NCBI RefSeq assembly: GCF_002843235.3
Contig: NZ_CP031123.2
Location: 1,426,001-1,490,000, forward strand
Origin: Providencia huaxiensis
GTDB taxonomy: Bacteria > Pseudomonadota > Gammaproteobacteria > Enterobacterales > Enterobacteriaceae
Direction of reading: 5' to 3'
DNA: 64,000 nucleotides
Part shown: piece by piece, positions 1-64,000 of the stretch
How the letters are laid out: every line of letters begins with the position of its first letter
Numbering within the stretch: the first letter of the stretch is position 1
Notes under the pieces: generated by a model
The model's database searches: none
Told to the model about the DNA's origin: nothing
Seen by the model: only the letters and a program-made list of their open reading frames with translations
Program-made: the position numbers and the translations under genes

Positions 1-945
1 TTCTTTGTTCTTCGCCTGCGTCAAAAAATCCAGCAACGCATATTGTTTAAAGCGGATCACCTCAACACCTAGCATGTCATTAATTGATTTCATGCTTTCC
101 ATCAACGGTAATAACTCATTGAACCAAAACACCATTGCGGCTTTTTCAACATCACCAAGGCTACCCGAGCCTTGCGGGATGATCCCCATCAGTTGCGGTG
201 GTATCCGGTGCATGGCCAACAAATCATCGCGAGTGGTGTCCTTGATACCGACAAACTCATCTTTAGCGCTGATTTGGGAGAAAGGTAAAATTTGAATCCC
301 ATCCTTGCCACCATTGGCGGCATAAACAAAGATATTTTTAAATGCCTTACCTTTACGGGCTTCGGTGAGTGATTTCTTTAATGACTCAACAGCCTTGTCG
401 TCAGCCAAAGCCGCGGAAAGATACACCATCACACCGGCGTGACTGCCATTTTCATAATAGTTGGTCCGAAATAGGGTGGCTGAATGATTCAAGTTAGCGG
501 AAATAAGTCCGGCCAAATAATCGGGAGTGCCATATATCTCTTGGTGAATACACGGGTTTTTCAAATGAATCACGCTATTTTTGCGGAACTCGTAGGCATC
601 TTGGTAATTCTTCACTTGCCAGTATTGTCCCTCATTCACACCGGCACGGGTGTACTTAGCCAAGGAGGGTTTAAGCGTTAACATATCACCGAGCCAGTTA
701 ATACGTTTTTCAAGGTATCCATTACCAAAAACCACAAAATCCTGCGCTAAGGTAGTGAAATCAGGGCGTGATAAATACGGTGTTGGTTTAAAACAACTGG
801 TGATCACATTACGTTTAAACACTAGCGGTGATTGATGGTAGGCAGCTGACGAGGTAAACGAACGCGCAATACCAGTAAAATCAATTGGAGTTTCATACCA
901 GCGGCCATTATGGTTGCACTCCATGCAGTCCAGCAAATCACCAAT
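1..945 (-). pseudogene. Q: P2-like portal vertex protein (gpQ), 5'-truncated, 3' end outside window
   Basis: Reading the minus strand from about 945 down to 1 gives a continuous frame typical of the P2 gpQ portal, the dodecameric ring at the head vertex through which DNA is packaged. Recognisable stretches include NGRWYETPIDFTGIARSF, FVVFGNGYLEKR and RIPPQLMGIIPQGSGSLGDV. Homology starts abruptly at GDLLDCMEC, about 40 residues into a normal gpQ (about 344 aa). The frame is closed by a TAA at 982-984 with no proper start; the first in-frame ATG is at 924. The lost N-terminus is replaced by the start of gene D on the opposite strand, so the gene is most likely dead. Its C-terminus lies beyond the window edge. 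Confidence 0.88.
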
Positions 946-2058
946 GCCAGAGACAATTTTACGGATTGGGCAGAGGGGAATTTAGTCAAAGTTCCTGCCT
1001 TTGATTTAACGGTCGGTGGCGTGCAGCTGCTCGGCGTCAATGACCGGCTGATGTCATTAACATTAACGGATAATCGGGGTTTTGAGGCTGACACACTAGA
1101 ACTTACTATCGATGATACCGATGGCAAAATTGCGTTACCGGCGCGTGGGACTGAGATTTCCGTCTCCCTTGGCTGGCAGGGGGAAGCCTTAATACATAAA
1201 GGGGTGTATACCGTTGATGAAATTAGCCATTCAGGCCCACCCGACCAAATCACGGTAACTGCCCGTAGCGCGGACTTTCGGCAAGACTTTAACGTCAAAC
1301 GGGAATACAGCTGGCACGATATCAAAGTCCCTGATGTGGTGAGTGCAATAGCGGGGCGTTATAACCTAAAACCCGCAGTGAGCAAACAATTGATGCACAT
1401 TGAAATTGACCACGCTGACCAGACCAACGAAAGCGATATTAGCTTTTTAACGCGCATGGCTGAAATGCTCGGCGCGATAGCCACCATTAAAAATGGCAGT
1501 CTGTTATTTATCGTGCCTAATCAGGGAGTCACGCAAAGCGGCAAGCCATTGCCGGTGATAACCATTATGCGGGAAAGTGGGGATAGGCATTATTTCAGGT
1601 TAGCAGACCGTCAAGCGTACACCGGCGTACAAGCTTATTGGTTAGATTTGAACTACGGCAAACAAAAGAAAACCAGTCTAAAACGCAAGCAAAAGCCCAA
1701 AAAAGAGAAGTCGAGCAAAAAAGAGGGCGATTATATCGAGGGTGCCGAGGGTAACGTTTTTGTGATGCGACAAACCTTTAAAAACGAGCAATCCGCTAAA
1801 CGTGCCGCCGCGGCCAAGTGGTCAAAATTACAAAGGGGCGTAGCAGAATTTAATATTACGTTGGCCGAGGGGCGCGCAGACCTTTACCCTGAAATGCCCG
1901 TCACGGTAACAGGCTTTAAACCGACTATTGATAGTCACCAGTGGGTGATTAGCCGAGTGTCACACACCATTGATGGGAACGGGTTTATCACCCATTTGGA
2001 ACTGGAAATAAAAATCAAAGATATTGATATGACGGATGACGAGCAAAACGAAACATAA
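910..2058 (+). CDS. D: P2-like late control / tail hub protein gpD (N-terminus possibly recombinant)
   Basis: A 382-residue protein of the P2 gpD family, the tail protein that forms the hub between tube and spike and is needed for tail completion. Characteristic stretches are SLTLTDNRGFEADTLELTID near residue 50 and SDISFLTRMAEMLGA in the middle, followed by a Lys-rich linker (about residues 252-275) and the usual C-terminal IKIKDID. The first dozen or so residues are not typical of gpD and overlap the antisense truncated portal gene. No convincing Shine-Dalgarno precedes ATG 910. The natural D start was therefore probably removed by the deletion that joined Q to D. The rest of the protein looks intact. 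Confidence 0.88.
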   Translation: MVALHAVQQITNARDNFTDWAEGNLVKVPAFDLTVGGVQLLGVNDRLMSLTLTDNRGFEADTLELTIDDTDGKIALPARGTEISVSLGWQGEALIHKGVYTVDEISHSGPPDQITVTARSADFRQDFNVKREYSWHDIKVPDVVSAIAGRYNLKPAVSKQLMHIEIDHADQTNESDISFLTRMAEMLGAIATIKNGSLLFIVPNQGVTQSGKPLPVITIMRESGDRHYFRLADRQAYTGVQAYWLDLNYGKQKKTSLKRKQKPKKEKSSKKEGDYIEGAEGNVFVMRQTFKNEQSAKRAAAAKWSKLQRGVAEFNITLAEGRADLYPEMPVTVTGFKPTIDSHQWVISRVSHTIDGNGFITHLELEIKIKDIDMTDDEQNET

Positions 2059-2103
2059 TTGATTATAATAACGTCAGGCATACCCATAACCCAAGGTTAT
2101 AAA

Positions 2104-2352
2104 ATGGCGTTCAATTGTCCAAAGTGTGGCGCTGTGACTTATACCAAAACCAGTAAATCCATGAGTAGTGAAACCCGTAGAAGTTACCACCAATGTCAAA
2201 ATATTTTGTGTGGTTGCTCTTTTACGACAATAACCTCAGTGGAAATTTATCTAACAAAGACAATCCCACAAGAGTTGCCAGAATGCTTTGAAATCCCGAT
2301 GGATGAGCTACCGAGATCACATAGGGGAGAGAAACAGGTGGAGATGTTTTGA
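2104..2352 (+). CDS. ogr: Ogr/Delta-type late gene activator
   Basis: An 82-residue zinc-finger transcription activator of the P2 Ogr / P4 Delta family, which recruits RNA polymerase to P2 late promoters. Starting at ATG 2104 the protein begins MAFNCPKCGAVTYTKTS and carries the family four-cysteine pattern (CPKC then CQNILCGC). A longer frame from 2059 has no family-like extension, so 2104 is preferred. As in P2 it directly follows D. With the late operons deleted in this remnant its only nearby targets would be vestigial, although it could still serve a co-infecting P2-like or satellite phage. Confidence 0.9.
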   Translation: MAFNCPKCGAVTYTKTSKSMSSETRRSYHQCQNILCGCSFTTITSVEIYLTKTIPQELPECFEIPMDELPRSHRGEKQVEMF

Positions 2353-2356
2353 TATA

Positions 2357-3640
2357 TTATATTGAATGATTAAAATTTCTTTCGAGCCAAAGGTCGAAGA
2401 GCCCTAAACTATTCTCTGCTATAACATATTTACCATTAGGTAATATCGCAGTAATTAATTTATCGGAATGCAACGACAAAACATGACCATCAAATGAAAC
2501 GAAAGTAGTTGAAATAATTTCATCGATACACTTATCCATATCTCCAAAGTCTTGTTTGACGAATGTTATAAAGTTAGGTTCAGTGACAGATATATCGCTT
2601 TTAATTAGATGTTGAAATATGGAATATACTGAGGATGTCACTTCAACTGGTTCCCATTTTTTTGATACTAGTCTTGATTCCAGAGTATCTTTTGAGAGTG
2701 TAGAATAATTAAATATCCAGCCACCTTTACCTTCTTTTATTATTGGCTTCGCGCCCAAAAACTCATTTAAATTTTCTACATTCAAGTCATCCCCCCAAGG
2801 CATACCTATATCAAACTCTAGTGATAATTTTGTCCAAATAAATTCAAGCATAAGTAATACAGGATTTGCCTTGCTTGATGTCATGAAATCCCAGTACCCA
2901 TCACGCATAGGAGATGAGTATGGTCTACCATTATTTTTAACTAAGGAGTATTCCCCACAGATAATTAGCTGTGGGAAAGATGGAACACCATATCCTTCGC
3001 ATTGTTCTTTTTCTGATATAAAATTTACAAGTCCTTCTCGTAAAGAAAACTCTGAAGAAAAACCATCATACCCAAGAACAATTTTAACAGGCATTAATTG
3101 CTCCATAAAAATAGAGGTATAGATCATCTCATTCTCTGGAGTAAGAGTTTCTCTACAATGATAAGGCGGTGCTGTGATTCCCGTTATCTGAGAAAAAGTT
3201 TTATATGACGGGGATAAGTCTACTTTCCTGCTTTTATCCTCAGTTCCTTCAAAAAGATATTTAAAGTAACTGTCCGAAATTTGTTTTAATTTATAAAATG
3301 AGTTAATGAGATCTTTTGAATATAAATTTTTCTTTACTTCAAACACAACGAGCACATTTTTCACATGCCATTTGTAAGAGCTAGTATATGGGATTTTTTC
3401 ACCTTCACCACGAACTAGCATACAATCTATTTGCCCAGATAGTAATTCCTCACCATCAGTTATAAATCCTTCTACGATTTGTAGCTGAAGTTGCTGTGGG
3501 ATTGCTCGACTCAATATGTCTTTTGATAATCCTTCATACATATCACCAATCGTTGGCCCATGACTTAATTCATACGCATCTAATTTGGCTTTTTCTTCAT
3601 TTTTGAAAGCTTGTAACAGCTCGGAAATATTTTTTATCAT
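2357..3640 (-). CDS. DUF6602-type protein with PD-(D/E)XK-like signature
   Basis: A 427-residue protein resembling DUF6602 proteins in its N-terminal half (GPTIGDMYEGLSKDIL, then SGQIDCMLVRGEGEKIPY). A conserved Asp in the GQIDCML strand followed by VVFEVKKNLYSK (residues about 98-109) has the D...ExK layout of restriction-endonuclease-fold nucleases; assigning nuclease activity is an inference. The C-terminal half (residues 200-427) is not recognised. Codon usage is strongly AT-biased compared with the P2 genes before it. It converges with ogr (4 bp apart) and diverges from the ATPase gene at 3951 across a 310-bp AT-rich gap. The pair reads as accessory cargo beside a prophage, so a defence role is plausible but unproven. 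Confidence 0.6.
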   Translation of the reverse strand: MIKNISELLQAFKNEEKAKLDAYELSHGPTIGDMYEGLSKDILSRAIPQQLQLQIVEGFITDGEELLSGQIDCMLVRGEGEKIPYTSSYKWHVKNVLVVFEVKKNLYSKDLINSFYKLKQISDSYFKYLFEGTEDKSRKVDLSPSYKTFSQITGITAPPYHCRETLTPENEMIYTSIFMEQLMPVKIVLGYDGFSSEFSLREGLVNFISEKEQCEGYGVPSFPQLIICGEYSLVKNNGRPYSSPMRDGYWDFMTSSKANPVLLMLEFIWTKLSLEFDIGMPWGDDLNVENLNEFLGAKPIIKEGKGGWIFNYSTLSKDTLESRLVSKKWEPVEVTSSVYSIFQHLIKSDISVTEPNFITFVKQDFGDMDKCIDEIISTTFVSFDGHVLSLHSDKLITAILPNGKYVIAENSLGLFDLWLERNFNHSI

Positions 3641-3950
3641 TTTTTCTATCTTAATTAAAGTATATGGATTCTATAGTTTAACAGGGAATAAATTTCATTA
3701 ATATTGTTGATTCCATGTTTAAAGTTGAATAACCACTAATAGTAAATGTTTGTTATTATAACGATATGGTTTAATTTATAATGGTTAACTTTTTTGTTTT
3801 AGATATTAAGAATATATTCGAAAAAAATTAAAATGTGAACTGAGTTAATAAATATAAAAATAAAGGTAAAAATTAATGAAATTAAATTGATAAAAAAAAC
3901 CTTAGAGTTATATTTATGGATCAATCAGGTACCTTAAATAAGGATTAAGC
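3641..3950. promoter_or_regulatory. AT-rich divergent intergenic region of the candidate defence pair
   Basis: This 310-bp gap separates the divergent starts of the DUF6602-type gene and the ATPase gene. It is extremely AT-rich with many TATAAT-like hexamers, so no single promoter can be singled out. A clear Shine-Dalgarno (AAGGA at about 3940) precedes the ATPase ATG. No ORF or RNA gene is seen in it. Confidence 0.4.
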
Positions 3951-5411
3951 ATGTTTATAGATTCAGTGACGATTAAAAATTTCAAAGGCTATCATGGAAC
4001 TCATGATATTGAATTTAATACTCCCAATGGAGTGGAAGGTAGTGGGCTTAATATTTTTGTTGGCGAAAATAACTCAGGTAAGTCGACTATTTTTGAAATA
4101 CTTGATCTGGTAAAAGAAAGTACTAAAAAAGATCCCTCCTTACTAATTAACAAATCAGATCCTGCAGTGATTTTTGATGATTTTTCTGTCGAAGTTACAT
4201 TCACGGGTAATATTTCAGCTAGCATTAATGCACACGTACAACAAAATAAAATAACTTCATTTATGAATGCGATATATAGAGATAATAATGGACGGGAATA
4301 TTTCAAAGTTAAAAGGTCTTGGGATAAAAATTCTCCTGATGACATAAAGAAAATAAATTTTTGGGGTGAAGTAGAACAAATCTACTCTAACCCTGCAGGA
4401 ATAGATGCGCCATTCAAAAAGTTTTATGACAATAATTTTATATGGGCAGACACAAATCCTAGTGATGAATCTAAGTTTGGTGCATCGACAATCTGTGGTT
4501 CTCTCTTAAAAGAAATAGCTCTTGGGCATGTCAATACACCAGAATATCAGAGATTTCAAGCTAGTTACCAAAATCTTTTTAATAATCCAACATCTAACTT
4601 GAGAAATAAAATATCTCAGATAGAAACTAAAATTCAGGATGTTTTTTCATCTCAATTTGGTGCGGCAAATATTTCATTTTCATTCGAAGAATTACAAATA
4701 GAGAGTTTTTTTAAAACTGCAAGTATCATTATTGATGATGGCGTTTCTGTTCCTATGAGTGAGAAAGGTCATGGAATGCAAAGAGCTGTGGCTCTATCTT
4801 TATTACAAGTTTATGCTGATCTAACCTCTAACGTGGCAAATGCCCCAGTGTATAAACCCTTTTATTTGTTCATTGATGAACCTGAGATATGTTTACATCC
4901 AACAGGACAAAAAAAATTATTGGATGCGTTGATGACCATTTCAAAAACGAAACAAATATTTATTTCTACTCACTCTCCTTTTATGCTTTCTTCCCCGTAT
5001 TTAAGGAATGCGGGTCTTTTTATTTTCAAGAAAACAGATAATAAGAATACAATCACTCCTGCTACAACATCACCAATGTTTCCATGGAGTCCATCTTGGG
5101 GTGAAATTAGTTATAGAGCGTATGACTTGCCTACTGTTGATTTGCATAATGAACTATATGGATATTTACAAGAAAAAAATACATTAAAAAGTATTTCTGA
5201 AGTTGAACAGTGGCTAAATACTAATCATATTGCATTTAGTAAGCTATGGACGAAGGAAAGAAATGGGAACCCACAATCACCACAACCCTCAACATTACAG
5301 TCATTTATTCGGAATCATATTCACCACCCTGAAAATGTTACGATGCAAGCCAATAGGTATACTGAGTCGGAATTGAAACAATCTATTGATGAAATGATCA
5401 ATCTTCTTTGA
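3951..5411 (+). CDS. OLD-like AAA/ABC ATPase with C-terminal HEPN-like motif
   Basis: A 486-residue ATPase of the OLD/AAA_15-AAA_21 type. The N-terminus MFIDSVTIKNFKGYHG is the usual first strand; Walker A is GENNSGKST (about residues 38-46); the ABC-signature-like segment MSEKGHGMQRAVALSLLQ and Walker B FLFIDEPEICLHP-like segment with the switch STHSPFML follow. There is no Toprim domain as in true OLD nucleases. The C-terminal approximately 110 residues contain HNELYGYLQEK and IRNHIHHPEN, where R454-N-x-x-x-H459 fits the RX4-6H catalytic pattern of HEPN ribonucleases. ATPase-HEPN fusions such as PrrC/RloC-type proteins are anti-phage effectors, so a role in defence with the divergent neighbour is inferred. 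The HEPN assignment rests on the motif only. Confidence 0.65.
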   Translation: MFIDSVTIKNFKGYHGTHDIEFNTPNGVEGSGLNIFVGENNSGKSTIFEILDLVKESTKKDPSLLINKSDPAVIFDDFSVEVTFTGNISASINAHVQQNKITSFMNAIYRDNNGREYFKVKRSWDKNSPDDIKKINFWGEVEQIYSNPAGIDAPFKKFYDNNFIWADTNPSDESKFGASTICGSLLKEIALGHVNTPEYQRFQASYQNLFNNPTSNLRNKISQIETKIQDVFSSQFGAANISFSFEELQIESFFKTASIIIDDGVSVPMSEKGHGMQRAVALSLLQVYADLTSNVANAPVYKPFYLFIDEPEICLHPTGQKKLLDALMTISKTKQIFISTHSPFMLSSPYLRNAGLFIFKKTDNKNTITPATTSPMFPWSPSWGEISYRAYDLPTVDLHNELYGYLQEKNTLKSISEVEQWLNTNHIAFSKLWTKERNGNPQSPQPSTLQSFIRNHIHHPENVTMQANRYTESELKQSIDEMINLL

Positions 5412-5485
5412 GCAAGATATATTTTTCTCTGTTATCGTAACCTTGATTAAATAATCACTCCCACCCATTGAAAAATAAGCAAAAA

Positions 5486-5512
5486 CAAAGCCTCTTATCA
5501 AAAGAGGCTTTA
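5486..5512 (+). terminator. Hairpin terminator after the ATPase gene
   Basis: AAAGCCTCTT...AAGAGGCTTT forms a strong stem with a short ATCA loop about 75 bp after the ATPase stop. The following T-run is weak (TTTATAA), so it is probably a terminator rather than certainly one. Confidence 0.6.
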
Positions 5513-5682
5513 TAAGTGTGGTCAATATGTGGACATTGACTATTGACTAAATTCATTTAAATCAATTGGTTAAATCACTTTCAGAACGCCGCACTTAGCG
5601 CATTTGACTACCTGATCCATACAAGTACCAGAACCGCTGAATAGGTATAATTTACTTTATATTCAGTGTGTTGTAGTCAAGA
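5513..5682. other. Gene-free stretch, possible prophage/chromosome boundary
   Basis: No credible gene is seen. On the minus strand a short open stretch of about 29 codons (about 5571-5658) ends in VVKCAKCGVLKVI and a stop. It has a CxxC zinc-ribbon look but no start signal, so it may be the tail of a lost gene. The P2-like element must end somewhere in or before this region, but no attachment core could be identified without the other prophage end. Confidence 0.25.
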
Positions 5683-5707
5683 AGCACTCGGGGTGAGTGC
5701 CTTTTTT
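5683..5707 (+). terminator. Orphan intrinsic terminator
   Basis: GCACTC-GGGGT-GAGTGC followed by CTTTTTT is a textbook intrinsic terminator on the plus strand. No intact plus-strand gene precedes it closely, so it may originally have served a gene displaced by the prophage cargo. Confidence 0.6.
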
Positions 5708-5742
5708 ATATAACTATGGGTTATGACTAAAAATAAGCAGGT

Positions 5743-6288
5743 TTAAAAGCGAAATAAAAGTTTTTTTAAACTAAGTGTATTAAGAATAAGTTGGTTAAAT
5801 TCTTGAGCGTTGTGTCTATCGCCTGACATTTGGCCGCCAATTAAACATAAGTGAACCAATTTCCCGATTTTTTCGGCATATTCACGGGGAATAGAAAGCT
5901 GATTTAGTTTATTAATAACGAAGGACAAACGTTTTTCATCAACACGGTGTTGGTACTCTGCGACTAAAGAGTCGTTAAGTGCCCAAGCACGGATAGCTAT
6001 CTCTCTTAGTGGGTGTTTTTGAGAGGCAACATTAAGGTATCTTTTTAAAATATCATCAAGAGTATGCCCCATGTTAGCTTGTACTAACATCAGCTCTGTA
6101 TATTCTAGCTCCCAACGATAAAGCAGTGTGCGTACAAAGTCTTCGCGATTCTTAAAATGATGGTAAAAAGACCCTCGAGTTACATTTAATAGCCTAGCAA
6201 TATTTTCACTGGAAAAACGAGTATGTCCTTCAGTGTCTAATATTTTAAATCCCGCGTTGACCCAACATTCTCTAGTTAATTTTTTCAT
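5743..6288 (-). CDS. TetR/AcrR family regulator
   Basis: A 181-residue TetR-family repressor. The N-terminal helix-turn-helix covers about residues 10-55, with the recognition region FSSENIARLLNVTRGSFYHHFKNREDF typical of the family (quoted in part: NVTRGSFYHHFKNRE). The C-terminal helical ligand-binding domain is not assignable to a subclass. It is divergent from the DJ-1/PfpI gene with 85 bp between starts, and a perfect dyad lies in that gap, so it most likely represses itself and its neighbour. The inducer is unknown. Confidence 0.85.
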   Translation of the reverse strand: MKKLTRECWVNAGFKILDTEGHTRFSSENIARLLNVTRGSFYHHFKNREDFVRTLLYRWELEYTELMLVQANMGHTLDDILKRYLNVASQKHPLREIAIRAWALNDSLVAEYQHRVDEKRLSFVINKLNQLSIPREYAEKIGKLVHLCLIGGQMSGDRHNAQEFNQLILNTLSLKKLLFRF

Positions 6289-6294
6289 TGTTCA

Positions 6295-6309
6295 ATACAG
6301 ACTGTGTAT
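6295..6309. promoter_or_regulatory. Probable TetR operator
   Basis: ATACA-GACTG-TGTAT is a perfect 5+5 dyad six bases upstream of the TetR ATG, between the two divergent genes. This is the usual position for an autoregulatory TetR operator. Confidence 0.5.
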
Positions 6310-6373
6310 GGTGAAAACATTATTGTTACTGTTCAGCTCTAACTTGTCTTAATAAGAGTGTAAGGGAATTAAT

Positions 6374-6979
6374 ATGAAAGAAATAGCTATTATTGCTTTC
6401 GATGATTTTACAGATATCGATTTATTTTTGATGTGGGATATTTTGGGGCGTAATCAACAGGATTGGCGTGTGCGTATTTTAGGTGTGACACCAACAATTC
6501 GTTCGACGCATGGATTAACAATTACGGTCAATGGTGCAGTGAAAGATGCTAATACGGCTGATGCAGTTTTATTTAGTAGTGGCAAGATAGGAGTCCCAAA
6601 TATTTTAACTAATCCTAATTTTTTACCTGAATTACATTTGGACCCAAAGCATCAATATATTGGTTCTATTTGCGCAGGCGCATTTATTTTAGATGAGTTG
6701 GGGCTATTACCAGAACGCAAAGCAACGACACATCAAGATGCGCGTGAAGGCCTTATATCTCGAAAAATAACACCTATAGATCAACCGCTAGTGTGCCATG
6801 GAAAAATTGCAACCGCGGGAGGTTGTTTGTCTTCTGTATATCTTGTTGGCTGGCTGATAGAGTCTCTATTTGGCAAACAGAAGCGCAAAGAAACTTTGTA
6901 CCATGTTTTACCTGCTGGACAGCAACTAGAATTTGAAGATTTAATCCAATCAACACTAAACCAAAGTGAAATGTCATAA
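6374..6979 (+). CDS. DJ-1/PfpI family protein
   Basis: A 201-residue protein of the class-I glutamine amidotransferase-like DJ-1/PfpI superfamily. It begins MKEIAIIAFDDFTDIDLFL, typical of the first strand, and has the nucleophile elbow SICAGAFILDELGLL near residue 98-112 with the conserved cysteine. The later segment TAGGCLSSVYLVGWLIE matches the C-terminal part of isonitrile-hydratase/ThiJ-like members. There is no AraC-type DNA-binding domain. The substrate is unknown. Divergence from the TetR gene suggests control by that regulator. Confidence 0.8.
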   Translation: MKEIAIIAFDDFTDIDLFLMWDILGRNQQDWRVRILGVTPTIRSTHGLTITVNGAVKDANTADAVLFSSGKIGVPNILTNPNFLPELHLDPKHQYIGSICAGAFILDELGLLPERKATTHQDAREGLISRKITPIDQPLVCHGKIATAGGCLSSVYLVGWLIESLFGKQKRKETLYHVLPAGQQLEFEDLIQSTLNQSEMS

Positions 6980-6987
6980 ACTTTTTG

Positions 6988-7020
6988 AAGGTGGTACTCA
7001 AATGATACGCCACCTTTTAT
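6988..7020 (+). terminator. Intrinsic terminator after the DJ-1/PfpI gene
   Basis: AAGGTGGT and ACGCCACCTT form a stem with a short loop, followed by TTATTATT, 9 bp after the stop codon. Confidence 0.65.
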
Positions 7021-7420
7021 TATTGTAGCGAATGATTCTTACTGTATAACCCAAGTGTTTTCTTTATGTATCAATTAAATTCATTTCATTAACCAATGTT
7101 CAAACCTGCGCAACGATGATTCACTCCGCTCATAATGTGGGTACGTAAATACCCTAATATCATGATTTTTCACAAAAAATAATATTTATTTGTTTTCTGT
7201 CACATAATTAAAATAAGTCAAATTTATGATCATGAAAATCATTCACGTTCGAAATGAAATTAAGTCGCTTTCACTCAGTCAACAGCTCTGGCATAAATTA
7301 GATAACGCGAGCAAGTTAACGTATTTACAACATAAATATTGATGAATGAAAAACGAAAACTTCTAGAAAATCAAGAAGTAAATTTATTTTCTATCTTAGA
7401 ATTTAGGGTGTGGCGAGACG
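7021..7420 (+). promoter_or_regulatory. mesXD upstream region with MetR-type box at 7233-7245
   Basis: This 400-bp gap contains no gene. TGAAAATCATTCA at 7233-7245 matches exactly the MetR recognition pattern TGAANN(T/A)NNTTCA described in enterobacteria, about 175 bp upstream of mesX. A second half-similar stretch (TTCGAAATGAA) lies just downstream. This suggests homocysteine/MetR control of the methionine synthase pair. The promoter itself is not clear. Confidence 0.5.
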
Positions 7421-8398
7421 ATGAACAAAAATTTTACATTTACGATTAAAAGTAGTCTTTTTGATGAAAATTATAATCCTTCTGAAAATACACGTATAAC
7501 AACTAACTTTGCTAATTTAGCCAGAGGGAAAAATCGCCAAGAAAATTTGCGTAATACGCTTGTCATGATGAACAACCGTTTCAATACATTGGCCTATTGG
7601 GATAACCCTAAAAGTGACCGTTATTCAGTCGAGTTGGAAATTATTTCTGTCGAGATGAGTGTTGAAGGGAATGGTCATACTTTCCCCGTGATTGAAATAT
7701 TAAAAACCAATATTGTTGATCATAAATCGGGCGAGCGAACTGAGGGCATTGTTGGAAATAATTTTTCATCTTATGTGCGTGATTATGATTTCAGTGTTTT
7801 ATTGCTAGATCACAATAAAGACCAAGCCAACTTTAGTATCCCAGAAAACTTTGGTGACTTGCATGGGAATATCTTTAAATATTTTGTGAATTCGGACGAA
7901 TACAAAGCGCATTTTAGTAAGGCGCCAGTGATATGTTTAAGTGTATCAAATAAAGATATTTACCACCAAACTGGAAATACCCATCCTATATTGGGTATTG
8001 AATATCAGCAAAATGGAGCTTCATTAACGGATCAATATTTTAAAAAGATGGGGTTACAGGTTCGTTATTTCATGCCTAAAAATAGTGTTGCACCGTTGGC
8101 ATTTTATTTTACGGGAGACTTGCTGAGCGATTACAGCAATATTGAATTGATTAGCACAATCAGCACGATGGAAACATTCCAGAAGATTTATCGGCCAGAG
8201 ATTTACAATGCGAACTCTGTGGCGGGGCCATGTTACCAACCGAGTTTGACGAACCAAGACTATTCATTAACAAAAATTGTTTATGACCGCGAAGAACGTA
8301 GCCGATTGGCTATTGAGCAGGGGAAATATACAGAAGAACACTTTATTGAACCCTATAAGCATATTCTAGAGCAATGGTCTGCTAACTACGCGCTTTGA
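7421..8398 (+). CDS. mesX: MesX, DUF1852 putative oxygenase partner of MesD
   Basis: A 325-residue DUF1852 protein, beginning MNKNFTFTIKSSLFDENYNP, with no signal peptide or membrane segment. In bacteria that have it, this family is found next to a short folate-independent methionine synthase, MesD, and has been linked genetically to its activity; it is presumed to be an oxygenase that supplies or activates the methyl donor system. Here mesD follows 29 bp after the stop codon in the same orientation, which is the expected operon. The assignment rests on family resemblance and on this conserved pairing. Confidence 0.82.
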   Translation: MNKNFTFTIKSSLFDENYNPSENTRITTNFANLARGKNRQENLRNTLVMMNNRFNTLAYWDNPKSDRYSVELEIISVEMSVEGNGHTFPVIEILKTNIVDHKSGERTEGIVGNNFSSYVRDYDFSVLLLDHNKDQANFSIPENFGDLHGNIFKYFVNSDEYKAHFSKAPVICLSVSNKDIYHQTGNTHPILGIEYQQNGASLTDQYFKKMGLQVRYFMPKNSVAPLAFYFTGDLLSDYSNIELISTISTMETFQKIYRPEIYNANSVAGPCYQPSLTNQDYSLTKIVYDREERSRLAIEQGKYTEEHFIEPYKHILEQWSANYAL

Positions 8399-8427
8399 TT
8401 AATTATAAAAATTTAAGGTCAATTATT

Positions 8428-9459
8428 ATGAAAACATTATTACCAACATCTACCGCTGGCAGTTTACCCAAACCTTCTTGGCTTGCTCAGCCTGAGACGC
8501 TTTGGTCTCCTTGGAAGTTGGAAAACGAAGAACTTGTAGAGGGAAAACAAGACGCACTGCGTTTATCCTTAGAAGATCAACTGCGCGCAGGAATTGATAT
8601 TGTTAGCGATGGTGAACAAACGCGTCAGCACTTTGTGACGACATTTATTGAGCATCTCAGTGGCGTTGATTTTGAAAAGCGAGAAGTGGTTAAAATTCGC
8701 GATCGCTATGATGCGAGCGTGCCGACAGTGGTTGGAGCGGTTGAACGTCAAAAACCTGTTTTTGTGGAAGATGCTAAATTTTTACGTAAGTTAACGAACC
8801 AGCCGATAAAATGGGCGCTTCCTGGCCCGATGACAATGATTGATACACTGTATGATAACCATTACAAAAGTCGTGAAAAACTGGCATGGGAATTTGCTAA
8901 GATTTTGAATCAAGAGGCAAAAGAGCTTGAAGCTGCAGGGGTTGATATTATTCAATTTGACGAGCCTGCTTTTAATGTGTTTTTTGATGAAGTGAACGAT
9001 TGGGGTGTAGCTGCATTAGAAAGAGCCATTGAAGGGCTAAAATGTGAAACCGCAGTTCATATTTGTTATGGATACGGCATCAAAGCCAATACTGATTGGA
9101 AGAAGACACTGGGTTCTGAGTGGCGGCAATATGAAGAGGCTTTCCCAAAACTGCAAACCTCGAGCATCGATATTATCTCTTTAGAATGTCATAATTCTCA
9201 TGTTCCTATGGACTTAATTGAGCTTATTCGCGGTAAAAAAGTAATGGTGGGGGCGATTGACGTAGCGAGCAATATCATCGAAACACCAGAGGAAGTCGCT
9301 AATACATTACGTAAAGCGCTCCAATTTGTCGACGCCGACAATCTTTATCCATCCACTAACTGTGGTATGGCACCGTTATCTCGTCGTGTTGCAACTGGTA
9401 AGCTTAATGCATTAAGTGCCGGTGCTGAGATTATCCGCAGAGAATTGTTGAATAAGTAA
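8428..9459 (+). CDS. mesD: MesD, short folate-independent methionine synthase (MetE C-terminal domain family)
   Basis: A 343-residue protein equivalent to the catalytic C-terminal domain of cobalamin-independent methionine synthase, without the MetE N-terminal domain. It starts MKTLLPTSTAGSLPKPSWL and has the family segments SDGEQTRQHF, QFDEPAFN and TNCGMAPLSR. The zinc-ligand pattern is visible as His in AVHICYGY and Cys in TNCGM. The start at ATG 8428 is preferred over 8395 because of the AAGG at 8414-8417 and because the protein then begins as in its relatives. It would methylate homocysteine with a non-folate methyl donor together with MesX. A strong terminator follows. Confidence 0.85.
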   Translation: MKTLLPTSTAGSLPKPSWLAQPETLWSPWKLENEELVEGKQDALRLSLEDQLRAGIDIVSDGEQTRQHFVTTFIEHLSGVDFEKREVVKIRDRYDASVPTVVGAVERQKPVFVEDAKFLRKLTNQPIKWALPGPMTMIDTLYDNHYKSREKLAWEFAKILNQEAKELEAAGVDIIQFDEPAFNVFFDEVNDWGVAALERAIEGLKCETAVHICYGYGIKANTDWKKTLGSEWRQYEEAFPKLQTSSIDIISLECHNSHVPMDLIELIRGKKVMVGAIDVASNIIETPEEVANTLRKALQFVDADNLYPSTNCGMAPLSRRVATGKLNALSAGAEIIRRELLNK

Positions 9460-9484
9460 TTTAAGTATAAATTAACGAATACAA

Positions 9485-9545
9485 GGACCCAGAGTTGATG
9501 GAGTGCCCTATAAAGTTGGGACTTCATGGTATCTGGGTTTTTTTG
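9485..9545 (+). terminator. Intrinsic terminator of the mesXD operon
   Basis: ACCCAGA pairs with TCTGGGT, with a second inner stem (GGAGTGCCC / GGGACTTC, imperfect), followed by TTTTTTTG. It forms a long hairpin 25 bp after the mesD stop. Confidence 0.8.
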
Positions 9546-9631
9546 TTGTTTTGAGTTTCTTTTTTTGCTCTAAACTGAGGTATATTAGGCGTATTATCTC
9601 AAAATTACTATTTTCAACAGGAATATCGGCA

Positions 9632-9979
9632 ATGGCTTTGATCCCTAAAAACTATGCGCGATTAGAAAGTGGCTATCGTGAAAAAGCACTTAAAATTTAC
9701 CCATGGGTTTGTGGACGCTGTACCCGCGAGTTTGTGTATTCAAATTTGCGTGAATTAACCGTGCATCATATCGACCATGATCATACCAATAACCCAGAAG
9801 ATGGCAGCAATTGGGAGTTGTTATGTCTATTTTGTCATGATCATGAACATTCTAAGTACACCGAAGCTGAAATGTATGGCACGAATGTCGTGGCAGGGGA
9901 AGATGCGCAAAATGACGTTGAGGCAGCAACTTATAACCCGTTTGCTGACTTGAAATCGATGTTAAATAAGAAAAAATAA
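9632..9979 (+). CDS. yajD: YajD, HNH nuclease-family protein
   Basis: A 115-residue protein almost identical in layout to E. coli YajD: MALIPKNYARLESGYREKAL at the start and NPFADLKSMLNKKK at the end. The HNH core is visible as CGRC (zinc ligands), LTVHHIDHDHTNNPEDG and LCLFCHDHEHSKY, which supplies the second CxxC-like pair and catalytic histidines. The ATG at 9632 is chosen because it gives the exact family length; a longer upstream frame runs into the mesD terminator. Its function in vivo is not established. It stands alone as a monocistronic gene ending in its own terminator. Confidence 0.92.
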   Translation: MALIPKNYARLESGYREKALKIYPWVCGRCTREFVYSNLRELTVHHIDHDHTNNPEDGSNWELLCLFCHDHEHSKYTEAEMYGTNVVAGEDAQNDVEAATYNPFADLKSMLNKKK

Positions 9980-10009
9980 GTCTCATTGTAAATTCAGTCG
10001 ATTATATCA

Positions 10010-10034
10010 AAAAGCACTCTATTGAGTGCTTTCT
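10010..10034 (+). terminator. Intrinsic terminator after yajD
   Basis: AAAGCACTC-TATT-GAGTGCTTT followed by CTTG, 30 bp downstream of the yajD stop. It may act in both directions and also terminate yebB. Confidence 0.65.
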
Positions 10035-10061
10035 TGTGCGAGTTTAAATCCGTATTGGTTG

Positions 10062-10414
10062 TTAATGTATATCCTCATGACTGCGGTATATGAGCGATAA
10101 TTCAGGGTGATGCCATAGACTTGCAGGAGTCACTGTTTTACGTTCCCACGGAATTTGTCCAATAAACCATAATTTCCAAAAATTTAATTTTGCATTCGGG
10201 TTTTTAGTTAATAATTCTTTGAAGGTTTCTAATTCCCCTATTTGAACTGATAACGCAGATTGATAAATATCGAAAACAAACTTTGAACAAAACTGCCTAG
10301 AAGACTCATAATTAAATCCAGTGTGATAAAACTTATTTAAACGAGCAGGAACTTCGGAAACTAATGCAGATTTTTGTTCATTGGTTAATGTATGTGTAAA
10401 TCGACGTACGCTGT
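10062..10414 (-). pseudogene. yebB: yebB, C-terminal fragment (split by Mu-like prophage)
   Basis: The minus-strand frame ending at TAA 10062-10064 encodes [35 protein letters not shown] and [18 protein letters not shown]. These match the C-terminal two thirds of YebB, a permuted papain-like amidase-fold protein of the YaeF/YiiX group; the catalytic Cys lies in SRQFCSKF. There is no start codon here, because the N-terminal part lies 34 kb away at 44613-44841. Joining the two pieces at the AACG repeat restores one 582-bp frame (193 aa), close to the E. coli length. The gene is inactivated by the prophage. Confidence 0.88.
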
Positions 10415-10418
10415 AACG
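10415..10418. repeat. Target-site duplication, copy next to the prophage right end
   Basis: AACG directly outside the TGTAGCG prophage end. The same AACG(T) abuts the other end at 44613. The first T of the element makes a 5-bp AACGT duplication equally readable, which would fit the 5 bp produced by Mu transposase. Confidence 0.75.
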
Positions 10419-10523
10419 TGTAGCGCGGCGAAATCATTTGCACTAATTGGCGAGCAATTTTGCATTAAAGGATAGATATATAATTGCTAGGTTTTGCACT
10501 GTGCGGAATTGATAGAAATAAAC
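10419..10523. repeat. Prophage right end with transposase-binding-like repeats
   Basis: The terminal 80 bp carry TTTGCACTAATT, TTTTGCATTAAAG and TTTTGCACTGTG at roughly 22-50 bp intervals. The same TTnTGCAyTAA theme, including a shared TTGGCGAG block, recurs at the other end. By analogy with Mu R1-R3 these are probable transposase-binding sites. Confidence 0.65.
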
Positions 10524-10557
10524 AAAATTAAAAACTTGGCAAGCCGCAAGGCTTGCC
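10524..10557 (-). terminator. Terminator of the prophage late operon
   Basis: On the minus strand GGCAAGCC-TTGC-GGCTTGCC is followed by AAGTTTTTAATTTT, just after the stop codon of the tail-fibre assembly gene. It marks the end of the late transcript. Confidence 0.85.
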
Positions 10558-10564
10558 GTGGATA

Positions 10565-11182
10565 TTATGGTTTTTCTGGCCAATCGATATCTGGTGCAAG
10601 TGAAGTATCGATATCAGCAACATTGATGCTATAAATTTCCCATTGTTTTAGTAGCTCTCTCTCCTCATCTGTCACCATTTCTAAGCGCACTTTACGCTCA
10701 AGCATTAAGATATTTTGCTCTACCTCTTCTAAGCGTTGTGCCTTTTCCTGCTCGGCCTGTGCAACCAATGCCGCTTTTTGGGCTTCGGTATCAGTAACCC
10801 ATTTTTTGCCATTCCACTTATCAAATTCAGTTTTCGGCTCTAAAAGAGTCAGTGTATCGGGCAAATCGCCAATGAAATCAATTTCAATCGGTTGGCGGGT
10901 TTCTGTGCTGTACGCTGTTTTACCTCGGTTATCTGTTACGATTTCCCATTTTGCTCCATCTTCACTACGCACAACTGCGAAACCCGCTTTTGTCGGTAAT
11001 TCGGGCGCGTCGATATAAGCACCAGCGGACACGCTCACATCAAAATAAATATTTTCCATGCTCGCGTTTAAATATTCGCGCGTGTGTGGGTCTGCAATAT
11101 AAACTTTAATCCAACCCGCTTTTGTTGCTAAACCATTGTCGCCAATTTCGGCTTGTTCAACCTCTAAATTATAGTTTTTCAT
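10565..11182 (-). CDS. U: Tail fibre assembly protein (Mu gpU / Tfa family)
   Basis: A 205-residue protein of the caudoviral tail-fibre assembly (Tfa) family, a chaperone needed to fold and attach the host-recognition fibre. The C-terminal half has the diagnostic pattern LPDTLTLLEPKTEFDKWNGK followed by a charged helix and the closing IDWPEKP. The N-terminal half (residues 1-70) is the variable fibre-tip-interacting part. Its start overlaps the stop of the tail fibre gene by one base, consistent with cotranslation. It is the last gene of the late operon. Confidence 0.88.
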   Translation of the reverse strand: MKNYNLEVEQAEIGDNGLATKAGWIKVYIADPHTREYLNASMENIYFDVSVSAGAYIDAPELPTKAGFAVVRSEDGAKWEIVTDNRGKTAYSTETRQPIEIDFIGDLPDTLTLLEPKTEFDKWNGKKWVTDTEAQKAALVAQAEQEKAQRLEEVEQNILMLERKVRLEMVTDEERELLKQWEIYSINVADIDTSLAPDIDWPEKP

Positions 11183-12642
11183 TATGCTGCTCTCACGATA
11201 TATAAAAATGCAATGTTGCGTGGACGGTTTTCATTTGCTGTTGGTACAACCCTTGATGCGGCGAAATCCATTATTGCATGCGAACCCGCACCACTTGGTG
11301 TTACACCATTCTCTTCTTGATATGAAGAACGAATTGCCCCAGTACCTGTGTTTTGGTTTGAGTTTGATTTGAAGGATTTACCTAATGAACCTGTAATATC
11401 TCTGATCGCATCACCTTGACTTGATAATATGTTTCGACCAGCGTCAATATTCCGACCAGCATCAAGACCACGAAGGAATTCTCCTCGTAAATCAGGTAAA
11501 ACCCCTGTTGGGTATGCTTTTGCTAAAAGTGGATAGGTTGTTTTATTGAATGATTGTCCATTGCAAACTAAAAAACCTGACGGAGCGGTAGCTTGAGTCC
11601 ATGGAATAGGTGCACCCACGGGATAGTCGCTTAATCCTACTGTCCCTAACGTTTTTAAACCCCCATTGTGATCCTCGGTCACATTGAATCCAGTGTATAC
11701 TTTTGCGTATTCCCAGTTTTCAGTCGTACCATTCCCTGATGTTGAAAAACCAACACACAGGTCTTTTCCTCTGACTTTATAAGCAAGCTCAAACCCACGC
11801 TTAGCGCTATAATCATTTATTCTTGTAATAATTACAGTGCCATCAATCAGTGAAGAATAAGGCGACTCAGATTTACTCATCTGCACTGAACCACGAAAAC
11901 CAATATCGTACTGTGCTTTAGTGACTGTTAAGGATGGAGTGCTGCCGATATCGGCAAATAAACCATTTTCACCCTTACTGATTTTTCCTGCCAACGAGGC
12001 ATTGACTTCATCCTTGCTGTATAAGCTTAAATTATTCCTTGCATCACTGGCGTTTTTTGCTCCCGTTCCGCCACACTCAACAGGTATCAAGCAGTTACCG
12101 ATTCGACCTGTGCTATCAACAGAAAATGTTATTTTATTTGTGTTGAGGTTTTTTACTGAAATCCATCCAGTATTACCTAAGTCGAATGAAGAATTATTAT
12201 TTGGCGTTTTAATGGAAACATCTGTGCCGCTTATGGTAAATCTATTTCCATCCGCATAATTTCCGGTTGGTTGTTTCTTGCCTAACTCAGTAGCCAGTAA
12301 ATTCAAACTAGGAACTTTGTCATTATCATTGCCTAGAACACCTGAAATACTCGCTTTGTCAATTTTCTTATTAAGGCCATTATCAACATAAGCGGTCGAG
12401 GCATAATTACCGCTACCAATGATTTGACTGATTGCTTCTGCAAGCTGATTAGTCTTTTTAGGGTCGGGTTGAATGCCTGCTTTAGCTAGTACATTTTTGA
12501 GTTCTAATTGAGTATCACGCGTGGCTGCCTGTACGTTATTGAGCCACAGTGCGGTGACAATTGTACCTAATTGCCCCGTGGTAGGGTCACCATCATGAAA
12601 GGCGCTGTCTGGGGTATTAATGGGGGGCATTAAGTCCTGCAT
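11182..12642 (-). CDS. S: Tail fibre protein with collar domain (Mu gpS position)
   Basis: A 486-residue fibre. The N-terminus (MQDLMPPINTPDSAFHDGD) matches the baseplate-binding part of P2/Mu-type fibres. The middle contains repeats typical of trimeric fibres (NPNLGKK-like ELGKKQPTGNYADG). The C-terminus holds a phage collar domain: YPVGAPIPWTQATAPSGFLV, FLRGLDAGRNIDAGRN (with an internal DAGRNI duplication) and NENRPRNIAFLYIVRA. This protein determines host range. No invertible segment or gin recombinase accompanies it, so fibre switching as in Mu is not expected. Confidence 0.86.
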   Translation of the reverse strand: MQDLMPPINTPDSAFHDGDPTTGQLGTIVTALWLNNVQAATRDTQLELKNVLAKAGIQPDPKKTNQLAEAISQIIGSGNYASTAYVDNGLNKKIDKASISGVLGNDNDKVPSLNLLATELGKKQPTGNYADGNRFTISGTDVSIKTPNNNSSFDLGNTGWISVKNLNTNKITFSVDSTGRIGNCLIPVECGGTGAKNASDARNNLSLYSKDEVNASLAGKISKGENGLFADIGSTPSLTVTKAQYDIGFRGSVQMSKSESPYSSLIDGTVIITRINDYSAKRGFELAYKVRGKDLCVGFSTSGNGTTENWEYAKVYTGFNVTEDHNGGLKTLGTVGLSDYPVGAPIPWTQATAPSGFLVCNGQSFNKTTYPLLAKAYPTGVLPDLRGEFLRGLDAGRNIDAGRNILSSQGDAIRDITGSLGKSFKSNSNQNTGTGAIRSSYQEENGVTPSGAGSHAIMDFAASRVVPTANENRPRNIAFLYIVRAA

Positions 12643-12643
12643 A

Positions 12644-13207
12644 TCAAGACTCCTGATAAGTAAAATAACAGAATGTATGCGCGGGTTTTAAGTCATTAAA
12701 GACCGTTTCAATGACTGAATCCGCCCAAAATGAAAGGCGCTCTCCTGCAATGGAGCCACCTGCACGAAAGCGGTAAAATTGTGCTTTTGAACCAAAAATA
12801 TTGACGACCCATACCCATAAAATACCAGGATGCGTTAACCTATCACCTGCGCGGCTTACCCCTGCTTGAAAGGGATCTAATTCATCAATGGTAATGTCAT
12901 AACCGAGCTTTTTCGCCAGTTGAACAAAATAAGGGATGGATAGGCCGCCTGTTTCAGCGAGCTTGACGAGAACCAACTCAAGGCGCTGCTGATAACTTAA
13001 TTTGGCATCGGGCGTTAAGTCTAAAACCCGTTCCCAATCAGGAAGCAGGCTTTCAGCAAAATATGGCGTAACACCATTTCGGGCACGGTCAGCACTTTCT
13101 AGGGTGAGATCAAACCGTTTTGTTTCAGCGTCGAGCTCAGCATCCAGTCTAGGCGCATCCAGTGAATAACTAACAGGGGGTAAGAGCTGCATTAATAACG
13201 ATTTCAT
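12644..13207 (-). CDS. Mu gp48-like baseplate protein (DUF2313/YmfQ family)
   Basis: A 187-residue DUF2313 protein, positioned between J and the tail fibre as in Mu (gp48), and thought to link the baseplate to the fibres. Recognisable parts are LLPPVSYSLDAPRLDAELDA and the later LDPFQAGVSRAGDRL. The ATG at 13207 (MKSLLMQLLPP) is chosen over 13246 because it gives the family N-terminus and a 4-bp overlap with the preceding J gene. Confidence 0.82.
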   Translation of the reverse strand: MKSLLMQLLPPVSYSLDAPRLDAELDAETKRFDLTLESADRARNGVTPYFAESLLPDWERVLDLTPDAKLSYQQRLELVLVKLAETGGLSIPYFVQLAKKLGYDITIDELDPFQAGVSRAGDRLTHPGILWVWVVNIFGSKAQFYRFRAGGSIAGERLSFWADSVIETVFNDLKPAHTFCYFTYQES

Positions 13208-14265
13208 TGCGGTAACCTCACCACAATATTGCCTGGTCGTAACCATTCAAGGTGCGTTTCATCGACCAGTGCGATCACATTACCCGTAGGCTTGATAATG
13301 ACACGGTCAGTAATGCCTGGTATTAATGAAATAGCCGTTTCTACCTCACTCCGAATTAAACGCTGACCAGGCGCAATGCGGCTCATTACGGCTTGAATTT
13401 CGCTATCAACTTGCGCAATAGCTGCTTCTAAGCTGATGCCTTCGAGGGTGACCTCAACCTCAAAATCAACGTTTCGTAGTGTCGGTGCGAGCACATAGGA
13501 ATTTTTGGCCGTGACGGGTCGAACATCATCAATATGCGCTTGAGCGGCTTCGATAATGTCACGAGAAGGCAGGCCATCAGCAGAGGTGATCGCAATATCA
13601 ACCGTTCCCAAGCCACGACGCAACGGATAAACAAACGCATTCGTCACGCCAGGCACTTCTAGTGCCCAGCGGCGATAGTCGTATTTATTGCCCCCTGCGG
13701 GTGGGCGTCGAATAATATCGAGTAAACGGGCTAATAGACTCGCGTCAGTCTCGATATCTGTACCACCTGAAAGCTGATTAATTGCGACTAAACTGTTAAC
13801 GCCCATTGGGGCATTGACCAGTTCGCCCGTGGTGGGCTTGGATAAATTACTGATTGTGCCTGATTGGCTGGCTTGGATAGTGACGGTGGCCTGCGCATTT
13901 TCAGGTAGAGTGACCTCAGCGGTTGTAAAACAAGAAACATTATCGCCTCTAATTTGACTCCCCGCAGGCAATACCGCGCCTTTTGAGCCTGTGATCACGG
14001 CGATCCCTTTTGCTGTTGTTGCAGGTTTACGGGTTAAATTCCGTGTCCGAGCATGAAGTTCTAAATAGTCGCTATCCGCTGTATCAGGAAAGATTTGGCG
14101 CACAATCCAGCTTTGATGCTGATAAATTCCTTCAACAACGCTAGCAACGGAAGAAGCACGCACAAAATAATCGCTATCCGTGCCAATATCCGCATCGGGA
14201 AGCTGATTTTTGAGGTCATTGAGTAAGGTATCGCGGATTTGCTCAAATGTAGGCGTAATAAACAT
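13204..14265 (-). CDS. Baseplate assembly protein J (Mu gp47)
   Basis: A 353-residue protein of the baseplate J family, which forms the wedges of the contractile-tail baseplate. It starts MFITPTFEQIRDTLLNDL and has the central family motif RRPPAGGNKYDYRRWALEVPG (partial: PPAGGNKYDYRRWALEV) around residue 195-212. It starts at the stop of W (one-base overlap) and overlaps gp48 by 4 bp, so the three are cotranslated. Confidence 0.9.
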   Translation of the reverse strand: MFITPTFEQIRDTLLNDLKNQLPDADIGTDSDYFVRASSVASVVEGIYQHQSWIVRQIFPDTADSDYLELHARTRNLTRKPATTAKGIAVITGSKGAVLPAGSQIRGDNVSCFTTAEVTLPENAQATVTIQASQSGTISNLSKPTTGELVNAPMGVNSLVAINQLSGGTDIETDASLLARLLDIIRRPPAGGNKYDYRRWALEVPGVTNAFVYPLRRGLGTVDIAITSADGLPSRDIIEAAQAHIDDVRPVTAKNSYVLAPTLRNVDFEVEVTLEGISLEAAIAQVDSEIQAVMSRIAPGQRLIRSEVETAISLIPGITDRVIIKPTGNVIALVDETHLEWLRPGNIVVRLPQ

Positions 14266-14615
14266 TAGGCAATCCTCACGGTATGTTTAAAGTTTTGAGT
14301 TTGGTTACCTGCATCGATGATCTCAATCCACAATACTGCCCGTTTTAGGCCATCACGATGGACGGTCACCTGAATTGAAAGCGCACGGCCATCATCAAGT
14401 AAGGGCTGCAACGCTTGCTCAGCATATTGACGAGCGAGCACATACACGCGAGAAACATCTTTTTCACGCGTCAATTCATGTAATCGGGAACCCAAGGAAC
14501 GGTCAGCCCACCAACTGCCGAGCGGAGTCATTAGACGCAAGTAAACGGCATTAGAGAGGGTATTGGTTCGGGTTCCAGCGTAATCGCCAGTTGATGTATC
14601 GAGTGCTCTGTCCAT
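14265..14615 (-). CDS. Baseplate wedge protein W (Mu gp46, GPW/gp25 family)
   Basis: A 116-residue protein of the GPW/gp25 lysozyme-like baseplate family, here of the Mu gp46 form: TPLGSWWADRSLGSRLHELT (residues 31-50) then a long helix with ARQYAEQALQPLL. ATG 14615 has no Shine-Dalgarno. It lies one base from the transcription start predicted from the promoter at 14623-14670, so the mRNA may be leaderless. It heads the baseplate/fibre transcription unit W-J-gp48-S-U. Confidence 0.85.
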   Translation of the reverse strand: MDRALDTSTGDYAGTRTNTLSNAVYLRLMTPLGSWWADRSLGSRLHELTREKDVSRVYVLARQYAEQALQPLLDDGRALSIQVTVHRDGLKRAVLWIEIIDAGNQTQNFKHTVRIA

Positions 14616-14622
14616 GCTGCGC

Positions 14623-14670
14623 AGTATCGCAGCATGGGTAAATGATTAGTGTGTGAAGAGGTTCAGCACT
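14623..14670 (-). promoter_or_regulatory. Activator-dependent late promoter upstream of W
   Basis: On the minus strand AGTGCTGAACCTCTTCACAC (14651-14670) carries the shared dyad TGAA-CCTC-TTCA. Exactly 25 nt further on is GATACT as -10 (14623-14628). There is no -35. The same arrangement occurs at three other prophage promoters. The predicted start is about 14616. Confidence 0.7.
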
Positions 14671-14684
14671 TTATATGAGGGGAG

Positions 14685-15338
14685 TTAGGGTTTTGCGGTG
14701 CCAGTATCAGCGCCATTATTACCATTTGGATGTTTATGGCCTGTCAGAGAAATGTCACCTGCTTGAACATCACCGTCAGTTTGATAGTTCCCAGACGTCT
14801 GCGTGATATTACCCTCAAAGTTAGCGCCTTTACCACCTTTAATTGCCATACCGCCATTGCCCGTGATTTGTTTCATGGCGGTTAGCTGCTCACTGGTGGT
14901 GACCATGGGGGTGTTAAAATCGGCTTTTTCTTCCGCATTCACTTCATACTGTTTGCAATTAACCCGATAAAGGTCGCATTCAACATCAATAATACGTCCG
15001 CGCTTTAACACAATTTTAGCCCCTTCGTCGGTGTACAAGGCTACTTCGCCCGATTCCAGCCCTGCAAGGCGATAAGCGCCATGTTCAGTAGCAATGACAA
15101 TACCGTGAGAGGAACGACCACCTAATGGCAGTATAATCGCTTCTGTGCCTGGTAGAGGGCGAGAAGTAAACCCATAATGTTGAAAGATTTCCTGCCCTTG
15201 TAATGATTCACCCGATAAACCTTCACCTTGCATGGTTTGGACTTTACCTTCACTATCCGTGGCATTTAATACCGCCCTAAACGCCATTCGAATGCCGTTT
15301 AATGCTTGGTTAATGCGTTGATTAATTTGGTTCCACAT
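14685..15338 (-). CDS. Baseplate spike protein (Mu gp45, gpV type)
   Basis: A 217-residue central spike that pierces the outer membrane. From ATG 15338 it begins MWNQINQRINQALNGIRMAF, as in Mu gp45. An OB-like N-terminal domain (SRPLPGTEAIILPLGGRSSH) is followed by a beta-helical C-terminus with repeats (ITGNGGMAIKG, ANFEGNITQTSGNY). It ends in GHKHPNGN, where the HxH pair would bind the metal at the spike tip. A longer frame up to 15464 overlaps the previous gene and lacks family similarity. Confidence 0.87.
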   Translation of the reverse strand: MWNQINQRINQALNGIRMAFRAVLNATDSEGKVQTMQGEGLSGESLQGQEIFQHYGFTSRPLPGTEAIILPLGGRSSHGIVIATEHGAYRLAGLESGEVALYTDEGAKIVLKRGRIIDVECDLYRVNCKQYEVNAEEKADFNTPMVTTSEQLTAMKQITGNGGMAIKGGKGANFEGNITQTSGNYQTDGDVQAGDISLTGHKHPNGNNGADTGTAKP

Positions 15339-15348
15339 AACCCCCCCC

Positions 15349-16599
15349 TTACTGACCTGCTTGTGCGGGTAGGTCAACAGGTTTAATCTGGTCTTTTCCT
15401 TTCTTTTTACTGCCTTTTTTACCTTTTTTCTGTTTCGGGAAAGCATCGGGTATCCAGACAGCATCTTCTTTAAAGCGCAATTGCGTTACTGCACCGCCTG
15501 GGCGACCACCGATAAACGTGCGCCCCATTAAAAAGAAAATATCATCAATACCGTGTAACTCACTTTGAATGTGGACTCGTTGCCCTGGTGTCCATAGCTC
15601 ACCATTCGGGGTGCGGTGACCATACACCTCCGCTACAATATCAAGACCTGATAAGCGGGCATCGGCCATGGCTTTTTTGGCACGGTATTGGAGCTGCTCT
15701 TGATTATCAACATCGCCCGAGGTCAGAATTTGCGGGCGATAATACGGTACAGTTGGGTCGGTCACTTTTATTTTTAAACTATGCTGACCAGATGCACTCG
15801 AAACGGCCGCCGTGTCATCTTCTGCCGCATCATATGTGACTGTATATGCCTTGGGTGTTTTATCATTGGGGTCAGGTAATGGCACAGGTTTAATCGGTAA
15901 TTTTTTATTGCTGGTCGTGGTTGCATGGCTTTGAGCCAATACCATTAACTCTGAAAAACAGCCTTGAATATTGCGGCTATCGGACAGTGATATCAGGTTA
16001 TTACCTTGCCCGTCACGGCGCATAATGAGGTCTGCAACAGGCGGTTGATTATAATCAGGCCCACCTATAACCAAGGTTCCATCTGGATCGAACCACGGGT
16101 GTAAACCGCGACCTGCCGCCGCTTTCATGAGTGAATCCCACGCACGTTCGCCAGGCTCAATATGCACGCGGTCGTTACGGGTGACTCCATCGGCTTGAAT
16201 ACGGATTTTTTTAATCCCTAATGGCCGTACAATGCTGGCAATCACCTCATCGAGACTCAATTGACGAGCGCTAAAGATAGGTGCAGCGCAATCGACTAAA
16301 ATCGCGGAATCATCACGACCCGATAGGCTTAATGTCACACCACGACGGGAAACATCACGCGCCACAGTATCAACACGGCCTGATAACACCACATCATCAT
16401 TAATTTTCACTTTAACGGGCGCACCTCTTACCGCATCCGCAGGAAAATTACCCTCGGGTAACCCAAGGGATAATTGCCAGGCATCGGCCGCTTTTAAAAA
16501 ATCACTGTCAATACGGTAAGTTTGCCAATCACTGTGTGATGTGCCCCCAATTAACAGGGTGATTTTATCTTTTAACTCGGTATTATCGGGCGTAGGCAT
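15349..16599 (-). CDS. Baseplate hub protein (Mu gp44 / P, tail protein D-like)
   Basis: A 416-residue hub protein of the Mu gp44 type, structurally equivalent to T4 gp27/P2 gpD. It shows GRVDTVARDVSRRGVTLSLS near residue 75, FDPDGTLVIGGPDYN in the middle and the C-terminal TPGQRVHIQSELHGIDD. A basic Lys/Gly tail (KKGKKGSKKKGKD) precedes the end and is longer than usual. It overlaps the start of gene N's stop by 17 bp and is 10 bp from the spike gene. Confidence 0.85.
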   Translation of the reverse strand: MPTPDNTELKDKITLLIGGTSHSDWQTYRIDSDFLKAADAWQLSLGLPEGNFPADAVRGAPVKVKINDDVVLSGRVDTVARDVSRRGVTLSLSGRDDSAILVDCAAPIFSARQLSLDEVIASIVRPLGIKKIRIQADGVTRNDRVHIEPGERAWDSLMKAAAGRGLHPWFDPDGTLVIGGPDYNQPPVADLIMRRDGQGNNLISLSDSRNIQGCFSELMVLAQSHATTTSNKKLPIKPVPLPDPNDKTPKAYTVTYDAAEDDTAAVSSASGQHSLKIKVTDPTVPYYRPQILTSGDVDNQEQLQYRAKKAMADARLSGLDIVAEVYGHRTPNGELWTPGQRVHIQSELHGIDDIFFLMGRTFIGGRPGGAVTQLRFKEDAVWIPDAFPKQKKGKKGSKKKGKDQIKPVDLPAQAGQ

Positions 16600-18007
16600 T
16601 GATGATATCTCCGACTTGTAGAAAGTTTGGATTGCGAACCTGTGGATTTAAACGGTGCAGTTCGGTAGCACGACGATAATCGCCATACCAAGTGTGCGCG
16701 AGTAAATGAAAGTTAGCAGGCGCAGTGAGGGTCTTACGGGTCAATGGTGGGCGTTTCTCAATAACACGTAATCCCAAAGTTTGTACGCCTAGTGCAACTT
16801 CTTTGAGGGATGACACGACGCCTTGCCACAATAAACCGATAGGCTCAGCATCAGAGCTGACCGATTGTGTGCGAGGTTGGTAATCCGTGCGTAACGTAAT
16901 GATAGCCTGTAATGCTAACGTCCTTACCTCATTGACCATCAACTCAATATCAGCGGGTGACATTTGGTTAGGCTGTACAGTGTCAGCAAGCACTTGCGTG
17001 GTAATTGCTGCAATTTCAGCTACGGCCATCACTTGATACAGCACCACCAAATCCTGCACATCAGCAGGCTGCGCATTGCTTGGCATGGGGACGGTGGCCG
17101 CGCGTTCCTCTTGCACTAATGCAACAGGTAAACTGACCAATTCATCAACCACTGCAACACTATCACTCCACGCCGATAATAACGTGGTCGCATTTACCCC
17201 TTGCTCTACGTTGACGGTTTGTGAAGCGTTGGGAAGATAGCCATTTTGGGGCGTATTTGAAGCCATAAACGGCGAACTGTAGCCTTTATAGCTATTGGAT
17301 TGCTTTGTATTAATCACTCCAGGGAATTTTAAATTAAGCAAATCGCCTACGGCACTGGTGCGAACGTCTAAAACTGATTGCAAATCATTAATAAAGGCAC
17401 GCGGATAACTGAGATAATTCACGCCGTCACTGAATGCGCCATTAAAATCACCGCGCATGATAATTAAGGTGTTCATCATGCCTGAAAGAGCGCCTTTTCC
17501 TTTAGCAAGGTAGCGCAATCCCTTATTTACGGGTGCCATGACTTGCTCAAATAAATCACTCATGCGCTCTGAAAGCTGATTTATCTTGTCAAAGATATCA
17601 TCACCAAGCTGCTCAGGGTGCGCCTGTGCGAGTTGTGTACCTGTGTTCGCTTCTAGGAAAACCAACTCTAGGCTACAGCTATCCACATTTTCAGCCTCAT
17701 GACCGATGCTGTACTCAATGCATTGAGCCTGCGGAATAGAGCCGTGGACAGGGTGAATTAACTCACCTTTGCCAGGCTCATCGAGCACCGCAATGAGGTT
17801 ATCCATATCGCGTTTATAATTGTCGCCCCAAAATACGGCACTGATGCGAAAATTACGGGGTTTGCGCCCCAAATCCATGACATCGCCGCCATCAATAAAG
17901 GGGTATTCATGGGTTGCAACCTCACGGGATATACTGTCTTTGGTGTTGTACACATCAAAGGTCACCCCACGAAATGAGGCGTTTTGTAAATCGGTTTGCC
18001 AACTCAT
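16583..18007 (-). CDS. N: DNA circularisation / tail protein N (Mu gp43)
   Basis: A 474-residue protein of the Mu gpN family. The N-terminal domain (MSWQTDLQNASFRGVTFDVY, then HEYPFIDGGDVMDLGRKPR) is the conserved DNA-circularisation N domain. The C-terminus ends with LAHTWYGDYRRATELHRLNP and NPNFLQVGDIINAYAR, a LysM-like fold seen in tail-tip proteins. In Mu it belongs to the tail and is injected with the genome, where it protects the linear DNA ends. It overlaps the tape measure stop by 4 bp. Confidence 0.87.
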   Translation of the reverse strand: MSWQTDLQNASFRGVTFDVYNTKDSISREVATHEYPFIDGGDVMDLGRKPRNFRISAVFWGDNYKRDMDNLIAVLDEPGKGELIHPVHGSIPQAQCIEYSIGHEAENVDSCSLELVFLEANTGTQLAQAHPEQLGDDIFDKINQLSERMSDLFEQVMAPVNKGLRYLAKGKGALSGMMNTLIIMRGDFNGAFSDGVNYLSYPRAFINDLQSVLDVRTSAVGDLLNLKFPGVINTKQSNSYKGYSSPFMASNTPQNGYLPNASQTVNVEQGVNATTLLSAWSDSVAVVDELVSLPVALVQEERAATVPMPSNAQPADVQDLVVLYQVMAVAEIAAITTQVLADTVQPNQMSPADIELMVNEVRTLALQAIITLRTDYQPRTQSVSSDAEPIGLLWQGVVSSLKEVALGVQTLGLRVIEKRPPLTRKTLTAPANFHLLAHTWYGDYRRATELHRLNPQVRNPNFLQVGDIINAYAR

Positions 18008-20277
18008 GGGAACATCCCTCCTGTGGTGCGGCCTGCATCTTGACCATTGACACGGTTGACCGACTCAGCCACTTGCTGGCCGTCGAGTTCAACCACGCTG
18101 CGCACTTCAATCACAGGGGGTGGCGGTGGGTTTTTAAGGGCTTCGAGTAAAGGTTGAAGTACACCTGATTTTTCAAGGGTGTCAAAGGTGATCACATCCT
18201 GATTGATTGCACCTTCAAACTTAGGTAGCCCCGTAATTCCTAATATTTGATTGACGACATCTTTCGCGATCACACCCGCTTGATTCGCTTGCTCTTGGTC
18301 TTTGGTGTAGCGTTGTAACCACTCTTCGTTTTCTGTGGAGTAACCTTCGCCGAATTGATACCACGGCTGATATTTTTCACGAGCGGCATCAATCATGGAT
18401 TGGGGGTAGTTGGCACGAATTGATGCCCACCGTTCCTCACTTCCCATCAAGGCTGCATCTTCTTCAGGAGAGGTAATTGTTGCCAGCTCTGTCGCAATCA
18501 TGCCCCAACCAACTAAAGACCCCCAACGACCAAAAAGCCCAGAGGATTTAGCACCAGCCCCCGCACCAGTCGGTAAAGGAGAGTTTTTTCCACCAGGTAC
18601 ACCTGAAATACCCTCACCACCAAATAAGAATTTTAATGCAGCAAAGGCAATAGCAGCTTGAGTCATGGCTTCAATGCCTGTTTTGGCGCCCATCACAGCG
18701 GTAGTAAGTCCTGGAAACTCTTTACTAAAGTCCGTAAATTTATCAGCTAAATTACCCAAAGAGTCTGACAATGGTTTTACAGCACCCATCTGAGCAAAAT
18801 CACTTTGCTCTTTAGCTTGTTGTACTTTGAAGTCATTTTCCTGTGCGATTAGTCCATAAGAAACATATCCCTCACCTTCACCTTTGGGTAAATAAAGTTG
18901 TTTTTTACTTTCAGTTTCAACTTGCTTGATATAACCACGATACTCACGCGCAGCGAGAAGTCCCATAAGCGCTTGTTGGTCGGCGATTAATTGACCGATA
19001 GCGGAGGACTCAAGAATTCGACGTTGTGATTCAAGCAATTTTTGATACTCAGGTGAGTTTTTATCTGTTTTTGATAGCTGTTCTTCAAGTTTTCTAAACT
19101 CAGGGTTTTGTCGTGCGATGACATCTGTAAGTCCAACCAGAGCTGAAATAGGGTCAATACCTTTTGCTTGAGCCTGCGTTAATGTACCCGCCATATCAAT
19201 GCCATATCCATCCACTTTAATGGCTTTAGCTTTCGTGGCGAGTTCCTGACTTGAAACCTTATTGAGTAAGTTGACAAAGTTATTACCTGCGGTATCGGCT
19301 GTTGGCGCGTTTTTCATCATCCCTTGGCTATAGGCTAATAACTTAACGATATCCTCAGAACCACTATAACCAATGGCTTTAGCCTTAGATAAAATTTCAG
19401 GCAACCACTTGGCCATATCAGAAAACTCAAATGAGCCTTCTTGGCCAGAGCGGATAGCTGCATCCATCACTTTCATCATTTCATCAGCAGAGGTGATCCC
19501 GTACTCTTTCAGTGATTCAGTCACTTTTGCTAACTCTTCACCGCCAACCCCCGTAGCTGTTGAATATTGTTGTAAAAGTGGCATTAACTCTTTGATTTCC
19601 TCAAATTCAAAAACGCCTTTTGCAAGCAATCCACCAAGAAGATTAGCTGCCTCTTCTTTTGTTCCTCCGCCTTTGGCAATAGAATCTTGAATAATAATAT
19701 CTAACTCTTTTTTACCTTCGATACGCCCTTGGATATCACGATCATTAAAGGCGACATTACTCATATCGGCGAGGGTTCGGCTATAACTCATTTGTTTTTT
19801 AACAGGAGGAGCAACAGCCATTCCTCCTGCGACCAGAGCACCACCTGCTTTAGCAATGCTACCTGCTATATCAGAGACTCGTGCTAATCTATTCATGCCT
19901 TGCATTTCAACTCTAAGCTGACTAACACGCTGGCGCATACGCTCATAGGCGCGTGATTGTTCATCAATAGAGAGTGTACCGCTACGAGCTAAACGGTTAT
20001 AAGATGCAATAGTTTGCTGAATTTCGCGCTGTATGGCACGCTCAGCACGGATACCTAGTGTTTCCCGGGCACGGTTTTGACGCTTGATTTCTTCACCCAA
20101 TGCCCGATTTTGACGTATACCTTCTTCTGAGGTAGTGCGTTGGCGCTTACCGAGTTTCTCTTGCGCTTTTTCAGCGTTCTGGCTCTCTTTGGTGCTATCA
20201 CGCATCGCTTTGGTAATTGCCTTAGAGGCGTCATCACGTGCCGAAATGACCATTGATAGTTTAAATTCTTTCGCCAT
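18004..20277 (-). CDS. Tail tape measure protein (Mu gp42)
   Basis: A 757-residue tape measure with an N-terminal coiled coil (about residues 1-125, rich in Lys/Glu/Gln/Arg). It is followed by the TP901-type core (SIAKAGGALVAGGMAVAPP and LMPLLQQYSTATGVGGEEL) and a Gly-rich hydrophobic stretch near residue 550-600. Its length sets tail length. ATG 20277 lies 5 bp beyond the stop of the frameshift extension of the tail chaperone, exactly where the tape measure is expected. Confidence 0.9.
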   Translation of the reverse strand: MAKEFKLSMVISARDDASKAITKAMRDSTKESQNAEKAQEKLGKRQRTTSEEGIRQNRALGEEIKRQNRARETLGIRAERAIQREIQQTIASYNRLARSGTLSIDEQSRAYERMRQRVSQLRVEMQGMNRLARVSDIAGSIAKAGGALVAGGMAVAPPVKKQMSYSRTLADMSNVAFNDRDIQGRIEGKKELDIIIQDSIAKGGGTKEEAANLLGGLLAKGVFEFEEIKELMPLLQQYSTATGVGGEELAKVTESLKEYGITSADEMMKVMDAAIRSGQEGSFEFSDMAKWLPEILSKAKAIGYSGSEDIVKLLAYSQGMMKNAPTADTAGNNFVNLLNKVSSQELATKAKAIKVDGYGIDMAGTLTQAQAKGIDPISALVGLTDVIARQNPEFRKLEEQLSKTDKNSPEYQKLLESQRRILESSAIGQLIADQQALMGLLAAREYRGYIKQVETESKKQLYLPKGEGEGYVSYGLIAQENDFKVQQAKEQSDFAQMGAVKPLSDSLGNLADKFTDFSKEFPGLTTAVMGAKTGIEAMTQAAIAFAALKFLFGGEGISGVPGGKNSPLPTGAGAGAKSSGLFGRWGSLVGWGMIATELATITSPEEDAALMGSEERWASIRANYPQSMIDAAREKYQPWYQFGEGYSTENEEWLQRYTKDQEQANQAGVIAKDVVNQILGITGLPKFEGAINQDVITFDTLEKSGVLQPLLEALKNPPPPPVIEVRSVVELDGQQVAESVNRVNGQDAGRTTGGMFP

Positions 20278-20279
20278 GA

Positions 20280-20812
20280 TTAACCTCGTTTGGATTTTTG
20301 CTTACGTTGACGGCGGGACTTGACGCGAGTCGTTTTCGATTTTGTTGATGTTGACTTGCCACCATGCAGGCGGTTTAAAGCATTGAGATAGCCGTCCAGG
20401 GTAGGACGGCTCATAGAAAGGCATTGTTGCTCAGTGAAACCGTACTTACCGAGGGCTAAGACGACGGTTCGGAAGCTGTCTCGTCGTTGTTCTTGGCTCG
20501 CCGCTTTTTTTTTGCGATATCGATGGCCTCATCAATCACGTCATAGTCCATACTGGTGAGGTTATCCAGCAGGAAGTCTGTAGTAATAACGTCTTGCGGA
20601 ATATCCCCCAACTTAATTAGGGCGCGTTTGGTTAATGCCATGCGATAGTAAAGATCAGAGCCTTTACTATCGGTAGAGCCGCAAACTTCTTCGGTCTCAT
20701 CAAGCGCATCATAAACGTCACGCATGACAGGGATTTTGACGGCAAATATCAAGTGACGTTTGCCGTCATGGTCGATTCCATCCAGTAACATCAGCGGTTT
20801 TACATCAGCCAT
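20280..20812 (-). CDS. Tail assembly chaperone, long form made by -1 frameshift
   Basis: Ribosomes slipping back one base on the A9 run at 20505-20513 (heptamer A-AAA-AAG in frame) leave the short chaperone frame. They continue without a stop to TAA 20280-20282, adding about 75 residues (KAASQEQRRDSF..., LALGKYGFTEQQCLSMSRP..., then a very basic tail). The fusion is about 177 aa. Such G/GT-type frameshifts between the tube and tape measure genes are conserved in long-tailed phages. The original Mu is reported to use a -2 shift, whereas this phage clearly has a -1 site. Confidence 0.75.
20456..20812 (-). CDS. Tail assembly chaperone, short form (Mu gp41)
   Basis: A 118-residue protein between the tail tube and tape measure genes, as Mu gp41: MADVKPLMLLDGIDHDGKRH at the start and DYDVIDEAIDIAKKKRR before the slip site. 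It coats the tape measure during tail polymerisation. The zero-frame product ends at TAG 20456-20458 soon after the A9 slippery run, so both short and long forms should be made. Its ATG overlaps the tube gene stop by one base. Confidence 0.82.
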   Translation of the reverse strand: MADVKPLMLLDGIDHDGKRHLIFAVKIPVMRDVYDALDETEEVCGSTDSKGSDLYYRMALTKRALIKLGDIPQDVITTDFLLDNLTSMDYDVIDEAIDIAKKKRRAKNNDETASEPSS

Positions 20813-21186
20813 TATTCAATCACCTTACGCAATGCATTCAGTTTTAGATCACGTTTTGCTTCGTTATCGGTGGAATATTTTTCCCCGACCTCTGTCACAA
20901 AACAGTCAAGGTATGAGATACGCTTACCACCTGAGCCACTAATCGGGTACTGAGTCAGCTTCGAGCCTTCAATCGCGCCCCAGTCCATATCACCGTTTAA
21001 AGGGATCACAACAGAAATAGACAGTTCATAGGTGGCAATGCCGCGCATGAATCCCTTGGCGCGTCCTGTTTTGTTCATGGTTTTGACAAGCTTACGGCCT
21101 GTGACTTCTTGCACATCCATGTCGGTAACTTCCACTTCACGGCCGTCAATTTCTAAAATAATCGCACCTGCATATTCTTCTAACAT
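20812..21186 (-). CDS. M: Tail tube protein (Mu gpM, gp40)
   Basis: A 124-residue tube protein located directly after the sheath gene. It has the layout of Mu-type gpM (GAIILEIDGREVEVTDMDVQ near the start, AKGFMRGIATYELSISVV in the middle). It forms the inner tube of the contractile tail. It is separated from the sheath gene by an 11-bp gap carrying a Shine-Dalgarno. Confidence 0.87.
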   Translation of the reverse strand: MLEEYAGAIILEIDGREVEVTDMDVQEVTGRKLVKTMNKTGRAKGFMRGIATYELSISVVIPLNGDMDWGAIEGSKLTQYPISGSGGKRISYLDCFVTEVGEKYSTDNEAKRDLKLNALRKVIE

Positions 21187-21197
21187 CAGTGTTCTCC

Positions 21198-22619
21198 TTA
21201 GACGAACAGGTCAATGCGACCCGCAAACACATGCAAGCCATTGACAACATCGGCAGGGATAGCGGCATTCAGGCGGTTAGGGTCTTTACCGTCACGCTCA
21301 ACCAACAATAGTCCCTTGTTTTCTTCCACGTTTTCGAGGATTTCTTCCTCTTCGAGTTTAATCAGCACATCCAACAGCTCAGAGCGGACTTTCACGCGCG
21401 TGCGTTCATTGAGCTTGTCGCGTGGGAAGCGTTGCGAAATGCGCTCACGGCACGCTTTACGGGTATAATCCAAGGTACGAATGGTGGTCAAATCCAGTAA
21501 CGCAGTATCTTCAACGCCTTCCACATTACGGGTATAGGTGGTAATGGCGCGCACAATCTGCACACGGTTACCTGCGCCCACTTCAAGTGGGGTTAAGCCG
21601 TTATGTAAGGCATTTTCTTGCTCATTGCGTCCCGCGCGTTTGGTCACAGGGGCAATATCTAACCCTTTCAGTTCAAGGGTGTTGAGTGGACGCGCAGGGT
21701 CTTCTTCCGAAGCAATCACAGCACCATACGCCGCACTGATTTGACACGGTAATTTCACCGAGCCTGGATACCACGCGATTGATGTCCGACCATCATTAAT
21801 ATCACTGGCGAGAGTGGTTCCTGTACTGAGTGTACCTGTCCAGCCAGCCGTACCAATTGCGCCGCGTTGCTCCATGGCACCGCTGACTTTTTCTAAATGG
21901 GTGCGTAATTTTAACAGCGAGGCTTTATCACTAAATGGAATCGAAATAATGTTATGACCTGCCGCAAATACGGCATCAAGCGCAGGTTGAATATCGGCAT
22001 TATTTTCACCCCCAACCATCGCGGTGACCGCAGCCGTAACCCCTTTGGCCGTCGATTGCACATCAATGACAATATCATTACCCCAATCACCCGATTGACG
22101 CGCTGTGAGCGTCACGGTGCCATTGGTTTCACCTGTCAGCGCAGCGACCACAGGCAAGTGAGTATTCGCATTGACAATATCTACAACCGCCTGATTAAGC
22201 ACAGATACCGTATCTGCCGTTTCAACAGGAATATCGAGGCGGTCACCACACACGAACAGTGAGAGCGTGCCACCCCGTGTGGCAGGGGCGGTAATAGTCA
22301 AGGTGGCACTGGCTTTTTTACCTGCGGCTGCCTCTTCAATACCAATGACCTGCAATTGTAAATAGGGGTTTGCATCAATCGCGGCTTTCGCCATGATATG
22401 CGCTAAGGAACCCGCACCAAAGGCAACGGCGGCAGCGTCATCATCATAGATATCAAGGGGCATTAATGGCGACGCCTGCGCCGTCGATAACATTGACGCA
22501 ATAATTAAAAGCGTCTGAGGGTTGCCTGGCAGCGTGCGCGTTGCCATACGCGTATTGAATTCAAAATATTTCCCAGGTTTGCGAATGCTACCCGGAATGG
22601 TATCAAAGGTTACCGTCAT
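21198..22619 (-). CDS. L: Contractile tail sheath protein (Mu gpL, gp39)
   Basis: A 473-residue sheath protein of the Mu gpL family: TFDTIPGSIRKPGKYFEFNT at the start and the C-terminal domain with LDYTRKACRERISQRFPRDK. The central region (residues 120-210, many Thr/Val/Gly) is the variable surface domain. It contracts to drive the tube through the envelope. Its start overlaps the gp38 stop by 4 bp. Confidence 0.92.
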   Translation of the reverse strand: MTVTFDTIPGSIRKPGKYFEFNTRMATRTLPGNPQTLLIIASMLSTAQASPLMPLDIYDDDAAAVAFGAGSLAHIMAKAAIDANPYLQLQVIGIEEAAAGKKASATLTITAPATRGGTLSLFVCGDRLDIPVETADTVSVLNQAVVDIVNANTHLPVVAALTGETNGTVTLTARQSGDWGNDIVIDVQSTAKGVTAAVTAMVGGENNADIQPALDAVFAAGHNIISIPFSDKASLLKLRTHLEKVSGAMEQRGAIGTAGWTGTLSTGTTLASDINDGRTSIAWYPGSVKLPCQISAAYGAVIASEEDPARPLNTLELKGLDIAPVTKRAGRNEQENALHNGLTPLEVGAGNRVQIVRAITTYTRNVEGVEDTALLDLTTIRTLDYTRKACRERISQRFPRDKLNERTRVKVRSELLDVLIKLEEEEILENVEENKGLLLVERDGKDPNRLNAAIPADVVNGLHVFAGRIDLFV

Positions 22620-22801
22620 GATTTTTGTCCTTTGTTTGTGGCTTTCTTGCTCACCAAGACTAAATCACCGTTAGTCAGTAGGCGGCGGTAATAAGCGGTG
22701 TCTGGCACAGAAACCGCCTCACCATCGGTAATATAGCGACGGTGCTGATATTCAAATGACACCCGTAAAGTGGGTGCAGCTTTCACTAACAGTGTGTTCA
22801 T
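22616..22801 (-). CDS. Mu gp38-like small protein (DUF2635)
   Basis: A 61-residue DUF2635 protein, found immediately upstream of the sheath gene in Mu-like phages. It contains VSVPDTAYYRRLLTNGDLVL, typical of the family, and a Lys-rich end. It overlaps both neighbours by 4 bp. Its role is unknown, presumably in the tail terminator/sheath assembly step. Confidence 0.8.
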   Translation of the reverse strand: MNTLLVKAAPTLRVSFEYQHRRYITDGEAVSVPDTAYYRRLLTNGDLVLVSKKATNKGQKS

Positions 22802-23451
22802 GGTGTGGGTTTCCTTGTCGGCACTAAGTCCGCAGGTGCTTCAGCACTGCCAACACCCGGTGGGTCATAGTGCAATCCGACACGCAACAAATCCGGGTCG
22901 GGCTGTTGAAGCTTGCCGCGATAAAGATTAAAAAGGTTATCGGCTTCGTCAGGGTTGCGGGTAAATTCAGGCCAATCGCCATTCGCGAGAACGTGTTCAT
23001 GCCAACGGGTTTCAAATTCACACGCAAAAATTGACAGTGCCCGCTCATTGACTTGCGTGTTGTAAAGCGTTCTGACGACACCAGGCATCAATGGGTCGAT
23101 GGTCAGCCCTAAATCCTGCCCGGTTAACAAGCGACGCACACCGTGTATATGTCGATACGTGCCAACCTCATTGAGGTTAGCGCCACCTGTCCGGCTTGCA
23201 GCGTCACTGCGCGTGTTATAATCACCCACCATGACCACAAATTTACCTGTCACAATCACTTTCTGTCGGCTGGTACTGGTGTATTTGCTGTTTGTGATCC
23301 CGCCGAACGTCACCCAAGCCGCCGGAAATGCCCGGATGATATTGCCCATATCCACATCGAGTTCACCGCTGTAGTTGGCAACTTCACGTAACATTCGCCC
23401 CATACCCAGCGTTAGACGTTGAATGATGCTGCTTTCAATTTGAGTGATCAA
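22798..23451 (-). CDS. Mu gp37-like tail terminator candidate (DUF1834)
   Basis: A 217-residue DUF1834 protein in the gp37 position. It starts MITQIESSIIQRLTLGMGRM and has the segment GGANLNEVGTYRHIHGVRRL. Family members are thought to act at the head-tail joining or tail-completion step. It overlaps gp36 and gp38 by 4 bp each, which supports translational coupling of gp36-gp37-gp38-L. Confidence 0.82.
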   Translation of the reverse strand: MITQIESSIIQRLTLGMGRMLREVANYSGELDVDMGNIIRAFPAAWVTFGGITNSKYTSTSRQKVIVTGKFVVMVGDYNTRSDAASRTGGANLNEVGTYRHIHGVRRLLTGQDLGLTIDPLMPGVVRTLYNTQVNERALSIFACEFETRWHEHVLANGDWPEFTRNPDEADNLFNLYRGKLQQPDPDLLRVGLHYDPPGVGSAEAPADLVPTRKPTP

Positions 23452-23876
23452 AATGCACCTCCGCGCGTTGAGTCACGACCAAACTGACGTTGACTGCTTC
23501 CAAATTTCATTTGTGAAGACGACTTGATCACTTGACCGTTATCGGAACGCCCCAGACTAATTTTGCCTTCGGCCACGCGCTCAAAAAAACGAATAGCATC
23601 GTCATAGCGTGTCTGGATTTCAGGCGTGGACATTTTATACGTTGTTGCCAGATGGTAACGGGCAATGTCACAGCATCGCCCCGTCAATATCCGAGCACCA
23701 TCTGCAAAGGGGAGCGCATAACGCCCCACAAGATAACCGTCAATTTCACTGCTCGCGCGTTCCAGCGCATAAACCATCACCTCAGTATTGATTTGTCCTG
23801 TCATGGCTTCATCAGTGAGGCTCACACATTCGCGTTCACCAAAGGTTTTCACCATGTCATCTTGTGTGGCGTACAT
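23448..23876 (-). CDS. Mu gp36-like head completion protein (DUF1320)
   Basis: A 142-residue DUF1320 protein. MYATQDDMVKTFGERECVSL at the start and GRYALPFADGARILTGRCCD in the middle are typical of the head-tail adaptor-like gp36 family. The last 25 residues are Gln/Ser/Arg-rich and look disordered. Confidence 0.87.
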   Translation of the reverse strand: MYATQDDMVKTFGERECVSLTDEAMTGQINTEVMVYALERASSEIDGYLVGRYALPFADGARILTGRCCDIARYHLATTYKMSTPEIQTRYDDAIRFFERVAEGKISLGRSDNGQVIKSSSQMKFGSSQRQFGRDSTRGGAF

Positions 23877-23887
23877 AGCAGGCTCCC

Positions 23888-24235
23888 TTATTTGCCTTTC
23901 GGTGCGGGTTTATCATCCGATTTTTTATTTTCGGATGGCTCTACGGGGGCATTAGGCGTATTTAAGAGAGCAAGCTCTGCGTGTAAGGCTTGATTTTCAT
24001 CCGTCAGGCGCTTCACTTCCGCTTTCAATGCACTGATTTGCTTCTCTGCACCCGCATCAGGCTGTTTTTTTTCTGCACCCGCGTCACCCACAGAGACCAC
24101 GAGCATCGGCTCAGATTGCAGCACGTTTAGCTGGTCTTTGGTGAAGTGGTCGTCTGGGTACTCCGTCGCGGTGTCACTGTGCGCAATCCCACAGCGACGA
24201 AACCCATTCACTTTCGCAGTAATAATAATCGGCAT
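23888..24235 (-). CDS. Mu gp35-like protein (HI1506 family)
   Basis: A 115-residue protein. The N-terminal half (MPIIITAKVNGFRRCGIAHS then YPDDHFTKDQLNVLQSEPML) matches the Mu gp35/HI1506 family. The second half is a coiled coil (KQISALKAEVKRLTDENQAL) followed by a Pro/Lys tail. It lies between major capsid and gp36, as in Mu. The function is unknown. Confidence 0.8.
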   Translation of the reverse strand: MPIIITAKVNGFRRCGIAHSDTATEYPDDHFTKDQLNVLQSEPMLVVSVGDAGAEKKQPDAGAEKQISALKAEVKRLTDENQALHAELALLNTPNAPVEPSENKKSDDKPAPKGK

Positions 24236-25143
24236 TACGCATCACTCCCTGTTGAGCCATAGGCTAATTGCCAAAAACCATACCCCCCTGCGGCACGTGC
24301 TTCGGCACCGAACAGGAATTTTTTGCGCTTAAAGACACCATCACTGTTCATGTCGGTTTGTTCAACCAGCACAGGTGCTTTGCGCTCTTGGTAGATAATC
24401 GGTAAAACGGCTTGAGTGGTATCCAGTAAGAACCACGCCGTATCGGAGGTGATACGCGCCGAGACGACAACTTCGGCAGTACCTTTGTAGATATTGACCT
24501 TACCATCTTCTAAACGGTCAGCCGTCATGAGGGCATTCGCGATATCTTCAAGCGCAGGAGGAACCAGTAAAATATTGGGGTTCACATCCAGCGGGCGACC
24601 TTCGTCGTCTTTCATGTTGCGCAGGGCGGTACGCGCTGCACCGTAAGACGCCATAGCCGCTGCCTGGGTTGCAATGGACAGTTTTTTCGTGCCTTTATTG
24701 GAAACCGAGTTTTTACCGACAGGGTGGTCAGTATCAAAGAAGTATTGGCCGTCATAACACGGACGTTCAAAACCGAGGTTAAGGACTTCATAGACAATTT
24801 CGTCAGCCAACATGCCCGCAGAGCGACCTGCACCTTTGGCTTGAACCGCGTATTTACCTGTGCTGTCATCTTCAATGTCGTTACGGTCGACCTCAATCGT
24901 GGCTTCCCAGTCGTCATTTTCGATGGTGTATTTATGGGCGGAGAGTGATTTAATCACTTTTTCACCGACCCAACGTTTCATCGCAGGGAAGTTGGATAAC
25001 CAGCTGTAATCTTCAGATTTTCCCGTCGACGGCACTTTCATGGCAATTTTTTGCCAGGTTGAAGGCGCCTCTTTTAATGCATTGTTAAATGTCATATTAA
25101 TACTGACAAATAACGCGCTGATATTGGCTTTATTCACAATCAT
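24235..25143 (-). CDS. T: Major capsid protein (Mu gpT)
   Basis: A 302-residue Mu-like major head subunit: NKANISALFVSINMTFNNAL at the start, DYSWLSNFPAMKRWVGEKVI near residue 45, and the conserved RPCYDGQYFFDTDHPVG near residue 127. It should adopt the HK97 fold and form the icosahedral shell around the scaffold/protease gpI. It overlaps the gp35 gene by one base. Confidence 0.93.
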   Translation of the reverse strand: MIVNKANISALFVSINMTFNNALKEAPSTWQKIAMKVPSTGKSEDYSWLSNFPAMKRWVGEKVIKSLSAHKYTIENDDWEATIEVDRNDIEDDSTGKYAVQAKGAGRSAGMLADEIVYEVLNLGFERPCYDGQYFFDTDHPVGKNSVSNKGTKKLSIATQAAAMASYGAARTALRNMKDDEGRPLDVNPNILLVPPALEDIANALMTADRLEDGKVNIYKGTAEVVVSARITSDTAWFLLDTTQAVLPIIYQERKAPVLVEQTDMNSDGVFKRKKFLFGAEARAAGGYGFWQLAYGSTGSDA

Positions 25144-25156
25144 GGTATTTTCCTAA

Positions 25157-25549
25157 TTAACCCATCATGACCCAGACACCATCTTCGGTGACTTCCAACA
25201 CAAGACCCGCAGGGGTAGTCGTGGCTTCTCCAGCCTCACACACCGTCACGGAGTCTTTCACATCACACAGTTTGCCTACATGGGCTTGCGTGACAGGCTT
25301 AGCCGTATCGTTGCCTAAATAAAAGGCTTTTTGACGACGCACCATCACACTGATATCGCCTTGTTCACCGTCGCGGTTATCGGCAAAATCATCCGAGACG
25401 CCCAGTACGGTTAAACCCGATGCACCTGGGACAGCAAATCCGTCGGCATTGGCGCACACAATGTGCCCGCCGTAGATACGCACGGCAGCAGCACAACGTA
25501 CCGCAAACAATTCACCGTCACGGTGAGGGGTATTTCTATCTTGGGTCAT
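25157..25549 (-). CDS. Probable capsid decoration protein
   Basis: A 130-residue protein between the protease/scaffold and capsid genes. It begins MTQDRNTPHRDGELFAVRCA and is rich in short beta-strand-like segments (GLTVLGVSDDFADNRDGEQG, ISVMVRRQKAFYLGN), as in small trimeric head-decoration proteins of other phages. It is not recognised beyond this, so the function comes from position and composition. Confidence 0.55.
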   Translation of the reverse strand: MTQDRNTPHRDGELFAVRCAAAVRIYGGHIVCANADGFAVPGASGLTVLGVSDDFADNRDGEQGDISVMVRRQKAFYLGNDTAKPVTQAHVGKLCDVKDSVTVCEAGEATTTPAGLVLEVTEDGVWVMMG

Positions 25550-25552
25550 GAG

Positions 25553-26653
25553 TTACTCTCCCAACTGTTTTTTAAATTCTTCGGGGTCAAGCCCGAATTG
25601 GCTGCAAATCGCCAACTGGTCTTCGGTCAGCTCCGTGGTCACAGAGGTACTTTGCTCTGCACCTGCGGGCGCTTTACCCTTGGATTGCAGTTGTGTTAAT
25701 GCCGCAATCGGGGTGGCTTTTTCGAGATAACCTTTAAGTGCGTCAGGGTCTTTACGCCCTAAGTCTTCCGCCCAATCTTTCATGGCCGTGTTGAGACGTC
25801 CATCACTGAGCGCGGCCTGGATCAGACCACTCACTTCCTGTTGCTGACCTGCGTTCAATGCTTCGTTGTACTTCGCTTGCAGTTCAAGATAGCCTGCAAG
25901 TGGTACATGTTTGGTTGGGTCGTAGGCTTTACTGGACAGGTCAGCAATCAAGGTTTCTTTGCCTTTGAGTAAATCCACTAAGCTTTGATTGGCGGCGACG
26001 GTCGTGCCTTGACCGTTTGAAATCAGGTCAATCGCTTTTTGCAGTTCTGTTTTGATATCTTCTGCTGTTGCCGTGGCGGGCAAGTTCAGCATCCAACGCA
26101 GGTTACTGAGTAGCTCTTTGATGAGTTCGTCATCCACAGTGAGATCCTCTTCGGTGGGTTGAGAAAGTGCAGCAAACTGAGAAGCAGCGGCAAGCATCAC
26201 TTCATCCATACCATCTACTGCGGGGGTGTTGGTCAGTGCGGCATGAAGCAAGACTGTCACATGACCGTTTTTGTCATAGTTAAAAACAGGGGAAATAAAG
26301 CGGTACTCTTTGGCGGTAATGGCCGCTGCTGCCGCTTCCGTCCACTCCACGTTGATAGCATAAAGACCATCGCCTTCACGCCACGCAATATCCGTAAACC
26401 AACCCGCTGCGGGCGCAGGTTTACCATTTTGAGACGCGCGGAGGGTTTGGTGTTCATAGTCAATCACGTAAGGTGTTTGACGGGCTGCGACCTGTGCAAT
26501 CAACGTTTCAGCGATTTCACGCGTCATTAACCACGCGTCACATTCAACGGGGCGACCATCGACAGCACGAAACTCGCCAGCAGGGAAGAGCTGGATTTCG
26601 TTAAGGTTTTGGCTGAGAATTTCAGCGACACAAGCAGCAATGTATTTTTTCAT
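25553..26653 (-). CDS. I: Head maturation protease and scaffold (Mu gpI)
   Basis: A 366-residue Mu-type protease. The N-terminal half has MKKYIAACVAEILSQNLNEI, TPYVIDYEHQTLRAS and EYRFISPVFNYDKNGHV. The C-terminal half is helical and acidic and acts as scaffold; in Mu an internal in-frame start yields a separate scaffold Z, and MDEVMLAAASQF (about residue 187) could serve here. ATG 26653 is chosen because the promoter box and -10 lie just upstream, inside the longer frame to 26749. The predicted transcript start falls on this ATG and there is no Shine-Dalgarno, so the mRNA may be leaderless. Confidence 0.85.
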   Translation of the reverse strand: MKKYIAACVAEILSQNLNEIQLFPAGEFRAVDGRPVECDAWLMTREIAETLIAQVAARQTPYVIDYEHQTLRASQNGKPAPAAGWFTDIAWREGDGLYAINVEWTEAAAAAITAKEYRFISPVFNYDKNGHVTVLLHAALTNTPAVDGMDEVMLAAASQFAALSQPTEEDLTVDDELIKELLSNLRWMLNLPATATAEDIKTELQKAIDLISNGQGTTVAANQSLVDLLKGKETLIADLSSKAYDPTKHVPLAGYLELQAKYNEALNAGQQQEVSGLIQAALSDGRLNTAMKDWAEDLGRKDPDALKGYLEKATPIAALTQLQSKGKAPAGAEQSTSVTTELTEDQLAICSQFGLDPEEFKKQLGE

Positions 26654-26659
26654 GCGGGC

Positions 26660-26707
26660 AGCATAACAACTGCCAGTAATGGGGAGTGTGTGAAGAGGTT
26701 CAGCACT
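26660..26707 (-). promoter_or_regulatory. Activator-dependent late promoter upstream of I
   Basis: On the minus strand AGTGCTGAACCTCTTCACAC is identical to the W promoter box. Exactly 25 nt after TTCA comes TATGCT as -10 (26660-26665). It corresponds in position to the C-activated Mu promoter PI. The predicted start is about 26653. Confidence 0.72.
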
Positions 26708-26780
26708 CGGTGATAAAGCGGGAAAAGTAAAATGACTGAGGGCTTGCAATGCAATCTCTACGATAACGCATTTAAACCCC

Positions 26781-26799
26781 GTTTAAAAACGTTTTAAAC
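26781..26799. repeat. 19-bp palindrome in the G-I gap
   Basis: GTTTAAAA-ACG-TTTTAAAC is a perfect AT-rich dyad about 75 bp upstream of the late promoter for I. There is no T-run after it, so it is unlikely to be a terminator; it may be a protein-binding site. Confidence 0.35.
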
Positions 26800-26869
26800 A
26801 TCCAACCACGAACAATGACACTCTAACTCATTAAAATGGCTCACAGCGTCTTACAGGCATTATTTTAAC

Positions 26870-27409
26870 TTATTCAATCAGTCGGCTTAAATAATCTTCC
26901 ACCGTTAACGTCATACGGTATTGATCCCACTCGTCCAATTGCAAGAAGGGTCGCGCTGGGATTTTGATTTTATAGGCGGGTAACGTGTGGTATTGGCTAA
27001 AGTTACTGCGCGACTTGCGAACAAAACGATTACCCACGGTGCCGTCTTTACGTTGCCGATAATAGGCTTGTTGACTGCGTGCAGGAATATTAATCTCACC
27101 ACCTTCTTGGTGGATACGCGCATACTTGACATTGGTTCCCACCACAGCGCTATCATTATCACTGTATTGACCAATGCTGCTGGCTAATCGCCCGCTGTCT
27201 TGTAGTATTCTCCCGCCTGCGCGACGACGCGCATAAGCGGGACTCCAACCTAACCACGCAGGGCGACCTTCTTGTGCGAAGTTTTCCTCTACCGCATCCG
27301 CCATCATCCCCGCTAATTTACGCATCAAAGGCGCGCGACTTTCGATACCATCGACCAGTTTTTGCAGTGCGGCTTCGTATTCGCGTGTATCAATTTTGAC
27401 GGTGATCAT
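26870..27409 (-). CDS. G: Virion morphogenesis protein G
   Basis: A 179-residue protein of the Mu gpG/phage virion morphogenesis family: MITVKIDTREYEAALQKLVD at the start and REGRPAWLGWSPAYARRR-like AQEGRPAWLGWSPAYARRR near residue 45. In Mu it takes part in head assembly and tail attachment. ATG 27409 is chosen by family start; the open frame further upstream to 27709 overlaps gene F and is spurious. A 216-bp gap with a promoter separates it from I. Confidence 0.85.
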   Translation of the reverse strand: MITVKIDTREYEAALQKLVDGIESRAPLMRKLAGMMADAVEENFAQEGRPAWLGWSPAYARRRAGGRILQDSGRLASSIGQYSDNDSAVVGTNVKYARIHQEGGEINIPARSQQAYYRQRKDGTVGNRFVRKSRSNFSQYHTLPAYKIKIPARPFLQLDEWDQYRMTLTVEDYLSRLIE

Positions 27410-27416
27410 ATTAACC

Positions 27417-28574
27417 TCAAAAGTCGGTTTGCGTGGTGACACGCTGCAATTGATTATCTTTAACTTCAACGACCCACCAACGCTTTTCGTGTTGCGTTGC
27501 ATAGTATTGAACCCCATCCTCACCCAACCGCATTTTTTGCGGTGATTCAATAATTTGCTGTACAAATAAGTAATCGGCTTGCGTGATATCCTGTTGGGCG
27601 AGTGCCTTAATGGTGGGCGCATCAACATAAAATGCATCTGTATTGGGGGCGGAAGATTGAGGACGCGCGGCAATGGGATAACGTTGTGCAGGGTTAGGTT
27701 GTGTGGCATTGACCGCCTCTTGATACCCTAAACGAAAGTCCGCGCCTGTGAGTGAGCCTGTGATGTATTGACTCGCGGCCGTTGGGGAGTATTTATCTAA
27801 TTCAGGTTGATAGTTAACCTGTCCAGGATTAAAACCAAAACCCGGGTCTGGCGTATACACTTGACCGTCTTTCGGATTTTTAAAGCCTGTGACGGTACGA
27901 GTTTCACCTGGCACGCCATACTCTTGCTCAACGTCCACCAAGCGCCCCTCAGAGGACTGCACCATCAACCCCAAACGCTCAACATCCTCGGCACTGCGTG
28001 TGCGCACCCGACAGCGACAACGGTAACCATCAGGCGGGTAAATGGTTTGCCAAATCGGATCGTCATAGCGGGCAATAAACCCATTAAGTGCCGCATGAGA
28101 AGGACGAATACGATTATCCATAATCCCCACGCGCTCCCAATAAGGGCGCTCCTCGACGGTTGCCATTTGCTGCTTGTAACGTCCCGCCATGTACGAGGAT
28201 TGCAGATTGGTTTGAAAAATGGTGTCTAATCGACGCGGGGTTAAACGCTTGCCGTGCAGCTCCCCTGTATCCCTATCGGCAACCAAGCCTTTCCCGAGCC
28301 AGCCTTTTTGCTCAAGAATGGGAATGAGGCGTCGTTCAAAATCGGCATAGGTCTCACCCTTTTCAAGGGCTTCGTTTAACGCTTGGCGAATATCGTGCAA
28401 CACATCAAGCTTAAGCACACCTGCGACAGTGAACGCTTTGGCGTGGGCTTGTGCTTCAATATCATACCAATGGAAACCAACGGCATAGCCTTTACTTTCA
28501 AAGTAAGCAATTGCCTCCGCAGGGGGGAGGCTCATGGCATAGCGCAAATCTACCGCTTGTTTAGCTGTCGGCAT
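27417..28574 (-). CDS. F: Minor head protein F (Mu gp30, SPP1 gp7-like)
   Basis: A 385-residue minor head morphogenesis protein. From ATG 28574 it begins MPTAKQAVDLRYAMSLPPAE. The SPP1 gp7/F-type core covers about residues 120-215, with RLDTIFQTNLQSSYMAGRYK, ALNGFIARYDDPIWQTIYPP and YRCRCRVRTRSAEDVERLG. It is probably injected or attached at the portal. It overlaps the portal gene end by 14 bp. Confidence 0.87.
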   Translation of the reverse strand: MPTAKQAVDLRYAMSLPPAEAIAYFESKGYAVGFHWYDIEAQAHAKAFTVAGVLKLDVLHDIRQALNEALEKGETYADFERRLIPILEQKGWLGKGLVADRDTGELHGKRLTPRRLDTIFQTNLQSSYMAGRYKQQMATVEERPYWERVGIMDNRIRPSHAALNGFIARYDDPIWQTIYPPDGYRCRCRVRTRSAEDVERLGLMVQSSEGRLVDVEQEYGVPGETRTVTGFKNPKDGQVYTPDPGFGFNPGQVNYQPELDKYSPTAASQYITGSLTGADFRLGYQEAVNATQPNPAQRYPIAARPQSSAPNTDAFYVDAPTIKALAQQDITQADYLFVQQIIESPQKMRLGEDGVQYYATQHEKRWWVVEVKDNQLQRVTTQTDF

Positions 28575-30141
28575 GGAGGCGCCCCCACACATCCGCCACA
28601 AAGATAGCCTGGCTCAATAACGTTTGAAGCGTGCTGTCATCCAAAAGCGGATAACTTTGCGCAATAATATTCATGGCGTCATCGACACTTTGACCTTGCT
28701 TGAGAGCGGCCACCATCGGCGTTAAGAGTTGGCTCATGGCTGCCCCAATGGTATCAGACTGCGGCGGTGCATTATCGAGGGTGATTTGTGCGGGATCTAT
28801 TCCATCCGCTTCTACCGTTTGACTTAGCACGCCCAACCCGTAACGTGAATGACCGTAGCTTAATGGTGTGGGTAACAACGGCAGGGCTTGGCGCGCTTGC
28901 AATACAGGCTCATCCTTTTGGGCTTGCGGGATAGCGGCTTTCTTATGCACCCAAGAAACAGGGATACTCCCCACACCTGCGGTCACTAACTTACCCACCG
29001 CATCAGCAAACTGTGGTAAATCAACGGCTTCACGGGTATCAAACACAAAACGTGGTAAACGACGTGGGTTCACGTCTTGATAGCCATTGAGAGCCAACAA
29101 CATTTGGATAAGCTGGCGAAACATCCCCTCAAGCTGGCGAGCATCGGCGGTTTTTAAATCGTGACGCACTTCGTTATGCACATTACCGAGGGCATTGGTG
29201 GAGCTTTTTCCGTCCGCCTGTGAGGTTAATGTCCCCCCTAAAATTACTTTGGATTGTGTCCGTTCCGCCCAGGCAATCATTTCCATGAACGGGTCAGAGC
29301 CACCCCCTGCGGCGCTTTCAAAGTTGATGTCTGTCCCTTGTTGAACGGTTGCAACCGCATCATGCCCCAAGTTAACCAGTGCATCTAACAGTTTATCTTT
29401 GTCCTCATCGGACGTGCCCGCAGGGTATTTGGCAATCCGTGCAGGCAAGCCATAAATCTCTAAGAACTCAGCAAAATCACGCAGCGAAAAGTTTTTAAAC
29501 AGATACGGCCAGACGAGAACGCGGAATAACCCACTGGTGGCAATAAACCCACTGCGGGCATTGTGACGATGAACCAGCCAACCAAACGGCCATAACTCCG
29601 AGCCGTTCATTTCATCGGTGTTGAGGCGAACTTCGTCGCGTTGCTCAGGCAAGGTGCGGAACCAATAATGGGGACGCAGGTGCAAGGCTTTGGGTAACCA
29701 CGTGTTATCAAGGCGATCCCATTCCAACTCTTGGCAACTAAACCCATGTCCCACCGCTTCCATCCCATTCAGTATGATATCTTCAATTTCAGGCATCGCA
29801 TCAAACCAGGCTTGCACGTTCGCGGTCATGTCTAGCTCGGCTTTGGTGGCATTTTTTGGTGGCTCAATCGACCAATCCAACGTTAATAACGCATTCTTGC
29901 GCTTTTCCATTTCGGCAAAGATATGGCCGTCACGCTCGACCATATCCCCAAACAGGCAGGCCTGCGCACTCAAGTCACCGCGTTCAGCCGCTTGTAAGAT
30001 ACGCGGAAGCTTACGGATAGTGAGTCCACGTGAGGGATGATCAGGATAAATGCGACTCATCCGTGCTAATTTTACGGTTTGTGACGTTTTTAAAACTTCA
30101 CGTTGTAACGGGTTACCGTGTATATCCACAATTTTTGACAT
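28561..30141 (-). CDS. Portal protein (Mu gp29, DUF935)
   Basis: A 526-residue Mu-type portal of the DUF935 family. It shows KIVDIHGNPLQREVLKTSQT at the start, ISCQELEW-like GHGFSCQELEWDRLDNTW near residue 130, and GGTLTSQADGKSSTNALGNV near residue 300, all family landmarks. It forms the ring at the unique vertex where terminase docks. It is 9 bp from the terminase stop, in the standard order terminase-portal-F. Confidence 0.92.
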   Translation of the reverse strand: MSKIVDIHGNPLQREVLKTSQTVKLARMSRIYPDHPSRGLTIRKLPRILQAAERGDLSAQACLFGDMVERDGHIFAEMEKRKNALLTLDWSIEPPKNATKAELDMTANVQAWFDAMPEIEDIILNGMEAVGHGFSCQELEWDRLDNTWLPKALHLRPHYWFRTLPEQRDEVRLNTDEMNGSELWPFGWLVHRHNARSGFIATSGLFRVLVWPYLFKNFSLRDFAEFLEIYGLPARIAKYPAGTSDEDKDKLLDALVNLGHDAVATVQQGTDINFESAAGGGSDPFMEMIAWAERTQSKVILGGTLTSQADGKSSTNALGNVHNEVRHDLKTADARQLEGMFRQLIQMLLALNGYQDVNPRRLPRFVFDTREAVDLPQFADAVGKLVTAGVGSIPVSWVHKKAAIPQAQKDEPVLQARQALPLLPTPLSYGHSRYGLGVLSQTVEADGIDPAQITLDNAPPQSDTIGAAMSQLLTPMVAALKQGQSVDDAMNIIAQSYPLLDDSTLQTLLSQAIFVADVWGRLHADS

Positions 30142-30150
30142 AATAAATTC

Positions 30151-31782
30151 CTACCAAGCACCCGACCCAAAGCGTCGACCTTCCGGTCGGCGGGGACGAG
30201 TTTGAATATCGGTGTTACCTGCACGAGAAACCGCCAAAGACCAAAGCATGTGCAAGGCATCAGGGCCATCATCATGGTCAGCCTTGGGAAAGTGGCGCAG
30301 TTGGTCAATCAGCGTGTGTTGTGTTGCGTGCAAACGAATAAGCCCATTGACCATATGAGGCTGTAAAGACTCAATGCGCAAGGCTTTATCACTGTTTGGA
30401 ATGACAGGGATAGCAGGAACGGGTATCCCTAACATCGCAGAACGCTTCACTAATTCGGTACGTAAAAACTCCTGGAAGGCGATGGATTCAAACGCCCACG
30501 TTAAACAGCCGTATTCGCGCTGATAGTCAATCACATCGGAGATAATGCGGTCAGGTAAACGGCGTTTAATATCTGCCTCAACCACATCAAGGATACCTGT
30601 CATGCGATTGAATCCGCCCACGAGCAAGGCTGACGGGTCACGAGTTTTATTCTGCTTACCGAGGCTTGGGTCACATGCTCCGTAAAAAATCCAATCGGAG
30701 AGATGGTTAGACCAAAAGGTAATGCAACTGGCAAAAATCGCATCTTCACCGCTCACGGGGTCATTTTGGTATTCGGAGTCAAACGTATCATGACCATCAC
30801 GCGCACGAATTTTCATGAGGGTTAACAGTGGGCGTGCCGCCCAAGAGACAATTGCCCCCTCTAACATCGCAGGCTCATTCTCATGGTAGAAGCGCTCAGC
30901 TTCATCAATTTGTTTATTGTGGATCAAGGTTTCCCATTCATCCCACAATTTCATATTGGCAGGCATCTGGAGAATGGCTTTAAACCGTGCCGTCCGCCAC
31001 ATGGCATTATTGAGGGTACGAGAGAGTACCGAGTCATAGTGCAAGATGGTTCCGATGTAAACAATGTCAGTTTTGCCGCCTGCTTCACCGAGTGGCATCA
31101 CCGTTTTTTTTAACCAGTTATGCAGCTTCTCGCGCTGCTCAGGGTTACGCACCATCTCATCGTTTTCAATATCATCGAGCACCACTAAGTCAGGGCGATA
31201 TGGCCCATGTCGCAACCCCCGCAATTTCTTACCGCTACCCGCAACTGTCACTTTGATATTATTGCGTGTGACGATAGTCCCCATCTGCCAAGTACGCCCT
31301 TGACCGCAAATATCAGGGTAATCATTTTTTAGTCGTGGGTTATATTCCAGTTCGGCTTTGATGGCTTCGAGCATCGGGTAGGCTTGGTCGATACTGTCCA
31401 TAATGATGACCGGATACTTTTTCAGCTCACGGATAATGCACCACAGCGTAAAGAGTTGACTCACCAGCGTCGATTTAGCCTCACCACGCGGTGCGGCGAT
31501 GGCGTCACTTTCGGCATCTGAACTCGCAACAATGGCAGGTAAACGACTAAAAAGATAATTATGCAACTGACTACGGGAGGGGTGGCGCACATAATGTGGG
31601 AAATAGGTTTCCACAAAGAAGCTGTAGCCGTTCTCGACATCTGCGACTTGCGATCGCCTTGCCTCAGCAGCCTCGGGGTCAGCATCAAAGCCTAAGCACT
31701 CCGCCTCAATGGTTTGGCGCAGTTCGGTGATGTAGTCCTGGAGTGAGGCTTTAAATGCTTTTAATGAAACCTTTTTTGCCAT
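30151..31782 (-). CDS. Terminase large subunit (Mu gp28)
   Basis: A 543-residue DNA-packaging motor. The ATPase part has a variant Walker A APRGEAKSTL (about residue 95-104) and Walker B LVVLDDIENDE (about residue 206-216). The RNaseH-like nuclease part shows YGACDPSLGK (about residue 362) and the late DHDDGPDALHM, giving acidic metal ligands. It cuts host-flanked Mu DNA by headful. ATG 31782 is preceded by a short gap to the divergent moron at 31836. Confidence 0.92.
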   Translation of the reverse strand: MAKKVSLKAFKASLQDYITELRQTIEAECLGFDADPEAAEARRSQVADVENGYSFFVETYFPHYVRHPSRSQLHNYLFSRLPAIVASSDAESDAIAAPRGEAKSTLVSQLFTLWCIIRELKKYPVIIMDSIDQAYPMLEAIKAELEYNPRLKNDYPDICGQGRTWQMGTIVTRNNIKVTVAGSGKKLRGLRHGPYRPDLVVLDDIENDEMVRNPEQREKLHNWLKKTVMPLGEAGGKTDIVYIGTILHYDSVLSRTLNNAMWRTARFKAILQMPANMKLWDEWETLIHNKQIDEAERFYHENEPAMLEGAIVSWAARPLLTLMKIRARDGHDTFDSEYQNDPVSGEDAIFASCITFWSNHLSDWIFYGACDPSLGKQNKTRDPSALLVGGFNRMTGILDVVEADIKRRLPDRIISDVIDYQREYGCLTWAFESIAFQEFLRTELVKRSAMLGIPVPAIPVIPNSDKALRIESLQPHMVNGLIRLHATQHTLIDQLRHFPKADHDDGPDALHMLWSLAVSRAGNTDIQTRPRRPEGRRFGSGAW

Positions 31783-31835
31783 TATGATGACCTGTTGTTT
31801 AATCTGTTATGACCCATTGATAAAAGGAAAATTAA

Positions 31836-32336
31836 ATGAGTATTGCTGATATCATTCCTGGCTATGACAGCCTCAAAAAAGTCATTAGTACCGTTAAGGG
31901 TGCGATTGACACTAAAGAAGCCTTGTCTATCATGAAAGTTGAATCCGATATCTACCCGCAGCTTATTCAATTACAAAGCCAAGTGCTGACGGCGCACCAA
32001 CTGTATGAGGCGATCTTGAGCCAAAAAAACGCGGTAGAACGCGAATTGATAGAGCTTAAAAACCACCTGATAAAACTTGAAGATTATGAGCTGCATACTT
32101 TCAGTAGTGGCAGCACGGTGTTTAAACTCAAACCATCTCAAGCAGGGACGCAGCCCCTTCATTATCTTTGTCCCCACTGCAACCACGAACATATCGCGTC
32201 GATATTGCAACCAGGCCAGCCGGAAACTTTTCATCACACCCTCCAATGTCCACGTTGTAAAACCACTTTCTTAACCGAAAAAATAAACTCAACCCCTCGC
32301 GTCAGAACTAACCCACGTAAAGATGGGGCATGGTGA
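31836..32336 (+). CDS. Plus-strand moron encoding a C-terminal zinc-ribbon protein
   Basis: A 166-residue protein encoded against the direction of the late operon, between the terminase gene and the DUF1804 gene. The N-terminal 90 residues are predicted helical/coiled coil (LIQLQSQVLTAHQLYEAILS, VERELIELKNHLIKLEDYEL). The C-terminus has two CxxC pairs (YLCPHCNHEH and LQCPRCKTTF), which form a zinc ribbon. Similar helical-plus-ribbon proteins occur as phage accessory genes, but no function is known. The opposite orientation implies its own promoter and possible expression from the lysogen. Confidence 0.75.
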   Translation: MSIADIIPGYDSLKKVISTVKGAIDTKEALSIMKVESDIYPQLIQLQSQVLTAHQLYEAILSQKNAVERELIELKNHLIKLEDYELHTFSSGSTVFKLKPSQAGTQPLHYLCPHCNHEHIASILQPGQPETFHHTLQCPRCKTTFLTEKINSTPRVRTNPRKDGAW

Positions 32337-32337
32337 C

Positions 32338-32427
32338 CTAATTATCATGATTGGGGTTTAAAACACTGTTCAGTGTATGCTTACCCCGTAATACCAGTGA
32401 TGCCTTAAGCAATCGTTCAGGCATCAT
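32338..32427 (-). CDS. Possible 29-residue ORF
   Basis: The minus-strand frame MMPERLLKASLVLRGKHTLN, ending at TAG 32338-32340, follows the interrupted small gene by a few bases in the late-operon direction. It has no recognisable similarity and a weak start context. It could be a tiny phage gene or chance. Confidence 0.25.
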   Translation of the reverse strand: MMPERLLKASLVLRGKHTLNSVLNPNHDN

Positions 32428-32432
32428 TGCGC

Positions 32433-32645
32433 TTACTCCCAACTCATCATCGTATCAAGAACAGCTAAAGCACCGCCCATTAAACCTAGGTAATTAGGGT
32501 AGCGCTCCTGTAACTGAGTAATGAACACTTGTGTCTCTTTTTCTGCTTCCGCTAACAGGTGCTTTTCCTCTTCGGTTGCTTCCGTCGAAACAAAACCACG
32601 TATTTGATATTAATAGTTTTTTAATTGTTTTTTAATTTCATCCAT
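32433..32645 (-). pseudogene. Small packaging-region gene interrupted by an in-frame stop
   Basis: ATG 32643-32645 overlaps the TGA of the DUF1804 gene and opens a 71-codon frame: MDEIKKQLKNY, TAA (32610-32612), then YQIRGFVSTEATEEEKHLL... QVFITQLQERYPNYLGLMGG... MMSWE and TAA at 32433. After the TAA there is no usable start codon, yet the downstream part keeps coding character (acidic helix, conserved-looking hydrophobics). The simplest reading is a nonsense mutation in a small translationally coupled gene. Readthrough cannot be excluded. Confidence 0.6.
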
Positions 32646-33138
32646 ATGCACGCTCCAATTCTTCGGCAAAGGCTTCTAAAATTTCCACAAACACCACGTT
32701 GTGTTGTGGGTACTTGTCACTGATAAACTGCCCGAACCGTTGGATCACATCGATGGCCGTGGCCAATTTATCCGTTTCAGGCAGTATTTTTTTACTTGCA
32801 GACGTGGCTTTATTAAAGGCATCCGCAAGGCTTGCCAACAGCTCAACACGCTTCTCGGCAGGAATATCAGGGTTTGTATTGATTTGCTCTGTCACGGCTT
32901 GGCACTGCACAACAAGGCTCATCAATACCGCACGACCTGCATCTTCAACGCCGCCACCTGCCAACATGTGCGCGGCACGCATTTTGTCCCAATCGTCATT
33001 TTTGTCTTGGGCTTCCTTCTTCCAGCGCCGCGCGGTCACAAAGGCCACGCCAATTTGACTCGCCGCCACCTCTAGGGAAAGCTGACTAAAAATGTAAGCG
33101 CGCCGTAACTTATCGCGTGTCTCTTGCGGATACGCCAT
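32638..33138 (-). CDS. DUF1804 protein, probable small terminase-type subunit
   Basis: A 166-residue DUF1804 protein: MAYPQETRDKLRRAYIFSQL followed by a helix-turn-helix region LEVAASQIGVAFVTARRWKKEA. DUF1804 proteins precede the large terminase in many Mu-like phages and are taken as the DNA-recognition subunit. ATG 33138 fits the family start; a longer frame to 33192 overlaps the preceding gene. Here the large terminase is unusually displaced by about 850 bp holding a moron and a broken gene. Confidence 0.78.
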   Translation of the reverse strand: MAYPQETRDKLRRAYIFSQLSLEVAASQIGVAFVTARRWKKEAQDKNDDWDKMRAAHMLAGGGVEDAGRAVLMSLVVQCQAVTEQINTNPDIPAEKRVELLASLADAFNKATSASKKILPETDKLATAIDVIQRFGQFISDKYPQHNVVFVEILEAFAEELERAYG

Positions 33139-33140
33139 AA

Positions 33141-33389
33141 TTACAAGCCCATTTTCGCGCGGATTAAAATCACCGCCGTACTGACCACACAAGCGGTGAC
33201 ACCACCTGAAATAGCGCCTGCCACATAACCACGGCGAATAGCCCCGTTGGTTGCCTCTTCACGAATGAGGTCAATTTGCTCATCCATGTTTTCCATTTGA
33301 CGTTCAATTCGGTGTTCAATCCGATTTAACTGGCTGTTAATGGACAGTAAAACGTCTTTTTTACGTCCTTTTTGTGGGCGTTTTTTCAT
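33141..33389 (-). CDS. Small coiled-coil membrane protein
   Basis: An 82-residue protein with a basic N-terminus (MKKRPQKGRKKDVLLSINSQ), a coiled-coil stretch (RIEHRIERQMENMDEQIDLI) and one C-terminal transmembrane segment (YVAGAISGGVTACVVSTAVIL, slightly shortened here to AGAISGGVTACVVSTAVIL). It lies between the lysis cassette and packaging genes, where Mu has gp24/gp25 (DUF2730-like). A relationship is possible but not clear. Confidence 0.6.
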   Translation of the reverse strand: MKKRPQKGRKKDVLLSINSQLNRIEHRIERQMENMDEQIDLIREEATNGAIRRGYVAGAISGGVTACVVSTAVILIRAKMGL

Positions 33390-33613
33390 CTTAAACTCCT
33401 TGTTGATGGTGGCTTGATGGCCTCATGGGTATCGTGATAACGGCAAACAAGGCCGTCTAAGTAAGTAGTTCGATTGCTGAGGTCTTGCGCGCGGTCACAG
33501 GTACTGACGACACGTAACCAAAACCCGGTACTCAGAAAAATAAATGCGCACATCAGGATAGCGATAGCGGCTAACACGGGCATACAGCGTCGTAATAATG
33601 GTGTCATCTTCAT
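33386..33613 (-). CDS. Small membrane protein of the lysis region
   Basis: A 75-residue protein (ATG 33613, MKMTPLLRRCMPVLAAIAIL) with a single N-terminal transmembrane segment or signal anchor and a short extracytoplasmic tail containing two cysteines (STCDRAQ, GLVCRYHDTHEA). It overlaps the Rz stop by 4 bp and the next gene by 4 bp. Its function is unknown; the position suggests an accessory lysis or superinfection role. Confidence 0.55.
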   Translation of the reverse strand: MKMTPLLRRCMPVLAAIAILMCAFIFLSTGFWLRVVSTCDRAQDLSNRTTYLDGLVCRYHDTHEAIKPPSTRSLR

Positions 33614-34167
33614 GGGGTGACCTCTCTGCGGCACTCTTTAACGACGTCTTTTACATAGCCTTGTAAGTAGTCGAGCTTGTCCTGATCTCGTTTGATATCG
33701 GTTCGGATATCTTCAACAAGGAGTCCAGCTTCAACAGAGAATTGGATTTCGGCTCCATCGCCCACGGTGCTGGCGCTGGAATGGTGGCTTGCGGTGAGCT
33801 GACAGGTTGCAAGATCGGCGCGGGCGAACTGCAACCGACGACGGCCAGTAGACAAATCATCACGCAAGGCTTGAGATTGGGCTTTTTCACGGGCTAACTC
33901 CTGTGTGTAATACGTATCTAATCGCGATTTTTCACGCTGGGCGTCTTCCATGCGTAGCATGGCTTGTTGTGTTGCGGCGGATGCCTCATCGGAGATAGCC
34001 TTTAACTGGCTGGCATACGTCGCTTGGTTAGTTTGAATAATGGTGTTGTAGTGATAACGTGCCAGCATGACACCCGCAAATGCACCCGCCGCAAATAACA
34101 ACCACGCGCCTACAATGAGTGCAATTTTCAATGAGCGAGTTAATGTGTTTTCTGTGATTGAGTTCAT
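33610..34167 (-). CDS. Rz-like inner-membrane spanin
   Basis: A 185-residue i-spanin. From ATG 34167 it has a cytoplasmic MNSITENTLTRSLK, one transmembrane helix (IALIVGAWLLFAAGAFAGVM) and a long periplasmic coiled coil (SQLKAISDEASAATQQAMLR onward). It should span the periplasm with the nested Rz1 lipoprotein and fuse inner and outer membranes at lysis. Rz1 (33651-33890) is encoded within it in another frame, the classic nested arrangement. Confidence 0.82.
   Translation of the reverse strand: MNSITENTLTRSLKIALIVGAWLLFAAGAFAGVMLARYHYNTIIQTNQATYASQLKAISDEASAATQQAMLRMEDAQREKSRLDTYYTQELAREKAQSQALRDDLSTGRRRLQFARADLATCQLTASHHSSASTVGDGAEIQFSVEAGLLVEDIRTDIKRDQDKLDYLQGYVKDVVKECRREVTP
33651..33890 (-). 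CDS. Rz1-like outer-membrane spanin lipoprotein, nested in Rz
   Basis: A 79-residue frame embedded in the Rz gene: MKKPNLKPCVMICLLAVVGC has a basic start, a hydrophobic core and the lipobox LAVVGC. This is followed by a proline-rich segment (SSPAPILQPVSSPQATIPAP) typical of Rz1 proteins. After lipidation at the Cys it would sit in the outer membrane and bind the tip of Rz. Confidence 0.78.
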   Translation of the reverse strand: MKKPNLKPCVMICLLAVVGCSSPAPILQPVSSPQATIPAPAPWAMEPKSNSLLKLDSLLKISEPISNEIRTSSTTYKAM

Positions 34168-34727
34168 GGCGTTGTCCAAGTGGTATTCATCTGCATTAAC
34201 TCCCAACACAACAGCTCAGCTTCTTGATTACGGCGGATAACTTGGCCGTAGCAACCACCAGGCTGACCTTGAGTTTTACGACAGTCCTTCCCACCATCAA
34301 AGACCCAACGGGGGATCTCTTTACAGGCACCCTCGATGTCACCTGCCTGTAACTTGCGGTAGAAGGTGGATGAAAAGCATTTACCCGCACCGATGTTATA
34401 AGGGCAAAATGAAGCGATACCCGCGATTTGAGGCGGTGTGAGTGACACAGGAACATGCTTTTTCACCCAGGCAATGGCTTTATCACGCTCAATAGCATTT
34501 AAGCGTTCGCATTGTGCCTTAGTCAGCTTTTCACGGGGCTTGACAGCACGGCCATCAATACGGGTGACGCCTTGGCATACTGTCCAAATTCCGCCTGCAT
34601 CTTGATAAGCGGTGGTGAAGTTACCTTCTTTTTCTTTGATAAACTGGTCAAATATCTGGCTTTCACTGGCTCCACCCACAATCAATGCAACAACGGCGGC
34701 AGTCAGGTAACGCTGCTTCATATCCAT
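34164..34727 (-). CDS. SAR endolysin, GH24 lysozyme
   Basis: A 187-residue T4/R21-type lysozyme. The N-terminus MDMKQRYLTAAVVALIVGGA is a weakly hydrophobic, Ala/Gly-rich signal-anchor-release segment, so export uses Sec rather than the holin hole. The catalytic triad follows the pattern E-x8-D-x5-T in KEGNFTTAYQDAGGIWTV. ATG 34727 is chosen for the AAGGA 8 bp upstream. Several cysteines (CQGVT, FCPYN, GKCFS) may regulate activation. It overlaps Rz by 4 bp. Confidence 0.88.
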   Translation of the reverse strand: MDMKQRYLTAAVVALIVGGASESQIFDQFIKEKEGNFTTAYQDAGGIWTVCQGVTRIDGRAVKPREKLTKAQCERLNAIERDKAIAWVKKHVPVSLTPPQIAGIASFCPYNIGAGKCFSSTFYRKLQAGDIEGACKEIPRWVFDGGKDCRKTQGQPGGCYGQVIRRNQEAELLCWELMQMNTTWTTP

Positions 34728-34728
34728 G

Positions 34729-35037
34729 TTATAAATCCTTGGGGGATTTGATGGATGCTTCAATCAGCTTTTCGGCATCCTCATGAGAAACGGGTTTATT
34801 CGAGAAATAGTTCTCTAAAATACGCGTTCGGCGTTTTTGCTCTCGGCGATTCAATAGGTAGGTCAATGTCCCAAGCAGCACACTGGCAAACACACCAATG
34901 AGGAATCCCCACTCATACAATGACAAGCCACTAAAAAACAAACCCAATCCAGCGAACCAATACGATATTTGAGTGATGAACTGGGTTATCTTTTCATCCA
35001 TGCATCTGTCCTTTTCAAGGAAAGAGATCGGGTTCAT
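34729..35037 (-). CDS. Holin, class II (pinholin-like)
   Basis: A 102-residue holin with two transmembrane segments (FITQISYWFAGLGLFFSGLS and WGFLIGVFASVLLGTLTYLL) and a basic cytoplasmic tail (NRREQKRRTRILENYF), resembling phage 21 S. ATG 35037 has a strong GGAGG. A second ATG at 35001 also has an AAGGA-type site, giving a form 12 residues shorter. The two starts may make an antiholin/holin pair as in phage 21. A pinholin fits the SAR endolysin encoded next. Confidence 0.75.
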   Translation of the reverse strand: MNPISFLEKDRCMDEKITQFITQISYWFAGLGLFFSGLSLYEWGFLIGVFASVLLGTLTYLLNRREQKRRTRILENYFSNKPVSHEDAEKLIEASIKSPKDL

Positions 35038-35120
35038 GGCAACCTCCTCACGCTCACATAACAGCCTCCCAAAAACCGAGGGAAATGGACGAAAAACCCA
35101 ATCAAAAATAAGAGAGTTTG

Positions 35121-35170
35121 AGTATAAGGAGATGGGAAAATAGAGAGTGTTTGAAGGGGTTCAGCAGTTA
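35121..35170 (-). promoter_or_regulatory. Activator-dependent promoter of the lysis cassette
   Basis: On the minus strand CTGCTGAACCCCTTCAAACAC has the shared dyad TGAA-CCCC-TTCA. TATACT (-10, 35121-35126) follows exactly 25 nt after TTCA. It corresponds to Mu Plys. The predicted start is about 35114, leaving a normal 5' leader before the holin ATG. Confidence 0.75.
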
Positions 35171-35175
35171 GCTAC

Positions 35176-35197
35176 CAAACCCGAAAGGGGGTTTTTA
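35176..35197. terminator. Hairpin after the second Mor-like gene
   Basis: AAACCC-GAAAGG-GGGTTTTT, about 25 bp past the mor-like stop. The T-run is on the plus-strand side, so for the minus-strand transcript it is a weak terminator at best. Confidence 0.35.
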
Positions 35198-35222
35198 GTG
35201 TGTCATAAATCACACTCGAATA

Positions 35223-35681
35223 TCAATCAAATAAACGGTCTTGTGCGGCTTCTTCTGCATCAAGGTCACGCAATAGCTTCCACCCAATGCGATCACTAAA
35301 ACCGTATTTAGGGCATAACAGCGCCATGGCTTGGCGGCGTGAACGGCCTTGTTCGCCCAACGTTAACAACTCTTTGATAAAGCGTTGATTGCGAATTTGG
35401 CGAAAAGCTTCTTCGCACCGTGGGATATAAAACGCCGTTTTACCAATGTAGTGCAAGAGCTGCTTGCATTCGTCTTCGTTTAACACTTCGCGTAATAGGC
35501 GATGCACGCCCCCCGTGCGCTCTGCGGCCTCACCACTGATACCTGCTAATGTAACACCACCAAAGCGGCTAATGAGCCGTGATGTGGCGTTGTAGCCAAT
35601 AACATCAATAAGCTGTTTAGCTGAATCTGGTAAGAGCGTTTCGAGCCGTGCAAGTTCAGCTTCGTCAATCGTGGTTTGCAT
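35223..35681 (-). CDS. Mor/C-family transcription activator, second copy (C position)
   Basis: A 152-residue Mor-family activator: LLPDSAKQLIDVIGYNATSR then FGGVTLAGISGE (dimerisation part), TAFYIPRCEEAF and a C-terminal helix-turn-helix (RRQAMALLCPKYGFSDRIGW). In Mu, Mor activates the middle promoter for C and C activates the late promoters. This copy lies downstream of its own dyad-type promoter and just before the lysis cassette, matching C. ATG 35681 follows GGGGG. It is the best candidate to bind the CTGAACCYCTTCA boxes. Confidence 0.82.
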   Translation of the reverse strand: MQTTIDEAELARLETLLPDSAKQLIDVIGYNATSRLISRFGGVTLAGISGEAAERTGGVHRLLREVLNEDECKQLLHYIGKTAFYIPRCEEAFRQIRNQRFIKELLTLGEQGRSRRQAMALLCPKYGFSDRIGWKLLRDLDAEEAAQDRLFD

Positions 35682-35724
35682 GTTACCCCCTAAAATGAAA
35701 ACACCCTCCAAAAGGAAGGTGTTC

Positions 35725-35770
35725 AGTATTTCATTTTTATTGGGGCTTGACGTGTTGAAGGGGTTCAGTG
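35725..35770 (-). promoter_or_regulatory. Activator-dependent middle promoter upstream of the second Mor-like gene
   Basis: On the minus strand CACTGAACCCCTTCAACACG contains the shared dyad. AATACT (-10, 35725-35730) follows exactly 25 nt after TTCA. A second partial copy (CTGAACACCTTCC) overlaps the -10 and start region, a possible feedback site. It starts right after the stop codon of the secreted-protein moron. Confidence 0.7.
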
Positions 35771-35771
35771 G

Positions 35772-36224
35772 TTAGAGGTCAACGGCGCGTAAATTAGATT
35801 TATCTTCAGGGGCGTTATTTAACTGATGGTCACAATCTTTTTTAGCTGTTAGATATGAGTTAAATGTTGATACATCAATTTTACCCTCTGATATTGCTTG
35901 CCCCCATAGTTCAGTAGAGTAAATGGATAGTGCGATACAATATTGGAATGGCGATGCTAATGGTTTTCCTAGTTTCTTAGCATCTTCACTAAGTGCTTTT
36001 CGCTCATCACGAGCTTTTCTCCATACTGTTTTATCGTCTGCATATTTAAAACTTTGATACCCCTCATAGGAGCTTTCTGCTAAAGCAACAGAACGCTTAA
36101 AAATATCCTCTGCTATAGGCTTTAGTTTAATGTATTGTGCATCAGTATCATTATTTGCACTTACCAAAGAGCTAGTCATAAGTAATGGTAACATAATGCT
36201 TAGTAAATACTTTTTCATTTTCAC
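35772..36224 (-). CDS. Secreted protein, moron between the two Mor-like genes
   Basis: A 150-residue protein with a clear signal peptide (MKMKKYLLSIMLPLLMTSSL, cleavage near VSA-NN). The mature part is about 125 residues, mostly helical and charged, with two cysteines (FQYCIALS and KKDCDHQL) that could form a disulphide. It is not recognised as any family. It starts one base after the first mor stop, so it is transcribed with the early/middle genes rather than late. A periplasmic factor altering the host envelope or excluding other phages is possible. Confidence 0.7.
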   Translation of the reverse strand: MKMKKYLLSIMLPLLMTSSLVSANNDTDAQYIKLKPIAEDIFKRSVALAESSYEGYQSFKYADDKTVWRKARDERKALSEDAKKLGKPLASPFQYCIALSIYSTELWGQAISEGKIDVSTFNSYLTAKKDCDHQLNNAPEDKSNLRAVDL

Positions 36225-36225
36225 C

Positions 36226-36657
36226 TCAAAATAAATTCGGTTGTTTTGCGGTTAGGATAGCAGATTGTTTATGTCGTGATAATAAGTCCCACGCATGGCG
36301 ATCACTAAAACCAAACTTAGGGCACAGTTTTATAACGGCTTTAACACCTGATAAACCGCCCTTTAAAAGGGCGTTATATTCACTGATAAATCGTTGGTTA
36401 CGCCATTCACGCATGGCGACTGAAGCATTAGGAATATAAATTTCAGTACCACAAAAATGAGATTGAAGCGTGACTGAATTATGCTCACCAATAACGTGTA
36501 ATAGTTGCTTAAAGCGTTCTGTATCCGTTGTCTTTGTGAAAACAAACGTTGTTCCGCCAAAGACTTCGATTAATTTTAATGTGTCTGAATACCCAATTAA
36601 CCCCGCAATATGCCGTAATGTTTCAGGGAGTAAATGTTCAACGGCTTTGAGATCCAT
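36226..36657 (-). CDS. mor: Mor-family transcription activator, first copy
   Basis: A 143-residue Mor/C-family protein: LLPETLRHIAGLIGYSDTLK, IEVFGGTTFVF, TEIYIPNASVAMREWRNQRF and a helix-turn-helix AVIKLCPKFGFSDRHAWDLL. It sits at the end of the early region after gemA, as mor does in Mu. ATG 36657 (MDLKAVEHLL) is preferred to 36681 on family start, and overlaps gemA. It is predicted to activate the promoter at 35725-35770. Confidence 0.82.
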   Translation of the reverse strand: MDLKAVEHLLPETLRHIAGLIGYSDTLKLIEVFGGTTFVFTKTTDTERFKQLLHVIGEHNSVTLQSHFCGTEIYIPNASVAMREWRNQRFISEYNALLKGGLSGVKAVIKLCPKFGFSDRHAWDLLSRHKQSAILTAKQPNLF

Positions 36658-37066
36658 TTTTCGCCCTCCGTTTTGCATCAATGATTAAGGCTTTCATTAA
36701 GTTAGATAACTCATCAAACGTTAACCACTCAATTTTTTCACGGTCAAACATACGCTTAGCCATTGCCTCTGCATATGACCAAGGACGCTTTGCATCAGAA
36801 AGCAACGCCTCAATTTTACTCAAAATAGCTTCCCTTGTTGCAGGGACACTAGGGTGACGCCCGTATTTACGCTTACTTTTGCGCGGATAACCTTGGTCAT
36901 GAAGATAGTCACGGACTTGGCTTAACTCGTCTAGCGTTAATTTTTTAGCGGAATTTTTACCCGTCATACGAACCAGAATACTGCGATAGGTTTCATCATC
37001 TAATTTAAGGTACTGTTGAGCTGCTTTGATGATACCAATTAATATCTTTGCGTTAGGGGATGCCAT
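36638..37066 (-). CDS. gemA: GemA-like regulatory protein (Mu gp16)
   Basis: A 142-residue GemA family protein: KILIGIIKAAQQYLKLDDET, YRSILVRMTGKNSAKKLTLD and WSYAEAMAKRMFDREKIEWL. In Mu, GemA affects host gene expression and supercoiling-linked functions and lies just upstream of mor, as here. It overlaps its neighbours by 1 bp and about 20 bp. Confidence 0.88.
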   Translation of the reverse strand: MASPNAKILIGIIKAAQQYLKLDDETYRSILVRMTGKNSAKKLTLDELSQVRDYLHDQGYPRKSKRKYGRHPSVPATREAILSKIEALLSDAKRPWSYAEAMAKRMFDREKIEWLTFDELSNLMKALIIDAKRRAKNGSQSR

Positions 37067-37449
37067 TAATCTATCTCCTCTAAGTTTGCGTGACCTGTCA
37101 CGCTGGTTAAGTTGAGCTGACGGGCATCACGGGTTAACCAGCAATTAGATTGACCGATAAATAACCCTTTGCAATGGTTAGGCATTTGCTCTTTACAATG
37201 CGGACAAATGCCTAACTTGGCTTGCTGACGCTTGAGATGCTCAAGGTTGCACAGTAAGAGCAATGAAACCAATTCGTTGCGGTCATAAGGTTCACGGCCT
37301 GGGTTACGATTTACGCAAAGATATTCAAGCGCCTCTTTTTCTAAGTCAGTAAAAGTGAATTCCATGCGGTGCAAACCATCTTTGCGCTGATTGGCACGCT
37401 GGCGACGCTTACGCGCCGCTGCTTGTGAAGGTGCTCTTAAGTTAGTCAT
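37066..37449 (-). CDS. Early-region protein with zinc-finger pair and basic N-terminus
   Basis: A 127-residue protein. The N-terminus is strongly basic (APSQAAARKRRQRANQRKDG), followed by a ribbon-helix-helix-like stretch (MEFTFTDLEKEALEYLCVNR). CPHC then CxxxxxxxxxC-spaced cysteines are near the C-terminus (GICPHCKEQMPNHCKG). The composition suggests nucleic-acid binding. No family was recognised. It overlaps both flanking genes by 1-4 bp. Confidence 0.6.
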   Translation of the reverse strand: MTNLRAPSQAAARKRRQRANQRKDGLHRMEFTFTDLEKEALEYLCVNRNPGREPYDRNELVSLLLLCNLEHLKRQQAKLGICPHCKEQMPNHCKGLFIGQSNCWLTRDARQLNLTSVTGHANLEEID

Positions 37450-37877
37450 AGTAAGTCACCCCCATTATCTACCTTCAAAGTTAACTCTTTAACACGCTTA
37501 AACTGACGGACAAGCACAGAGGCTTTGCTGAAATAAGGCCAATACCATGAAAATTTGTTATGTAGATTTGGGATCTCTTTTTTAGCACGCCTTTTACCCC
37601 AAATTTTTTCCAACTTTTTAACTTTTGTAGGGCTATAAAGTGATTTTTGACGTTTAGACCAAAACAACTCGACCAATGGATTAAAATCCTCGCCATTAAG
37701 CCGCCCCCATCCAGTATAAATTTGGCTATCCAGATAGACCGCTAACACTGTTTTTCCTTCCCCAGCACTAACACGCCTTATACTTACTTCGGTATCTCTG
37801 TACTGAAAATCAACTGAAGCGAAATAATCTTTTAGATCTCCTTCAATTTTCGCCCATTGCTCTTTACTTATGCTCAC
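37446..37877 (-). CDS. Early-region hypothetical protein
   Basis: A 143-residue protein starting at GTG 37877 (VSISKEQWAKIEGDLKDYF), chosen for the GGAGG five to six bases upstream. It contains GKTVLAVYLDSQIYTGWGRL and a basic C-terminal part (KVKKLEKIWGKRRAKKEI). It is about one fifth Lys/Arg and has no membrane segment. It is not recognised. It resembles the semi-essential early genes of Mu only by position. Confidence 0.55.
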   Translation of the reverse strand: MSISKEQWAKIEGDLKDYFASVDFQYRDTEVSIRRVSAGEGKTVLAVYLDSQIYTGWGRLNGEDFNPLVELFWSKRQKSLYSPTKVKKLEKIWGKRRAKKEIPNLHNKFSWYWPYFSKASVLVRQFKRVKELTLKVDNGGDLL

Positions 37878-38178
37878 TTGACACCTCCGCAGACTGGCAC
37901 TTGCATTCGCCAACTACCATGCGAGTCAGGTGACTGGGAGTATCAGATAATGACAAGTTATTGATGTGTATTTTAGATTCTTGCTTCCGATACAAAACAA
38001 TTGCAACATCACCTTGAATATCAATAACTTTACCTGTACGTGATGATGATTTGATAGACGCACCACGAGAGTTAATATTGTAACGCTGAATAGTAAAATC
38101 GACCTTGTCACCAATACTGATAGTAAATAATGACTTAGGAAGCACTTTTTCACAGGTAGGACACCAACCTTTACGCAT
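37864..38178 (-). CDS. Early-region protein with terminal cysteine pairs
   Basis: A 104-residue protein from ATG 38178: MRKGWCPTCEKVLPKSLF with a CxxC, a central beta-rich part resembling an SH3/KOW-type barrel (SRTGKVIDIQGDVAIVLYRK) and a C-terminal CKC. The ATG overlaps the stop of the preceding gene. Longer readings to 38316 would be antisense-like hydrophobic sequence with no start signal. It is not recognised; a small zinc-binding nucleic-acid-associated protein is possible. Confidence 0.55.
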   Translation of the reverse strand: MRKGWCPTCEKVLPKSLFTISIGDKVDFTIQRYNINSRGASIKSSSRTGKVIDIQGDVAIVLYRKQESKIHINNLSLSDTPSHLTRMVVGECKCQSAEVSSEHK

Positions 38179-38623
38179 GATTATTCTCCCTTCCATAAGC
38201 TGAACACGTAGAAGAACAACCACCACGAGGCCAGTCATTACAGCTATCGCACAGATTTGACTTGGCAATGTGATTACGAAGCTCCTTAGCAAAATCACGG
38301 CAGTTAAAAATTTCATCTCTTAATGCCGACTTTACCTGTCCCATATAATCGCGATCAGGTAGAGAGTCGAGAATGGATTGTAACGATTCTGCCAACTTAT
38401 CAACGCCTTGAGCTTGTAATTCACAAATATAGTCATCGGAGAATTGAATATCATCAGCGCTTAGCGAAATAAAAAGTGGCTCACAAAACTCACTGGAGCG
38501 CTCTCTTGAAACATCAATTTGTGGTGTTAATGGTGTGAATGGACGAACATAACAAACAGGTGTTGCTGTTATAATGAATTTCGGTTGAATTATATTATTA
38601 GTTGATGCGTTATTATTAAGCAT
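38171..38623 (-). CDS. Early-region hypothetical protein with Cys-rich C-terminus
   Basis: A 150-residue protein. The N-terminus MLNNNASTNNIIQPKFIITA is Asn-rich, the middle is acidic, and the C-terminus carries CDSC, GGCSSTC spaced like a small zinc knuckle (NLCDSCNDWPRGGCSSTCSA). It is not recognised. It is the first gene of a tightly overlapping run that ends in gemA, preceded by a 90-bp gap that could hold a Shine-Dalgarno or internal promoter. Confidence 0.55.
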   Translation of the reverse strand: MLNNNASTNNIIQPKFIITATPVCYVRPFTPLTPQIDVSRERSSEFCEPLFISLSADDIQFSDDYICELQAQGVDKLAESLQSILDSLPDRDYMGQVKSALRDEIFNCRDFAKELRNHIAKSNLCDSCNDWPRGGCSSTCSAYGRENNHA

Positions 38624-38715
38624 AAATACCTCGTTATCTGGATTTAGGCGTAAGCCAGCCCCTGCGGGTTTACGCCATTAATTAAAAGGTTAAGTTTTTG
38701 AGTGAGTTACATTAT

Positions 38716-38910
38716 TTAGCAGTTTAATGTATCAATATCGATGTAATAAGGTTCAATATCGATTTCTACAATGGTTCTTTCGCCTTCATCTTTAGCTCTA
38801 CCTAATGTTCTCACTGTAGGGCCTCCGCGCAAAAAACGACTACGTTGATAAATGAAGGTATGACCAACAAGGTATTTTTCATTAAACTGTTTGGCTGTTA
38901 GTTTGGACAC
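38716..38910 (-). CDS. Early-region small hypothetical protein
   Basis: A 64-residue protein from GTG 38910 (VSKLTAKQFNEKYLVGHTFI), selected because GGAGG lies six bases upstream. It has a beta-rich RGGPTVRTLGRAKDEGERTI and an acidic end (IDIEPYYIDIDTLNC). It overlaps the end of the ANR-type gene. It is not recognised. Confidence 0.5.
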   Translation of the reverse strand: MSKLTAKQFNEKYLVGHTFIYQRSRFLRGGPTVRTLGRAKDEGERTIVEIDIEPYYIDIDTLNC

Positions 38911-39079
38911 GATGACCTCCAGACGATTTGAGACAGTAATCAGCACGACATTCCGCCCATCTGCGATTTACTTCTTTACGTGCTAGGCGGACAGCATCAA
39001 CCCAATTTTTATGTGCTTCAGCAAATAATTCTTTACGTTCTGCAATCGCTGCGCTTGTTGCATAATGAATAAATGACAT
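38882..39079 (-). CDS. ANR-family small regulator
   Basis: A 65-residue protein from ATG 39079: YATSAAIAERKELFAEAHKN then WVDAVRLARKEVNRRWAECR and ADYCLK. This matches the pattern of the ANR (AraC negative regulator) family, where AA...E...Y..AA..W..A...A....N..WC..R..FC is typical. ANR proteins bind and inhibit AraC-type virulence activators and are common in phage and plasmid DNA. The longer reading to 39190 would add an unlikely membrane segment antisense to the neighbour. Confidence 0.6.
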   Translation of the reverse strand: MSFIHYATSAAIAERKELFAEAHKNWVDAVRLARKEVNRRWAECRADYCLKSSGGHRVQTNSQTV

Positions 39080-39080
39080 A

Positions 39081-39719
39081 TCACACTCCCGCAATATCAA
39101 GTGAAATAGGGGCATACTGATCACTATCACCAACCCGCTCATAAATACGGACATACTGACGACTACCAACGACTTGAATTGCTTCCCCAATCGCCTCCAT
39201 CGCGCTAATCCAGCGCGTATCTTTAATATCTAAGCGGCGTAATGAAAGCACAGCACCTGTATTAATATTGCCTTCTTTATCAACGGCAAAGGCCTGGTCA
39301 ATAATGGAATGAATTTCTGGTTTTGCACCCTGTACCCAATCTTTTAAACACTCATCAATTAAAGTCTTAGCACCTTGTAAACGCTCATCAAAAGCAATAC
39401 GGTCTTGTATCGCACGTTGGATTTTGTAGCGGCCATCGAATGAATACAGTGTAACATTGCCTTTTTTACCTCCTACATTAACGCCGAATTGTTCGGCAGA
39501 CAGTGCGATAAATGCCTCAATATCACCGAAAGCAGCAATTTTAAATTGACGTAATAACTCACTGATTTGTTGAGCTTGAGTGACTAATTCACCAACCAAT
39601 GCGTCACGCTGCATATCAATGGGCTTAATTAAATCAATAGGGGTTAAAATGCCTTTCGCATCGCGCCAGTAGTTCTCGATTACTTCATGTTGTGTAAATT
39701 GTTTTGGATTAGTGTGCAT
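39081..39719 (-). CDS. DUF3164 protein
   Basis: A 212-residue DUF3164 protein, one of the most conserved early genes of Mu-like phages. It shows YWRDAKGILTPIDLIKPIDM, LSAEQFGVNVGGKKGNVTLY, SFDGRYKIQRAIQDRIAFDE and ALSLRRLDIKDTRW-like VLSLRRLDIKDTRWISAMEA. The function is not established. It overlaps the preceding small gene by 11 bp. Confidence 0.85.
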   Translation of the reverse strand: MHTNPKQFTQHEVIENYWRDAKGILTPIDLIKPIDMQRDALVGELVTQAQQISELLRQFKIAAFGDIEAFIALSAEQFGVNVGGKKGNVTLYSFDGRYKIQRAIQDRIAFDERLQGAKTLIDECLKDWVQGAKPEIHSIIDQAFAVDKEGNINTGAVLSLRRLDIKDTRWISAMEAIGEAIQVVGSRQYVRIYERVGDSDQYAPISLDIAGV

Positions 39720-39900
39720 TGCTTTTCCCCTTATTTGTTAGTTTCATTGCTTCGATTGCTTTTTTGATACCAAGAGACATTCTTTTTGCAATGTCGATTT
39801 CATTGTCTGTTGCGCCACGCCCTGTATGGCTGCCGATAATTTCATAATTCATTGTGCCATTGTTATTCTCTGTAATGTTGATTGTAATTTGTACAGCCAT
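39709..39900 (-). CDS. Early-region small hypothetical protein
   Basis: A 63-residue protein: MAVQITINITENNNGTMNYE, then SHTGRGATDNEIDIAKRMSL and a basic helix to the end. It is preceded by AGGAGG. It is not recognised beyond being the kind of small gene found before DUF3164 in Mu-like phages. Confidence 0.6.
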   Translation of the reverse strand: MAVQITINITENNNGTMNYEIIGSHTGRGATDNEIDIAKRMSLGIKKAIEAMKLTNKGKSNAH

Positions 39901-39908
39901 AATCCCTC

Positions 39909-40184
39909 CTAATGTATTGATTCAGACCAGTAAACGCGGCAACCTTCGGTATCGAACACGCCTTGTTTACCCTTATGACTATTAAAATATTGGTAAGACG
40001 CCTTACCTTCCTGAATGAGTGCATCACAATAGCTGTTTCGGGCTACGTGAATGCAAGGCTTACCTTGACGGGTGATCACACTCAATATGGTGACGCCTTG
40101 CTGTTCTAAGTGCTGTGCCACTGAGCCTGCACGTAGCAAGTCAGAGACAATGGATTGGTTTTCAGTCGTAATAGTGATATCCAT
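39909..40184 (-). CDS. Early-region small hypothetical protein
   Basis: A 91-residue protein: MDITITTENQSIVSDLLRAG and CRVYWSESIH at the end. ATG 40184 is preferred because GGGG lies six bases upstream; an ATG at 40196 overlapping the previous stop (TAATG) would add four residues. It is a mixed alpha/beta protein without recognised family. Confidence 0.55.
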   Translation of the reverse strand: MDITITTENQSIVSDLLRAGSVAQHLEQQGVTILSVITRQGKPCIHVARNSYCDALIQEGKASYQYFNSHKGKQGVFDTEGCRVYWSESIH

Positions 40185-40195
40185 GTTGAACCCCA

Positions 40196-40366
40196 TTATT
40201 TCTTTGCTGATTGAAGCTTTTCTATTTCTTCACGAGCATCAATCAATACACTGATTAACTCATCGAGATTTTCGCGGCGAAATAAAACCCCTTTACTTGA
40301 CATCTCTCTATCAAACACCAGATCATTAATTATAAGTTCGAGTTTATCGATGATGGTCTTAGCCAT
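40196..40366 (-). CDS. Small early protein of 56 residues
   Basis: Reading the minus strand from ATG 40364-40366 to TAA 40196-40198 gives MAKTIIDKLELIINDLVFDR, then SSKGVLFRRENLDELISVLI and a closing Lys-rich helix. It fills the gap between B and the next small gene and uses the same strand and direction. It looks like a compact helical protein. It is not recognised. Confidence 0.6.
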   Translation of the reverse strand: MAKTIIDKLELIINDLVFDREMSSKGVLFRRENLDELISVLIDAREEIEKLQSAKK

Positions 40367-40374
40367 ATAACCAC

Positions 40375-41268
40375 CTAATTAATCAACATTTCCGAGAACT
40401 CATGAACCATTTGAACATCAATAGGTTGACCACTAATTTGGCTACCATTAGATATACCGCGTAAGAACTTAAACAAACGGCGAGCATTACCTTTACACGC
40501 TTTATAAAGGGCATTTAATACTTCTGGTTCAGACGCTTCCGGTAACATGGTTGTGATCATGTTAGTGATATCATCTTCGGGTAATGATTCCCCCATGCGT
40601 AAAGCAAAGCCCACACGGCTATATAATTGCTTATACTCTCCACGCTTACCTTTTAAGTTAAGAATCAAGCGAGGCATACCTGCGAGCACAATACCAACCC
40701 CTGATTTATCATGGATACGGCGCAAGGTTTCTAAGGCGCGGTAAGGTAAGTTTTCCGCTTCATCGACTAAGATAATGCGCCCCGAATCACGCAGATTTTG
40801 TATAATGGATTCGCTCAATTCGTGCATGTTGCCACGCTTACTTAAACCCAATTTGTTGCACAGCTCCTCCAAAACAACACGAGCGGTATAACCTGGGTCA
40901 GCTTCGATAAGCACTGCATTTAAATTTTCTTTGGCGTACTGACGAATAATCATGGTTTTACCCATACCTGCATCACCATAGATAACGTTAATATCACTAT
41001 CCATGTGCGCCATACGGATAACATCACGCCCTTTACGTGCCATTAACGTATCAACATAGACAGGCTTAATACGACGTGATTTATCACGCTCTTGTTCACG
41101 AGATATGAACTGACGGACTTTTTCTTCTACCGCATTAACATCGCCGTTATACTTATTTTGCAAAAACTGATTAATTACGGCCGTACTGACTCCTATACCG
41201 CGAGCCGCTTGAGCTTGTGACCAGCCTTTGTTATTCATCATCGTGGTAAGTTCATTAACGATAGACAT
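40375..41268 (-). CDS. B: Transposition target-capture ATPase B (MuB)
   Basis: A 297-residue AAA+ ATPase of the MuB family. The N-terminal helix-turn-helix domain (GWSQAQAARGIGVSTAVINQ) is followed by Walker A GDAGMGKTMI (about residue 95-104) and Walker B IILVDEAENLP (about residue 164-174), with the C-terminal DNA-binding domain at the end. MuB coats AT-rich target DNA and delivers it to the transpososome, and provides target immunity. It is 12 bp downstream of A. Confidence 0.92.
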   Translation of the reverse strand: MSIVNELTTMMNNKGWSQAQAARGIGVSTAVINQFLQNKYNGDVNAVEEKVRQFISREQERDKSRRIKPVYVDTLMARKGRDVIRMAHMDSDINVIYGDAGMGKTMIIRQYAKENLNAVLIEADPGYTARVVLEELCNKLGLSKRGNMHELSESIIQNLRDSGRIILVDEAENLPYRALETLRRIHDKSGVGIVLAGMPRLILNLKGKRGEYKQLYSRVGFALRMGESLPEDDITNMITTMLPEASEPEVLNALYKACKGNARRLFKFLRGISNGSQISGQPIDVQMVHEFSEMLIN

Positions 41269-41280
41269 CGTAAACCTCCG

Positions 41281-43329
41281 TTATTGGTTACCTGCTTTCG
41301 CAGATAAGTATTCATATTCAGATTGTAAAAACGTAATCGGTTTTCTTGGTGTCGTGATAGGTTCATCCGCAGGAATAAAACCACCAAAATCAGGCGTAGG
41401 CTTCGTATCAATTAGTGGGCGAGCCTCAGCCTCAATCTCACGTATCTTATCTTCGACACGAGTCATACGGCGTTTACGACGGTCTTCAATGGCTTTATCC
41501 ATTTGTGTGGTTGGTACTGCGGCCACTTTGTTACCGTTCCATATTGCGGTGCAGACATAGGTTCCATCCAGTTTGCGAATAATGACTTCCTTCGCATCAT
41601 GAATGTCATAAGCCACACGAACTTCGTCACCATCAACGAGGATCAAGTCTTCGGCAAAATACTCGTTGTTATTAAACTCAATCCAACCGCGCTGTGCCTT
41701 TCTAATGACTTCAGGCATAAACATCTCGCGTAATTCAATTTCAGTGAGATATTCGATTTCATCGCCTTCAGCAGCTAACACTTCTTCGCGGTAAGCCGCA
41801 GGGGTTAAATGGCGACCGTTGCGTTTAGGTAATTCGCTGTGCTCATGCTCATAGTTATAACGCTGTACTTCAACCTCAATAGCATCAAGTAGCTGCTGCC
41901 AACTCGGAAGCTTAGCTAATGCACCTTTTTGCACTGGATTAAGTTCTTTATTGCTCTCGATAGCTTTTACAGCAGACTCGATACGACGGCTGGTAATACG
42001 CACATGTTCTCTGTCTGCACCTAATCCATTGTAAGTTTGAAACTGCTGAGCTACTCGACGGGGAATAACCGCATTGAGACGCTCAATAATCCCGCGTGCT
42101 TGTGGGTTACCAGGAATACCCGTCATATGCTTGATACCTAAGCGAGGGAAAATACCTGTAATATCAGCATCTAACGTTTTGTTTTTCTCACCACCACCAT
42201 TATCTGAATAGGTAAATAATGGCTTGCCATGGTATTTCATGCCGTGGCGATAAGCCGATGCAACGGCGATCACGTTCTCTGATAAGTCCAAACTCCAACC
42301 CACAAGAAAGCGTGTCCGACCATCTAAAACCAACGTTAATTCAGGTGTAAATGGGCGTCCGTGAATAGGATGAGCCACTTTCATATTCATGGACTTACCA
42401 TCTGATATCCAACAACCATTTACTGGCATCTGTGACCAGTCACGCTTTTGATAAGTTTCTAATGCGCGAGCTGCCGAACCTGTCACGCGTCCTCGTGCTC
42501 GTTCGCGTTTTGGTAATTTATCCATGACGCGGCGAACAGCATAATAAGAGGGCATAACATCCAACATAGTAGGCTGGTCTGCGTAGTGCTCCTGCCACTC
42601 TTCGGTGAATGTGCGGTACGCTGCCATCAACGATGGGCCATTCACATTACGATGATGTGATAAGAACATCGGTAGCCATGAGACCTGCTCAGGACGTGTC
42701 TCTTTATGGTGACCGGGTGCCAGTAACGCCAATCGCTCATCACCATTATTGGTACTCTGATACAATGTGACCCATTCCTGTAAAGAGCGGATGCTCACGC
42801 CTCGGCGGGTTGTCCCTTTACGCGCATTCGCATTATCCGCAGCTTGCTGTAACGTCATAGGTAAAATACCTTTGCGGGACTGTTCAGAAATACGTGTCAC
42901 CGCCCCAATGCGTGTATCGCCTGCATAAATCAAAGAAAGCACTTCTAAGGCTAATGTTGCTCTCGCGTCAGCAATGCTTTTTTGATCTGCGGTTAACGAT
43001 GAAACTTCACGCTCTAACAATGCAGGGCACTGGCGCATTAAAGCCAACTCATCAACGGGTTTAACGCTGGTATTTGATACCGTTTTTTCGAGTGCGTTAT
43101 CCGTTTTTTTCTGCTCAAGAACTGCATTAAAATGACGTTGTTTGATAACTTCCTGCGCCGCCTCTGGCAAGCAATCAATGTGATACTCAAAAGCTTTTGT
43201 TCCCGTTCTACGGCGACGTAAGTTTTCGTTTTCACCTGAATACTTGTCTAGGCGGCTACGAATATTTTGCACCCGCGTCGGAAAGTCCGGTAGTCCAACG
43301 CATTCTTTAGCGGTAAGCCAAATAGACAT
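41281..43329 (-). CDS. A: DDE transposase A (MuA)
   Basis: A 682-residue transposase, slightly longer than MuA (663 aa). The N-terminal Mu-type end/enhancer-binding domain begins MSIWLTAKECVGLPDFPTRV. The catalytic RNase H-like core shows Asp in CWISDGKSMNMK, Asp in FTYSDNGGGEKN and Glu in QARGIIERLNAV, giving the D-D-E triad. The C-terminal domain after about residue 560 should interact with B and ClpX. It catalyses integration and replicative transposition between the ends at 10419 and 44612. Confidence 0.94.
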   Translation of the reverse strand: MSIWLTAKECVGLPDFPTRVQNIRSRLDKYSGENENLRRRRTGTKAFEYHIDCLPEAAQEVIKQRHFNAVLEQKKTDNALEKTVSNTSVKPVDELALMRQCPALLEREVSSLTADQKSIADARATLALEVLSLIYAGDTRIGAVTRISEQSRKGILPMTLQQAADNANARKGTTRRGVSIRSLQEWVTLYQSTNNGDERLALLAPGHHKETRPEQVSWLPMFLSHHRNVNGPSLMAAYRTFTEEWQEHYADQPTMLDVMPSYYAVRRVMDKLPKRERARGRVTGSAARALETYQKRDWSQMPVNGCWISDGKSMNMKVAHPIHGRPFTPELTLVLDGRTRFLVGWSLDLSENVIAVASAYRHGMKYHGKPLFTYSDNGGGEKNKTLDADITGIFPRLGIKHMTGIPGNPQARGIIERLNAVIPRRVAQQFQTYNGLGADREHVRITSRRIESAVKAIESNKELNPVQKGALAKLPSWQQLLDAIEVEVQRYNYEHEHSELPKRNGRHLTPAAYREEVLAAEGDEIEYLTEIELREMFMPEVIRKAQRGWIEFNNNEYFAEDLILVDGDEVRVAYDIHDAKEVIIRKLDGTYVCTAIWNGNKVAAVPTTQMDKAIEDRRKRRMTRVEDKIREIEAEARPLIDTKPTPDFGGFIPADEPITTPRKPITFLQSEYEYLSAKAGNQ

Positions 43330-43340
43330 AATTCACCTAA

Positions 43341-43619
43341 TCAAGCTGTTTTGAGGTTAGAGAAATGAGGCGTTACGTGATAACGACTCGGCCAGATAAC
43401 AGCAGGTTCAATACCAATCACCTCTGCGATGATCTCTTCTACTTTTGGATAAGAACGATAGAAGACATTACGCATGGTTCCAGTCTTTAAACCGTGTTCA
43501 ATTTCTAATGAGGATAAATCCACTCCACGCTGCTCAAGTGCCGTATAAATTGCCTTACTCGACCAGTCATGACCTTCGCGCACAAATAAATGTGTCAAAT
43601 CTTGCCTAGAAAGCTGCAT
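43341..43619 (-). CDS. ner: Ner-like DNA-binding regulator
   Basis: A 92-residue protein of the Ner/Nlp family: HDWSSKAIYTALEQRGVDLS and AEVIGIEPAVIWPSRYH, the typical end. In Mu, Ner shuts off both the early and the repressor promoters soon after infection. It is the first early gene, 163 bp from the divergent repressor, with operator-like repeats between them. Confidence 0.88.
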   Translation of the reverse strand: MQLSRQDLTHLFVREGHDWSSKAIYTALEQRGVDLSSLEIEHGLKTGTMRNVFYRSYPKVEEIIAEVIGIEPAVIWPSRYHVTPHFSNLKTA

Positions 43620-43647
43620 TATGTGATCCTCTTGTGTTTATCGCTTT

Positions 43648-43738
43648 CGATAATCAAACTCTATAATCGTTCTCGATTATCGTTATTGATGATACTAAAC
43701 GAACAATAATCCGATTGCAAGATTTAAATCGGATTATT
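43648..43738. promoter_or_regulatory. Repressor/Ner operator region
   Basis: AATAATCCGATT (43705-43716) and AATCGGATTATT (43727-43738) form a perfect 12-bp inverted repeat with a 10-bp spacer. Beside it, CGATAATC, CTATAATCG and CGATTATCG (43648-43682) repeat a related half-site. Both sets lie between the divergent ner and repressor genes, where Mu has its operators and early promoter. Confidence 0.7.
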
Positions 43739-43782
43739 ATTACATTTTAATTGTTGCGGTTAATAAGAAGAGGTTCTCTTTT

Positions 43783-44400
43783 ATGTCAGATAGTTACAAT
43801 GAAAAGTCCGAAGATAAGACAAAAATTCGCGATCGGATTATTAGTACGACACCAATAGTCCGCTTTGGTGAAAGGCTCAAGGAGGCGATGAATGGAATAA
43901 CAAATGTTGAGTTGGCTAAGCGAACAGGAATGTCAGAAGCTACGATTCGAAAATATATTGCAGGTAAAATTTTCCCAACAATTGATAGCTTAGCCATTGT
44001 TGCAGATGCATGTGGAGTTTCTTTTTCTTGGTTAGCATTTGGCGAAGAACCTGATGAAAATAATAGTTCGAAATACACAGAACAAAAAGACGATTTCAAC
44101 AACGAGATTCTAACGGCATTTAACCGATTATCGCATAGTGAACGTGAGTTAGTTGTTGAATATATCTATAGGGAAGGAATTAATAATTTAGTGAGAATAG
44201 CCGCATCCCACACACCTGTTTTGGGTAACGATATGATGCTTCCGATAGTTGAAGCATTGCCTTTACGCCCTGTTTTAAAGAGTGCTATTAAAATAGGATT
44301 AGCTAATAATGGGGAATATGACAAAGAGATTTTACGCATTCTTGAAAAAATCGAGTCCAGCAGCCAAAGCAATAGTTTAGCCAAGGATAAGGTAGGATGA
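43783..44400 (+). CDS. c: Prophage repressor (XRE-type helix-turn-helix)
   Basis: A 205-residue repressor. The HTH lies at about residues 28-80 (FGERLKEAMNGITNVELAKR, MSEATIRKYIAGKIFPTIDS, LAIVADACGVSFSWLAFGEE). The C-terminal 110 residues are helical and show no S24 LexA-like protease motif, so induction by RecA cleavage is not expected. It replaces the Mu c repressor in position and orientation. It keeps the lysogen by blocking the early promoter through the inverted repeats upstream. Confidence 0.82.
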   Translation: MSDSYNEKSEDKTKIRDRIISTTPIVRFGERLKEAMNGITNVELAKRTGMSEATIRKYIAGKIFPTIDSLAIVADACGVSFSWLAFGEEPDENNSSKYTEQKDDFNNEILTAFNRLSHSERELVVEYIYREGINNLVRIAASHTPVLGNDMMLPIVEALPLRPVLKSAIKIGLANNGEYDKEILRILEKIESSSQSNSLAKDKVG

Positions 44401-44612
44401 TTGATTGCTGATTCAATTGTCCTTTAAATATGGTTTAAACACTCCTAAAACATGATCATTAGTATGCAGAATAGAATGCAAAAAATAACAAATTAAATCA
44501 AATTGTATTCTTTAGTGCAGAATCAATAAACTCTCGCCAAGTCAGTAACCTCAAGGCGTTCAGCCTATCTCAATCCAATTTTAAATAGTGCAAGATTGAT
44601 CACCTCCCCACA
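44401..44612. repeat. Prophage left end with transposase-binding-like repeats
   Basis: Read inward from TGTGGGG at 44612, the minus strand shows CTTGCACTATTT, then TTGGCGAG, TCTGCACTAAAG, TTTTTGCATTCTA and TTCTGCATACTAA. The TGCAyTA theme and the TTGGCGAG block match the other end. These are probable transposase-binding sites like Mu L1-L3. No gene is seen in this 212-bp stretch. Confidence 0.65.
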
Positions 44613-44841
44613 AACGTTTATCAGATGAACGGGCAATAAAGCGAGATAAGGTCGTGGTTGTTGAAAGCGGAACGCGACTTTCTGCAATCAAGTAGTCTTC
44701 GCCATTATGGCCGACAATCATACCAACATGGTTACTCCAACATAAAGAAGCCGAGGCTATTTGCCTAAACAGCTCGGTTCCAATACTGGTAAAGACAACA
44801 TCGCCAACTTCGTACTCATGGGGATAATTTATTTTTGTCAT
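44613..44841 (-). pseudogene. yebB: yebB, N-terminal fragment (split by Mu-like prophage)
   Basis: The minus strand from ATG 44841 encodes [40 protein letters not shown] and [20 protein letters not shown]. This is the N-terminal part of YebB with the conserved His in NHVG. The frame then runs into prophage sequence and stops after WGGDQSCTI. The first bases (AACG, 44613-44616) are the second copy of the target-site duplication. The rest of the gene is at 10062-10414. Confidence 0.88.
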
Positions 44842-44934
44842 AAAAGTACCTCAATATAAACAATGCTATTAAGGTACAGTTATAAAGACTAGAAGAATTC
44901 TCGCTATCGGATAAACGCTGAAAATCATTCTTGT

Positions 44935-46422
44935 TTAACTAGGGTATATATTAGTCAATTGTTCACTAAGTAATTTTATATTGCTAATTATCTCGTCTTC
45001 GCAATGAGCAGCATAGCCAAATAGAATTGCATTTTGGTGAGGACTTTGAATACAGTAGCGCGATAACGGTTGTGCTCCAAAGCCTAACAGACGGCATTGG
45101 TTAAGGATCACGTTAGTATCATAACCGTCTTTAACCCAACAGACAGTATGAATGCCTGAATCCGTCATTTGTACATTAAATAGGTGAGGGAGATAGTGAT
45201 TAATGGCATTGATAAACGTATTTTGCCTATCGTAGCATATCTTCCGTATTTTTCTGACATGGCGTGCATAGTGGCCTTCTTGGATAAACTGGGCTAAAGC
45301 GGCCTGTTCTAAATAACCACAATGGCTATCGCTATAATATTTCATCATGGTGAATGCTTCACTCAGAATTTCTGGCACAATTAAGAAACCTAAACGAAAG
45401 CCAGGATACATCATTTTAGAAAACGTCCCTGCATAAATAACACGTTGATGATTATCTAAGCCTTGTAGCGCTTGAATTGGCTTTGATAAAAAGCGAAATT
45501 CACTGTTGTAGTCATCTTCAAAAATCCATGCGTTGTTTTGTTGTGCCCAATCCAATAATGCTAAACGCCGCGGTAAGCTGAGGGTTGTGCCTAGCGGAAA
45601 CTGGTGAGAAGGCGTGGTATAAATTAATTTTGCTGTTTCATGGTGTTTTGCACCGTAGGCAATATCCATTCCTTCTCTGTCAGATGAAATAGCAGCAATA
45701 TCAGCACCTGCAGCGGTGAAAATAGCTCTGGCGCTATCATAACCAGGGTCATCTAACCATACTTTGTCCCCTTGCTGTAATAAGATTTTTGCTACTAAAT
45801 TAATGGCTTGTTGCGTCCCATTAACAATAATAATTTGTTGTGGTTTGCAGTGAACCCCGCGAGTCGAACGGACGTAATCTACCAATAAGTTTTTTAGCGG
45901 TGTATATCCATCAGGATGATTAAAATGTGCAATAGGCTGTTTGGATTTACGCCAAACACGGCCTAGTAGTCTTCCCCATAATTCATGTGGAAATTGGTCA
46001 ACACAGCCAATACCAATATTAAACATTTGGTACTTGTTGGTGTCCGGGCGCGATTTTTCCCATAAGTTCGTTAAAGTAGAAACTTTAGGATTCAGATTTA
46101 ATGCAGGATATCTAGATTGGTCATTCTGCTTAGTACTATCTATGGTACCAACTAATTCATCAGGAATGTGGGGAGAAACATAAGTTCCCGAGCCTTTTTT
46201 TGAATAAATATATCCTTCATCAATTAATCGTTCAAACCCAGCAATGACCGAGTTTCGTGAGATCGACATCATTTCGGCTAATGCTCTAGAGGAGGGGAGT
46301 TTAATGCCGACAGCAATACGACCATCTAAAATAGCGTTACGTATTGTGTGATAAACATTTTCCTTAATATAGCCTTCTTCAAGTAAAAGTAATGGAAACT
46401 GTGCATGCTGTTGGCGTCGCAT
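44935..46422 (-). CDS. MocR-type regulator (GntR HTH fused to aminotransferase domain)
   Basis: A 495-residue MocR/PdxR-type protein. The N-terminal winged helix shows GIKLPSSRALAEMMSISRNS and YSKKGSGTYVSPHIP. The C-terminal fold-type I aminotransferase domain has the PLP-lysine region IYAGTFSKMMYPGFRLGFLI and the Asp/Tyr segment VWLDDPGYDSARAIFTAAGA. Such regulators use PLP and an amino compound as effectors. The divergent GNAT gene (104 bp between starts) is its likely target. It is not certain to be PdxR itself. Confidence 0.85.
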   Translation of the reverse strand: MRRQQHAQFPLLLLEEGYIKENVYHTIRNAILDGRIAVGIKLPSSRALAEMMSISRNSVIAGFERLIDEGYIYSKKGSGTYVSPHIPDELVGTIDSTKQNDQSRYPALNLNPKVSTLTNLWEKSRPDTNKYQMFNIGIGCVDQFPHELWGRLLGRVWRKSKQPIAHFNHPDGYTPLKNLLVDYVRSTRGVHCKPQQIIIVNGTQQAINLVAKILLQQGDKVWLDDPGYDSARAIFTAAGADIAAISSDREGMDIAYGAKHHETAKLIYTTPSHQFPLGTTLSLPRRLALLDWAQQNNAWIFEDDYNSEFRFLSKPIQALQGLDNHQRVIYAGTFSKMMYPGFRLGFLIVPEILSEAFTMMKYYSDSHCGYLEQAALAQFIQEGHYARHVRKIRKICYDRQNTFINAINHYLPHLFNVQMTDSGIHTVCWVKDGYDTNVILNQCRLLGFGAQPLSRYCIQSPHQNAILFGYAAHCEDEIISNIKLLSEQLTNIYPS

Positions 46423-46525
46423 AAAGTGGATCCTAAATAAATAACAAAAGTGTCTCTTATACAGAGCCAGATTGCTATGTACTATAGCGCCATTATGTAA
46501 TATGTCTATAAATGGAAGGGTTATT

Positions 46526-46984
46526 ATGAATAAAATGGCATTACCAGTGACAGTCGAATTTGTTACTCCTGATCATTACTCAGCATGGTTAGTATATTGG
46601 TTGGAATACCAAAAATTTTATAAAGTCGATTTAAGTGAAGAAATTACCTTAAAAGCATGGGCACGTTTTTTTGATGAGAATGAACCGATGTATTGTGCTG
46701 TTGCACTTGAAAATGGCAAAGTTGTTGGCTTTGTGAATTATTTATTTCACCGGTCAACATGGGCTGAAAATGATTTTTGCTACCTTGAAGATTTATATGT
46801 GACGCCAGAAATGAGAGGGCGGCATGTCGGGAAGCAATTAATTGAATTTGTGCATGCACAAGCACAAGAAAAACAATGTGGCCGCTTATATTGGCATACA
46901 CAAGAAACCAATCTACGTGGGCAAAAACTGTATAACTGGGTGGCAGAAAAACCTGGTGTGATTGAATATAGGATGCCTTTGTAA
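46526..46984 (+). CDS. GNAT family N-acetyltransferase
   Basis: A 152-residue GNAT. The acetyl-CoA-binding motif is visible as LEDLYVTPEMRGRHVGKQLI (Q/RxxGxG/A variant RGRHVGK). It is followed by YWHTQETNLRGQKLYNWVAE, typical of small-molecule N-acetyltransferases. ATG 46526 is chosen for the GGAAGGG upstream. The pairing with a divergent MocR regulator suggests an amine or amino-acid substrate. A terminator follows. Confidence 0.82.
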   Translation: MNKMALPVTVEFVTPDHYSAWLVYWLEYQKFYKVDLSEEITLKAWARFFDENEPMYCAVALENGKVVGFVNYLFHRSTWAENDFCYLEDLYVTPEMRGRHVGKQLIEFVHAQAQEKQCGRLYWHTQETNLRGQKLYNWVAEKPGVIEYRMPL

Positions 46985-47028
46985 TAGAGCTCAGTAGTAT
47001 ATTCTATATTTTGATAAAATATTGGCAG

Positions 47029-47057
47029 GCCCGCGGTTTAACAACAACGGGCTTTTC
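47029..47057 (+). terminator. Intrinsic terminator after the GNAT gene
   Basis: GCCCG...CGGGC stem with a 14-base loop followed by TTTTCTGTTTT, 45 bp after the stop. Confidence 0.65.
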
Positions 47058-47082
47058 TGTTTTATCAGAAAATAAGCAAAAA

Positions 47083-47631
47083 TTAGAGTGTTAAATTGGC
47101 TAGTTGGCTTCTAACGTCCATTAATGCGAAACCGAGCAGATTTAACCCTTTCCATGTTAATGGGTTTTCAATATTTTCAGCATCCTCAGCAAGGCCTATT
47201 CCCCATATTTTATCGACAGGGCTAGCTTCAACGAGCACGCGCTCATTTGTGGAGAGTAAAAATTGTCCCAATTCTTTATTCTGAGAAAATTTTGCCATAT
47301 TAGCCGCAACGACAATAGCGAAACGATTTTCATCCCAAACATCTTGCTTAAACCCACGAACTTCACGGCCAAATGCTTTAGCCGCTCCAGGATTTGGTGC
47401 ATAAATAATTTTATCCAGCGTTTCTAAATCGCCAAATAAGCGTGCTTTCTCGGCCATCATAAAATGTTCTGCACTGGCAAAGCGGTGGTTATTGACAATA
47501 AATGGGGAAGGGTACCATTGGCTGAAACAGCTTTTTGTTATTTGATTTTGTTTGGCTTGGTGGCCCCAGAAGAAAACATATTTAAATTTTTTCCCTGAGC
47601 GATATTGTTTGCAGAGGCTTGTGATATCCAT
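47083..47631 (-). CDS. NADAR family protein (YbiA/DUF1768-like)
   Basis: A 182-residue NADAR protein: FSQWYPSPFIVNNHRFASAE, HFMMAEKARLFGD, PGAAKAFGREVRGFKQDVW and the C-terminal DKIWGIGLAEDAENIENPLT, which carry the conserved Glu/Lys/Trp positions. E. coli YbiA in this family is an N-glycosidase acting on ribosylated pyrimidine intermediates of riboflavin synthesis; other NADAR proteins remove ADP-ribose from DNA. Which activity applies here is not visible. Confidence 0.85.
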   Translation of the reverse strand: MDITSLCKQYRSGKKFKYVFFWGHQAKQNQITKSCFSQWYPSPFIVNNHRFASAEHFMMAEKARLFGDLETLDKIIYAPNPGAAKAFGREVRGFKQDVWDENRFAIVVAANMAKFSQNKELGQFLLSTNERVLVEASPVDKIWGIGLAEDAENIENPLTWKGLNLLGFALMDVRSQLANLTL

Positions 47632-47695
47632 AAATTAAACTTTATTAAGTAATAATATTCTTAGCTTATCGATAATAAAAAGATTTGGATATCAG

Positions 47696-47723
47696 AAAAA
47701 CCTGCTTAGCATGCTAAGCAGGT
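47696..47723 (-). terminator. Intrinsic terminator of the amino-acid ABC transporter operon
   Basis: On the minus strand ACCTGCTTAGC-AT-GCTAAGCAGGT followed by TTTTTC, 8 bp after the ATPase stop codon; a near-perfect palindrome. Confidence 0.8.
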
Positions 47724-47730
47724 AATAAAA

Positions 47731-48453
47731 CTAAAGTACTTTACTTAAAAATTCCGCAGTTCGTGGGTTTTTAGGTGCAGTAAAGAGTTGTTCTGGTGTG
47801 CCTTCTTCTTGAATAATACCTTGGTCAATGAACATGACTCGGTCAGCAACTTCACGCGCAAATCCCATTTCATGGGTGACGATGACCATCGTCATACCTT
47901 CATTTGCAAGAGTTTTCATCACGGAAAGTACTTCACCAACTAATTCGGGGTCAAGTGCAGATGTCGGCTCATCAAATAACAGAATAGATGGCTGCATGGC
48001 TAACGCTCGGGCAATCGCAACTCGTTGCTGCTGCCCTCCAGATAAACTGGCTGGCCATGCATCAATTTTATCTAACAGTCCTACTTTGATCAGGAGTTGC
48101 TCAGCTTGCTTAAGCGCCACTTCCTTTTTTATACCTTTCACTAAGGTAGGGGCCATCATCAAGTTTTCTAACACAGTCATATGAGGGAATAGGTTAAAAC
48201 GCTGAAATACCATCCCCACATTTTCCCTCATCTTATTTAAATCAGTTTTAGGATCATGAACGTCAAAGCCATTGACTTTAATTTCACCGCCATCTGGACG
48301 TTCTAGTGCATTTAAACAGCGTAGAAAGGTGCTTTTTCCTGAACCGGAAGGGCCAATGACACAAATCACTTCTTGAGGTTTAACTTCGCAAGAAATGCCT
48401 CTGAGTACATGGGCATCACCAAATTTCTTTTGTAAATTATTAACGTAAATCAC
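47731..48453 (-). CDS. Polar amino-acid ABC transporter ATP-binding protein (GlnQ-like)
   Basis: A 240-residue ATPase: Walker [11 protein letters not shown]-loop [20 protein letters not shown], signature [16 protein letters not shown], Walker [15 protein letters not shown], switch [17 protein letters not shown] 48453 ([20 protein letters not shown]) is chosen because the protein then begins as in GlnQ/HisP; a 14-bp overlap with the permease gene implies coupling. It is the last gene of the SBP-permease-ATPase unit. Confidence 0.9.
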
Positions 48454-49204
48454 TTCTGCCCAACCTTCTTTCCATATATTGCACCAACTGAGCAAGTATA
48501 AATGTCAGCATCCAATAAATCACAGATATCGTTAAGTAAGGTTCCCAGTAAGTTGCATAAGCACCGGATACAGTTCTCGCTGCATAGGCGAGATCTGCCA
48601 AGCCGATAGCGGAAGCGAGGGAGGAATCTTTGACAATCGCGATGGCATTATTTCCCAGTGGGGGAAGAATGCGCCGAAAAGCTTGCGGAAGAATAACCTT
48701 GCGCATTGTTTTTGCCCAACTCATGCCAAGAGCACGAGAAGCCTCCATTTGCCCTTTATCAATGGACTGAATACCCGCACGGAAAATTTCAGAGACATAA
48801 GCTCCTGAGTTTAAAGTAATTGCAATGACACAAGATAGAAATGCACCGTAATCTGAGCGGAGCATTTTAGCGGTGTCAACGGACATTATCCCAGATGTAA
48901 CAAATAACCCATCACGAGGGTTAATAAACAGTGGCACTAAGGCAAAGTGAACAACCATTATTTGAACGAATAACGGAGTACCACGGAAGGCACTGACATA
49001 GAAGCGAACCGGCCACTGTACAAAATAATGTAAAATAGGTTTCCAAATTCCTTGTTCAGCTTTGGCCGTTCTTCCTAAGCCGAGGGTTAACCCCCATAGT
49101 GAGCCTAAAATAACGCAGATGATGGTCGCTTTTATCGTCATCATTGCGCCTTCAGCAAATAATGGAGCGTATTCTTCAATTATTTCCCAACGAAACGCAG
49201 ACAT
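48440..49204 (-). CDS. Polar amino-acid ABC transporter permease
   Basis: A 254-residue HisM/GlnP-type permease with about five transmembrane segments. The EAA loop is [20 protein letters not shown] followed by [20 protein letters not shown], typical of this family. ATG 49204 ([16 protein letters not shown]) follows AGGGTGA. A single permease gene implies a homodimeric channel. Confidence 0.9.
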
Positions 49205-49231
49205 CTTAATTTTCACCCTGATTTATAACGT

Positions 49232-49256
49232 GAAAAAGCCATCCAAGGATGGCCTT
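49232..49256 (-). terminator. Attenuator-like hairpin between binding protein and permease genes
   Basis: On the minus strand GGCCATCC-TT-GGATGGC is followed by TTTTTCA, between the SBP stop and the permease start. A partial terminator here would make the periplasmic binding protein in excess over the membrane components, as is common for such operons. Confidence 0.65.
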
Positions 49257-49269
49257 AAGTTAGATTAAA

Positions 49270-50037
49270 TTATTGTTTTGGTAATTGAGGAACGTTTTCA
49301 TCAAACCATTTTTGGTAAATTTTATTGTATGTACCGTCTTCGATGATCTTATTTAAGCCGTTATTTATCTTTTGCTGTAATTCACTATTTCCTTTAGCGA
49401 CAGCAATACCAAAATATTGTTTTTCGAAATGGTTATCGTAGATAAGTTTAAATTTTTTCTCAGGGTGGGTTTTTATGTAGTATTTAATGACACCGACATC
49501 ACCAACCGCAGCGTCAATGCCATCTTCGAACAGTTCTTGTAATAAAAGCGGAGTATTGTCAAAACGTTTGATTGCTGTGCTGTTTTTACCTATTACATCA
49601 GAAACAACAATATCACCAGTGCTGGAGTTCACGACGCCCACATTCAGGTCTTTTAAGCTATTTAAGTCTTTTACATCAGAGGTTTCGCTGATGACGATCG
49701 CTTGCTCAGCCGGGAAATAAGGGTTAGAGAAATCAACCATGTTTTTGCGTTTATCTGTAATCGTGATCCCTGAAATTAAGATGTCTCGATCACCAGACGA
49801 CAAGGTTGCAAAAATCCCTTCCCAAGGTGTATTGACAAGCTTAACGTCAAAACCTTCTGCTTCTGCAACCGCTTTAATGATGTCAATATCAAAGCCTTCA
49901 AGCTGTTTCTGGCTATTTTCATATTCGAATGGGCGGTAAGTCCCGCCAGCACCAACGGTATAGCTTTCTTTTGCGTAAACATTCCCGGCGAAGGCTGCTA
50001 ATGACATACAGCCAGCAAAAACTAATTTCTTAAACAT
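49270..50037 (-). CDS. Polar amino-acid ABC transporter periplasmic binding protein
   Basis: A 255-residue family-3 solute-binding protein. The signal peptide is MFKKLVFAGCMSLAAFAGNV with cleavage after VYA. The mature protein shows GTYRPFEYENSQKQLEGFDI, DILISGITITDKRKNMVDFS and GDVGVIKYYI, as in GlnH/ArtJ proteins. ATG 50037 gives the signal peptide at the N-terminus. The ligand is a polar amino acid; which one cannot be read from the sequence. Confidence 0.9.
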   Translation of the reverse strand: MFKKLVFAGCMSLAAFAGNVYAKESYTVGAGGTYRPFEYENSQKQLEGFDIDIIKAVAEAEGFDVKLVNTPWEGIFATLSSGDRDILISGITITDKRKNMVDFSNPYFPAEQAIVISETSDVKDLNSLKDLNVGVVNSSTGDIVVSDVIGKNSTAIKRFDNTPLLLQELFEDGIDAAVGDVGVIKYYIKTHPEKKFKLIYDNHFEKQYFGIAVAKGNSELQQKINNGLNKIIEDGTYNKIYQKWFDENVPQLPKQ

Positions 50038-50323
50038 ACCAACCTCTTTAATTATGCATTTATAGTGAATAAAAATACATAATATTTCCGTTACAGGCAA
50101 ATGATTTTTATATAGCGAAGTGAGATAATTTTAGGGTTTAATTTTTTATGGGTGGAAAAATATTCATTTAAAGATAAATAAGTGAAAGTTGATTAAATCG
50201 AAAATAAATTGAGAAAAGGAAAATATAGGAATAGCGCTTTTTTTACCTATCAGTTACAAAAATTTAACGATAGACTGATTAACAAACTTACTCAATACTC
50301 GAATAAAAACAGATTACGCTCTC

Positions 50324-51232
50324 ATGGATAAGATTCTATTAGTTTTGTGGCCATTATTTGCTCTCATTGCAATGGGATTTGTATTACGACGTTCGACAAT
50401 ATTCGCGACTGATTTTTGGCCGAGTGCGGAAAAATTAAACTACTTTATTTTGTTTCCCGCACTGTTAATTAACAGTTTAGCCACCGCGCCTTTGGATAAT
50501 CCTAAATTACCCTATCTAGCGAGTGCTATCCTTTGTGTTCTAGCGATTAGCTCTGCGCTAACTCTAGGTTGTAAATATTTATTCAAAATACCTATCCCGA
50601 GGTTTGGTGCGTATATCCAAGGAATTACGCGGTTTAATACTTATTTAGGGTTGGCTATTGTTGCTGATTTATTTGGCAAAGAAGGGATCGCTATTGCTGC
50701 GGTAATTATGGCTGTTTTGGTGCCAAGCTGTAATGTCATTGCGGTACTTTCGTTATCTTCGGGGCAAAAGGTTTCAGTTAAGCAAATTTTATTGCCGATC
50801 ATAAAAAATCCATTAATCATTTCCTGTGTCGTTGGTGTGTTATTAAATATATCACCTATCGGATTGCCATTTGGCTCTGACCAATTTTTAAAATTACTCG
50901 CAGCCGCCAGCTTGCCACTGGGGTTAATATGTATTGGGGCCGCATTACAAACAGCAACGCTAAGAAATGAATTTAAACCTATTATGGCATCGACATTGCT
51001 ACGTTTATTTCTTATGCCTATTTTAGCGGTAACAGTGGCGGGGCTATTTTCGTTGCCAAATCTTGAAACCATCCTATTAGTACTATTTTTTGCTATCCCT
51101 ACGGCGCCAACAGCCTATATTTTAACGCGTCAGTTAAATGGGGACAGCCAACTAATGGCAGGTATAATTACATTACAAACCGTGACAGCGGTGTTCACAT
51201 TACCCATTGTTCTATCCTTTGTAGTGCATTGA
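50324..51232 (+). CDS. AEC (auxin efflux carrier) family transporter
   Basis: A 302-residue membrane protein with about ten hydrophobic segments, beginning MDKILLVLWPLFALIAMGFV. It contains TRFNTYLGLAIVADLFGKEG, PLGLICIGAALQTATL and FAIPTAPTAYILTRQLNGD, typical of the YfdV-like AEC family. The substrate is unknown, probably a small organic acid or amino-acid derivative. It is monocistronic; the 286-bp upstream gap shows no other gene. Confidence 0.82.
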   Translation: MDKILLVLWPLFALIAMGFVLRRSTIFATDFWPSAEKLNYFILFPALLINSLATAPLDNPKLPYLASAILCVLAISSALTLGCKYLFKIPIPRFGAYIQGITRFNTYLGLAIVADLFGKEGIAIAAVIMAVLVPSCNVIAVLSLSSGQKVSVKQILLPIIKNPLIISCVVGVLLNISPIGLPFGSDQFLKLLAAASLPLGLICIGAALQTATLRNEFKPIMASTLLRLFLMPILAVTVAGLFSLPNLETILLVLFFAIPTAPTAYILTRQLNGDSQLMAGIITLQTVTAVFTLPIVLSFVVH

Positions 51233-51351
51233 TCATGATAATAAATGCATTGCTGAAGATATAAGTACATTAATCGCAATATATTTTGCAACTGTCACAT
51301 TGATACTCTATGTTATCGGAGATGATTTTATCTGATGATGAGGAGTTGTGT

Positions 51352-52818
51352 GTGTCTTTGGAAAAATGCCAGAAATATGAAAACTTATCTATTGACGATG
51401 TTTTAGATAAACTTTCGTTGTTATATAGCAATGCAATTGATTCATTAAGAGATGCTATCGCTATTTATGTAGAAGAAGGCCGCATACCAGATATTACTGA
51501 AAGGGATAATGGGTTATTTGCTTACCCTGAGCTGTGTGTTACATGGGAAGGGAAAGTCGACCACTGCGAAAAAACACGTGCTTATGCACGCTTTGTTAAA
51601 CGCGGTAATTACACCATTACGGTGACTCAGCCAGAGCTATTTCGTGCTTATTTAGCTGAGCAACTGTCTATTTTGCAGCAAGATTATGATGTCACTTTTG
51701 CTGTTCGCCCTTCAAAAATTGAAATTCCTTATCCTTTTGTCATTGATGGTTCAGATTTAGTGTTGGATAGGAGTATAAGCAGTCATTTAGCTGCACATTT
51801 TCCGATAACCGATTTATCTCATATCAGCGATGATATTACAGATGGTTTGTACTCTGCTACGGATGAAATGCCGCTGTCTCATTTTGATGCATTGCGTGTG
51901 GATTTTTCATTAGCGCGTTTGAAACACTATACAGGAACCCCTCCTGAACATGTCCAACCGTACATTTTATTCACCAATTATAATCGCTATGTCGATGAAT
52001 TTGTGAATTGGGCATGTGAGCAGGTCCGTGATCCTGAAAGTCGTTATATTGCATTATCTTGTGTAGGACATAATTATTTAACTGCTGAGAATGCAGACCC
52101 ACAAATTGCCACTTCTGATTTAACCTGGAAAAAATTTCAAATGCCTGCATATCATCTAATCGCTAGAGATGGTGCAGGAATTACTTTAGTGAATATTGGT
52201 GTTGGGCCTTCAAATGCAAAGAATATTTGCGATCATTTAGCCGTTTTACGACCACATGCTTGGTTGATGATTGGCCATTGTGGCGGGTTAAGAGAAAGCC
52301 AAAAAATTGGCGATTATGTTTTGGCCCATGCTTATTTGCGTGATGACCATATTCTTGATGATGTATTACCGCCAGATATTCCTATTCCAAGTATAGCGGA
52401 AGTCCAGCGCGCCTTATATGACGCAACAAAACAAGTTAGTAATATGCCTGGGGAATTGGTAAAACAACGTCTCAGAACAGGAACCGTTGTTACAACCGAT
52501 GACCGAAATTGGGAATTACGTTTTTTTGCAACAGCTCGCCGTTTTAACTTAAGCCGCGCGGTCGCAGTGGATATGGAAAGTGCCACAATTGCAGCTCAGG
52601 GTTATCGTTTCAGGGTTCCCTATGGCACGCTGTTATGTGTTTCTGATAAACCATTGCATGGCGAGATTAAATTACCCGGTCAAGCCAACAGTTTTTATGA
52701 AGGTGCAATCTCAGAACACTTGCAAATAGGTATTCGTGCTATTGATTTATTAAGGCAAGAAGGGGATAAATTACACTCAAGGAAATTGAGAACATTTGAT
52801 GAACCCCCATTTAGATAG
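51352..52818 (+). CDS. amn: AMP nucleosidase
   Basis: A 488-residue enzyme hydrolysing AMP to adenine and ribose-5-phosphate. The N-terminal AMP-nucleosidase domain includes LFAYPELCVTWEGK. The C-terminal phosphorylase-like domain has LVNIGVGPSNAKNICDHLAV, WLMIGHCGGLRESQKIGDYV and AVDMESATIAAQGYRFRVPY with the catalytic Asp/Glu in the last region. GTG 51352 with GGAG six bases upstream is preferred over ATG 51310 because it gives the E. coli-like length (484 aa). Confidence 0.9.
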   Translation: MSLEKCQKYENLSIDDVLDKLSLLYSNAIDSLRDAIAIYVEEGRIPDITERDNGLFAYPELCVTWEGKVDHCEKTRAYARFVKRGNYTITVTQPELFRAYLAEQLSILQQDYDVTFAVRPSKIEIPYPFVIDGSDLVLDRSISSHLAAHFPITDLSHISDDITDGLYSATDEMPLSHFDALRVDFSLARLKHYTGTPPEHVQPYILFTNYNRYVDEFVNWACEQVRDPESRYIALSCVGHNYLTAENADPQIATSDLTWKKFQMPAYHLIARDGAGITLVNIGVGPSNAKNICDHLAVLRPHAWLMIGHCGGLRESQKIGDYVLAHAYLRDDHILDDVLPPDIPIPSIAEVQRALYDATKQVSNMPGELVKQRLRTGTVVTTDDRNWELRFFATARRFNLSRAVAVDMESATIAAQGYRFRVPYGTLLCVSDKPLHGEIKLPGQANSFYEGAISEHLQIGIRAIDLLRQEGDKLHSRKLRTFDEPPFR

Positions 52819-52834
52819 CAAGGAGATGCAATCA

Positions 52835-53362
52835 ATGGCTGTAATACCTGTGCTTGAAACAGAAAGATTGATATTAAATAAACATCAAGTGAGTGATTTT
52901 CCTGCACTTGCGAAATTATGGGCAACTGAGTCGATGGTTCGCTACATTGGTGGTATGCCATCTAGCGACCGCGAATCATGGATGCGCATGCTAGCTTACG
53001 GTGGTTTATGGCCGTTATTAGGATTTGGTTATTGGGCTGTCCGTGAAAAAGCAAGTGGCCAGTATATTGGTGATTTAGGGTTTGCTGATTTCCATCGCAT
53101 GGTTGAACCCCAAGTTAAAGGTATTCCAGAAGCGGGTTGGGTCATTGCACCTGAATTTCAAGGAAAAGGTTACGCAACAGAAGCAATGCAGGCCGCATTG
53201 TCTTGGCTAGTAAAAGAAAATAAGTTCCGGCAATCTATTTGTTTTATTGAGCCGAGGAACTTAGCCTCTTTACGGGTGGCTGAAAAGTTGGGCTACGTAG
53301 TTGACCGTGAAATTTTTATGAATGGCGCAATCACGGTATTATTACGGCAACAATTAGCTTAA
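52835..53362 (+). CDS. GNAT acetyltransferase (RimJ/RimL-like)
   Basis: A 175-residue GNAT of the RimJ/RimL group: VLETERLILNKHQVSDFPAL at the start, the CoA motif PEFQGKGYATEAMQAALSWL and ASLRVAEKLGYVVDREIFMN near the end. ATG 52835 is chosen for its spacing to AAGGAG. It is immediately followed by a MerR-type regulator, which may control it. The substrate is unknown. Confidence 0.83.
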   Translation: MAVIPVLETERLILNKHQVSDFPALAKLWATESMVRYIGGMPSSDRESWMRMLAYGGLWPLLGFGYWAVREKASGQYIGDLGFADFHRMVEPQVKGIPEAGWVIAPEFQGKGYATEAMQAALSWLVKENKFRQSICFIEPRNLASLRVAEKLGYVVDREIFMNGAITVLLRQQLA

Positions 53363-53392
53363 GTTGTGAATGTTAGAGCGGGTTATTATTTC

Positions 53393-53815
53393 ATGCATGA
53401 TGAACTGGATATTTCTCAAGTTAGCCAATTATCAGGTCTAGCGGCATCAACCTTACGTTATTATGAAGAAAAAGGGTTGATTAAACCGATTGGGCGCAAG
53501 GGGTTAAAACGGGTTTATCACGGGAAAGATGTTATCACCCGCTTATCTTTAATTGCATTAGGGCAAGAAGCTAAATTTACACTCGACGAAATTGCTATCA
53601 TGCTCAATCATAAGGATGGCCCTAATATTGAACGTGCGAGCTTACTTGAAAAAGCTGAAGAAATTGAGCAAACCATACAGGGGTTATTAGCCTTAAAAAA
53701 GGGTATTTTGCATATTGCGAACTGCCCTGAAGAAAATCACTTTTTATGCCCTAATTTTCAAAAAATTATGGAAAACAGCTTAAAATTAAACTCACTAAAG
53801 AAAAGTCAGCGTTAA
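53393..53815 (+). CDS. MerR family regulator
   Basis: A 140-residue MerR-type regulator: LDISQVSQLSGLAASTLRYY, EEKGLIKPIGRKGLKRVYHG form the winged helix, and a dimerisation helix leads to a C-terminal CPEENHFLCPNFQ with two cysteines, reminiscent of effector-sensing CxxC-type loops. A GTG at 53366 would add nine residues. It lies between a GNAT gene and the accA paralogue and could regulate either. The inducer is unknown. Confidence 0.8.
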   Translation: MHDELDISQVSQLSGLAASTLRYYEEKGLIKPIGRKGLKRVYHGKDVITRLSLIALGQEAKFTLDEIAIMLNHKDGPNIERASLLEKAEEIEQTIQGLLALKKGILHIANCPEENHFLCPNFQKIMENSLKLNSLKKSQR

Positions 53816-53919
53816 ACATTATCCCACCATTGATAATAATCAATCCTATTTTAAAGCATAGAATGGGATTTATTCTCTGATTACACTCCTAAGATTACCG
53901 TCACCATTTTAGGAAAGTT

Positions 53920-54879
53920 ATGACTAACCATTTTCTTGCATTTGAGAAACCCATCGTTGAACTCAATGACAAAATTGAAGCGCTTATTGCTTTCAAACAA
54001 AAAGGGCATCCTTCAGAAATAAAGTTAGAAGAAGAGATCATGCTCTTGAAAAAAAAGAGTCATTCGCTGACGAAAACGATATTTGCATCTCTTGGGGCAT
54101 GGGAAATTGTCCAGTTAGCTAGACATCCACTAAGGCCTTATCCCCTTGATTATATTTCATTGATATTTACTGAATTTCAAGAGCTAGCAGGTGACCGCGC
54201 TTTTGCTGATGATAAGGCGCTGGTGGGAGGGCTTGCTCGTTTGGATGGTAGGTCTGTTATGGTGCTGGGGCAACAAAAAGGGCGTACAACAAAAGAGAAA
54301 GTTATGCGTAATTTTGGTATGCCGTCGCCAGAAGGCTACCGTAAAGCACTCCGTTTAATGAAAATGGCAGAACGTTTCCATTTACCTATTTTGGTATTTA
54401 TTGATTCTGCTGGGGCTTACCCCGGTGTTGGCGCTGAGGAGCGAGGGCAAGCAGAAGCAATTGCACGCAATATCATGGAAATGTCACATTTAAAAACCCC
54501 CATTATTTGTGTTATTACAGGTGAAGGTTGTTCTGGCGGTGCATTAGGAATTGGTGTTGGCGATCGTATTAATATGTTGGAATACAGCACGTATGCAGCG
54601 ATATCCCCGGAAGGTTGCGCTTCTATTTTGTGGAAAGATCCCCAAAAGGCACAAATTGCAGCGGAAGCAATGGGTATGACCGCGCCACGGTTAAAAGAGC
54701 TTGGTATTATCGATACTATTATTTCTGAGCCCTTGGGGGGAGCACACCGCGACTATCAATTAGCTGCACAACAATTAAAACAACAGTTACTGACTGATTT
54801 AAATGAACTAACTCAATTAGATATGGAAGTATTGTTGGCGGAACGGTATCAAAAAATAATGGATTTTGGTTACTGCTAA
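53920..54879 (+). CDS. accA: Acetyl-CoA carboxylase carboxyltransferase alpha subunit, probable paralogue
   Basis: A 319-residue Acc[61 protein letters not shown] and [20 protein letters not shown]. It pairs with AccD to transfer the carboxyl group from biotin to acetyl-CoA. Usual E. coli residues FIDTPGAYPG and GEGGSGGALAIG read [10 protein letters not shown] and [12 protein letters not shown] here. The gene stands alone between MerR and LysR regulators instead of downstream of dnaE, so it is probably a second copy. Catalytic glycines around the oxyanion hole are retained. Confidence 0.85.
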
Positions 54880-54920
54880 TGCTATTAGTTCAGGTTAATA
54901 GAAAACTGTAGGGGTTAAAT

Positions 54921-55811
54921 ATGGCTGTTGACCTGAATTTATTGAAAGTGTTTATTGCTGTTGTGACACAAGGGAGTTTTGCCAATGCAGCAAAGTTACT
55001 TTCAATGCCGACATCGAATGTGAGTCGTTATATTAAACAGCTGGAGCAACAACTTAATAGCCAATTAATTGAACGCACAACCCGGCAAATGCGGTTGACC
55101 GAGACGGGAAACATTTTATTTGAGCAAAGTCAAAAGCTAGTCAGTGAATTAGAACAGGTTGTGGTGCAAATTTGTTATCCACAGCAAATTACGGGAACGT
55201 TACGGCTAACTATTCCGAGTGAATCTGGTAGTTTATTGTTAGCTGATTTATTAGCAAAATTTGCATTGTCCCACCCACAATTGAATATTCATTGTGATAC
55301 TCAATTAATCCCCCAAGATGTCATTAGCGATGATATAGATCTATTACTCACTTTTCATCGTGGTCATCTTGAAGACAGTAGTTATCATTCACGCCTGGTT
55401 AAATCATGGCAAAGCGTTGTGGTAGCAGCTCCTCAGTTAATTGAAAAAGTGGGAAAACCACGTTCATATACTGATTTAGCCAGTATGCCGTGCATTTCGA
55501 GTTTGAGTGCGTTACAGGGGCAACCGTGGATATTTATTGATTCATCTGGCTTGCAGAAAAAAGTGATAATTAACAGTAACTACCGAGTGAATAGTGGCGC
55601 ACTGGCTTATGCTGCTGCAATGAATGGGATCGGTTATGCCATTCTGGCATTAGAAGCATGCGCAGAGCAGATTAAACAGAAGAAATTAGTGCGCATAGAA
55701 TTCGATGAAGTATCGCCAGCGCCAATAGAACTTCGTGCAGTTTATGCGAGTCGTAGTGCATTATCGCCGAAGATAGACGCTTTTTTACAGTATTTGTTAG
55801 CAAATATTTAG
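54921..55811 (+). CDS. LysR family regulator
   Basis: A 296-residue LysR-type protein: MAVDLNLLKVFIAVVTQGSF, NAAKLLSMPTSNVSRYIKQL (helix-turn-helix) and the two-lobed effector domain from about residue 90. It most resembles the DsdC/AaeR-like group with ERTTRQMRLTETGNILFEQS. It is 41 bp downstream of the accA paralogue on the same strand. The effector is unknown. Confidence 0.83.
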   Translation: MAVDLNLLKVFIAVVTQGSFANAAKLLSMPTSNVSRYIKQLEQQLNSQLIERTTRQMRLTETGNILFEQSQKLVSELEQVVVQICYPQQITGTLRLTIPSESGSLLLADLLAKFALSHPQLNIHCDTQLIPQDVISDDIDLLLTFHRGHLEDSSYHSRLVKSWQSVVVAAPQLIEKVGKPRSYTDLASMPCISSLSALQGQPWIFIDSSGLQKKVIINSNYRVNSGALAYAAAMNGIGYAILALEACAEQIKQKKLVRIEFDEVSPAPIELRAVYASRSALSPKIDAFLQYLLANI

Positions 55812-56270
55812 TTATGCTAAGCGTGGATCAACGCTAAAATCCAGTGGTTTAACCGTCCGTATGGCTTTTTGAAATTGCGGATGCAACGGGTTGATTATTG
55901 CGTTGTATTCATAGGGAATAATACAAGAGGGAATTAACAATACTAAGCTATCTTGGTTATTAAGCCATGTAGTGCCAATATCCATTGTAGAGGTTGACGC
56001 TGGGTCTTGCTGCCAATCCGTTGGAAGGTGGTCTAACGACAATTTCATTACGTACTTATCATTGATATCTATGGATAGTAAACTGAACTGGTTTAATAGT
56101 ATGTCTTGATTGATGTGTACGAGTATTTCAAGGGTTGCTAATGAAATACTCGTCGATGTATAAACAGCGGGAGTCCCTTTATGATTCCAACGCCCACCAT
56201 AGAGCATAGCCCCTTGGCCCGACCATGCATCGTGAGCAAAAATGGATTTAACCAACCGATATAGGATCAT
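55812..56270 (-). CDS. RES-domain toxin
   Basis: A 152-residue RES-domain protein: MILYRLVKSIFAHDAWSGQG, YGGRWNHKGTPAVYTSTSIS and LATLEILVHI. The conserved Arg (GGRWN), Tyr (AVYTS) and Glu (LEILVH) of the NAD-degrading active site are present. RES toxins are ADP-ribosyl-transferase-fold enzymes that deplete NAD+. It overlaps the antitoxin gene by 4 bp, the usual arrangement. It is probably functional. Confidence 0.88.
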   Translation of the reverse strand: MILYRLVKSIFAHDAWSGQGAMLYGGRWNHKGTPAVYTSTSISLATLEILVHINQDILLNQFSLLSIDINDKYVMKLSLDHLPTDWQQDPASTSTMDIGTTWLNNQDSLVLLIPSCIIPYEYNAIINPLHPQFQKAIRTVKPLDFSVDPRLA

Positions 56271-56728
56271 GAAAATACACCATGTTCAATACGGCCAATT
56301 AAATCAATCACTTCAATGGCTCCGCTTTCTGTTGCGATAAGCTCAATAGGGCGTAAATGACCCAAGCCTTTCACTGGGTGATTGAGCCAATCACTTGCTG
56401 CGTGTTTATCACCATTAAATAAACGCACTGCGGCATCAAATACCCTTACTAGACGTGCAATTCGTTCACTTTCATCAGCATTTAGGGGCTGGCCAGCATT
56501 TTTGCGACGAGCGATATTGCGTTCATTGATACCAGATATCCGCAATAGTTCTGTTTTGCTCACCCCTGACCACTCTTGGATATTGTCTAAGACAGAGACA
56601 GATAGGCCTTGACGTAAATAATGGGTTAATTCAATACCCCTTTCAGCGGGTAACCCGACATGGCGCCATAGTGGCTTAGAAGCAGAAGCTGCGGGTTGAA
56701 GCGGCGTTGTGGGGATATAGTTTCTCAT
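56267..56728 (-). CDS. Xre-type antitoxin of the RES-Xre pair
   Basis: A 153-residue antitoxin: RQGLSVSVLDNIQEWSGVSK and TELLRISGINERNIARRKNA (DNA-binding region), then the toxin-binding C-terminal domain with RLFNGDKHAASDWLNHPVKG LGHLRPIEL (split here), the MbcA/ParS-like end. ATG 56728 is preceded by GGAGG. It neutralises the RES toxin and, with it, represses the promoter through the inverted repeat just upstream. Confidence 0.88.
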   Translation of the reverse strand: MRNYIPTTPLQPAASASKPLWRHVGLPAERGIELTHYLRQGLSVSVLDNIQEWSGVSKTELLRISGINERNIARRKNAGQPLNADESERIARLVRVFDAAVRLFNGDKHAASDWLNHPVKGLGHLRPIELIATESGAIEVIDLIGRIEHGVFS

Positions 56729-56736
56729 TTGAACCT

Positions 56737-56774
56737 CCTGACATTTGTCACCTTCATTATAGACAAATGTCAGG
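56737..56774 (-). promoter_or_regulatory. Toxin-antitoxin promoter and operator
   Basis: CCTGACATTTGTC (56737-56749) and GACAAATGTCAGG (56762-56774) form a perfect 13-bp inverted repeat. On the minus strand TATAAT lies in the 12-bp spacer, so a repressor bound to the arms would cover the -10 region. This is the expected autoregulatory operator of the Xre antitoxin. Confidence 0.8.
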
Positions 56775-56814
56775 GGGATGTAAAATAAACGAATAAAAAA
56801 CGAGCAGGATACGG

Positions 56815-57282
56815 TTACTTATCACCACGTAGGCGAATTGTCAGGCCTTTTAGGAAGTAACGCAGTAATTGGTCTCCACATTCGCGGTAGTTTTTATGAC
56901 CTGGTTTGCGAAATACAGCGTTAAGTTCAGGCTTAGATACGCGAAAGTCAACAAGCTGATAAATTTCAATCATATCTGTATCTTTTAATTCAAAAGCCAC
57001 GCGTAATTTTTTGAGCATAATATTGTTATTAAGGCGGCTATCAACTTCAGGTGCGGGATGATTTTCATCTTTTCCACGACGGTGATAAATTAAACCGTTT
57101 AGAAAATGCCCCATGACATTGTCGTTACATTCAACATATTCAGGCTCATTATCTTTTTTTAACCAAGCCACCATTTCTTCTTTTGTAACATCCAAATCTG
57201 CAAGTTTTACGATTTTAACCATTTGGGCGTCGCTTAAGTCCAACATATAGCGAACGCTGCGTAAAACATAATTATTAAGCAT
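56815..57282 (-). CDS. yehS: YehS-like DUF1456 protein
   Basis: A 155-residue protein with two DUF1456 repeats (residues about 1-70 and 75-150): NNYVLRSVRYMLDLSDAQMV, HFLNGLIYHRRGKDENHPAP and the second repeat NNNIMLKKLRVAFELKDTDM, YFLKGLTIRLRGDK. Length and repeats match E. coli YehS. Function is unknown. Confidence 0.9.
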   Translation of the reverse strand: MLNNYVLRSVRYMLDLSDAQMVKIVKLADLDVTKEEMVAWLKKDNEPEYVECNDNVMGHFLNGLIYHRRGKDENHPAPEVDSRLNNNIMLKKLRVAFELKDTDMIEIYQLVDFRVSKPELNAVFRKPGHKNYRECGDQLLRYFLKGLTIRLRGDK

Positions 57283-57469
57283 GGTATTGTATTATCCATT
57301 ATCTATAAAAGTTAATTGGCTATTTATTGAGTAAGGCCAATAAAGTATTCACTATGACAATCAATGACAGGGTGAAATTGAAAAGGAATGTATTTTGAGA
57401 GGGGCATATTATGAGGGATTAACCAAGATAAAGCAAAGTGCTAAACGATGCTTTATCCTGAATAATAAG

Positions 57470-57784
57470 TTAACCGATGAAATAAATAAGGGAATAGAAA
57501 AATATTAAGGTAAGACCGACAGTTAACAGCATATTTTTCAATACTGAGGCAACAACGACACAGAATAACGCCCCCCATAAGTAAGGATTATCTGGGAAGG
57601 AACGTAGCTCATGGTTTTCCAATAAGATAACAGGAGCACAAATTGCGGTTAATAAGCAAGGTGCTGAGTACCCTAACGCTTGACGAACCACAAGTGGGAG
57701 GCGTATTGGCAACTGTGGTATTAGAAAAATATAACGTAGAGTAAAAACAACCGCTGTTAAGGTAATAATTAAAAGCCAAATCAT
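57470..57784 (-). CDS. AzlD-family small subunit of branched-chain amino-acid exporter
   Basis: A 104-residue membrane protein with about four hydrophobic segments: MIWLLIITLTAVVFTLRYIF, VRQALGYSAPCLLTAICAPV. This is the AzlD/YgaH type that pairs with AzlC. It overlaps the azlC stop by 4 bp (ATGA), so the two are coupled. Confidence 0.87.
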   Translation of the reverse strand: MIWLLIITLTAVVFTLRYIFLIPQLPIRLPLVVRQALGYSAPCLLTAICAPVILLENHELRSFPDNPYLWGALFCVVVASVLKNMLLTVGLTLIFFYSLIYFIG

Positions 57785-58482
57785 TTTTCTTCTTTCAATA
57801 TACGTGAAACAGCCACTGATACAAACATCCCACCCACACCTGCGATAACAATAGCACTGCTAAAGGAGTACATTGAAAGTACGATAGCGACAACGAGCGA
57901 AAAGATAACGCCACAAAGTGTGCTTATTTTTCTGGTTAATGGAACGACGATTGCGAGCAAAGTTGCAACCACAGAAAAGTCGAGATGTAAGCGGCTCAAA
58001 TCGCCCACAATATTGGCCATGGCAATCCCACAAAGGCTAGTAATTAACCAAACAAGATAAAAACTAAACCCAGCACCAAAGAGATAGGGAAAACTTAAAC
58101 TCTGGCGTTTAGCAGCGCTAATCGCAAATAGTTCATCAGTCAGCAAAAAGCCGATGCTAAGGCGCTGAGGTGTTGTAAAGTCTTTAACTTGGGGGCGCAA
58201 AGTCAGCCCATAGAGTAAGTGCTGGGAAGTAATAAAAAAAACAGAAATGACAATTGTGATATAGCCTGCACCCGAGTTAAGCAACCCAAGAGTGACTAAC
58301 TGTGCTGCGCCTGCAAATACCATTGCAGACATCGCTACGCTTTGCCAGAAATCGAGACCAGTTTCGACTGCCATTGAACCCGCTAAAACTCCCCAAGGAA
58401 TAACAGCGAGATTGAGAGGAGCGGTATGAACCGCGCCTGCCATCATCGCTTTTTGCCATTGATTATTTTGTTGTGACGCCAT
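57781..58482 (-). CDS. AzlC-family permease (YgaZ-like)
   Basis: A 233-residue AzlC protein: LAVIPWGVLAGSMAVETGLD, FWQSVAMSAMVFAGAAQLVT and FLLTDELFAISAAKRQSLSF, with about six to eight transmembrane segments. With the AzlD partner it exports valine/leucine-type branched-chain amino acids. It faces the divergent leuE exporter across a 474-bp gap, a small cluster concerned with leucine export. Confidence 0.88.
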   Translation of the reverse strand: MASQQNNQWQKAMMAGAVHTAPLNLAVIPWGVLAGSMAVETGLDFWQSVAMSAMVFAGAAQLVTLGLLNSGAGYITIVISVFFITSQHLLYGLTLRPQVKDFTTPQRLSIGFLLTDELFAISAAKRQSLSFPYLFGAGFSFYLVWLITSLCGIAMANIVGDLSRLHLDFSVVATLLAIVVPLTRKISTLCGVIFSLVVAIVLSMYSFSSAIVIAGVGGMFVSVAVSRILKEEK

Positions 58483-58956
58483 TTAAGCTAACCTTATTGT
58501 AGTTATGAGTACTTATATAATTTGATTGATTTTAAAGAGATAAAATATTAGTGGTGGGATATTTTAGTTTCATACAGGCTTTATCCGACTTTACTTCTAA
58601 ATAGCACCGACTTTTATGTTATAACGCGAAACCTTAATCAAATCACTACTGCTATTTTTATTTATTCCATGGTATTAAATACCGCTTTAGATTTAAATTT
58701 TGGTGTTTATCTCTATTCGACTAGCTGTTTATAGCTAGCTTCTGATTAAGAGGTTTGTTTTGGTTTATTATTTCAATTTAATCCTCCGGTTCAATGTTGT
58801 TTATCTAGTATTTTGCATTTAATTGGTTTTATGTATCGTAATGTAATTATCGGGCAGTGATATCTTTTACAAGTCATGTAAAGCCTGTATCATAATAACC
58901 ATAAAGAAACAATGTGAATTTTTTGTTATAACTTTTATTGAGTTAGCGGGTTTCCT
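58483..58956. promoter_or_regulatory. azlC-leuE intergenic region with dyad at 58866-58882
   Basis: This 474-bp AT-rich gap lies between divergent azlC and leuE and contains no gene. TTTACA-AGTCA-TGTAAA (58866-58882) is a perfect dyad whose left arm also resembles a -35, with TATCAT/CATAAT (58888-58896) as -10 for leuE. A regulator bound there would control leuE; Lrp is the known LeuE regulator in E. coli but no Lrp site is obvious. Confidence 0.4.
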
Positions 58957-59598
58957 ATGCTTGAAAATCTCGGTATTACAAATTTATGGACTTATCTTAT
59001 CGGTGTTATTTTTATTACACTGGTACCAGGCCCTAATTCTTTATTTGTTTTAACTAGCAGTGCAAAATATGGTGTGAAAAATGGTTATAAAGCCGCATTA
59101 GGTGTCTTTACAGGAGATGCTATACTCATTTTTCTCTCATTTTTAGGCGTTGCATCTTTAGTAAAAACATCACCTATCTTTTTTAGTGTTATAAAATACG
59201 CAGGGGCAGCTTATTTATTTTATTTAGGGATGAAAACCCTGTATAGCGTATTATATAAAAAAGAAAATACAGGTGATGTTGATTCAATTATCTTAGAAAC
59301 CAAGGGTACCTATAAAAAAGCTGTTTTTTTAAGTTTACTAAATCCTAAGATGATCATTTTTTATGTTTCATTTTTTATCCAATTTATTGACCCAGCTTAC
59401 CCAAGTGCAGGTGTGCCATTTTTCATTCTTGGCCTAATTTTAGAAACCTGCAGCATGATTTACTTATCACTGCTGATCTTTGGTGCGGTTGCTGTAACGA
59501 ATATGGTCAAACATAATAAAAAACTGTCTAAGTTCTCTAATAGCTGTATTGGTGCCGTATTCTTGATGTTTGGAGCAAAACTTGCACTAACCGCATAA
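58957..59598 (+). CDS. leuE: Leucine exporter LeuE (LysE/RhtB family)
   Basis: A 213-residue RhtB-family exporter with six hydrophobic segments. NLWTYLIGVIFITLVPGPNS at the N-terminus, LGVFTGDAILIFLSFLGVAS and LLNPKMIIFYVSFFIQFIDP are closely parallel to E. coli LeuE (YeaS). It exports leucine and related amino acids by proton exchange. Confidence 0.87.
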   Translation: MLENLGITNLWTYLIGVIFITLVPGPNSLFVLTSSAKYGVKNGYKAALGVFTGDAILIFLSFLGVASLVKTSPIFFSVIKYAGAAYLFYLGMKTLYSVLYKKENTGDVDSIILETKGTYKKAVFLSLLNPKMIIFYVSFFIQFIDPAYPSAGVPFFILGLILETCSMIYLSLLIFGAVAVTNMVKHNKKLSKFSNSCIGAVFLMFGAKLALTA

Positions 59599-59721
59599 TG
59601 GTTTTATCAGAAATTGAATATCCTTTGGCGTAGGTTTTCCGTTAACCCATGGGGTTTCATTTGGAGCCCCGTCCTCAGAATACATAACTTGTTGCTTATA
59701 ATAATCAAATGAGTTTTCCAA
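59587..59721 (-). CDS. Possible small ORF or remnant antisense to the leuE end
   Basis: A minus-strand frame of 44 residues from TTG 59719-59721, with AGGGGA seven bases upstream: SFDYYKQQVMYSEDGAPNET then PWVNGKPTPKDIQFLIKPLC. It overlaps the leuE stop by 12 bp. It has coding-like composition but no recognised family. It could be a small gene or a leftover of one. Confidence 0.3.
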   Translation of the reverse strand: MENSFDYYKQQVMYSEDGAPNETPWVNGKPTPKDIQFLIKPLCG

Positions 59722-59858
59722 TTTAGTCCCCTAAAAGTTTACAGCTAACCGTATCAACTAAGCATACGACAATTTATTTTGAAAGACCGCGCTTTGAATG
59801 CCCCATATTTTCAATAATTAACTCATCCTGCAAATCTTTTGGGCGCAGCAACAATCAC

Positions 59859-60125
59859 ATGGCTCAGGCTCGTTACCAAAAAAACGTTGATAAAATAGCA
59901 GAGCAGATTTCTCGTGGAGAATTGAAGCCCAGAGCTCGATTTTCGATCCATAGAGCTTTTGCTAAGCAAGAGGGTATTTCATTAGTGACAGTGTCACAGG
60001 TGTATCGTGAGCTTACTGAAAAAGGCTTAGTGAGTGGTGAAAACAATAAAATCAGTCATTCTCTATATGGTGGACTTAGAATAAAGCACAAAAAATTTGA
60101 TGTTTTTTATCGGATTAACGTCTAA
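59859..60125 (+). pseudogene. GntR/MocR-type helix-turn-helix remnant
   Basis: An 88-residue frame. Residues 4-66 are the winged helix of a MocR/GntR regulator (QISRGELKPRARFSIHRAFA, KQEGISLVTVSQVYRELTEK, GLVSGENN). The usual aminotransferase or effector domain is absent, and the last 22 residues are unrelated. It probably is the surviving 5' end of a regulator gene. A free-standing DNA-binding protein cannot be excluded. Confidence 0.6.
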
Positions 60126-60157
60126 TAAGATGTATCAATAGAATAGTTAATGGAAAA

Positions 60158-60547
60158 ATGATGTTAAAACACTTAATTGAAGTAGCAAAGCAATATGCTA
60201 AACCCGCCACCTTTAATGGTTATATAGAAACTGGCTATGTGGCTTCGGCATTAGAAACAGAAGATGGTGAGATCTATAGTGGTATCAGTATTGATTCTGC
60301 ATGTTCACTTGGCTTTTGTGCGGAACATGCCGCTATTGCAGATATGCTTAAAAATGGCAAATCAGTCATTAAAGCCATTGTTGCCGTTGATGCTTCAGGT
60401 TGTATCGTGCCGCCTTGTGGGCGCTGCAGGGAGTTGCTAAGTCAGTTGTCGGATAAAAACCAGTCAACAGTCGTTGCTGTCAATGAAAACACGCAAGTGA
60501 CATTAGCAGAGCTAATGCCATATGACTGGAAGGCAACAAGGTGTTAG
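60158..60547 (+). CDS. Cytidine/blasticidin-S deaminase-like protein
   Basis: A 129-residue short cytidine deaminase of the homotetrameric type. The zinc site is GFCAEHAAIADML (C-A-E, catalytic Glu) and PPCGRCRELLSQL. It is more like blasticidin-S deaminases and CDA-like proteins of unknown substrate than E. coli Cdd (294 aa). It is followed, slightly overlapping in reading space, by a NUDIX gene, a frequent nucleotide-salvage pairing. Confidence 0.85.
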   Translation: MMLKHLIEVAKQYAKPATFNGYIETGYVASALETEDGEIYSGISIDSACSLGFCAEHAAIADMLKNGKSVIKAIVAVDASGCIVPPCGRCRELLSQLSDKNQSTVVAVNENTQVTLAELMPYDWKATRC

Positions 60548-60603
60548 GCTCGACACCAGAAATACAAGGTAAGAATGGCACAATAAAAAAGAGAAGTGGT
60601 GAG

Positions 60604-61077
60604 ATGAGAAAGGAAATTAAACATTTTACGGCAACAGCAATGATCCGTAATGAGCATGGTGAGTTTTTATTACACGAACATCAAAAACTTGGTTTTTGGT
60701 TACCCCCAGGTGGCCACATTGAAGAGAATGAAGAACCACAACATGCTGTTTTTCGAGAAGTTCTTGAGGAAACAGGGCTAGAGTGCCGAGTGATTAGTTG
60801 CGGTTTGCCATTTGCCTCACAAGTGCATGATTCATCTCATACACAAGTACTACCGTTGCCCATTGCTATTTTGAAAGAATTTATTGCGGATAAAAAGAGA
60901 GGAAACCATTGGCATATTGATATGATTTACTTATGTGAGCTATTACCCTCATCACAACCGCCTTTTGCTCCATTTGAATGGGTGCCATTTGAGAAACTCA
61001 CCAAACTCAATATTCCTGAAGATGTTATTGAGTTGGCGAAAGTGGTTAATGAATACTATCGGTTGCAGGGCAAATAG
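60604..61077 (+). CDS. NUDIX hydrolase
   Basis: A 157-residue NUDIX protein. The Nudix box GGHIEENEEPQHAVFREVLE continues EETGLE and fits Gx5Ex7REUxEExGU. ATG 60604 (MRKEIKHFTATAMIRNEHGE) is favoured over 60541 on the usual start of the fold; the 57-bp gap after the deaminase then suggests an operon. The substrate is unknown. Confidence 0.87.
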   Translation: MRKEIKHFTATAMIRNEHGEFLLHEHQKLGFWLPPGGHIEENEEPQHAVFREVLEETGLECRVISCGLPFASQVHDSSHTQVLPLPIAILKEFIADKKRGNHWHIDMIYLCELLPSSQPPFAPFEWVPFEKLTKLNIPEDVIELAKVVNEYYRLQGK

Positions 61078-61100
61078 CGATCATTTGTGTGAATATAAGA

Positions 61101-61715
61101 TTAATTTACATTAAAGAATAATAAAGATAATCCCAATAGAATGAGTAGAGTACCAATTGTTCTATCCATAACGAATTGGTAGTTAAGAATTTTGTTTCGT
61201 ACTACAGGTGTTGCAAAGAAAATAGCAATTAGACTAAACCAAAGCCAATGAGCGAAAGAAATAAATAGGCCATAACTCAAATTTAACCAAATTGAGTTCT
61301 GTGTACTGATAACTTGGCTATACACAGAGACCACAAAAAACATGGTTTTTGGGTTTAACGCATTCGTTAAAAAACCATTTTTAAATGCATTTAAGGCCGA
61401 TAATGGCTTTGAGGTGGTCTTGTCTGAGGATATTTTGACTTTATTAGTCAATGATTTAAACCCGATGTACACCAAATAAAATACACCAATAAGTTTAACG
61501 ATTAAGAATAATGTTGGTGAACTCAAAATGACTAAAGTGATGCCGAAAACGGTATAAAACACATGAACTTGCACACCTATAGCGATACCTAGCGCACACA
61601 GTAAGCCTGTTTTAATTCCATAGGTATAACTATTACGAGTTACCATAGCAAAGTCCGGTCCCGGACTAATAACAGCTAAAATGGTTATAGTCGCTACTGC
61701 AATAATTTCATTCAT
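61101..61715 (-). CDS. LysE/RhtB family exporter
   Basis: A 204-residue exporter: MNEIIAVATITILAVISPGP, DFAMVTRNSYTYGIKTGLLC and NALNPKTMFFVVSVYSQVIS, with six hydrophobic segments. ATG 61715 gives the family start. It is divergent from a LysR regulator at 61865, the standard LysG-LysE-like layout, so an amino acid is the probable substrate and co-inducer. Confidence 0.86.
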   Translation of the reverse strand: MNEIIAVATITILAVISPGPDFAMVTRNSYTYGIKTGLLCALGIAIGVQVHVFYTVFGITLVILSSPTLFLIVKLIGVFYLVYIGFKSLTNKVKISSDKTTSKPLSALNAFKNGFLTNALNPKTMFFVVSVYSQVISTQNSIWLNLSYGLFISFAHWLWFSLIAIFFATPVVRNKILNYQFVMDRTIGTLLILLGLSLLFFNVN

Positions 61716-61864
61716 ATTAATTTCCTTAAAGGTAATAAAAACAGACCAAAAATGTATTTTTTTTGAAATCGCTTGTTTATTTATTGTTTTTATTATCAAT
61801 AGATTGAATAAAACTAAAAAGCGATTTATCCTGACGCAAATCTGTCAGTTTTAGTTACCTATAT

Positions 61865-62749
61865 ATGAAACTACCACCATTAACGTCATTACGTTTTTTT
61901 GATACTGCTGCAAAAGCAGGCAGTTTTGTGCAAGCGGCACATGAGTTGAATGTGACTCATAGTGCGATTAGCCGACAAATTCGTTTATTAGAAGAATACC
62001 TTGGTGTTGAGTTATTCGAACGAAGGAACCGTGCTGTTTTTTTAACAGCGAACGGCCAAATATTGTTACAAACCACTAGTTCGATATTTGAACAGCTCAA
62101 AGATGGTATTGAAAAGATAAAAAACAGCACATTTCCTGATGTTGTTAGCTTGTCTTGTGAACCAACAATTGCAATGAAATGGTTAATACCTCGACTTACG
62201 CATTTTTATCAGCAATATCCTCATATTACAGTACATTTAGTCGCAGCTGGTGGTGTAATTGATTTCACAAAAACGAACGTTGATTTAGCATTGAGGCGTA
62301 ATGATTTTAAATGGAATGACAATCTTTGCGCGGTAAAAGTGTGTTCAGAACGAATGGGAGTCGTGGTTCGGCCTGAACTTGATTTTAAGAAAAACGCTAG
62401 TCATATAGCACTGCTATCAACCACATCTAGACCCAATGCATGGGAAACTTGGCAAAATATAAAAGAAATAGCGCTTCAAAATAGTAAAACTATTACATAC
62501 GAGCACTTTTACTTGTGTATTCAAGCGGCCTTAGCTGGGCAAGGGGCGGCTCTCGCGTCATTTTTGATGGTTGCCGACGAAATACAATCGAAACAATTAG
62601 CCGCGCCATATGGTTTTATTGAAGATAATTCAGCGTACTATTTATTGTCATCGAAACCTGTTGAGCAAGGTAGTGCAGCGGCTATTTTTACGCAGTGGCT
62701 AATTGAACAGGTGAATATCAGTATTGAAACTCTGATAGATAAAAGATAA
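61865..62749 (+). CDS. LysR family regulator (GcvA-like)
   Basis: A 294-residue LysR protein of the GcvA-like group: LPPLTSLRFFDTAAKAGSFV, AAHELNVTHSAISRQIRLLE and YLGVELFERRNRAVFLTANG. It is divergent from the LysE-type exporter (149 bp between starts) and probably regulates it in response to the exported amino acid. Confidence 0.87.
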   Translation: MKLPPLTSLRFFDTAAKAGSFVQAAHELNVTHSAISRQIRLLEEYLGVELFERRNRAVFLTANGQILLQTTSSIFEQLKDGIEKIKNSTFPDVVSLSCEPTIAMKWLIPRLTHFYQQYPHITVHLVAAGGVIDFTKTNVDLALRRNDFKWNDNLCAVKVCSERMGVVVRPELDFKKNASHIALLSTTSRPNAWETWQNIKEIALQNSKTITYEHFYLCIQAALAGQGAALASFLMVADEIQSKQLAAPYGFIEDNSAYYLLSSKPVEQGSAAAIFTQWLIEQVNISIETLIDKR

Positions 62750-62882
62750 TTAGCTATCAAAAAAAGAAGGTTTGGTTATAAAGCCAGCGAGTCTTAATGA
62801 AAAATAAATAATTTATGCCATAACCTTTTCTTTGCATGCTATATTTCTCGGCTAGGTCTAGTGTTTTATGTCGGAGCAAATA

Positions 62883-63986
62883 ATGAGCAAAATACGAGTC
62901 GGTGTTATTTTTGGTGGTCGATCAACAGAACATGAAGTTTCACTACAGTCCGCTAAAAATATTATCAATGGGTTAGATCGCAATAAATTTGATGTATGCC
63001 TTTTGGGGATTAATAAAGAAGGGCAATGGCATGAATATAACGAATCTGATTATTTATTGCATGGTGATGATCCCTCTCGTATTGCGTTAAATACGCCTAA
63101 GCGAGCCATCGCACTTGTTCCAGGTAAAACGAGCGAGCAATTTATTTCATTAGAAGATGCCAAGCCATTGCCACAAATCGATGTTATTTTTCCTATTGTT
63201 CACGGTAACTTAGGCGAAGACGGCTCGCTACAAGGGTTATTGCGCATGGCGAATTTGCCGTTTGTAGGCCCAGGTGTTTTAGGCTCCTCTGCCTGCATGG
63301 ATAAAGACGTTACCAAAAGATTACTTAGAGACGCAGGCTTAAATATTGCTCCATTTATAACAGTGCTCAAAAATGAACGTGCAACAACTGAATATGAAGC
63401 GACCGTGGCGCAATTAGGCTTACCACTTTTTATTAAGCCAGCAAATCAAGGTTCATCTGTCGGGATCAGTAAAGTCAGCACTGAATCGGAATTTAACGCG
63501 GCGCTGGATTTTGCCTTCTTATTTGATATGAAAGTCCTTATTGAAAGCGCAGTAAAAGGGCGTGAAATTGAGTGCGCCGTATTGGGTAATGAAGAACCTC
63601 TTGCCAGCCCTTGTGGTGAAATCGTATTACACGACAGTTTCTATGCGTACCACACTAAATATATTGATGAAAATGGTGCTTCTGTCGTGGCTCCTGCACA
63701 ATTAGATGATGCCGTGAGTGATAAAATACGTGAGATTGCCTTATCTGCGTACCGCGCACTAAATTGCAGTGGAATGTCCCGTGTGGATGTTTTCTTAACG
63801 GAAAACAATGATGTAGTCATCAATGAAATCAACACATTGCCTGGCTTTACAAATATCAGTATGTATCCAAAATTGTGGCAGCAAGGTGGTATGACATACC
63901 CACAATTAATCAGCCGACTGATTGAGTTAGGAATTGAAAAATTCCAACAAACTGCGATGTTAAAAACGGCATGTGATGAGCTTTAA
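62883..63986 (+). CDS. ddlA: D-alanine--D-alanine ligase A
   Basis: A 367-residue ATP-grasp ligase making D-Ala-D-Ala for peptidoglycan. SKIRVGVIFGGRSTEHEVSL, VIFPIVHGNLGEDGSLQGLL, ACMDKDVTKRLLRDAGLNIA, FIKPANQGSSVGISKVS and VVINEINTLPGFTNISMYPK are nearly colinear with E. coli DdlA (364 aa). The ATG at 62883 is preferred to 62868 because GGAG lies seven bases upstream. It is monocistronic and not in the mur cluster, which also fits DdlA rather than DdlB. Confidence 0.93.
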   Translation: MSKIRVGVIFGGRSTEHEVSLQSAKNIINGLDRNKFDVCLLGINKEGQWHEYNESDYLLHGDDPSRIALNTPKRAIALVPGKTSEQFISLEDAKPLPQIDVIFPIVHGNLGEDGSLQGLLRMANLPFVGPGVLGSSACMDKDVTKRLLRDAGLNIAPFITVLKNERATTEYEATVAQLGLPLFIKPANQGSSVGISKVSTESEFNAALDFAFLFDMKVLIESAVKGREIECAVLGNEEPLASPCGEIVLHDSFYAYHTKYIDENGASVVAPAQLDDAVSDKIREIALSAYRALNCSGMSRVDVFLTENNDVVINEINTLPGFTNISMYPKLWQQGGMTYPQLISRLIELGIEKFQQTAMLKTACDEL

Positions 63987-64000
63987 TCGCTGAGTAAAAT

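Follow-up and report, generated by a model that had tools for sequence, protein, structure and literature searches.

What protein reads a short sequence repeated upstream of four gene groups in a Mu-like prophage of Providencia huaxiensis, and are the four copies one and the same site? The window, i.e. the whole stretch of 64,000 nucleotides analysed here, carries four exact copies of a 13-mer on its minus strand, at 14654-14666, 26691-26703, 35152-35164 and 35756-35768. An earlier note on this DNA had listed all four, the first being off by one nucleotide (14655-14667). In each of them TTCA is followed, after exactly 25 nt, by a -10-like hexamer (GATACT, TATGCT, TATACT and AATACT respectively), as the note had described. 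The lack of a -35 that it reported is also found: at spacings of 15-19 the best match at any of the four sites is ≤3/6. Since -10-like hexamers (A2, T6, at least 4/6) occur at 2.0% of positions, the probability of finding one at a single fixed offset in 4/4 sites is about 1.6e-7.

The 4.8 Mb genome contains eight exact 13-mers, four in the window prophage and four in a second, related Mu-like prophage (C6:1768209-1788693), where a -10-like hexamer stands at the same offset in 4/4 copies. No exact copy was found in the whole host genome outside these two prophages, and the reversed control pattern has 0 copies genome-wide. No stray 13-mer devoid of a -10 is present, 8/8 copies being prophage-borne and each having a -10-like box. 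Four occurrences of the gapped 12-mer on one strand were not seen in 60 Markov sequences derived from the same 37 kb (maximum 3). When two mismatches are permitted the excess is less remarkable (6 found for 1.86 expected, a value reached by 2/100 shuffles). One of the two extra hits, at 35714-35726, overlaps both the -10 of Pm, as the second Mor gene's promoter is called here, and the 5' arm of a hairpin located there.

The conserved unit is not the 13-mer but a 16-bp element composed of two 5-bp half-sites separated by a 6-nt spacer (5-6-5), and the start of this element lies 39 nt from the start of the -10. Its perfect dyad form is present in L010 as GCTGA-ACCCCC-TCAGC (GCTGA-N6-TCAGC), and after this site the register first proposed, TGAA-N4-TTCA, was replaced by 5-6-5. 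The left half-site is ACTGA at Pm and GCTGA at the promoters of the lysis cassette (lys), of I and of W. Since this first base is A at one site and G at three, the four operators are not all identical.

All features given here are on the minus strand. The A-type Pm operator, ACTGA-ACCCCT-TCAAC, occupies 35754..35769 (-10 AATACT, 35725..35730) and is the predicted target of Mor1. Directly after this -10 stands a terminator-like hairpin (35699..35724), recognised by folding and in relatives: a 41-nt stretch has -16.9 kcal/mol (z -4.2), the arms co-vary in relatives as judged by eye, and the predicted Pm start falls inside the 5' arm. The predicted G-type operators are GCTGA-ACCCCT-TCAAA at the lysis promoter (35150..35165; -10 TATACT, 35121..35126), and GCTGA-ACCTCT-TCACA both at the I promoter (26689..26704; -10 TATGCT, 26660..26665, 6 nt from the ATG of I at 26653) and at the W promoter (14652..14667; -10 GATACT, 14623..14628, 7 nt from the ATG of W at 14615).

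The prophage encodes two Mor-family activators, Mor1 (36226..36681), after gemA, and Mor2 (35223..35711). Both match PHROG 836 strongly (2.7e-35 and 7.7e-32 respectively); relative to the Pfam PF08765 cut-off of 24.9, Mor1 is above (31.3 bits) and Mor2 below (19.7 bits, E 8.7e-4). In a predicted model of Mor2 (mean pLDDT 78.5) the C-terminal HTH helices span residues 125-136 and 140-155. The second residue of the first helix, Arg126 in Mor2 and Val in Mor1, is the one that discriminates the two proteins in the analysis below. Compared with solved structures by Foldseek, the model gave no good match (1rr7, Mu Mor: E 7.4, TM 0.22/0.36), and a profile search against PDB sequences gave weak matches to C (0.019) and Mor (0.89). 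Between Mor1 and Pm lies an accessory gene (35772..36224), variable in relatives, whose stop codon abuts the operator and for which no PHROG or Pfam match was found up to E 0.001. The three other sites precede the holin gene, first of the lysis cassette (34729..35037; PHROG 1350, 2.1e-19), the head maturation protease gene I (25553..26653; PHROG 328, 2.8e-110) and W, a gp46-like baseplate wedge subunit (14265..14615; PHROG 180, 5e-35). Gene I is counted from the ATG at 26653; the mechanical ORF extends to 26749, and the matches of several relatives begin near residue 32-33 of this long ORF.

Recurrence of the element was assayed in related phages. Usable lys and I regions were available for 157 of 201 sequences, among which some contigs occur twice, and these gave 68 representatives including the window. 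In a motif-free comparison the best 16-nt match between the regions upstream of lys and of I has a score of 15-16 in 41/68 representatives, shuffled I regions reaching 14 at most. For 36 of these 41 pairs, the five without an anchor being left out, a hexamer matching TATAAT at ≥4/6 stands at offset 39 in 48/72 sites, versus ≤13/72 at each of the other offsets between 25 and 55. This anchored test took the place of one in which the -10 offset slid within the pair score, which isolated no single spacing because its 21-nt score window slides along with the offset. A first lys/I pairing, with regions and a -10 filter that were too narrow, missed the element in G126, Kp4852-3, ST405, VW6B, JBD5 and Mu, and placed it wrongly in G216 and, in part, in G080; the first five were recovered in the later element tests, which did not include Mu since Mu Mor was not among the query matches.

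At a score of ≥8 bits the element is present at lys in 58, at I in 60 and at both in 54 of the 68 representatives, and absent from both in 4/68, with a threshold set after the null maximum of 3.1 (68 stretches) was known and a matrix trained on the sites that it then scored. The search of related phages suggested in the earlier note was made with the 16-bp unit, which recurs in them. A strict -10 at offset 39 accompanies only 90/125 sites of ≥8 bits; the lys site of L049, below threshold, has its -10 at offset 38.

In the left half-site, the outer base changes together with the discriminating residue of the HTH, which ranks first for this base among the columns tested. Arg or Lys goes with G in 32 proteins and other residues with A in 39, i.e. 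0 exceptions in 71 of 75 proteins, the four others having no site of 8 bits. This 71/71 is not independent because the rule was first noticed on part of the same data. A further count of the covariation, made over distinct records, includes near relatives, and one of its Lys records, L205, has a truncated HTH alignment. At W promoters the rule is followed in 12/12 cases, near-identical phages among them.

Held-out proteins were then considered with the outer base and its flank masked. A site above the threshold of 7.07 (the null 99th percentile, one null stretch reaching 25.8, far above) was obtained for 14/40 proteins of a first set and 9/12 of a second, left without dereplication (L378 and L381 seem closely related). 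Arg goes with G at 8/9 of these sites and non-Arg residues at 0/21, the latter having A (15), T (3) or C (3). The rule fixed beforehand (R or K gives G, any other residue A) was right at 22/30 sites, i.e. 14/21 in the first set and 8/9 in the second. Its failures concern the clause treating Lys as Arg once (L287), the A clause six times, and L303, an Arg protein at 36% identity whose outer base is T. Lys is ambiguous, with G in L200 and A in L287. On the tree, the starred branches require ≥4 residue changes (7 in all), and there are 5 base changes. Among 4 independent pairs 2 agree, 0 disagree and 2 are undecided; with so few independent switches the sign test is not significant. As read from the sequences, the covariation supports a tie between the element and the Mor proteins, and suggests that each of the two activators is likely to read its own, slightly different version of the element.

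In the representatives with two Mor genes, Pm is A-type and lys and I are G-type in 7/7 cases. The same A at Pm and G at lys are found in L368-L371, of which L371 is the second prophage of the window genome and L369 and L370 are close to phages already counted. The string CCACTGAACCCCTTCA is exact in 17 distinct two-Mor Pm segments, which were selected by that string, and is absent in L087. This non-representative phage, the sole exception named to the A-type Pm pattern of two-Mor phages, is a natural chimera. The N-terminal 94 residues of its Mor1 are at 94.7% to L060 Mor1, and the HTH part is of the Mor2 type, with Arg (66.7% over 45 residues to L063 Mor2). The outer base of its Pm is G, and its Mor2 (96%) and lys site are unchanged. 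A single recombinant block covers the HTH, the accessory gene and the edge of the operator, and linkage could by itself account for the two changes.

These observations bear on a simpler explanation, which we regard as rather unlikely: a single operator serving a single class of activator, in which the four sites are all read by both Mor proteins, or by Mor2 alone with positive feedback on the mor2 promoter, and the A/G difference has no effect. It would agree with a 13-mer identical at the four sites save one C/T, with right half-sites that are imperfect and variable, and with the ACCCCT spacer common to Pm and lys in the window, but neither with the consistent A at Pm and G at late sites in the seven representatives (at lys in L368-L371), nor with L087, where Pm turned G-type along with the HTH of Mor1 and Mor2 stayed. 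That a host protein or another phage protein reads the element, its association with the Mor HTH reflecting shared ancestry or linkage, seems very improbable. In the window mor2 is separated from the I site by about 8 kb and from the W site by about 20 kb, and yet both sites obey the same rule, the position of the element is within 1 bp of that of the Mu Mor site, and the rest of the host genome has 0 exact 13-mers; these points outweigh the few switches on the tree and the fact that mor adjoins the lysis promoter. A chance repeat or a byproduct of terminator sequences is hardly credible, for although the Pm copy adjoins a hairpin with a 5' arm similar to the 13-mer, there is no exact genomic copy outside the two prophages, the element recurs in relatives and its offset to the -10 is fixed.

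We favour as likely, on sequence grounds, that the two Mor-type activators encoded by the prophage bind these four elements, in a cascade of two steps. Mor1, made from the early operon once the prophage is derepressed, would bind the A-type ACTGA at Pm, the element standing in for a -35 box, and switch on Mor2. The targets of Mor2 would be the G-type GCTGA elements at lys, I and W, through which it would turn on the lysis, head and tail genes. The two versions of the site differ in the left half-site at its outer base, a difference that would keep the two steps apart, and the two activators in a single residue where the first HTH helix begins. To a more general proposal we give even chances: position two of that helix would set the outer half-site base in a readable code (Arg for G, most others for A), paired activators would differ there and so keep the middle and late steps apart, and the HTH, accessory gene and operator edge would be exchanged as one cassette, the switch being re-wired in a single recombination.

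Within the literature covered, seen in part, Mu is the phage in which Mor/C control has been elucidated. The titles and abstract beginnings of open-licence literature yielded no operator for this clade, and a word search of the SuMu paper gave the whole word "promoter" 0 times. The present analysis gives predicted late-promoter operators for many Mu-like phages, including named phages of Klebsiella, Haemophilus, Mannheimia and Pseudomonas such as the Casadabanvirus JBD5, together with one residue-base pair and a natural chimera, L087, whose HTH and operator edge have changed jointly. The way paralogous phage activators avoid cross-talk becomes directly testable with natural proteins and promoters.

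The Mor site of Mu Pm is a 16-bp element from -51 to -36, with two 5-bp repeats and a 6-nt GC-rich spacer (PMC4390567, accessible part). It starts 38 nt before TATCCT, if TATCCT is the -10, versus 39 nt here. The layout of Mu-type Mor/C promoters, whose transcription depends strictly on the activator, is a 5-6-5 element centred near -43.5 and replacing the -35; it is found here with the centre counted relative to the -10. Both systems have a Mor-family activator encoded after gemA, and Mu Pm drives an operon with a second Mor-family gene, as is predicted for Pm here (Mu record; PMC4390567 and PMC4287176, accessible parts). The half-sites differ, AGTAA for Mu Mor (16-mer AGTAAAGCCGGTTAAT) versus ACTGA/GCTGA. 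By tblastn at 1e-4 neither Mor1 nor Mor2 matches Mu Mor or C, whereas Mu Mor matches C at 38%; the Mu HTH aligns poorly with the Mor HTHs here, and the tally of the residue rule is made without Mu. The operator thus appears distinct from the published Mu Mor site, within what is probably a version of the known Mor/C control. The new Mor/C specificity put forward in the earlier note gains from this unlike half-site, from the covariation with the Mor HTH and from L087, but not as one operator, Pm having ACTGA and the late promoters GCTGA.

With Mu C, whose action on RNA polymerase is treated in PMC4461284 (accessible part), and its late promoters Plys, PI, PP and Pmom, the prophage has in common a second activator and, as predicted here, late promoters preceding both the lysis genes and I. 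The Mu-like promoter set of the earlier note is retained for these and for the second Mor gene. It fails for W: in Mu, PP is inside N upstream of P and a further promoter precedes com/mom, whereas the further late site here is upstream of the gp46-like W, a position that does not mirror Mu. The same element layout is found at lys and I in SuMu, Mannheimia 3927AP2, VW-6B and JBD5, and also at W in SuMu and 3927AP2. In these four phages one Mor gene was found and no Pm step, and the half-sites are GTGGA, GACGA or GTTGA. In a cascade of the Mu type an early product switches on the promoter of a second family member, the latter switches on the late genes, and the two do not cross-activate. In the two-Mor prophage, both the gene order and the operator classes, known from sequence alone, would fit a two-step cascade of the Mu type.

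The 13-mer CTGAACCYCTTCA is present in exactly four copies on the minus strand of the window, the number claimed in the earlier note. A scan of the whole genome yields eight copies, confined to two related Mu-like prophages of the same chromosome: four in the prophage studied here and four in a second one, the latter not independent of the first set (the listed aligned blocks are 91–99% identical). The claim of a fixed spacing also holds, a -10-like hexamer lying at the identical distance in all eight copies. In the second prophage (L027, L028; G000 C6, 1757–1797 kb) the four sites are present too; the sequence left of Pm, the predicted mor2 promoter, is unlike that of the window and apparently corresponds to a different accessory gene.

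A prophage of Intestinirhabdus alba (L010), in which one Mor gene was found (59% identity to Mor2), carries a perfect inverted repeat, GCTGA-ACCCCC-TCAGC, at both the lysis (lys) and head maturation protease (I) promoters. Because this repeat is perfect, the element was defined as 16 bp, i.e. two 5-bp half-sites separated by a 6-nt spacer. Its generality was surveyed in 201 phage or prophage sequences; the lysis and I regions were usable in 157, which clustering reduced to 68 representatives, window included. Assuming neither motif nor -10, the best 16-nt match between lys and I reaches 15 or 16 in 41/68 representatives, whereas shuffled I regions never give more than 14; by visual count, about 30 of these 41 pairs share the CTGA of the window. 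For 36 of the 41 pairs (72 sites), anchored on GA and TC (or CC), a -10-like hexamer starts 39 nt after the 16-mer start (offset 39) at 48 sites (13 sites at the second-best offset). With a position matrix trained on the very sites scored, elements of at least 8 bits appear at lys in 58, at I in 60 and at both in 54 of the 68 representatives, the maximum in 68 control stretches being 3.1 bits. A strict -10 is found at offset 39 for 90/125 sites of at least 8 bits, Pm included. Four representatives (L203, L207, L208 and L209) have no element of at least 8 bits at lys or I. L208 (3883 and 12023) and L209 (18782) have another lys/I element in common, TTACCCACTACGCCCC, and a Mor without the SDR of the recognition helix; this element is possibly a separate operator class. 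JBD5 (L074, Casadabanvirus) displays predicted late operators GTTGAACCCCTTC at 10483 and 19762; there, and likewise at the gene that follows mor, an annotated start codon comes directly past the -10.

The earlier note proposed a single operator common to the four sites. The core is indeed shared, but the outer base is A at Pm and G elsewhere: in the seven two-Mor representatives Pm always starts with A (CC-ACTGA), and lys and I with G (7/7), although the lys -10 of L049 is one base nearer and its score below threshold. Four two-Mor loci from genome searches (L368–L371) all agree, with A at Pm and G at lys; of these, L371 is the second prophage of the same chromosome, and two more (L369, L370) closely resemble phages included in the count. 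Depending on the clade, single-Mor phages have ACTGA, GCTGA, GTGGA, GTTGA, GACGA or a near variant as their left half-site.

The outer base covaries with a key residue of Mor, located two positions after a conserved Ser at the start of the first HTH helix, which is Arg where the base is G. The 68 representatives encode 75 Mor proteins, and a site of at least 8 bits is available for 71: Arg (31) and Lys (1) go with G and the 39 others with A, without exception among the 71. This column ranks first among the alignment columns tested for the outer base. The rule was first spotted on part of the same data. When all loci are counted, the tally over 220 distinct records, some of them near relatives, is Arg-G 118, Lys-G 3 and others-A 99. 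The promoters of W (gp46-like baseplate wedge subunit), picked with the outer base masked, obey the rule in 12/12 phages or prophages, some near-identical; three of the 12 have A. The predicted structure of Mor2 (mean pLDDT 78.5) places the HTH helices at residues 125–136 and 140–155, Arg126 being the second residue of the first. Foldseek with this model returned no good solved relative; a sequence-profile search places Mu C (9l0x, E 0.019; 9vw8, 0.029) closest among solved proteins, Mu Mor (1rr7) being weak (E 0.89).

The rule was fixed in writing before being applied to held-out proteins; outer base and flank were masked during site selection. In the first set (40 new proteins below 85% identity) sites were kept above the 99th percentile of the null, of which one stretch scored 25.8; 14 proteins retained 21 sites. 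Arg was found with 5 G and 1 T, Lys with 1 A, and other residues with 9 A, 3 T and 2 C, i.e. the written rule was correct at 14/21 sites; Arg versus G alone gives a Fisher value of 2.9e-4, these sites not being independent. In the second set (bacterial genomes, below 85% identity), 9/12 proteins had a site: Arg with 3 G, Leu with 5 A, Ser with 1 C (8/9 correct). Pooling both sets, Arg goes with G at 8/9 sites and non-Arg at 0/21. The "A" half of the rule is weaker (15/21 held-out non-Arg sites), and Lys goes both ways, with G in the representatives and A at one held-out site. Distant relatives (L295, L301, L334) combine Ala or Leu with C or T; the operator code may have further letters.

On a tree computed without the key-residue column, Arg/not Arg requires seven changes (starred branches force at least four of them) and G/not G requires five. 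Four independent pairs lie on supported branches, of which two agree, none disagrees and two are undecided, too few for significance. The covariation is consistent, yet few independent events stand behind it. A natural chimera, known from one contig (L087), bears on this rule. The N-terminal 94 residues of its Mor1 are 94.7% identical to Mor1 of L060, while the HTH part is of Mor2 type, with 66.7% identity to L063 Mor2 across 45 residues and Arg at the key place, and its Pm starts with GTGCTGA in place of CCACTGA. Downstream of the left edge of Pm the locus is like L060, which holds for the rest of Pm, for Mor2 (96%) and for the lys site; the foreign block extends from mid-mor1 through the accessory gene to that edge. 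Since Mor2 is unchanged, the altered Pm accompanies the change in Mor1; linkage is nevertheless a caveat, because a single block carries both the HTH and the operator edge.

The accessory gene between mor1 and Pm (35772–36224) is variable in relatives. Among 17 distinct Pm segments, what lies left of the operator is mostly different; in each, TAA or TAG adjoins the element, and in the window it is a stop codon. In G080 and G126, both single-Mor phages, mor and the lysis element likewise lie about 0.5 kb apart. Directly after the Pm -10 comes a hairpin (35699–35724) whose tail is T-rich, so that a start 6–7 nt past the -10 would fall in its 5' arm; we infer that upstream transcripts would stop there, and that Pm transcripts would not carry the full hairpin. 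The first in-frame start codon lies 6–7 nt past the -10 for I in 42/60 phages and for W in 12/12, window included (26653 and 14615 respectively). The late I and W mRNAs are therefore predicted, from sequence, to be leaderless.

Mor1 likely activates Pm, and Mor2 would act on the late promoters of lys, I and W; the mechanism would follow that of Mu Mor and C, with other half-sites. The Mor/C family and its promoter logic are already known; a literature search limited to open-licence papers turned up no description of the operator, of the residue-base rule or of the cassette exchange. According to PMC4390567 and PMC4287176, the Mu Mor site is also composed of two 5-bp half-sites around a 6-nt spacer. 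Its 16-mer, as read from the Mu record with the base table of PMC4390567, is AGTAAAGCCGGTTAAT, and TATCCT, taken as the -10, starts 38 nt past the 16-mer start, against 39 for the prophage elements.
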